Shown here in pieces: positions 1-22,477 of a stretch of 22,477 nt of DNA. Where the stretch lies: the IMG/VR virus record IMGVR_UViG_3300007234_000116, positions 1 to 22,477 of that record, one strand, 5' to 3'. Positions within the stretch are counted from its first letter, which is position 1, and every line of letters begins with the position of its first letter. Position numbers and translations under genes: made by a program. The stretch comes from a virus. A model generated the notes under the pieces. It was not told the DNA's origin and made no database searches. It worked only from the letters and a program-made list of their open reading frames with translations.

Positions 1-47
1 TTTACTCTACAAAGTAAATTATCATTTTTTACTCTAGAGAGTAAATT
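1..47. repeat. Two palindromic direct repeats
   Basis: Two 20-base copies, at 1-20 and 28-47, match at 18 of 20 positions with a 27-base period. The right copy is a perfect 8+2+8 palindrome (TTTACTCT, AG, AGAGTAAA); the left copy has one arm mismatch. They lie just downstream, in the leftward direction, of a CCA-ending hairpin and an early-type promoter. They could be operator sites or RNA hairpins that guide processing. More copies may lie beyond the window edge. Confidence 0.6.
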
Positions 48-101
48 TGGTGGAGCTGCGCGGTACCGCCCCGCGGTCCTGAATACCCTCTAACATCTAC
101 G
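48..101 (-). ncRNA. Candidate tRNA-like RNA 3' end (possible acceptor piece of a permuted tmRNA)
   Basis: Read leftward, the last 32 bases (79 to 48) parse as GGAC, a 5-bp stem CGCGG/CCGCG around a 7-base loop GGCGGTA, then CAGCTCC, A and CCA. From memory, bacterial tmRNA ends with the same layout (GGAC, 5-bp T-stem, 7-base loop, CAGCTCC, A, CCA) and an identical CAGCTCCACCA tail. The loop lacks the usual TTC, so it is not a normal T-loop. No D-arm, anticodon arm or matching GGGGCTG/GGAGCTG strand lies upstream, so it is not an ordinary tRNA. A consensus-like promoter would start a transcript near base 101. In a permuted two-piece tmRNA the acceptor piece is transcribed first, so the coding half would lie beyond the left edge. 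The right boundary is the estimated start site. Confidence 0.3.
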
Positions 102-107
102 AGTATA

Positions 108-136
108 CTTATATCACATATCCCAAAGATTGTAAA
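108..136 (-). promoter_or_regulatory. Early-type sigma70-like promoter, leftward
   Basis: TTTACA (136-131), a 17-base spacer ending in TGA, then TATAAG (113-108). It matches the -35/spacer pattern of other promoters in this window. It lies past the end of the DUF3310-like gene and points at the CCA-ending hairpin, with no convincing ORF between, which suggests a non-coding transcript. Confidence 0.6.
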
Positions 137-223
137 TACCCCACGACGATTTTCCTACTGCGTGACATAATTATTACACGTTTATTGCCGTCATAAGCAA
201 TGAATTTTGTTTTATTATTGATC

Positions 224-514
224 TTAATAGTCTCTATCGTGAATGTATAATTGGATGAGGGCATAATGCAACACCTTCATTAGATCTTTACGTGCATCTG
301 CATGAGTTCCTTTTTTACCATATCGCTGTGCATACTTTAAAACGTTACCCACACAAAAGCCAGTGCCATGACCACCATCAATAATAAATTCTGTTGCTTG
401 AAACTTGTCTTTGGCATAATGCTGTCCATAAGTAGCGTCAATATATTCTTTAAATTCTGCAATTAAATTCGCTTCATCAAATTTATAGTTTATCACGTTT
501 GCGTCTTTTGCCAT
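224..514 (-). CDS. DUF3310-like small phage protein
   Basis: The protein has 96 residues. Its C-terminal half carries the pattern GNVLKYAQRYGKK, then an acidic/basic stretch and DLMKVLHYAL. This resembles the DUF3310 family (G-N-x-I-K-Y-x-x-R-x-x-x-K followed by D-L-x-K-A-x-x-Y) found in many phages, where it is thought to be linked to nucleotide metabolism; no reaction can be assigned. The ATG at 514 is preferred over a TTG at 520 because a GAGGAG ribosome-binding sequence sits eight bases upstream. The gene overlaps the end of the DUF1289 gene by 32 bases in another frame, so the two are probably co-translated. It is the last recognisable gene of the leftward group starting near 1625. Family assignment is from memory. 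Confidence 0.7.
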   Translation of the reverse strand: MAKDANVINYKFDEANLIAEFKEYIDATYGQHYAKDKFQATEFIIDGGHGTGFCVGNVLKYAQRYGKKGTHADARKDLMKVLHYALIQLYIHDRDY

Positions 515-659
515 AACCAAGTCTCCTCATTATTGCCATACGTTCTTCTTCAGTGTATGACATCCATTCTTTAATTTCATCAATAGTACGACCGCAGCCA
601 ATACATGTTTTTAATTCTATATCAATTTTACAGATTTGTACACAGGGCGTAATGTACAT
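483..659 (-). CDS. DUF1289 family four-cysteine protein
   Basis: This is a 58-residue protein. It reads PCVQICKID, then TCIGCGRTIDEIKEW, then a Y-T-E-E-E-R segment and a basic tail RRLGYGKRRKRDK. Cysteines at positions 6, 10, 19 and 22 with the following R-T-x-x-E-I-x-x-W are the signature of the DUF1289 family, common in proteobacteria. The spacing suggests metal or Fe-S binding, but function is unknown. The ATG is three bases after the stop of the SleB-type hydrolase gene, and the 3' end overlaps the DUF3310-like gene by 32 bases. The basic tail lies in that overlap. Very short gene, but the motif makes it secure. Confidence 0.8.
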   Translation of the reverse strand: MYITPCVQICKIDIELKTCIGCGRTIDEIKEWMSYTEEERMAIMRRLGYGKRRKRDKL

Positions 660-660
660 T

Positions 661-1131
661 TTAGTCTAAACTGTAAAATAAATGATTACCAATTACTTTG
701 GTAAGTTTATATTCCTTTGCCCACCACGGATTTACATAATTAGCATGATAAAACTCAGCACCTTTTGTAGGATCTTCAGTATTGCCAATCATAACATCAC
801 GTGCAATAACTTTTGCTTCTTTCCAAGCTTTTTCTTCAGTTGGAGTATGATCTTTAATCATATGAGTCCAACTAAATTGTTTTGATTCATATACTACATC
901 ACAAATAGAATTTGGCCAATTTTGATGGTTAACTCTATTCATTGTTACATGTGCTACAGCAATTTGGCCTTCCCAACGTTCGCCACGAGCTTCGTGATAA
1001 ATGTTAAGTGCCATACATTCATGTTGTTTTGGATCGACCTCAGGCAATGACATCATTGCCGTAAGGCCAAGTATTGTTAAGCCTGCCATTGTTAAAAACC
1101 CGCTCGCTATATGGACATATTTCTTATTCAT
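661..1131 (-). CDS. SleB-type cell wall hydrolase with N-terminal membrane anchor
   Basis: The protein has 156 residues. Residues about 8-29 form one hydrophobic segment after a short basic N-terminus (MNKKYVHIAS), a signal peptide or signal anchor. The rest matches the SleB/Hydrolase_2 family: ECMALNIYHEARGE (with the likely catalytic glutamate), GQIAVAHVTMNRV, then KQFSW and the end segment with AEFYHANYVNPWW. The family cleaves peptidoglycan, so this is the best endolysin candidate in the window. Secretion by its own signal sequence would make it a signal-anchor-release type lysin, which is inference. The start codon overlaps a TATAAATA string (1138-1131). It follows a small gene by two bases and is followed at once by the DUF1289 gene. 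Confidence 0.85.
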   Translation of the reverse strand: MNKKYVHIASGFLTMAGLTILGLTAMMSLPEVDPKQHECMALNIYHEARGERWEGQIAVAHVTMNRVNHQNWPNSICDVVYESKQFSWTHMIKDHTPTEEKAWKEAKVIARDVMIGNTEDPTKGAEFYHANYVNPWWAKEYKLTKVIGNHLFYSLD

Positions 1132-1133
1132 AT

Positions 1134-1349
1134 TTATAGTCCTAGAATTCTACCTGCGTCTTCCTTTAAGCCTTTATGTGGATTGTCCCGTAGAAATTCT
1201 TTTATTTGACCAAAATAAAATGCAACATCAGGTTCATTTTCACGTTCTAGAACATTTTCACAACGCTCCATAAAATCAATCAACTCACGAAGATCGATAC
1301 GACCATCACCACCCATAGCGGCTTTATGTGTTTTGCCTGCTCTTTGCAT
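1134..1349 (-). CDS. Small acidic protein of unknown function
   Basis: A 71-residue protein. The ATG shares one base with the TAA of the upstream gene (TAATG) and has GGAGG upstream, giving translational coupling. The sequence GGDGRIDLRELIDFMERC looks like the second half of an EF-hand loop followed by a helix, but the first half of a calcium loop is missing, so calcium binding is not supported. No family recognised. It sits directly before the cell wall hydrolase. Confidence 0.7.
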   Translation of the reverse strand: MQRAGKTHKAAMGGDGRIDLRELIDFMERCENVLERENEPDVAFYFGQIKEFLRDNPHKGLKEDAGRILGL

Positions 1350-1597
1350 TATGCTACCTCCGCTACGCAGCTAGGAACTTTACCTTCACGAGGTTGACCA
1401 AGAATGCCAGTGATTAAATCATCACGATTATAGTCAAGATTGATAGTACGGATTGTACCCCACATCCAAAGACCACGATCATCAACTTCGTTGTAAAGTT
1501 GCTTATGACGAATATCAGCTTCTTTAGCCTCTACAAAATATTCTTCAACAAAATCGCCTTTTGCGTTTGTAGCTGTAACCATCCAGTTGAATTCCAT
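1349..1597 (-). CDS. Small conserved-looking phage protein, unknown
   Basis: An 82-residue protein with no family I recognise. The N-terminus EFNWMVTATNAKGDFVEEYFVEA looks like a short beta-rich start followed by helix, and the tail is low in charge. The start is well supported: an AAGGAGA ribosome-binding sequence precedes ATG, and a TTTACA/TAGTAT promoter lies about 30 bases upstream. It is the first gene of the leftward group that ends with the DUF3310-like gene. The upstream segment closely resembles the one before the 65-aa gene at 9279, so the two are probably expressed in the same way. Confidence 0.75.
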   Translation of the reverse strand: MEFNWMVTATNAKGDFVEEYFVEAKEADIRHKQLYNEVDDRGLWMWGTIRTINLDYNRDDLITGILGQPREGKVPSCVAEVA

Positions 1598-1626
1598 GAT
1601 ATGTCTCCTTCATTCTTTATATTATT

Positions 1627-1655
1627 ATACTACACTATTACGCATGAATTGTAAA
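1627..1655 (-). promoter_or_regulatory. Early-type sigma70-like promoter, leftward
   Basis: TTTACA (1655-1650), a 17-base spacer, then TAGTAT (1632-1627). The stretch GTTTACAATT, AATAGTGTAGTAT and AATGAAGGAGA is almost repeated at 9336-9285 before another small gene, so it is a reused module. The -35 box abuts the poly-T side of the terminator at 1659-1684. Confidence 0.75.
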
Positions 1656-1658
1656 CAA

Positions 1659-1684
1659 AAAAATGAGCAGTCAGCTCATTTTTT
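1659..1684. terminator. Bidirectional intrinsic terminator
   Basis: The perfect stem AAAAATGAGC/GCTCATTTTT around the loop AGTCA leaves a T tract on either strand. Leftward it would stop transcripts of the modification operon that run past the methyltransferase gene and across the two plus-strand genes. The next promoter begins directly after it. Confidence 0.8.
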
Positions 1685-1692
1685 TATAAATA
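1685..1692 (+). promoter_or_regulatory. T4-type late promoter TATAAATA
   Basis: An exact TATAAATA, the known -10 element of T4 late promoters used by the gp55 sigma and gp33/gp45 system. It lies 19 bases before the ATG at 1712 with AAGGAGAGG in between, so the leader would be about a dozen bases. It is the only exact plus-strand copy I found, and it precedes the only plus-strand genes. Confidence 0.75.
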
Positions 1693-1711
1693 TGCAATAA
1701 GGAGAGGGCGC

Positions 1712-2194
1712 ATGATAGACCCAATTACTGCGGTTGGAATGGCTACCGCTGCATATAATGGAATCAAAAGTGCTATAGCCACAGGTAAAGAAATAACAGA
1801 AATGGGATCCACTCTTAACCAGTGGGCCTCATCAATAGCTGACTTAGACTTTGCTCATAAACAAGCAGAGAATCCACCATTCTTTAAAAAGATGTTTGGT
1901 GCTAGTGATATACAACAAAACGCGTTGGAGGTTTGGGCTCAAAAGCAAAAAGCCCAAGAAATGCGTAATGAACTAAGAAGTTATATTAGCTTATACTATG
2001 GACCATCTGCTTGGGACGAAATAGTTCGCATTGAAGCGCAGATGCGTAAAGATCGCAAACAAGCTATATACGAAGCTGAAGAGAGAAAACAATTGATACT
2101 TGAATGGATTGTAGGAATATTAGCTGCAGGTGTAGCTATTATTATAATAGGATTTGTAATTTGGTATGTTGGAGGAATACAAGGGAAATGGTAA
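1712..2194 (+). CDS. Predicted late membrane protein, single C-terminal TM segment
   Basis: A 160-residue protein of no named family. The N-terminus (DPITAVGMATAAYNGIKSAI) is small-residue rich and amphipathic. The middle, about residues 50-125, is charged and probably helical, with repeated K/Q/E and a PSAWDE motif. Residues about 129-154 are one strongly hydrophobic segment (WIVGILAAGVAIIIIGFVIW). The C-terminus is very short. A TATAAATA late promoter and a strong AAGGAGAGG site directly precede it, so it should be made late, with virion or lysis proteins. Proteins of similar shape occur in T4-like cyanophages as conserved unknowns (from memory). Structural, lysis-related or envelope roles are all possible. 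Confidence 0.8.
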   Translation: MIDPITAVGMATAAYNGIKSAIATGKEITEMGSTLNQWASSIADLDFAHKQAENPPFFKKMFGASDIQQNALEVWAQKQKAQEMRNELRSYISLYYGPSAWDEIVRIEAQMRKDRKQAIYEAEERKQLILEWIVGILAAGVAIIIIGFVIWYVGGIQGKW

Positions 2195-2362
2195 ATGTGG
2201 ATACTAGTATGGTTAGAATTAGCGGCTGCGCAAAACATTAACTTTTATCACGTGGGAAGCTATGAACAAGAACGAGATTGTAAAGTAGCTTATGAAAAAG
2301 CTATTGTATTAGTTACTGGTAAGAACCAGAGTATGGAATGCTTATACGTTGAAGTTAGATAA
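2195..2362 (+). CDS. Small late secreted-like protein
   Basis: A 55-residue ORF that starts directly after the stop of the upstream late gene, with AAGGG upstream. The N-terminus MWILVWLELAAAQ looks like a short signal peptide with a possible cleavage after AAA. The mature part would have two cysteines (positions 30 and 49), which could pair outside the cytoplasm. No family recognised. Its last eight bases overlap the end of the convergent methyltransferase gene. Support comes from the operon position, promoter and coherent reading frame; it is too short for similarity by eye. Confidence 0.6.
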   Translation: MWILVWLELAAAQNINFYHVGSYEQERDCKVAYEKAIVLVTGKNQSMECLYVEVR

Positions 2363-3542
2363 AAGCTTCTAGAGTATTCATAACTCTTTCGACGTTGTAA
2401 GTTTGTGTTTTATTATCTTGAAGAATATAATCAGCTTCAATTGTTTGAATAGATCCTCCAAGAAAATCTTTTACATTCTCTGCCATATCCATTGCTGTCG
2501 TAACGGGAACATTCTGGCAAATCATATTTAAATTCTTAATCCCACCTTGTAACATAAAGTCTTTTGGCATTTTCATTATGTCTAAAGCTTCGCGAGTATT
2601 AATAAATCTGTCTTCATCAGGATGTACTAAGCTAGTTGGATTATGTCCAACAAATGCGCCAATGTAATCTTTTCCAATCTCAACACCTTTACGCATAATG
2701 TTTCCGCCTGATTCAAGCTTTTCATTAATGCGCATCATTCGTTCTCCAACACGATCATATCCTTCAGATTTCATCCATTCTGCAACAGTAGAATATTTAA
2801 TCTGAGCTCTTTCAATAGCATCATATGGATTATGAGTTTTCTTTGTTTTCTTTACATAGTCAAAATGAGACATGCCACCTTCAATTTCTTCTAGAACAAA
2901 TCTATACATTGGATCTTCAGAAGGTTTCCCTTTATTATTTACTTGTTCAAACATTGGATCAAGTTCATTTGTTGCAGATGATCTGATTTGATCTTCAATA
3001 GTTGTATATGGTCTATTGTAGTATTTAAAAATTGGAACATGATTGCCTTTCCAAAAGAAATAGAAAGTACGATCTCTTATTTGACTTAGTCCGTGGAGGA
3101 TTGATTTTGTTTTGTAGATGGAGAATGTGTATCCATATTTCTTTGCAAGTTTTCGTAACTTTGCGACAACTGGTGCTCCCATTTTACTAGCGAGACGTGG
3201 AGCGTTTTCACCCCAGAACACAGTTGGTTGGACTGATTCGAGCACATACTCTGCAGACTTGACCATCCAATCATTAGTAGTACTATCACCACTGCTAGAA
3301 GGGCTAAGGGAACTAAGACCTGCACAAGGACAGACAGTATTGACCACATCAACCTGACTAGGAGCAAGGCCACCTTTATCGAGAAGAAGATAAGGAACAG
3401 AATGATTGTAATAGTGAAGAAGCTGGCTATCATTAGCTGTAAAGTCTGAATATGAAAGAATGTACTCAGGTCTTTTTCCAAAGACTTTTTCCATTGCAAT
3501 TGTTTCACCGCCAATTAACGGAACAATACTAGAATAAATCAT
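2355..3542 (-). CDS. Divergent C5-cytosine DNA methyltransferase family protein
   Basis: The protein has 395 residues. The motifs appear in family order: an altered motif I (SIVPLIGGETIAMEKVFG in place of FSGxGG), PCAGLS with the catalytic-type cysteine in place of PCQGFS, ENAP in place of ENV, and QIRDRTFYFFW matching QxRxR. The C-terminal part has INTREALDIMKMPKDFML and NVPVTTAMDMAENV, matching the target-recognition end and motif X. The known reaction is transfer of methyl from SAM to C5 of cytosine. Motif I is unusual, so SAM binding is less certain. It is the last gene of the modification operon, which also encodes a dCMP hydroxymethylase, so its substrate in modified phage DNA is unclear. 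The start lacks a clear ribosome-binding site, but later starts would remove motif I. Confidence 0.75.
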   Translation of the reverse strand: MIYSSIVPLIGGETIAMEKVFGKRPEYILSYSDFTANDSQLLHYYNHSVPYLLLDKGGLAPSQVDVVNTVCPCAGLSSLSPSSSGDSTTNDWMVKSAEYVLESVQPTVFWGENAPRLASKMGAPVVAKLRKLAKKYGYTFSIYKTKSILHGLSQIRDRTFYFFWKGNHVPIFKYYNRPYTTIEDQIRSSATNELDPMFEQVNNKGKPSEDPMYRFVLEEIEGGMSHFDYVKKTKKTHNPYDAIERAQIKYSTVAEWMKSEGYDRVGERMMRINEKLESGGNIMRKGVEIGKDYIGAFVGHNPTSLVHPDEDRFINTREALDIMKMPKDFMLQGGIKNLNMICQNVPVTTAMDMAENVKDFLGGSIQTIEADYILQDNKTQTYNVERVMNTLEAFI

Positions 3543-3550
3543 GCTGTCAA

Positions 3551-3925
3551 CTAGTAGTTGGGTTCATTCCAGTGCGGGTTTGGAACAACACCCTCATGGC
3601 ATCTATCATAATGTACATGAAGAATACATGGCCATGTATTAGGTTCAACCCCTTCCTTATCCTCGTGCCAAGGAAAAGATAAAAAAGTTAGTGTGTTTGG
3701 ATTTATTTCTTCTAACCATTTACCTATTATTTCAATATCACTTTGAAGTGCTAAAGACTTATGTCCTCTGTGATTAAAAAGATAAAGTCTTTGATCTCCA
3801 GGCTGACACGGCCAGGGCGCGCCGTCCCACATTTTGCAATGCAGCATGTCGCGATCTATCTGCGCATATTCTTCTACTTCATCAAAAAATTTATGTAAAA
3901 AATTCAATTCAACGTCAACTATCAT
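3551..3925 (-). CDS. Unknown protein rich in His, Trp and Cys
   Basis: A 124-residue protein that I do not recognise. It is acidic at the N-terminus and has three cysteines spread along it, clustered histidines (HVHYDRCHE) and several Trp-Pro and Pro-Trp pairs (PWPCQPGD, FPWHED, NTWPC). This could be a metal site, but no known pattern fits. It starts after GGAG, two bases past the end of the second epimerase gene, and ends eight bases before the methyltransferase gene, so it belongs to the modification operon. A link to base or sugar modification is inferred from position only. Confidence 0.65.
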   Translation of the reverse strand: MIVDVELNFLHKFFDEVEEYAQIDRDMLHCKMWDGAPWPCQPGDQRLYLFNHRGHKSLALQSDIEIIGKWLEEINPNTLTFLSFPWHEDKEGVEPNTWPCILHVHYDRCHEGVVPNPHWNEPNY

Positions 3926-3927
3926 AT

Positions 3928-4896
3928 TTAACTAACTCCATAGTAAGTTTTAAACCATGTTACAAAACTTGCTAGTCCATCATCTAATGATGTAGTAGGA
4001 GACCAGCCAAGCGCTTGTAATTTTGTAATGTCTGCTTGTGTATCTTGAACTTCACCTGAAGCCATATCCACTAATTCTTTAGTGCCTGTTACTCCATAAG
4101 CCGTTTCTAATTTAGTTATAAAATCATTTAGACTTGTCTTTGTTCCAGAACCAATATTATATATTTCTCGTACTTGACCATCAGTATTCCAAGTATGATT
4201 CATAATAGTTTTAATACCATTTATAGCATCATCAATATATATCCAATCTCTAGACATATTTCCTTCGTTGTGCACTTGAATAGGAAGATTGTCTTGTAAA
4301 CATGTTGCAAATTTAGTTGGGGCCATATCAATTCTACCATATGGACCATATGTATTAAATAGTCTCAATCCAACAGTTTTTTGAATATCTGACATATTAA
4401 ACTGCATTTCATTTGCAATTTTACTTAAAGTATAATGATTCAATGCTGGTTGAATTGGAACGGATTCTGACCAAGGTAAAGCGTTACCCTGACCAACTTC
4501 ACCAGTAGATGCATAGAAAACATTGTTAACACCAAATCTTTCAAACATTTCAATTAATTCAGTTACTCCTGCTATTCCAGTCATAACGTACGGAAGTTTA
4601 TTCCCAGCTTCTGCAGATGTTCTTATCATCCCATGGCCAGCTAAGTGAACAGCGGTATCAAATTGATGTGCTTCGAACCACGGCCAAATTTCATCTTGAC
4701 TTCTAATGTCCATACGCATAAAGTCAATTCCATCGACCTCTGTTAACAAATTTTTTCTATCTCTTTTTATTCCTTTGACAGAATCCCATAAATTAAAATT
4801 ATCCAAAAGCCAAATTTGATGGCCATCACTATTTAATGCCAGAGCTAAATGATAACCAATAAAACCTACGCCGCCCGTAATTAGAATTTTTGCCAT
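3928..4896 (-). CDS. NAD-dependent epimerase/dehydratase (extended SDR), divergent
   Basis: A 322-residue protein of usual family length. It has the Rossmann glycine motif GGVGFIG (8-14), Asp32 near the end of beta-2 for NAD, the acidic VDGIDF/MDIRS region and the YASTGEV segment with S130/T131. The catalytic pair is Y155/K159 (YTLSK). LFNTYGPYGR and RDWIYIDDAINGI are typical of sugar-nucleotide epimerases. The segment after HLAGHGMIR (about 88-110) departs strongly from its neighbour at 4928-5884, so the substrate may differ. Likely reactions are 4-epimerisation or decarboxylation-type chemistry on a UDP-sugar, but the sequence does not decide. It starts after AGAGG, 31 bases past the other epimerase gene. 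The two are probably an ancient tandem duplication. Confidence 0.85.
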   Translation of the reverse strand: MAKILITGGVGFIGYHLALALNSDGHQIWLLDNFNLWDSVKGIKRDRKNLLTEVDGIDFMRMDIRSQDEIWPWFEAHQFDTAVHLAGHGMIRTSAEAGNKLPYVMTGIAGVTELIEMFERFGVNNVFYASTGEVGQGNALPWSESVPIQPALNHYTLSKIANEMQFNMSDIQKTVGLRLFNTYGPYGRIDMAPTKFATCLQDNLPIQVHNEGNMSRDWIYIDDAINGIKTIMNHTWNTDGQVREIYNIGSGTKTSLNDFITKLETAYGVTGTKELVDMASGEVQDTQADITKLQALGWSPTTSLDDGLASFVTWFKTYYGVS

Positions 4897-4927
4897 GAGG
4901 TACCTCTAAATATTTTTATCTATTTAT

Positions 4928-5884
4928 TCAATTTACTCCATAATATGACTTATACCATTCAGCAAATTTTTCAATGCCTTCAGAGATTGAAGTAGTAGGT
5001 TTCCAACCTAAAGACCGGAGTTTAGTTGTGTCTGACCATGTTTCTTGAGTATCAGCTGGATGTTTTGGTAACAAATTTTTCTCAGCCTTGCGACCAAAAT
5101 TCTTTTCAATTTCAGTAATGAAATCCATAAGCTGAACTTGTTCGCCTCTTCCAATATTATAGATTTCCTTTAAACCGTCACTATCCATAGTGCGTTGAAT
5201 CAGAACTTTAATCCCAGCAACAATATCATCTACATACGTAAAGTCTCGTTTCATATCACCATAATTAAAGACATCAATTTTTGATCCATCAAGGATACCT
5301 TTTGTGAATTTAAACAATGCCATGTCTGGTCGACCCCAAGGTCCATAGACTGTAAAGAAACGAAGACCAATTGTATTGTTGATTTTTGATACCATCATCT
5401 GACATTCATTTGTCATTTTGGTATAGCCATATGGATTGAGTTGATGTCTTGTTGGATCATCTTCTTTCCAAGGTAGTTGATTGCCAGCCATAACACATGA
5501 AGTCGAAGCATATACTACATTATCAACTCCAACAATTTCACATGCTTCAATTAAGTTTTGCGTACCATAGATATTGTTGTCAATATACTGTCTAGAATAG
5601 TCCAGAGAGTGACGCACGCCGGCGTGAGCAGCAAGATGCATTACAACATCCGGTTTCTCAGCATCCAACGCGTTGACAAGCTTTGATTTTTCTTTAATAT
5701 CAACTGCCCATGTTTTAATTCCACGTTCTGCTAGGATTTCTGAACGATCAGCTTTCATATTCGGATCATAATAAAATCCATTAAAATCATCTAGACAGGC
5801 TACATCCCATCCATCATCTTGCATTGACTGCGCCAAATGAAAACCAATAAAACCAGCTCCACCAGTAATTAACACCTTAGCCAT
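4928..5884 (-). CDS. UDP-glucuronate 4-epimerase-like SDR protein
   Basis: A 318-residue protein close to the UDP-glucuronate/UDP-glucose 4-epimerase group. It has GGAGFIG (8-14), LDDFNGFYYDP, HLAAHAGVRHSLDYSRQYIDNN, the serine/threonine segment YASTSCVMAGN (S127/T128), the catalytic YGYTK (Y152/K156), RFFTVYGPWGRPDMALFKF and KRDFTYVDDIVAGI. The AHAGVRxSL and YGPWGRPDMA strings are typical of the glucuronate 4-epimerase branch, which converts UDP-glucuronate to UDP-galacturonate. UDP-glucuronate could come from the Ugd at 15065-15871. The start overlaps the glycosyltransferase-like gene by eight bases and has GGAGG upstream. A supply role for DNA glycosylation is inferred from the operon. Confidence 0.88.
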   Translation of the reverse strand: MAKVLITGGAGFIGFHLAQSMQDDGWDVACLDDFNGFYYDPNMKADRSEILAERGIKTWAVDIKEKSKLVNALDAEKPDVVMHLAAHAGVRHSLDYSRQYIDNNIYGTQNLIEACEIVGVDNVVYASTSCVMAGNQLPWKEDDPTRHQLNPYGYTKMTNECQMMVSKINNTIGLRFFTVYGPWGRPDMALFKFTKGILDGSKIDVFNYGDMKRDFTYVDDIVAGIKVLIQRTMDSDGLKEIYNIGRGEQVQLMDFITEIEKNFGRKAEKNLLPKHPADTQETWSDTTKLRSLGWKPTTSISEGIEKFAEWYKSYYGVN

Positions 5885-6986
5885 GAAGGACCTCCAATAA
5901 TTCTTTCTTTGTTACATCTTTATTTAGTGGGTGATTATCTAGTAAGCATTCGTACTGAGCAATCGCTTTATTCCACAGTTGTTCTTTATCCATTTGTTCT
6001 AGATCTGCTGGAGTAAAATTACAATATTCTTCACCATAGATGATTCCCTCATTATAATCGCAATATGTAATACAGAATGCTTCAGCACACTGCAACACTC
6101 GAGTTCTCCACCAACCAGAACCAATGTTATCATATGCTGGCATCAAATTACCCCATACACTTTCATATTCCTGAACCATCTTATCTTCGGTTAAACGTTC
6201 AGACTTATAAGCACCCCGCTGCGCACCATAAATTCTAACATCCCACTGCGTATCTAGTTTTGTTAACCACTTACGAGTTTTTGTTTGAACTAGAGAACTA
6301 AATATCCAAACTTTTTCTTTTGTTTCTTTATTTGGACCAACAGGAGAATCATCAAAGAAAGAAGTTAAATCATTGCTTTCTTCAATACCATAATTGTTTT
6401 TATATGATCTGCTTAAGTGATATGGATTAGGATTAAAAGTATATAGTAAATCTTTATTCCAGTCTAATCCAAATTTTTCTACATCACCGCCACTAAACGT
6501 ACAAAGTAAAACTTTATTCTTTTTTTCCTCTAACATATCAATTGCATCGAGATATGCTTGATTGAATGATTTTACTTTTGCCTCATCTTTAATTGTATGA
6601 TACTGATCTAAAATATGACCACGATATGCTGACTCAGGACGTTCACGTAAAGTTTTACCATACTGGATGATACCATTATATATGTCTTTTACTTGCCAGT
6701 CATCAAAGGCAACAATAGCATCTGGTCTTTGAGATAGGGCCCAAAGACCATCAAATAAGCGTTGACAAAATCCTTGTGGATTATGTAGAAAAACAATCAC
6801 ATGATCGTATTCAGAAATATCTGTTCCTGGCTCAGTGTATGTTTGAGTAAGTTCAAAGTCCATATCTTCAAGACAACGAACAAGTCCATAGTGACAAAGA
6901 ATAACACCAACTCGTTTTCTTAAATAACCGTCGTATCTTGTTTGCTCGTGATTAAATCCAGTTACTAAAATTTTTTTCTTAGCCAT
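5877..6986 (-). CDS. Glycosyltransferase-like protein (GT-B type suspected)
   Basis: A 369-residue protein. The N-terminus KKILVTGFNHEQTRYDG, then HYGLVRCLEDMDFEL and the HVIVFLHNPQGF/AIVAFDDWQ stretches read as an alpha/beta N-domain. The second half, with KVWIFSSLVQ, WDVRIYGAQRG, TEDKMVQEYESVWGNLMPAY and GSGWWRTRVLQCAEAFCI, looks like the second Rossmann domain of a GT-B transferase with a donor-binding helix. No specific family is recognised, and it does not resemble T4 alpha- or beta-glucosyltransferase by eye. It lies between a dCMP hydroxymethylase block and two sugar-nucleotide epimerases, so it is the leading candidate for putting a sugar on hydroxymethylcytosine. Transfer to a surface glycan or another acceptor remains possible. 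Confidence 0.55.
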   Translation of the reverse strand: MAKKKILVTGFNHEQTRYDGYLRKRVGVILCHYGLVRCLEDMDFELTQTYTEPGTDISEYDHVIVFLHNPQGFCQRLFDGLWALSQRPDAIVAFDDWQVKDIYNGIIQYGKTLRERPESAYRGHILDQYHTIKDEAKVKSFNQAYLDAIDMLEEKKNKVLLCTFSGGDVEKFGLDWNKDLLYTFNPNPYHLSRSYKNNYGIEESNDLTSFFDDSPVGPNKETKEKVWIFSSLVQTKTRKWLTKLDTQWDVRIYGAQRGAYKSERLTEDKMVQEYESVWGNLMPAYDNIGSGWWRTRVLQCAEAFCITYCDYNEGIIYGEEYCNFTPADLEQMDKEQLWNKAIAQYECLLDNHPLNKDVTKKELLEVLHG

Positions 6987-7309
6987 TCTTTACACTCTTT
7001 TAAACATTGCATTTCATAATCATTATCATTTAGTTTTCTATTTAAGGGCGATGGATGTGGTAAAGAAAAATGTTCAATACCAAATTTTTTCAAGATAGTT
7101 GAAGCTTCATTGCCCAATGCTATAATAAGATTATAATCTATTATTGCATCAATGTACACATTTTTTCCATCAGGTTTTATGTTGGTGAATGAATAGTACT
7201 TATATCCAAAATAATCCATCCATTTGTTTAGTTTTTTAAAGGATGGAACTTCATTTAATTTTGGTGTGAACTTATTCGATGGACTTAGACCACATATCAA
7301 CAAAGTCAT
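6965..7309 (-). CDS. Mini uracil-DNA glycosylase superfamily-like protein
   Basis: Only 114 residues, against roughly 200 or more for most family members. It begins with LLICGLSPSNKF, like motif 1 of the UDG fold (G-x-x-P-x), and continues with YSFTNIKPDG and LIIALGNEA, the usual beta-strand/glycine step. It ends with LPHPSPLNRKLND, matching the HPSPL DNA-intercalation motif. Known members remove uracil or damaged bases from DNA. The usual water-activating residue after motif 1 cannot be placed with confidence, so activity is uncertain. It overlaps dCMP deaminase by 38 bases and the glycosyltransferase-like gene by 22. It could remove mispaired or unmodified bases, read modified bases, or be an inactive DNA binder. 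Confidence 0.6.
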   Translation of the reverse strand: MTLLICGLSPSNKFTPKLNEVPSFKKLNKWMDYFGYKYYSFTNIKPDGKNVYIDAIIDYNLIIALGNEASTILKKFGIEHFSLPHPSPLNRKLNDNDYEMQCLKECKEWLRKKF

Positions 7310-7751
7310 ATTTTATTCCTGCTTCGTTAAATAGAACACGGGATATCTCCCAAGAACTTTTCCATTTTTTTGGAAAATCATGATCTGGCATAACTACTCT
7401 AGAAATCCCAACTTGGATCACGCCTTTTGCGCACTCACTACAAATCGGCAATCCCCATACGTATAAAGTCGAACCATCTAATGAGACGCCATTATACGTA
7501 GCATTATAAATTAAATTCATTTCAGCATGAACAACATACTGATATTTTACTTCTTTATCTCTAAGCCTAGACTCTCCATCAAAGATGCCTCGAGGCAAAC
7601 CATTATATCCTTGAGCGAGTACTTGACCTTTGGAGCCAATTGCTACAGCTCCAATTTTAGATGATGGATCTTTAGACCACGTGCTGATTTCTCTAGCAAG
7701 GTTAAGATAACGTTTATCCCATTTATTTGACAAGGTGAAAATGCCTTTCAT
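7272..7751 (-). CDS. cd: Deoxycytidylate (dCMP) deaminase
   Basis: The protein has 159 residues from the chosen start. The zinc motifs of the cytidine/deoxycytidylate deaminase family are clear: HAEMN (histidine ligand plus catalytic glutamate) and PICSEC (P-x-x-C-x-x-C). The N-terminal YLNLAREISTWSKDPSSKIGAVAI and GYNGLPRG are typical of dCMP deaminase. It converts dCMP to dUMP, feeding dTMP synthesis by the ThyX in this window. The ATG at 7751 is favoured over one at 7790 because the conserved domain begins right after it; it overlaps the dCMP hydroxymethylase gene by 29 bases. Deaminase and hydroxymethylase compete for dCMP, as in T4. Confidence 0.92.
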   Translation of the reverse strand: MKGIFTLSNKWDKRYLNLAREISTWSKDPSSKIGAVAIGSKGQVLAQGYNGLPRGIFDGESRLRDKEVKYQYVVHAEMNLIYNATYNGVSLDGSTLYVWGLPICSECAKGVIQVGISRVVMPDHDFPKKWKSSWEISRVLFNEAGIKYDFVDMWSKSIE

Positions 7752-8418
7752 ATACGTGTAAGTTTTGAACTTGCCAGATGATATGGCCAAGTTCTATTTC
7801 AGCATGATCGCCGGTCATTCTAGCGATACTATTAAAATCACTTACTAATTTTTTCATTACATAAAGCTGCCACGCAAAATCGTTCTTGTATCCATAGATG
7901 ACATCATTGGAACGCATTTGGACTACGGAATGTAATAAATTATCTCGAATATAATAAGTTACTGCATTTGTGCAAATAAAGTCATTCTTGCCATTTTCAC
8001 AAAATTCTATCCAAATAGACGGCCTATTGTATACTATAGTGGCTCTACGGCCATCTGGATGAGTCTGTAGCTCATCTAGAACCATACCGTACTGATTGTA
8101 ATACTTATCAGAAAAAATCAAATGGCCATAATTAGAATTGATTTCACCATGAGTATTAGCTGTATATTTCCATGCAGCAGGTGGTGCTTTTATTTTACCA
8201 TTAATATCATAAATGTTAGTTGATTGGCTTTCATACCAAGCCAGTTCAGCATCAATGTATTCTTGGTTAGGTACACCAAATATTGATGGTTCATCTGCAA
8301 CAAACTGAGCACCAATTAATTCAATAGTCTTTTGACCAGTTTTATCAATGGTGTAAGCTTCATCTTTAAGTTCATCAATAAAGAATTGGCGGATATCGTT
8401 TACATTATTCAGTTTCAT
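7723..8418 (-). CDS. 42: dCMP hydroxymethylase, T4 gp42 type
   Basis: A 231-residue protein very like T4 gp42 as I remember it: TIDKTGQKTIELIGAQFVAD, GEINSNYG, PDGRRATIVYNRPS, FICTNAVTYYIRD, QMRSNDVIYGYKNDFAWQ and HVYERHF. Cys149 is the expected nucleophile. Asp180 (in KNDFAW) stands where thymidylate synthases have asparagine; in T4 this aspartate selects dCMP over dUMP. It converts dCMP and methylene-tetrahydrofolate to 5-hydroxymethyl-dCMP, implying hydroxymethylcytosine in the DNA. The protein ends about 16 residues earlier than T4 gp42. The ATG at 8418 fits the T4 N-terminus better than a GTG at 8433. It overlaps its neighbours by 14 and 29 bases. Confidence 0.95.
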   Translation of the reverse strand: MKLNNVNDIRQFFIDELKDEAYTIDKTGQKTIELIGAQFVADEPSIFGVPNQEYIDAELAWYESQSTNIYDINGKIKAPPAAWKYTANTHGEINSNYGHLIFSDKYYNQYGMVLDELQTHPDGRRATIVYNRPSIWIEFCENGKNDFICTNAVTYYIRDNLLHSVVQMRSNDVIYGYKNDFAWQLYVMKKLVSDFNSIARMTGDHAEIELGHIIWQVQNLHVYERHFHLVK

Positions 8419-8752
8419 TATTACGGATCTCACGATTTAGAAAGTCACGATCAGTACGTTGACCTGGAATTTTACCACGACAGAATGCTACGCCAAAACT
8501 AGAATAGTTGATTAGATCTTTGAATGAGTCTTCCATAGACTCAAAGTTTGGTTTATATTCAGGATCATTTTCCATAGCTTCAAGTACTGACCAAAGTCGA
8601 AGAGTTTTAGCATGGATAATATCCATAATTGAAGCTACACCACGTGGATAGTAATCAGCTTGAACAATACGTGATTTATCATTTTGATAGTCACGCGATT
8701 TTTGTTGCTGGAGTTCAGCACATTCTTGTAATACTTTTAGCGATTCACGCAT
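8405..8752 (-). CDS. DUF1599/Nmad1-like nucleotide-modification-associated protein
   Basis: The protein has 115 residues from the chosen start. It carries QQKSRDYQNDKSRI near the N-terminus, then ASIMDIIHAKTLRLWSVLEA and ESMEDSFKDLINYSSFGVAF. This K-x-x-D-Y, K-x-x-R-L and D-x-x-K-D-L-x-N-Y order fits DUF1599 (also called Nmad1), an all-helical MazG-related group often found beside base-modification genes. A role in handling modified nucleotides is thus likely, but no reaction is established. The ATG at 8752 has GAGG seven bases upstream; an ATG at 8758 is too close to that site. It is the first gene after the promoter at 8783-8811 and overlaps dCMP hydroxymethylase by 14 bases. Confidence 0.7.
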   Translation of the reverse strand: MRESLKVLQECAELQQQKSRDYQNDKSRIVQADYYPRGVASIMDIIHAKTLRLWSVLEAMENDPEYKPNFESMEDSFKDLINYSSFGVAFCRGKIPGQRTDRDFLNREIRNNETE

Positions 8753-8782
8753 AATCATACCTCAATTGTTGTGGATAATAGT

Positions 8783-8811
8783 ATTCTATCACATATACTC
8801 CCGTATGTAAA
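8783..8811 (-). promoter_or_regulatory. Promoter of the DNA-modification operon
   Basis: TTTACA (8811-8806), a 17-base spacer ending in GTGA, then TAGAAT (8788-8783). It lies inside the 3' end of the upstream 93-aa gene, whose stop TGA is part of the spacer. It would start the transcript for genes from 8752 down to the methyltransferase. Confidence 0.75.
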
Positions 8812-9070
8812 CATCATAATGAGTTGCATTTTCCCAAGGTGTATCTTTTGCCCACTGAGACGGACGAGGGCCACGAGGACGGATACGAAGGCCTTGTGTT
8901 TTTTGTTGACCGTAAAAACTCATCATACCCATTTGTTTGCGGGCATGTTTAATGAAACTGTTGCGGTTGACAAGTATTTCTTTAAGATTTGCAATCTCAG
9001 GATCATCAAGAGATTTACAAGTAAAACGATAGTCTGATGATGAGCGATTTTTGTAAGTAACATAAGCCAT
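8789..9070 (-). CDS. Small basic phage protein, unknown
   Basis: A 93-residue protein, basic overall. It has SSDYRFTCKSLDDPEIANLKEIL, RNSFIKHARKQMG and a distinctive GLRIRPRGPRPSQWAKDTPW segment. No family I can name; similar conserved unknowns occur in T4-like cyanophages (from memory). AAGGA precedes the ATG. It follows the 65-aa gene by 11 bases and shares its promoter. The basic RIRPRGPR stretch would suit nucleic acid binding, which is a guess. Its last 29 bases overlap the next operon's promoter. Confidence 0.75.
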   Translation of the reverse strand: MAYVTYKNRSSSDYRFTCKSLDDPEIANLKEILVNRNSFIKHARKQMGMMSFYGQQKTQGLRIRPRGPRPSQWAKDTPWENATHYDVYIREYM

Positions 9071-9081
9071 GATATAAATCC

Positions 9082-9279
9082 TTATCCGATGTGGAATTCA
9101 AAGAGTGAAAGGTTAGTTGGTGTACCGGAAAGAGTAATAGTGGGATTTCCACCACCAGGACCTTCAGCGATGAAAGATTTTAGAGTAAGGTTAAAATCTT
9201 CGAGTGTTTTAAGGAAGTCACCAAGAGGACAATCCCAAGCAATGTCGAATGTTTGGTCAAAGATTTGTTGTTTAGTCAT
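9082..9279 (-). CDS. Small phage protein, unknown
   Basis: A 65-residue protein with no recognised family. It begins TKQQIFDQTFDIAWDCPLGDFLKTLEDF (probably helical), then has a glycine-rich turn GPGGGNP and a beta-like tail TITLSGTPTNLSLFEF. The ATG at 9279 is chosen because AAGGAGA precedes it at good spacing and a promoter lies just upstream; an in-frame start at 9309 would fall in the promoter's -10 box. The leader is nearly the same as that of the 82-aa gene at 1597, so both are probably early proteins. Confidence 0.75.
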   Translation of the reverse strand: MTKQQIFDQTFDIAWDCPLGDFLKTLEDFNLTLKSFIAEGPGGGNPTITLSGTPTNLSLFEFHIG

Positions 9280-9307
9280 GATATATTCTCCTTCATTACC
9301 TAAGACC

Positions 9308-9336
9308 ATACTACACTATTTCATATCAATTGTAAA
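9308..9336 (-). promoter_or_regulatory. Early-type promoter, leftward
   Basis: TTTACA (9336-9331), a 17-base spacer, then TAGTAT (9313-9308). It is a near copy of the promoter at 1627-1655, including the AATAGTG segment before the -10 box. The -35 box follows the T tract of the terminator at 9338-9365 within a few bases. Confidence 0.75.
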
Positions 9337-9337
9337 C

Positions 9338-9365
9338 AAAAAAGTGAGCAGTAGCTCACTTTTTT
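9338..9365. terminator. Intrinsic terminator ending the replication-side transcript
   Basis: The stem AAAAAAGTGAGC/GCTCACTTTTTT around the loop AGTA is perfect and has a T tract on both strands. Leftward it ends the transcript carrying ThyX, MazG-like and small genes. It overlaps the TGA stop and last codons of the 55-aa membrane protein gene. Its core differs from the hairpin at 1659-1684 by a single base pair. Confidence 0.85.
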
Positions 9366-9523
9366 TTCTTGAATATTGTGTAAAAAATTAAGATTTGATA
9401 ATAGCAGCTAGCGATTATGAGATACTCATTCAAAAGATTTTTATCAGATCCAGAATCAAATCCTAATCCTGCATATAAAAGTAGTACAAAATAGGATAGG
9501 ATAGGGCCAAAAAACCAAACCAT
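9356..9523 (-). CDS. Small two-TM membrane protein
   Basis: A 55-residue protein. Two hydrophobic stretches, MVWFFGPILSYFVLLLYAGL (1-20) and YLIIASCYYQILIFYTIF (about 34-51), flank a short polar loop, and the end is KKKK. The ATG shares a base with the TAA of the MazG-like gene (TAATG), so translation is coupled. The stop lies inside the terminator hairpin. Small phage membrane proteins of this shape act in lysis control, superinfection exclusion or host membrane modification; nothing here chooses among them. Confidence 0.65.
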   Translation of the reverse strand: MVWFFGPILSYFVLLLYAGLGFDSGSDKNLLNEYLIIASCYYQILIFYTIFKKKK

Positions 9524-9975
9524 TACCAAGCATTACGATCAATATTTGGTTCTGGACGATCGTCAATAGCTGCATTAAGATTACCGTGATTACCTTCGTG
9601 GTTTGGACCAATCCAACCACCCGGCTTCAGTAGATCCGGTAGCCCAAACGGATTAGGACGTCCCGGCTTAACTCCTGGCTCTTTTGCCATATTAGCACTA
9701 TGGACACGATTCCAAGCGTCCCAAGCATCAACACCAAATACGTCGAGAGTGCCAATAGCAAAAACGCAAAGATCAATGAGACCATCAACAACTTCTTCAG
9801 CATCTCCATTATTATAAGCAGCGAGTGTTTCACTTAACTCCTCCTGACACATCAACAAACGAAACATCAGATACTTACGCATCAGATCTTTGTTATCTTT
9901 GTTTTCTTCAAACCATTTATGCACACCAAACTTGTCGTGCATTTTGTTGATATCTGCAACCCAATTCTCAGACAT
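9523..9975 (-). CDS. MazG-like nucleotide pyrophosphohydrolase
   Basis: The protein has 150 residues from the chosen start. The helical core CQEELSETLAAYNNGDAEEVVDGLIDLCVFAIGTL carries the E-E-x-x-E and E-x-x-D metal-binding residues of the all-alpha NTP pyrophosphohydrolase (MazG/dUTPase-like) superfamily. The family hydrolyses NTPs or dNTPs to monophosphates. Phage members may remove unwanted dNTPs or act on host alarmone signalling. The proline- and glycine-rich tail (about 100-150: KPGRPNPFGLPDLL, GPNHEGNHGN) is typical of phage versions, as far as I recall. The ATG at 9975 has GAGG upstream; an in-frame ATG at 10017 with AGGA is an alternative that adds 14 residues. Confidence 0.8.
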   Translation of the reverse strand: MSENWVADINKMHDKFGVHKWFEENKDNKDLMRKYLMFRLLMCQEELSETLAAYNNGDAEEVVDGLIDLCVFAIGTLDVFGVDAWDAWNRVHSANMAKEPGVKPGRPNPFGLPDLLKPGGWIGPNHEGNHGNLNAAIDDRPEPNIDRNAW

Positions 9976-10020
9976 ATATTTTTTCCTCATTAAATCTTTT
10001 TGTTTCCACCAACCCATAAT

Positions 10021-10176
10021 TCATTCTTCATCCTTTTCTATTTTCCAATTGCCATCAGGTAATTCCTCCCATAGAAGAGTGTCACCGGCATCCCAACCAA
10101 CTTGATTGAGAAGAGCACTTGGAAATTCTAGAAATAGTTGTCCATCTGAATCGGATTGAACTTCTAATTCATGCAT
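10021..10176 (-). CDS. AbrB/MazE-like small DNA-binding protein
   Basis: A 51-residue protein. The pattern GQLFLEFPSALLNQVGWDAGDTLLWEELPDGNWKIEK matches the swapped-hairpin AbrB/SpoVT/MazE layout (short strand, I/L-P-x-x-L-L, L-G-W-x-x-G-D, then a strand ending in K). Such proteins bind DNA as dimers, as transcription regulators or antitoxins. No toxin gene is adjacent, so a regulator is more likely. It overlaps the 72-aa gene by eight bases and lies upstream of the MazG-like gene. The usual basic N-terminal contact region is absent, so DNA binding is uncertain. Confidence 0.65.
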   Translation of the reverse strand: MHELEVQSDSDGQLFLEFPSALLNQVGWDAGDTLLWEELPDGNWKIEKDEE

Positions 10177-10387
10177 TTATTATATCCAATTTTTTAATAC
10201 CTGTACACCAGTTTTCCGCTGCATCTTCAACATAATGTAAACTTTTATTTGGAAAATCCTCTGAAAAAAAGCATTTATTATTTTCATCAAAGTATTTAAT
10301 ATAAAACATTTCATCTTTGGGGCTGAAATGAATTTCACAATAACCAGTATCATTATCAGTATGCCAAGTTTGAAGCTTTTTACCCAT
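10169..10387 (-). CDS. Small phage protein, unknown
   Basis: A 72-residue protein with many aromatic residues: WHTDNDTGYCEIHFSPKDEMFYIKYFDENN, then SLHYVEDAAENWCTGIKKL. It looks like a small beta-sheet followed by a helix. It has three cysteines but no metal pattern, and no family is recognised. It starts three bases after the stop of the 59-aa gene with only a weak ribosome-binding sequence, which suggests translational coupling, and it overlaps the AbrB-like gene by eight bases. Confidence 0.7.
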   Translation of the reverse strand: MGKKLQTWHTDNDTGYCEIHFSPKDEMFYIKYFDENNKCFFSEDFPNKSLHYVEDAAENWCTGIKKLDIINA

Positions 10388-10390
10388 AGT

Positions 10391-10570
10391 TTAAGCTACA
10401 GTTTTAAGAATAGTTGCAACTGAAAAAGAGTCATATCCATTCTCCACTCTAATTTGCTCAGCTTCTGTATCATCTGCTGCATAGTGATACTCAAACGTCT
10501 CAGCTTCTCCTACAAACTTATAAGAAACTTTACCTGCTTTATCTGGATCATTTATAAAATTTTGTTTCAT
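10391..10570 (-). CDS. Small acidic phage protein, unknown
   Basis: A 59-residue acidic protein: KQNFINDPDKAGKVSYKFVG, EAETFEYHYAADDTEAEQI, then NGYDSFSVATILK. A strong AAGGAGG lies six bases before the ATG, one of the best ribosome-binding sites in the window, so the frame is very likely real and well expressed. No family recognised. It starts 12 bases after the ThyX stop, and the AT-rich stretch there (GATAAATATA) is one base off the late-promoter string, so separate late expression is possible but unproven. Confidence 0.7.
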   Translation of the reverse strand: MKQNFINDPDKAGKVSYKFVGEAETFEYHYAADDTEAEQIRVENGYDSFSVATILKTVA

Positions 10571-10581
10571 GTTTTTCCTCC

Positions 10582-11262
10582 TTATAAAAATATATTTATC
10601 TTTGGATATATCTTACTTATAGCTTCTGCTATCGCCCTCGCCAGTTCCATATGCTCTTTTTGGGTTCCATTTGCCGAACGTAGCTCGACATAATGTATCC
10701 AGGAGCGAATAGTACCATTAACATAGAGACGAGATACCGTGTTACCTTCTGGAAGAACGACTCTTGCTTGTTCTTTGGCAATTCCATTTTCGATTGCCCA
10801 TTCATATGCTTGTTTTGCTGCATTGATAACTCCTTTTTGATAACCTTCCCATTGTTGTTGCAATTCAACGTCTGTAGTATCAATACTATTTTGTCGATTC
10901 TTAGTGTCTTGAAGACGTGCATCACGAATTACAAAATTATCATTAAGATCGCGGATGTCAGCATACCGCTGAGAAAACTCTTGGAAACTAAAGGAACGGT
11001 GGCGGAGGAGTTGTCTTGCAATGTCTCTGGTGGTTTCGACTTCGATGCAGGCGCTTGCCATTTCGAATGGTGACCAGTGTTTGTGCTTGATGAGATAGTC
11101 AAGTAACTTTGCCGTTGTTTTGGTGTTAGCTTGGTTGGATGGATTGGAGACACGGGCGCAATAGGCAATGAGGTCTTGGATGTTATCCAATCCCCTGTAA
11201 GCTGGTTCGCCTGCGTGGATACGACCGCCGGGTTGGCTATAGGAAATGAGCTTTGCATGCAT
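10582..11262 (-). CDS. thyX: Flavin-dependent thymidylate synthase ThyX
   Basis: The protein has 226 residues, usual ThyX length. The family signature appears as RHRSFSFQEFSQRY (87-100, consensus R-H-R-x7-8-S-x-R-Y), with KHWSPFEM upstream and GNTVSRLYVNGTIRSWIHYVELR downstream. ThyX methylates dUMP to dTMP using FAD, NADPH and methylene-tetrahydrofolate. With dCMP deaminase it forms a cytidine-to-thymidine route. Unlike T4, which uses a ThyA-type enzyme, this phage pairs ThyX with a gp42-type hydroxymethylase. The ATG overlaps the TAA of the 38-aa basic protein gene (TAATG), and GAGG lies upstream. Confidence 0.93.
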   Translation of the reverse strand: MHAKLISYSQPGGRIHAGEPAYRGLDNIQDLIAYCARVSNPSNQANTKTTAKLLDYLIKHKHWSPFEMASACIEVETTRDIARQLLRHRSFSFQEFSQRYADIRDLNDNFVIRDARLQDTKNRQNSIDTTDVELQQQWEGYQKGVINAAKQAYEWAIENGIAKEQARVVLPEGNTVSRLYVNGTIRSWIHYVELRSANGTQKEHMELARAIAEAISKIYPKINIFL

Positions 11263-11378
11263 TAACCTTGACCTCGATATTTTTTAAATGAACGTTTTTT
11301 ACCTTTGTTCATAGATGATGTTTTGATATTACGACGACCAATGGACGTCTTCTTTGCATTAGTAAAACCTTTAGCCAT
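11262..11378 (-). CDS. 38-aa very basic protein
   Basis: The ORF encodes MAKGFTNAKKTSIGRRNIKT, then SSMNKGKKRSFKKYRGQG. About a third of the residues are Lys or Arg, and acidic residues are absent. It lies exactly between gp41 (gap of three bases) and ThyX (TAATG overlap), with no room for another gene. This placement is the main evidence that it is translated. It resembles small ribosomal or nucleic-acid-binding tails and could bind DNA or RNA; no family is recognised. Confidence 0.6.
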   Translation of the reverse strand: MAKGFTNAKKTSIGRRNIKTSSMNKGKKRSFKKYRGQG

Positions 11379-11381
11379 AAT

Positions 11382-12752
11382 TTACTCCAATTTAAAATCT
11401 TCAAATCTTTTATTTACTTCCGACTTATCAAAAGCCGGAGTATCATCAACTAATCCAGCATCTGGATTGTCTACATCGAATAGTCTCATTTTAGATCTAT
11501 CCACAGCTACAACAAATCGTTTATTTATATTTGGATCGTTGTATCTATTCTTTAATTGCTTTACCATAATTTGGCCATTCGCAGCTAGCTCGTCATTAGA
11601 AATTAAAGCAAACATTAAATCAGCGGTTGCCGGTAAGCCAAATGATTCTGAAGTATCTTCCAAACCAACATCTGAATTAGAATATCCAGAACGAGTTGTT
11701 TGAGTAGCTGACATAATTGGCACATTAAATTCCACAGCCAAACCACGAATTTCTTCAGCAATCGCTTTAATATAAGAATAAGAGTTAATAGCACCTCCCA
11801 TACCTTTCATTCTTGCTGATGCAGAAATATTTAAATAGTCAATAAAAATAATCTCTGGAACAAAATTCTTTTTTAACTTGAGCTCATTTAATAAGCCTCT
11901 GAAATGATTAGCATGTGCTTGGCCAGTTGGATATTCTTTTATAATTAATTTCCCATTAGTACGAGCAGCAATAGTAGAAACTTTATTCAACAGCATTTCT
12001 TTTGATAATGATTCTAATTGATCTATTGGCACATCTAAAAGATTGGCATCTATGCGTTCAGCGATACGCTCTTCACTCATTTCTAATGTAATATAAAGTA
12101 CGTTCTTACCTTGAGTTAATGCTGCTGCAGCTACATGACACATAAAGAGAGATTTACCAACACCAGTGCCAGCAAGAGCAATATTCAGTGTTTTATTAGG
12201 AAGACCACCCTTTGTAATTTTATTAAAATATTCTAAATCGAATGGAAGACGTTCTTCTTTTTCATGATAAAACTCATATCGACTATCAGCGTTTTCAATA
12301 TAATCATGGCCAATGTTAGTGTCAAAGGATACCGCCAAAGCTTTGGTAAGAATATCTGGTAAAGCATTCTTAGTTAAGCTCTGATGTTTACCATCAATAA
12401 TACTAATGGATTCCATGATTGCATTATAAACAGCACGATCTTGGCACCATTTCTCAGTAGTATCTATAAGCCACTTGTCATCTACTTTTTCATGAGTAAA
12501 TACATTTGGAATAATTTCTACGGCATGCTGGTATTGTTCGTCATTGAATTTATCTGATTGATCTACTTCAATCTTAAATGATTCCATTGTTGGCAAGCGA
12601 TTATATTTTGCAACATATTTAGCTACTTCTTTAAATAGTTGTCGATAAACACCTTCAAAATATTCTGGTTTTACAAATGGTAAAACCTTGCGCATATATT
12701 TCTCATTTGTAAGAACATTGCGCAAGACTGTTTGTTCAATATTAATATTCAT
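11382..12752 (-). CDS. 41: Replicative DNA helicase, T4 gp41 / DnaB family
   Basis: A 456-residue protein, near T4 gp41 length. The N-terminal helical domain (about 1-140, beginning NINIEQTVLRNVLTNEKY) resembles DnaB N-domains. The RecA-type helicase domain follows: GGLPNKTLNIALAGTGVGKS with Walker A at 194-201, LYITLEMSEERIAERIDANLL, Walker B EIIFIDYLNI, then PIMSATQTTRSGYSNSDVGL and MVKQLKNRYNDPN. It unwinds DNA 5'-3' at the fork with the gp43 polymerase and a primase. Its ATG overlaps the stop of the 88-aa gene (ATGA). The order uvsX, small gene(s), 41 is the same as in T4. A possible extra promoter lies just upstream at 12790-12818. Confidence 0.93.
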   Translation of the reverse strand: MNINIEQTVLRNVLTNEKYMRKVLPFVKPEYFEGVYRQLFKEVAKYVAKYNRLPTMESFKIEVDQSDKFNDEQYQHAVEIIPNVFTHEKVDDKWLIDTTEKWCQDRAVYNAIMESISIIDGKHQSLTKNALPDILTKALAVSFDTNIGHDYIENADSRYEFYHEKEERLPFDLEYFNKITKGGLPNKTLNIALAGTGVGKSLFMCHVAAAALTQGKNVLYITLEMSEERIAERIDANLLDVPIDQLESLSKEMLLNKVSTIAARTNGKLIIKEYPTGQAHANHFRGLLNELKLKKNFVPEIIFIDYLNISASARMKGMGGAINSYSYIKAIAEEIRGLAVEFNVPIMSATQTTRSGYSNSDVGLEDTSESFGLPATADLMFALISNDELAANGQIMVKQLKNRYNDPNINKRFVVAVDRSKMRLFDVDNPDAGLVDDTPAFDKSEVNKRFEDFKLE

Positions 12753-13015
12753 CCTTGAGCTTGACCTATAGCTGATTCTAATATAGATGATAATATCATA
12801 CCTACGTGATTTTGTAAACCAATATCTTCAGTAGTTAAAGTATCATCTGGTGTAGAAACAATATCAAAATTAAAAGTCATACTGTCTATGTCATCATTTA
12901 CTTTTAAAGCTCCGAACTGAAAAACTGTTTCAATGTAATCACCTGTTTTGATTCTGACATTCCAATGTTCAGCATCCTCAATAGGGATCAACTCATAATC
13001 TATGTTTTCTTTCAT
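12749..13015 (-). CDS. Small acidic protein upstream of gp41, unknown
   Basis: An 88-residue acidic protein. The middle (HWNVRIKTGDYIETVFQFGALKV, then MTFNFDIVSTPDD) looks beta-rich; the end (NHVGMILSSILESAIGQ) is a helix. It overlaps gp41 by four bases and the 67-aa gene by 23. In T4 the equivalent place between uvsX and 41 holds gene 40, a membrane-linked head-assembly factor, but this protein has no membrane segment and does not resemble gp40. Function unknown; co-expression with helicase and recombinase suggests replication or repair. Confidence 0.75.
   Translation of the reverse strand: MKENIDYELIPIEDAEHWNVRIKTGDYIETVFQFGALKVNDDIDSMTFNFDIVSTPDDTLTTEDIGLQNHVGMILSSILESAIGQAQG
12790..12818 (-). 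promoter_or_regulatory. Candidate internal promoter before gp41
   Basis: TTTACA (12818-12813), a 17-base spacer ending in TATGA, then TATTAT (12795-12790). It matches the window's promoter pattern, including the TGA before the -10 box. It lies within the 88-aa gene and would give gp41 and ThyX a separate start. Being inside a gene in AT-rich DNA, it could be chance. Confidence 0.45.
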
Positions 13016-13196
13016 CGCTGTCTAAACTCCACATTTCAGTAAAATCATTGGCAATAGGTATCTTGTGAGATGGATACCCATTGGTTTTTAAAAACTCATT
13101 AAAAGCTGGAGTTTTTGGATTTATATGTTCTGGCATCAAACGGGGAAATCCATATGCATGCCCATCCGGGGGATATATTACTTTATATTTTGTCAT
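12993..13196 (-). CDS. Small protein between uvsX and gp41, unknown
   Basis: A 67-residue protein with many prolines and aromatics: KYKVIYPPDGHAYGFPRLMP, NPKTPAFNEFLKTNGYPSHKIP, then DFTEMWSLDSDERKHRL. No family recognised. The ATG overlaps the uvsX stop (ATGA), and the end overlaps the 88-aa gene by 23 bases in another frame. Both overlaps argue for a real coupled gene despite its size. No membrane segment. Confidence 0.7.
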   Translation of the reverse strand: MTKYKVIYPPDGHAYGFPRLMPEHINPKTPAFNEFLKTNGYPSHKIPIANDFTEMWSLDSDERKHRL

Positions 13197-14239
13197 ACTT
13201 CCTCAACAATTTCGTCCATGTCCACCAAGGATTGGTGTCCTATACTATATTGTTTATTTAGGAAAGTTTTAAAATCTGTTTCAGCAAATATTGGGTCCCA
13301 GAAAGACTTACCAAGAGTTGTATCGTACCGAACTTTTGCTCCAATTTCACCAGTATCCTGATCAACTGTAGCATACCAGCCATTGGAAGGCTTAGTAACA
13401 TAACCGCCAGCAAGAGCACAATCGAGCAGCCCAGAGTAATTACGGACACCACCGTCCCAGGAAACAGTAATAGGAATCTTAGATTTTTCTTTAACATATC
13501 TGCTTTTCTCTACATTAATTACAAAATGATAACCTTGAATCTCAGTTCCCTTTTTATCTTGTTGGCGACCAATAATCCAAATATTATCTGCTGAATAATA
13601 GATACCAGTACCTCCACCAACAACATCTTTAGGAAATAGACCAATTTCTTTATACGTATGATTGACGGCCAATAATGGCACATCTTTCATAGTTAAATAT
13701 GGAGTAGTCATACGGAACAAGCCTTTGAGCGCTTTAGCCCGTGACATATCCGCCACAGATTTTTCATTCAAGGCGTCTTCCAATTCTTTCTTTGATGCAA
13801 GGTTACCAATAGAGTCAATCACAATAATTACGCGATCACCGCGTTCAATTTCTTCTAATTGACCCACCAAATCAAACTTTAACTCTTCAACGTTTGCAAT
13901 TGGTGTATGTAACACTCTTGCAGTATCAATACCAAATTGAGTAAAGTAAGATTGTGGTGAGCCAAACTCGGAATCATAAAATAGCATTACAGCATCTGGA
14001 TATTTTTTCAAATAAGCAGCTGCCATCAATAATGCAAATGATGTTTTAAAATGTTTAGATGGTCCAGCAAGCACAGTCATTCCTGGTGTAAGTCCACCAT
14101 CAACTGAACCAGATAGTGCTACATTAATCATTGGCACATCTGTTGGAACCATGTCTTTTTCTGTAAAGAACTTAGATTCAGATAAAACTTCGGTAGTTTT
14201 AATCTTACTGTTCTTTTTAAGTTTGTCCATAATTGACAT
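13193..14239 (-). CDS. uvsX: UvsX RecA-like recombinase
   Basis: The protein has 348 residues; T4 UvsX, at about 390, is longer. After a short N-terminal helix it has GGLTPGMTVLAGPSKHFKTS with Walker A at 59-66 (GPSKHFKT, matching T4's GPSKSFKS type), LFYDSEFGSPQSYFTQFGID, the Walker B strand DRVIIVIDSIGNLASKKE, the loop and glutamine-type switch region PLLAVNHTYKE, and VVGGGTGIYYSADNIWIIGRQ. It forms filaments on single-stranded DNA for strand exchange, replication restart and repair. It starts two bases after the 279-aa gene and overlaps the 67-aa gene by four. A candidate promoter at 15135-15163 could boost this part of the operon. Confidence 0.93.
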   Translation of the reverse strand: MSIMDKLKKNSKIKTTEVLSESKFFTEKDMVPTDVPMINVALSGSVDGGLTPGMTVLAGPSKHFKTSFALLMAAAYLKKYPDAVMLFYDSEFGSPQSYFTQFGIDTARVLHTPIANVEELKFDLVGQLEEIERGDRVIIVIDSIGNLASKKELEDALNEKSVADMSRAKALKGLFRMTTPYLTMKDVPLLAVNHTYKEIGLFPKDVVGGGTGIYYSADNIWIIGRQQDKKGTEIQGYHFVINVEKSRYVKEKSKIPITVSWDGGVRNYSGLLDCALAGGYVTKPSNGWYATVDQDTGEIGAKVRYDTTLGKSFWDPIFAETDFKTFLNKQYSIGHQSLVDMDEIVEEV

Positions 14240-14241
14240 TA

Positions 14242-15081
14242 TTAGTTTTCCTCATATGATATTTTGGGCTTTTCGAAATAAGAAAAATGCCTTTGATATT
14301 GATCTCTTCTATGTTTTTTAAATAGCGATTCGTCATAAATAAATTTTTTAAATTTATTCATAAAAGTAATATAAGCTAATGGCTCGCCACGTTTTAAAAC
14401 ATATTTAGCAGTAGGTAGATTTCTTGGGAAAGCCATAAAGAATGTTATTGGAACTATTTCTTTTGTCTTGATTCCAATGTGACCTGGAACAATTCTAAAA
14501 TCATATATTTTTTCCCATAAACAATCTTGATAGAAAACGCGATTGCCAACTTCTGAAGAAAAAATTAGTGGTGTATGTGCTTTTATAATCCAAAAATTTT
14601 TATCCAGTGGGCTCCCTTCAGTTTGGTTTGGAGCATGACCTGTGAAAGACATACAATCTAAATGCGATTTAAATCTTGGTCCATATTTTTCGTGAACTTC
14701 AATAAACAAATCACTAGGAGTTTTAATTAAAACACTATGAGTAAATTGATTTAATACAGCAGGGCATCCTTTCATTGTACGGAAAGTTGTATGTTGATCT
14801 AGTCTCTTGTCGAATAATGCGTTCCAATTATTGGGTTGATAAAACCAATTCATAAGTTTTTCATTTGAATTATTGCCAGGATGATGGCGCACTTCATCCA
14901 CAAGAGTTGGCATGTTTTTAAACCATTTTGGAATTGGTTTAACATCCAAAAAGTCGTCTAGTTGTAGAGACGTACCACTACCTCCTTGTGGCATCATCAG
15001 ATCCACTGCAGGATCCCATTGATGATCCCAACCCCAACGAATATTTTCGGTTTTAGGTTTCTTACTAAGAAAACTTAACAT
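14242..15081 (-). CDS. Unknown 279-aa protein (weak DUF6065 resemblance)
   Basis: The protein has 279 residues from the chosen start. The N-terminus is polar with NIRWGWDHQWDPA. The middle has GCPAVLNQFTHSVLIKTPSD, and the end VPITFFMAFPRNLP and LKRGEPLAYITFMNKFKKF, followed by a basic tail. The order CP, I-K-T-P-x-D, P-G-H and R-G-E-P-L-A recalls DUF6065, a cupin-like unknown family, but I am not sure. No catalytic motif is evident. It sits between Ugd and UvsX. The ATG at 15081 has GAGAG upstream; an ATG at 15102 lacks a site and would overlap ugd by 38 bases. It might belong with the sugar genes or with replication. Confidence 0.7.
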   Translation of the reverse strand: MLSFLSKKPKTENIRWGWDHQWDPAVDLMMPQGGSGTSLQLDDFLDVKPIPKWFKNMPTLVDEVRHHPGNNSNEKLMNWFYQPNNWNALFDKRLDQHTTFRTMKGCPAVLNQFTHSVLIKTPSDLFIEVHEKYGPRFKSHLDCMSFTGHAPNQTEGSPLDKNFWIIKAHTPLIFSSEVGNRVFYQDCLWEKIYDFRIVPGHIGIKTKEIVPITFFMAFPRNLPTAKYVLKRGEPLAYITFMNKFKKFIYDESLFKKHRRDQYQRHFSYFEKPKISYEEN

Positions 15082-15871
15082 TCTGCTCTCTTTCTCTTTC
15101 ATCTAAATCATATTGAGATCTGTATCCATTATTAATTCTAATACATTCTCCAATGATTGTAAACCCCTTATCATAATTAAATAGTGCTGAAGTATCTTTT
15201 GGGAAACATGCTCCACCATAACCTTGTTTACCATCAAACCCTGGAACTTTAGTGTGTGATTGACCAATGCGAGGATCTGACCCAATTACACGAGAAATTT
15301 TATTAAAGTTTACACCCTCTTTTTGAGCCAAGTCGTACAGTTGATTGAAAAATGTAACTTTCATAGATAAGAAATTATTGATACCATATTTAATTAAACT
15401 TGCTTCTTTATGGCTTACTTTGAATACTGGACACGGATTACACAGACTATAATTATCATATAGTTTTTCTACATAATCAATAGAAAACTCTGAACCACCT
15501 AAGATATGGAAAGGAGGATTTACAAAATCTTCTTTTGCAGATTTTTCAGTTAAAAATTCTGGATTATAAACAATGTGATTTGCGTCAGCATATAAATCAA
15601 AAAAATCTGGCGTAATAGTTGATTTGATAATAACAACCATTTTATCTTTTAATTTATTAACAACATCTCTTACTATAGAATAATTTACACGACCATCATC
15701 GCCCATTGGTGTAGGTACACAAACAAAAGCTGCACTATATTTTGTTTGGTCAATTTCATCTATTGTTGTTCCATATTTTGGATCAATAATAGTCTTTTCA
15801 ATGTCCGGATGTTGGAAACCATAATCCACAGCTTGTCCCACAAAACCATGACCAACGATTAAAATATTCAT
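15065..15871 (-). CDS. ugd: UDP-glucose 6-dehydrogenase, short form
   Basis: The protein has 268 residues, against about 390 for typical bacterial Ugd. It has the NAD-binding MNILIVGHGFVGQAV, the CVPTPMGDDG loop, IIKSTITP, YNPEFLTEKSA, HKEASLIKYGINNFLSMKVTFFNQ (Lys161 and Asn165, catalytic-type residues) and GYGGACFPKDTSAL with the catalytic Cys222. The normal C-terminal UDP-binding domain is missing; the protein ends just after the central helix. It should oxidise UDP-glucose to UDP-glucuronate, using two NAD, if the short form is active. That product is the substrate of the epimerase at 4928-5884. It overlaps its neighbours by four (ATGA) and 17 bases. Confidence 0.88.
   Translation of the reverse strand: MNILIVGHGFVGQAVDYGFQHPDIEKTIIDPKYGTTIDEIDQTKYSAAFVCVPTPMGDDGRVNYSIVRDVVNKLKDKMVVIIKSTITPDFFDLYADANHIVYNPEFLTEKSAKEDFVNPPFHILGGSEFSIDYVEKLYDNYSLCNPCPVFKVSHKEASLIKYGINNFLSMKVTFFNQLYDLAQKEGVNFNKISRVIGSDPRIGQSHTKVPGFDGKQGYGGACFPKDTSALFNYDKGFTIIGECIRINNGYRSQYDLDEREREQNVKFS
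15135..15163 (-). promoter_or_regulatory. Candidate internal promoter within ugd
   Basis: TTTACA (15163-15158), a 17-base spacer, then TAGAAT (15140-15135), the same boxes as the gp43 and modification-operon promoters. It would add transcription of the 279-aa gene and uvsX. It lies in coding sequence, so it could be chance. Confidence 0.45.
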
Positions 15872-16302
15872 TTTGTTTTCTCCGTTTCAAAAACGCGTTT
15901 ACGTAGATCAGATGTAGAAAATCTATGATCTCTTTTGTTGTAATAAATTTCAATATTGCGCTGTGAACAAATGTCACGTCCAGTAAATTTCATTGACTTA
16001 TATTCTTGGCCAATAATACGTAAATCTAAATCAAACATTTGTAAAATATCTTTTAAATCTTCTTCAGTTTGATATGGAATAATTTCATCAACATATTTTA
16101 CACTTTGCAATTGCAGCCAACGCTCAACCAATGTTTGAACGGGTGCATTTTTTTCTGCTCTATCTATAGATGGATCTACCTGTAAAGCACAAATCAAATA
16201 ATCACAATGATCTTTTGCTTCACGAAGCATTGCGCAATGGCCAGCGTGTAACAAATCAAATGTGGAAGCAGTTAAGCCGATAATTCTTTTAGAATTTTCC
16301 AT
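15868..16302 (-). CDS. Cytidylyltransferase-like nucleotidyltransferase
   Basis: The protein has 144 residues. It has STFDLLHAGHCAMLREAK with the nucleotide-binding H-x-G-H, then DYLICALQVDPSIDRAEKNAP, VERWLQLQSVKYVDEIIPY, LDLRIIGQEYKSMKFTGRD and, at the end, HRFSTSDLRKRV, matching the I-S-T-S/T region. This is the glycerol-3-phosphate cytidylyltransferase / RfaE C-domain type: transfer of CMP or AMP from a nucleotide to a phosphorylated alcohol or sugar. The substrate is not readable. The ATG at 16302 has GGAG upstream; a TTG at 16314 is an alternative. It overlaps phosphomannomutase by 31 bases and ugd by four, which suggests one sugar-nucleotide module. Confidence 0.85.
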   Translation of the reverse strand: MENSKRIIGLTASTFDLLHAGHCAMLREAKDHCDYLICALQVDPSIDRAEKNAPVQTLVERWLQLQSVKYVDEIIPYQTEEDLKDILQMFDLDLRIIGQEYKSMKFTGRDICSQRNIEIYYNKRDHRFSTSDLRKRVFETEKTK

Positions 16303-16976
16303 GTATGTCTCCAATCTTTAACCTGATGGACATGGTTTCCAGATCTAGCGACTGCCAAGCCGAGTTCATAATCATTTCCGCCATATTCCATCTTATCTCC
16401 AAAGAAGTATATAGCCCCATCGTGAGTGATAAAATCTTTTAAAATTTGAGATTTGTCTAAACCCTTTAGAGTAATATCAATTCCAGTTTCTCCTGCCACT
16501 TGAAAATTAAGATCGGGATATTTCTCTCTCATTTTTTCAGCTATGATTTCTCTTTCATTTTTATGCTCATCCCATTGCACATATAGAAATCTATTTTCAA
16601 GACTACAGTTTCTTCCTACAACGCTAAAGTTGACTAACCCCGGACGTTCATCAAAATGGTCACCATTCTTTGCATGAAATCTGGAATCATTCGCTTCTAT
16701 TGTTAGATCTTTTTTTACATTATCTGGCAATTGAAAGTAATTTGATCTAATATTTTTATCTTGTTTCCAAACATCATTACCAGAACAATTATATACTGTT
16801 TTAGCTAGATTGTAAATAACATCTCCCACTTGAGCCAAAGTTTTATCACGGTCAGATCCAGTTACAAGATACACATTATGGTGTGCTGAAAAGTTTTCAA
16901 ACCACTTTTCAAAATGTTTATTCATTAATTGTCTAGATGGAGTTAATGTGCCATCTACATCGAAAATATAATGCAT
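16272..16976 (-). CDS. Eukaryote-type phosphomannomutase (HAD family)
   Basis: The protein has 234 residues. The HAD motif I is YIFDVDGTLTPSRQ, with Asp6 as nucleophile and Asp8 as acid/base. Motif II is YLVTGSDRDK. The cap region has RPGLVNFSVVGRNCSLENR, typical of the PMM1/PMM2-type family, and the end has GLDKSQILK and FFGDKMEYGGNDYELG (motif IV, metal binding). These enzymes interconvert mannose-6-P and mannose-1-P, and often glucose-6-P and glucose-1-P. It may supply sugar-1-phosphate for nucleotide sugars. Placed between the cupin and cytidylyltransferase genes in a replication operon, which is unusual. The start is two bases after the cupin gene. Confidence 0.88.
   Translation of the reverse strand: MHYIFDVDGTLTPSRQLMNKHFEKWFENFSAHHNVYLVTGSDRDKTLAQVGDVIYNLAKTVYNCSGNDVWKQDKNIRSNYFQLPDNVKKDLTIEANDSRFHAKNGDHFDERPGLVNFSVVGRNCSLENRFLYVQWDEHKNEREIIAEKMREKYPDLNFQVAGETGIDITLKGLDKSQILKDFITHDGAIYFFGDKMEYGGNDYELGLAVARSGNHVHQVKDWRHTWKILKELSA
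16788..16816 (-). promoter_or_regulatory. Candidate internal promoter within phosphomannomutase gene
   Basis: TTTACA (16816-16811), a 17-base spacer, then a perfect TATAAT (16793-16788). It is the best -10 box of the set but lies inside a coding region. If used, it would drive the cytidylyltransferase-like gene, ugd and uvsX. Confidence 0.45.
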
Positions 16977-16978
16977 GG

Positions 16979-17377
16979 TTATTGATGTCCAATATCATAT
17001 GGTGCTATTGGGATGTTGGGTTCAGGTTTTATATTACCCATATGTCCTACAGTCTCTCTTACAATATCATTATGATTAAACTCAGCCCAATATAGTTCAT
17101 ATGCAACACCTGATTCGATACATTCAAATTGATGGTACAAACCTGGTTTTACTTTATGATATTCACCTATTTGAAGTTCGGTTACATCTACCAGATTATA
17201 GTCTTTTTGCCATGTACGAATAAGCATACGTCCAGACTCTACATAGAATCCATTCCATTTATAACGATGCATATGCTTAGAGCATACCCCACCTGCTTCC
17301 ATTTCAATACGATGAAATTCTAAAGCGCAATTTGCTTCAATTAATTCAGTTGTTCCCCACACTTTACCTGCTTTCAT
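16979..17377 (-). CDS. Cupin-domain protein (possible sugar-phosphate isomerase)
   Basis: A 132-residue single-cupin protein. Motif 1 is GGVCSKHMHRYKWNGFYVESG (two metal-type histidines and a downstream glutamate); motif 2 is VKPGLYHQFE with the last histidine. The layout resembles the C-terminal domain of mannose-6-phosphate isomerase/GDP-mannose pyrophosphorylase fusions or sugar epimerase-like cupins. As the neighbour of phosphomannomutase it could act on a hexose-6-phosphate, but a plain metal-binding or binding-only role is possible. The ATG overlaps the stop of the 51-aa gene (ATGA). Confidence 0.75.
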   Translation of the reverse strand: MKAGKVWGTTELIEANCALEFHRIEMEAGGVCSKHMHRYKWNGFYVESGRMLIRTWQKDYNLVDVTELQIGEYHKVKPGLYHQFECIESGVAYELYWAEFNHNDIVRETVGHMGNIKPEPNIPIAPYDIGHQ

Positions 17378-17529
17378 AATTTATTCTCCGTTAATTTTCT
17401 AATACGAATATATGCATTGTTCAATTGCTCTTGTAAATCTAGAACATTCTGTTTTAAAATTTCAATAGTTTCTGCCTGAGATATGATAATCTTTCTATTC
17501 TTCTCAGCTTCCATTTCATCTGGTAACAT
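17374..17529 (-). CDS. 51-aa helical/coiled-coil protein
   Basis: The ORF encodes MLPDEMEAEKNRKIIISQAE, then a heptad-like helix with I/L/V at regular spacing (TIEILKQNVLDLQEQLNNAY) and a basic end. An AAAGGA site lies eight bases before the ATG, and the stop overlaps the cupin start (ATGA). The gap between flanking genes is filled exactly, so it is probably real. It could be a dimerisation or adaptor peptide; no family recognised. Confidence 0.65.
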   Translation of the reverse strand: MLPDEMEAEKNRKIIISQAETIEILKQNVLDLQEQLNNAYIRIRKLTENKL

Positions 17530-17540
17530 TAGTTTTTCCT

Positions 17541-18119
17541 TTACAATAGTGGAAACAGTACATTATTATTAGCTACAATATAGTTAGGATCAAAAGTACA
17601 ATCAAAAGCAATAGTAATTCTTGATCCGGACCAAGGTTTCGTATTTATTACTTGATGTTTATAATCTGGACCGGCCGGACCAATATAAATGTTTCCAATT
17701 TCATTCTTTATTTGAAATTTTGGAGTATCAACTGTTTGGTCATAAAATGAAGTGATAGTATGCTTTGGTTCTATAGTAACATAACCATGAATATCCCAAT
17801 CATGTTGATGAGGCCCTAGATCAGTTCTAAGATCGCTATAAGTAGAATAATTTAACCAAGATTGAAACCACATTCTTTTGTCGTTTCCTACATAAGAACG
17901 TATTTCATTTCTAATTTCTTTAAATAAATCATACATATATTGATCAGTTGAAGACCATGAAAAGATATTATAATCCATATAGTTTCTTGTAGTACTATCC
18001 GACTTTCCATTATCTTCCAAATAATTTGTTAATGAGTATTTACATAACTCACATGCTTGAATAATATGTTTTTGATTATCCACAACAAAAGAAGATTTTT
18101 TTAACACATAGCTTTCCAT
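17541..18119 (-). CDS. 2OG-Fe(II) oxygenase family protein
   Basis: A 192-residue protein. The second half fits the phage-type 2-oxoglutarate/Fe(II) oxygenase group (PF13759-like): WFQSWLNYSTYSD, GPHQHDWDIHGYVTI with iron-ligand histidine and acid candidates, TSFYD, GNIYIGPAGPDYKHQVIN with the distal histidine, and WSGSRITIAFDC with the 2OG-binding arginine. These enzymes hydroxylate proteins, nucleic acid bases or small molecules; the substrate is unknown here. The ATG shares a base with the upstream stop (TAATG), GGAG precedes it, and the gene lies in the replication operon. A role in oxidising modified bases is possible but only inferred. Confidence 0.75.
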   Translation of the reverse strand: MESYVLKKSSFVVDNQKHIIQACELCKYSLTNYLEDNGKSDSTTRNYMDYNIFSWSSTDQYMYDLFKEIRNEIRSYVGNDKRMWFQSWLNYSTYSDLRTDLGPHQHDWDIHGYVTIEPKHTITSFYDQTVDTPKFQIKNEIGNIYIGPAGPDYKHQVINTKPWSGSRITIAFDCTFDPNYIVANNNVLFPLL

Positions 18120-19051
18120 TAAAAAACTCCATTTCTATACACATATTCTAAAGCATTGTTTGCTTCTTTTTCAATAGCACGATTTTCATACCAACGGCCA
18201 GTGTCATTATCAAAAGCACGGCATAAGTCTTCAATTTCTTTAGCTGTAATTGGATAACCTTTTTCTACAGCTCGACCAGCAACAGCAATCATAATTTGAT
18301 ACATTTTATGATACCAGCCCGTCTTATTTATCGTCATATAATCTGATGCTAGACTCTTTGGCCAAAATGGACAATCATGATAACTAGACCAGCTATAGTC
18401 TGTATTTTCTAGTGAGCTTTTACGATGTTCAATTATTTGCTTTCGCCATTCGTCTGGGAGACGGTCGAGAAAATTTCCGGAATCTCTTTTATCATCGTAT
18501 CTATGTCGAGCAAGTAACTCGTCCACATCAATAGGAACACCAGAATTGCTGAAAATAAAGTTAAAAGCACCACTGTAATTCGCAGGGACATAATACATTC
18601 TGCTGAGGTCTTTAGTTTGGCGATCTCCGATGCTGTCAAGTTCAGTGTTGAGTGCCCACCAAAAATGCTTGATTTCATCTTGGTGTATATTTCTATCAAG
18701 TCTAAATACAAGCCGGAACTTGGGTAGTTCTTCCAAACTAGAAGCAGTACTATAGCAAATGAAGTCCCATAGACCAAACTTATTGATAAGGGTATCATTT
18801 AGATCTCCTTCAGGTGTCCAATCATCAACGTCAACAGCACACCAACCTGCCCAAGCCAATACATTCTTGTTTGCCCTAGTTGTGCCAATGTTATAAACAG
18901 CCGGTGATATAAGTTCTGCATCAGTCTTACCTCCTAATGGTCGCTCAGATAGTTTATACAAAAACCTTGAAAACTTATCCCATGTTTCAAAGTCAAATCG
19001 CTTATCTGTTTTATTATCAAATCTACTAGTAAATACAGTCAAAGAATACAT
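18119..19051 (-). CDS. AEP primase/polymerase-like protein
   Basis: The protein has 310 residues from the chosen start. WAGWCAVDVDDW (about 67-78, with acidic residues 74 and 76), FICYSTASS (about 98-105) and KFRLVFRLDR (111-120) match the order hDhD, Y-S-T-x-S and R of archaeo-eukaryotic primase-like domains in phage primases. LSRMYYVPANYSG follows, as in several plasmid and phage primases, and a helical C-terminal region (about 225-310) resembles PriCT-like tails. It may prime DNA synthesis with gp43 and gp41. The ATG at 19051 shares a base with the gp43 stop (TAATG), and GGAGG lies upstream; an in-frame start at 19096 would sit within gp43. Motif matching is by eye. Confidence 0.6.
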   Translation of the reverse strand: MYSLTVFTSRFDNKTDKRFDFETWDKFSRFLYKLSERPLGGKTDAELISPAVYNIGTTRANKNVLAWAGWCAVDVDDWTPEGDLNDTLINKFGLWDFICYSTASSLEELPKFRLVFRLDRNIHQDEIKHFWWALNTELDSIGDRQTKDLSRMYYVPANYSGAFNFIFSNSGVPIDVDELLARHRYDDKRDSGNFLDRLPDEWRKQIIEHRKSSLENTDYSWSSYHDCPFWPKSLASDYMTINKTGWYHKMYQIMIAVAGRAVEKGYPITAKEIEDLCRAFDNDTGRWYENRAIEKEANNALEYVYRNGVF

Positions 19052-21636
19052 TATGCAAAGAAATCCTCCAGTGTAGCCATTGGTTCGTGTGTCCAATCCA
19101 TAGCGTCAAGGATTGGTTTCAATGGCTCAATAAATGTCTTCTCAAACATTATACCATAATCTACATGCTGATGTACACCAAATTCTTTAGGCAAGATCCC
19201 TGGAAATGAAATAACATTTTCTTTGATAGGGTTTGGTTTTTTTAAATATAAGAACTTAATCTTCTCGCCATTCTTGATTGTTTCATATCGTTTAGTAAGA
19301 TTTAGATCATTCAACTTATTATTATATAGTAGTGATCCTCTTACGTGAATTGGTGTGCCTTTTGCATATATTGTTCTACGATCTTTCCATTTTTCAACTT
19401 CAGATACTCCACGAGGAAATGCCACATCTTCAGGCGGTAAGCTATTGAATTGTCGTTTGAAGTCAGCAATGAAAGATTGAGTTTCAGATTCAGAGCTATT
19501 TATGATTACTTTAAAGACTTCTTTGAATTTATTACGAACCACTTCGGGTGTTGAAGATTTAATAGCTTCAATACCCATCATCTTGAGTTTTGGTTCAGCA
19601 TATTGTACACCCTCTGAATTGTGCACATTAAGAATATAGCGTTTCTTTGCTGTCCATATGCCACGATCAGCAATAACTTCTCGAGCCATTTCCATACGAG
19701 GAGTATAGCCATTCATGATAAAGAAAAACTCATCATATGATTTTGCCATAATTTTTTCAAAATGATCTTTACATATTTTATCTAAAAACTTAACAGGATC
19801 TTTTGGTTTAAACTTTTCAACAAGAGGACCCATATTGACATAGATCGAATCGGTATCAATAGCAACAATATAATCTTTATCGGCTTTTGTAATATCGTTC
19901 ATGGCTTTGTTCATACATTGCTCGGCCCACTTGATAACAGTCTGGCCAGTAAGTGTAACAGATTCTGCCAGTGCATTATCAAAATATTTAAAGTACTTAT
20001 TAGCAAGAGCGCCATATAAAGAGTTAAGCAAGATTTTAATGGCCATCTGATTGTTTTCAGCTTGGTTAATCTTAGAAAGAAGAGATTTATCTTTTGTTTT
20101 CTCATATGCAGATTGCGCATCAAGCATTTGACGTTTAATGGCTTTACGCTCAGCATAGTAATCAACAATCAATTCGGGAATAATACCCTGTTTTGTCCGG
20201 TCATAGGGTACACCAGATGAGGCGAGAGCATAGGTATCACTAACTTGCTTTGTACGATCATGGTTGAAAAGATAATAATCTACGCCTTGTGGAAAGCGTA
20301 TAGTGTAATCTTTAATAAGTGTTTCAGGCGAAATGTTTTGTTGAACAATAATATTAGGATATAGAGAATTAAGGTCAAATGATACTACCCAGTTGTGAGA
20401 TCCAACTTGTGGCTCTTTTACATAACCGCCTGCAATAGTATGGGGTTGGTCCTTATCTCTTGCCCTAGGGCCAGGGTGTCTAATAGAAGTTTCTGTAGCA
20501 CCAACAATAGAATATGGAACCTTTTTGATTTGCTCAACTGGACAAATAATATTTTTACTTAATAATCGACGATAGATAATTGATTCCCAAATATTAGTAG
20601 TACCAAATGTATCACCAAGATTTACACCGCCTTTGTATGCCATAGTTAAAGCCAAAGAAATCAGGCCCATCTTTTGATCAATGCGATCTACTAGTTGAAC
20701 ATCTTTAATGTTATAATCAATAAACTTTTGATGGTCTTCTTTATATAACGTATATAGATTACCATGTTCTTCATATGATAGCTTTTTTTCTCCAACTACT
20801 ACATAGCCTATATGGTCAAGTTTATATGATTCTTGTGGGCCATATGAGTAACCAAACTTTTGAAATAGTTCAAGATAGTCTGCCTGTTGGATACCAACAA
20901 TTTCATATGCTGGAAGCATTCGTTGCATTTTCTTTACATCACGTGGATTTACCATGTTCCAAGGAGAAAGACGTCTGGCTGCTGTTTCAGAACCAATTAA
21001 TGTAATACGGTTTATAAGATATGGAATATCAAAGAAACGAGAGTTCCAACCAGTAATTACGTCAGGATAATTTTTAGTCCAATAACCAAGAAACTTTGCT
21101 AGCAATTCTTCTTCAGAAGAACAATAGTGATACTGGACTTGATCACCATGTAAATCAATTTCAGACTTAGACGGATCATAAGCATCTAGTCCCCAAACTT
21201 GATAGACTGACGACTTACTAGATTTAAGTGCAATGGAAATAATTGGATAAGCCGCTTCTTCTGGCGTTGGAAAGCCATCATCTGAAGCAACCTCAATATC
21301 AAAGTTTACAACATTAATATGCTTAACGTTAAAATCAATATTGGTTGGAAATTTTTCGGTAATAAACTGATGAATGTAATTTGTTGTACCAAAAATACTA
21401 ACATCACTTACATCTTTATATTGTTCAACATATTCTTTAGCATCACGCATACTATTAATGTTTTGTACTGGCACTAGATTATGACCAAACAAAGACTTAA
21501 TTTCAGATTTATTTTGAGATGCCCGATATAAAGTAGGAACAAATTTAATTTTATTTTGAATAGGACTACCGTTAGCACTATAGCCACGATATAGAATAGA
21601 ATTACCGTAACGATATACTGATGTATAGAATTCCAA
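19051..21636 (-). CDS. 43: Family-B DNA polymerase, T4 gp43
   Basis: An 861-residue protein, slightly shorter than T4 gp43 (about 900). The 3'-5' exonuclease domain has [10 protein letters not shown] (Asp113, Glu115), [19 protein letters not shown] and [13 protein letters not shown]. The polymerase domain has [11 protein letters not shown] (about 420-430), [20 protein letters not shown] and [10 protein letters not shown] (about 592-601). KAKKRY and [11 protein letters not shown] segments follow, and the C-terminus MATLEDFFA resembles the clamp-binding tail of T4 gp43. The start is TTG, nine bases after GGAGG; LEFYTS aligns with T4's KEFYIS and there is no upstream ATG. It is the first gene of the replication operon. 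Confidence 0.95.
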
Positions 21637-21658
21637 ATGAAATACCTCCGTTTGGTAT

Positions 21659-21687
21659 ATTCTATCATATTTAGCTTATATTGTAAA
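21659..21687 (-). promoter_or_regulatory. Promoter of the gp43 replication operon
   Basis: TTTACA (21687-21682), a 17-base spacer ending in ATGA, then TAGAAT (21664-21659). The leader to the TTG start would be about 15 bases and contains GGAGG. The -35 box begins directly at the end of the terminator T tract. Confidence 0.8.
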
Positions 21688-21709
21688 TAAAAAAAGGGCC
21701 GAAGCCCTT
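21688..21709 (-). terminator. Intrinsic terminator with UUCG tetraloop
   Basis: Leftward, the stem AAGGGC/GCCCTT closes a TTCG tetraloop (cUUCGg, a very stable type) and runs into a tract of seven T. It lies four bases after the stop of the 72-aa gene and ends that upstream transcript. Confidence 0.9.
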
Positions 21710-21712
21710 AAT

Positions 21713-21931
21713 TTATTTTTTTTCTGAAACGAAGCTATACATTTCTTTCGCTTTATTCATAAGATCGCTCATAGAATACATCTTATATGAATCTTGAACT
21801 TGTTCCCATTGGATTTTGCCTTGGTGATACATGTCTTTAGCAAATTGAATGTTTAGTTCATGTTGCTTGTCCATATATTCTTTTGCTAGTTGAAGCATTT
21901 CAGCTCTGATTTCAAATGGATTCTTATTCAT
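21713..21931 (-). CDS. Small helical protein, unknown
   Basis: A 72-residue, almost fully helical protein: NPFEIRAEMLQLAKEYMDKQ, then FAKDMYHQGKIQWEQVQDSY and SDLMNKAKEMYSFVSEKK. Similar short proteins occur in T4-like cyanophages as conserved unknowns (from memory). It overlaps its upstream neighbour by four bases (ATGA) and is followed by the UUCG terminator, so it is the last gene of its transcript. No motif suggests a reaction; a virion or scaffold role is possible. Confidence 0.75.
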   Translation of the reverse strand: MNKNPFEIRAEMLQLAKEYMDKQHELNIQFAKDMYHQGKIQWEQVQDSYKMYSMSDLMNKAKEMYSFVSEKK

Positions 21932-22140
21932 TTTACCATTTTCGCCATTGCTTCACCCGCAGCATTTGCAAATGTAGTGGTTTGTTTCATCGCATCTTTG
22001 GTAAACTCTGTTTGTGTTTTGATGAAATCATGTAGAGGCTTGCTCATTGCTTCATCTTTAACCCAAGTGTTAACCCAAGTTGTTTTTGCATTTTGGATCG
22101 CATCGATCCATACGTTTGTAAGATAGTCTGTTGAGAACAT
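21928..22140 (-). CDS. Small helical protein, phasin-like composition
   Basis: A 70-residue protein. The sequence FSTDYLTNVWIDAIQNAKTTWV and then FIKTQTEFTKDAMKQTTTFANAAGEAMAKM is amphipathic helix rich in Thr, Ala and Lys, somewhat like phasin segments; this is composition, not proof of homology. GGAGGA lies before the ATG. It overlaps the 72-aa gene by four bases, and the two similar-sized helical proteins may form one complex. A hairpin at 22172-22192 lies in its leader. Confidence 0.75.
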   Translation of the reverse strand: MFSTDYLTNVWIDAIQNAKTTWVNTWVKDEAMSKPLHDFIKTQTEFTKDAMKQTTTFANAAGEAMAKMVK

Positions 22141-22171
22141 AATAGTTCCTCCTGTTATGTGTGTGTGATCG

Positions 22172-22192
22172 AAGGGGCCATTACAGCCCCTT
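22172..22192. other. Stable hairpin in intergenic leader
   Basis: The 7-bp stem AAGGGGC/GCCCCTT has a 7-base loop and lies between the stop at 22209 and the next start at 22140. There is no T tract on the leftward side (CGATCAC follows) and no clear promoter follows. It may be a weak terminator, an RNA processing or stability element, or a leader structure. Confidence 0.5.
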
Positions 22193-22208
22193 TGCTAAGA
22201 TTCTTCTA

Positions 22209-22391
22209 TTAGCGTTTCAGCTTTGCGATTTGCATCATACATTCTTTAGCTTCCTTATGATAGCCAAGAGACGCAAGATGTGATGACGCTCTGCTATACC
22301 CAACAACTTCACACCAGTTTTGAAAACCAACCCAAAGTTTTTGAGCAAATGAACGATGATCGATAATAACTGTATCTACTAAGAAAGCCAT
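22209..22391 (-). CDS. Small protein, unknown
   Basis: A 60-residue protein: AFLVDTVIIDHRSFAQKLWV, then GFQNWCEVVGYSRASSHLAS and a helical tail EAKECMMQIAKLKR. The SRASSHLASLGYHKEA segment looks like a helix pair. The ATG shares a base with the stop of the upstream partial gene (TAATG), and AGAGGA lies upstream. No family recognised. It is small, but coupling at its start supports it. Confidence 0.65.
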   Translation of the reverse strand: MAFLVDTVIIDHRSFAQKLWVGFQNWCEVVGYSRASSHLASLGYHKEAKECMMQIAKLKR

Positions 22392-22477
22392 TAGACAAAT
22401 CCTCTTAGGTTAGGGTTAAAAGGCGCAATGAGATGGGATCTTCTCATATCTGCATCTTGTCTAGCAATAGCATAAAT
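22391..22477 (-). CDS. 3' end of a gene cut by the window edge
   Basis: Twenty-eight codons are open to the right edge and end in TAA, which overlaps the ATG of the 60-aa gene (TAATG). The visible tail reads IYAIARQDADMRRSHLIAPF, then NPNLRGFV. It is too short to assign a family. The tight overlap matches the style of the other genes here. Confidence 0.6.
   Translation of the reverse strand: MYAIARQDADMRRSHLIAPFNPNLRGFV

Follow-up and report, generated by a model that had tools for sequence, protein, structure and literature searches.

A marine T4-like phage encodes a 369-aa protein, here called GT369, that we predict to be very probably a glycosyltransferase acting on hydroxymethylcytosine (hmC) in DNA. 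The fuller reading, to which we give an even chance, is that its locus is an hmC-DNA hypermodification cassette yielding galacturonosyl-hmC from a donor made by phage enzymes. The computed evidence consists of the identity of the gp42 product, the fold of GT369, the operon structure, the exchange of GT369 with T4-type DNA transferases in one gene slot and the match between donor cassette and transferase clade. The whole stretch of DNA analysed (the window, 22,477 nucleotides) is a 22-kb fragment of the phage genome and thus further transferases may lie beyond it.

The hydroxymethylase and its neighbours

A first-pass annotation of this DNA had proposed hmC bearing a glucuronate-derived sugar, and the locus genes it named are all present on the minus strand. 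The gp42, sugar and C5-methylase-like genes overlap their neighbours or nearly touch them. Next to gp42 (7723..8433) lie genes for a dCMP deaminase (7272..7790; PF00383 E 1e-16; phrog_174) and for a 114-aa UDG-superfamily-like protein (6965..7309; PF03167 E 9e-4, below the Pfam cut-off) that is kept beside gp42 and found in 24 of 68 relatives. They are followed by GT369 (5877..6986), the epimerase EpimB (4928..5884), its tandem paralogue EpimA (3928..4896; 43 % identity, both PF01370), a 124-aa protein (3551..3925) with a 31 % relative in locus L003 and no match in family searches, and a C5-methyltransferase-fold protein (2355..3542; PF00145 E 7e-13).

A second minus-strand group comprises a compact nucleotide-sugar 6-dehydrogenase, Ugd (15065..15871), a nucleotidyltransferase of the glycerol-3-P cytidylyltransferase/HldE-C type (15868..16314; PF01467 E 2e-13), a phosphomannomutase-type HAD protein (16272..16976; PF03332 E 3e-23) and a weakly matching cupin (16979..17377; PF07883 E 9e-5, below cut-off). 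The last three, beside Ugd, had been left off the earlier inventory of sugar genes, whose named members were all found. Purifying selection acts on the locus genes (dN/dS about 0.10-0.27 for the window versus L003, a rough check from a single genome pair with high dS), suggesting that the gene set is not a matter of chance.

As originally annotated, the gp42 product is, judged by its sequence, a true dCMP hydroxymethylase. Homology to T4 gp42 (1b49) spans residues 10-235 (phmmer E 2.7e-69), and in the alignment the protein keeps the catalytic Cys (CTN, within an FICTN motif) and ND at the T4 Asp179 position. Asp at this position marks dCMP rather than dUMP as the substrate. A TET route to hmC was ruled out for the window's clade since the TET/JBP dioxygenase (PF12851) is absent from the window, itself a fragment, and from the sister contigs; only phage C48C1 has one.

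Fold, slot and exchange of the predicted transferase

Searches with GT369 gave no sequence match in Pfam, NCBIfam or PDB, including none to the family profiles PF09198 (BGT) and PF11440 (AGT), and its sole family match (E 9e-31) is to PHROG 14998, a family with no assigned function. The AF2 model (pLDDT 85.8) adopts a GT-B fold, and T4 BGT ranks first among its structural matches (Z 18.7, rmsd 3.5, 299 aligned residues), T4 AGT scoring Z 16.2 and SenB, PimA and glycogen synthase Z 15-17 (all VIA). T4 DNA glucosyltransferases make up 3 of its 11 Foldseek PDB matches with E < 1e-3. The invariant D95 follows the strand matching the catalytic-Asp100 strand of BGT, a correspondence drawn by eye and not from a residue-level structural alignment. 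Structure prediction and profile comparison had both been suggested as checks on this protein: the former bore out a glycosyltransferase fold, while the latter found no significant profile relation to T4 BGT (hhalign P 0.02). We therefore dropped sequence-level kinship with BGT and keep the argument to the fold.

Profile searches for the T4 AGT, BGT and TAGT families found none in the window or in 12 sister and related contigs, in line with the first reading of the window as lacking a T4-type alpha- or beta-glucosyltransferase. The AGT and BGT searches detected their T4 positive control, and TAGT was detected in only one named control genome and not in T4.

The gene order in relatives L006-L012 is gp42-dCMP deaminase-GT369-EpimB-Ugd-C5MTase-uvsX. 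In these contigs EpimB and Ugd belong to the gp42 operon and directly follow GT369, and the nucleotidyltransferase immediately precedes gp42. T4 has the order 42-b-gt-segA-uvsX, and the GT369 gene of the sister contigs occupies the b-gt place between gene 42 and uvsX. Other phages with gp42 and Ugd fill this slot with AGT (PF11440, E down to 1e-54) or TAGT (PF20691), which adjoin the same epimerase-Ugd-C5-methylase cassette as GT369 does, and one of the three transferases lies near the cassette in 20 of 23 gp42+Ugd loci. The genomic survey of co-occurrence that had been called for accordingly found gp42, GT369, EpimB and Ugd together in L006-L012. No orthologue of EpimA was found in L003-L012, apart from a distant second epimerase in L008.

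Phage C48C1 has no gp42, and its GT369 relative adjoins a Tet_JBP dioxygenase, suggesting another way of obtaining a hydroxymethylated base. Taken together, the BGT-like fold, the b-gt slot and the exchange with AGT and TAGT in that slot are why we assign GT369 so high a probability of being an hmC-DNA glycosyltransferase, and with the Tet_JBP neighbour of the gp42-less phage they uphold the suggestion that this protein transfers sugar.

The GT369 tree splits by donor cassette, which is UDP-galactopyranose mutase (UGM), none, or Ugd with an epimerase, the last in the window's clade. Cassette states require 2 changes on the tree, the minimum, compared to a mean of 15.9 when shuffled. No donor cassette is present in 13 of the 43 relatives in the tree, ruling out that GT369 always needs one from the phage. 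Homologues with UGM, at 27-46 % identity, are found in Phage C48C1, Aeromonas phage 25 and environmental contigs, mostly together with gp42 and C5MTase; Aeromonas phage 25 is one of those with gp42. In C48C1, Ugd and EpimB are at one site and GT369 and UGM at another. We predict that the UGM cassette supplies a galactofuranose donor. A literature search returned nothing relevant on galactofuranose in phage DNA or on Aeromonas phage sugars; a paper on a T4-like Agrobacterium phage lists UGM beside dCMP hydroxymethylase and reads it as a host cell-wall gene.

The candidate donor sugar

We propose that gp42 would make hm-dCMP for incorporation into DNA and that GT369 would transfer a sugar onto the 5-hydroxymethyl oxygen of hmC in that DNA. 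Starting from a nucleotide hexose, compact Ugd would form the uronate by oxidation and EpimB would invert C4, so that the most likely product would be nucleotide galacturonate and the base galacturonosyl-hmC. Acceptor, nucleotide, sugar and linkage are what we infer in this scheme. If GT369 is an hmC-DNA transferase, it is somewhat more likely than not that Ugd and EpimB make its donor.

The best PDB matches of EpimB, a nucleotide-sugar C4-epimerase, are 5u4q (E 4e-80) and 6zl6 (E 3e-49), the UXS structure match being only 2e-18, and the alignment shows that it retains the SDR motifs, RPDMA and YxxxK. We take 6zl6, which has a generic PDB name, to be a UDP-glucuronate 4-epimerase. By its sequence EpimB resembles UDP-glucuronate 4-epimerases, which makes a galacturonate-type donor our best guess, held at about even strength. 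EpimA matches 5u4q at E 2e-49 versus E 3e-19 for the UXS structure 2b69. It has an STGEV stretch, presumably where UXS has STSEV; despite this likeness we rejected EpimA as a UDP-xylose synthase, the structure matches favouring the glucuronate 4-epimerase type. We assign no reaction to EpimA, which could alter the sugar.

Ugd matches PF03721 and PF00984, keeps GGACFPKD and has invariant catalytic Cys, Lys, Asn and Glu; against TIGR03026 it scores E 2e-40, under the family cut-off. It gave no C-terminal domain match and ends shortly past the catalytic Cys region, as do its relatives. Its reported place in the replication operon holds, between uvsX and the gp61-like primase/gp43, but the enzyme is a compact form. 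The neighbouring nucleotidyltransferase scores under the cut-offs of TIGR01518 and TIGR02199 and is a possible sugar-1-phosphate activator, the cupin a possible sugar isomerase. The earlier proposal of a uronic-acid donor is thus partly sustained: the type of EpimB, the match of cassette to clade and the presence of EpimB and Ugd in the gp42 operon speak for it, whereas the lack of a UDP-binding domain in Ugd, the separate sites of Ugd+EpimB and GT369+UGM in C48C1 and the occurrence of Ugd+EpimB without gp42 speak against.

That occurrence also feeds the strongest alternative, in which GT369 places a host-pool sugar (e.g. UDP-glucose or UDP-galactose) on hmC and Ugd+EpimB serve another use such as a host-surface glycan. 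Of 17 records searched from end to end, 12 are marine T4-like contigs that have Ugd and EpimB next to uvsX and lack gp42. The longest measure 177 and 144 kb and none of the 12 has Tet_JBP; the pair is therefore not exclusive to hmC phages. Among Ugd loci spanning primase to gp41, 27 of 42 lack gp42, a count that we do not treat as evidence because gp42 can lie past the end of such a stretch, as it does in the window. The cassette-free GT369 relatives likewise fit a host-pool sugar. Against it, EpimB and Ugd sit directly downstream of GT369 within the gp42 operon of L006-L012, cassette type tracks transferase clade exactly and a DNA transferase accompanies the cassette in 20 of the 23 gp42+Ugd loci, and we consider this explanation unlikely, though the most serious of the rivals.

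It is conceivable that the sugar is instead a pentose (arabinose or xylose), made if EpimA or EpimB works as a UDP-xylose synthase or 4-epimerase to decarboxylate and epimerise the UDP-glucuronate from Ugd; the outcome would be similar to the arabinosyl-hmC of RB69 or the pentose of Thanatos. Arabinosyl-hmC (PMC6024577) and a cytosine-linked deoxypentose (PMC12838424) are known, the UXS/UXE route from UDP-glucuronate is one possibility named by the RB69 authors (PMC6024577), and the STGEV stretch and 2b69 match of EpimA point the same way. Yet both epimerases fit glucuronate 4-epimerase structures far better than UXS, and L003-L012 retain EpimB, Ugd and GT369 but yielded no EpimA orthologue, leaving the pentose quite improbable. 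Least likely by some way is a role for GT369 and the sugar genes in making a glycan of the virion or the host surface, with the hmC of the DNA left bare. The GT-B fold is indeed common to many functions, SenB, PimA and glycogen synthase among them, but GT369 shares an operon with gp42 in most relatives, holds the T4 b-gt slot, is swapped for AGT or TAGT and is paired with Tet_JBP where gp42 is missing.

Known systems and the C5-methyltransferase-fold partner

The model and gene context suggest that proteins of PHROG 14998 act as DNA glycosyltransferases folded like T4 BGT. Two DNA sugars are predicted across the family, galacturonate and galactofuranose, and we know of no report of either on DNA. 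If the base is charged, this would matter for packaging and for escape from restriction and Cas. Members of the family are encoded by Aeromonas phage 25 and related cultured phages, whose DNA is directly testable. The hmC sugar systems appear to be built from exchangeable modules, three transferase families and two or more donor cassettes swapping in one slot.

T4 shares with the window phage gp42 and a transferase of the BGT fold, which lies between gene 42 and uvsX as in the sister contigs. Unlike T4, the window phage supplies its own sugar-nucleotide enzymes, has a transferase outside PF09198/PF11440 by sequence and encodes the C5-methylase-like partner, absent from T4. Phage glycosyltransferases dependent on MT + TET (5mYOX), described by Pyle et al. 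in 2024, reportedly add diverse sugars to hmC in DNA. The Tet_JBP neighbour of the C48C1 relative recalls that system, but the window has no Tet_JBP and would make hmC at the nucleotide level via gp42. The UGM-type homologues share the transferase family and mostly gp42 and C5MTase with the window, and differ in having UGM in place of Ugd+EpimB.

RB69 and Bas46, with arabinosyl-hmC, likewise combine hmC with a phage-made non-glucose donor, and in RB69 the genes proposed to supply that donor are again found between those for DNA polymerase and uvsX (PMC6024577). Those genes, ORF55c and ORF53_52c, are a different set, none being recognised by description among the scanned window proteins. Shewanella phage Thanatos similarly has a putative dCMP hydroxymethylase and a sugar-activating enzyme, but it uses a deoxypentose and a UDP-xylose pyrophosphorylase, and neither 'epimerase' nor 'dehydrogenase' occurs in the text of that paper (PMC12838424).

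The C5-methyltransferase-fold protein accompanies gp42 in most relatives and is conserved together with GT369 as well. It matches M.HaeIII at Z 24.2 (VIA) and has the CmoX structure 8yf3 among its best matches. Both it and CmoX, the carboxymethylcytosine enzyme, would be C5-methyltransferase folds repurposed in phage, but the SPPC motif defines CmoX homologues (PMC12783734), the window family has CPC, and no CmoA was recognised in the window; identity with CmoX was ruled out by the missing SPPC. In the family alignment CPC, ENAP and QxRxR are invariant or nearly so, and SAM motif I (FxGxGG) is replaced by PLIGG in all 26 aligned members.

Such a partner is puzzling because C5 would already be occupied in hmC DNA. 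One speculative and rather doubtful idea is that the protein, which retains the residues that activate cytosine, is no longer a methyltransferase and acts on hmC in DNA carrying a negatively charged hexuronate, editing where the sugar is placed. It might remove or exchange the 5-hydroxymethyl group via a Cys-C6 adduct.

Gene content of the proposed pathway

The window spans a complete viral contig of 22,477 bases. The virus is a T4-like myovirus, and its genes for gp43, primase, UvsX, gp41 and ThyX lie on the minus strand. The gene set of the hypermodification pathway proposed in the first-pass annotation is confirmed: gp42, a transferase candidate, two sugar-nucleotide epimerases and a compact nucleotide-sugar 6-dehydrogenase (Ugd) are all found. 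Overlapping or near-touching genes form an operon-like row of gp42, dCMP deaminase, a small UDG-like protein, the 369-aa transferase candidate (GT369; 5877-6986, minus strand), the epimerases EpimB (4928-5884) and EpimA (3928-4896) and an unknown 124-aa protein. The row ends with the gene for a C5-methylase-like protein (C5MTase, 2355-3542), barely beyond the region first assigned to the pathway. A second cluster, between uvsX and primase, comprises Ugd (15065-15871), a nucleotidyltransferase, a phosphomannomutase-type protein and a cupin.

The window gp42 matches T4 dCMP hydroxymethylase in sequence search (E 2.7e-69) and retains both the catalytic Cys and the Asp residue by which dCMP enzymes differ from dUMP enzymes. 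Judged by its sequence it is a genuine T4-type dCMP hydroxymethylase, and since the window encodes a separate ThyX, gp42 is not needed as a thymidylate source. A protein with weak, below cut-off likeness to Nucleotide modification associated domain 1 (PF07659) is encoded at 8405-8758; its gene lies upstream of gp42 in 49 of 68 loci of relatives. The small UDG-superfamily-like protein (6965-7309), which many hmC loci have between dCMP deaminase and GT369, may have a role in handling deaminated bases. The cell wall hydrolase encoded at 661-1131 (PF07486, E 3e-28) probably acts in lysis.

A candidate hmC-DNA glycosyltransferase

GT369 has no sequence match in Pfam, NCBIfam or PDB and falls in PHROG 14998, annotated as unknown function. 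The structure prediction proposed as a check in the first-pass annotation, made with AlphaFold2 from 43 relatives (pLDDT 85.8, pTM 0.85), yields a predicted GT-B enzyme. In a DALI-like comparison the top matches are structures of the T4 beta-glucosyltransferase BGT (Z 18.7, rmsd 3.5, 299 residues), followed at Z 16 by the T4 alpha-glucosyltransferase AGT alongside further GT-B enzymes, among them SenB and glycogen synthase. Foldseek gives 11 PDB matches below 1e-3, three of which are T4 DNA glucosyltransferases. Invariant residues include D95-D96-W97, placed by inspection only at the end of the strand leading into Asp100 in BGT. Because the sequence-profile comparison between GT369 and BGT is not significant, their likeness counts as fold-level evidence.

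We fetched 82 loci with a GT369 relative; gp42 is on the same stretch in 66 and the C5MTase gene in 65, many contigs being short or near copies. In the sister contigs (L006-L012) the order is nucleotidyltransferase, gp42, dCMP deaminase, (UDG-like), GT369, EpimB, Ugd, C5MTase and then uvsX; for comparison, T4 has gene 42, b-gt, segA, uvsX. In these contigs gp42, GT369, EpimB and Ugd occur together; EpimA, a 43% paralogue of EpimB, has no close counterpart in the sister contigs.

Scanning for Ugd relatives gave 80 loci. Where these bear gp42, an AGT-family protein (PF11440, E 1e-31 to 1e-54 in four examples) can replace GT369 beside the same EpimB-Ugd-C5MTase row, and in others a TAGT protein (PF20691, E 1e-15 to 1e-16) stands in its place with the cassette order changed. 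Across all fetched loci, 20 of the 23 having both gp42 and Ugd contain GT369, AGT or TAGT. Members of known hmC-transferase families therefore exchange with GT369, and we consider this slot exchange the strongest support for its function. Together with the BGT-like fold and the gp42 context, it strongly supports the transferase assignment made initially: GT369 is very probably an hmC-DNA glycosyltransferase. The other three loci (L108, L139 and L141) have a different gene group at the slot, with no sugar transferase, one protein that weakly resembles PLP enzymes and a number of conserved family-less proteins, perhaps for another hypermodification.

Nature of the sugar donor

Glucosylation of hmC in T4 is established. 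So are hmC arabinosylation in RB69 (PMC6024577) and a cytosine pentose in phage Thanatos (PMC12838424). Relative to known hmC-sugar systems the transferase family would be new, as would a charged sugar if the following reading holds.

A gene for UDP-galactopyranose mutase (UGM; PF03275, E about 1e-53 in four examples) neighbours the GT369 relative in 39 loci, namely L013, L014, L015 and 36 between L037 and L083, Aeromonas phage 25 included. UDP-galactose is the substrate of UGM, and this neighbourhood suggests galactofuranosyl-hmC. EpimB matches structures of the UDP-glucuronate 4-epimerase type and would give UDP-galacturonate, so both cassettes appear to point to galacto-configured donors. 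A tree of 43 GT369 proteins separates those with UGM, those with no cassette and those with Ugd into three groups. This takes two changes, the fewest possible, against a mean of 15.9 after shuffling; the window clade has a long branch (1.25).

The uronic acid originally proposed for the window hmC is plausible, its chances about even. The type of EpimB and the match between cassette and clade favor it, whereas two features of Ugd count against it. At 268 aa, Ugd retains its N-terminal and central domains along with the catalytic residues. The C-terminal domain is absent from the window protein and its relatives, so a nucleotide other than UDP may be used. In addition, among 17 Ugd-bearing records searched whole, gp42 is missing from 12, two of them contigs as long as 177 and 144 kb. 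Tet_JBP is found in none of the 17; in gp42-less records Ugd and EpimB must have another job or serve another modification. Compact Ugd lacking the C-terminal UDP-binding domain is common next to uvsX in marine T4-like phages (L095-L174). On the gp42-less 177-kb contig (L130), proteins at 4554-5492 and 8026-8865 near EpimB-Ugd look TAGT-like by eye.

The C5-methylase-like partner and a possible TET route

The C5-methyltransferase fold is complete in C5MTase (Z 24 to M.HaeIII), which retains the CPC, ENAP and QxRxR motifs, with motif I reading PLIGG, not FxGxGG, in all aligned members. Most GT369 and AGT/TAGT loci have it together with gp42, and relatives are found in Pseudoalteromonas phage XG4, close to a gp42-like gene, and in phage G, where alpha-glucosyltransferase genes are nearby. 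Because carbon 5 is already occupied in hmC DNA, ordinary methylation has no obvious substrate. C5MTase is not required everywhere: it is missing from the fetched stretch of eight loci with gp42, GT369 and UGM, and the family is absent genome-wide from Aeromonas phage 25.

Phage C48C1 has a GT369 relative and no gp42. Here a Tet_JBP dioxygenase (PF12851, E 3e-17), the adjoining GT369 relative and UGM stand in a row (L014, 10580-14027). Tet_JBP dioxygenases are another enzyme type producing a 5-hydroxymethyl base, and Pyle et al. 2024 reportedly describe TET-dependent phage transferases that add several sugars. Since the C48C1 genome yielded no member of the C5-methylase family, the modified base could be hmU, and this phage perhaps glycosylates hmU. 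Its Ugd and EpimB lie near uvsX, whereas UGM adjoins its GT369.
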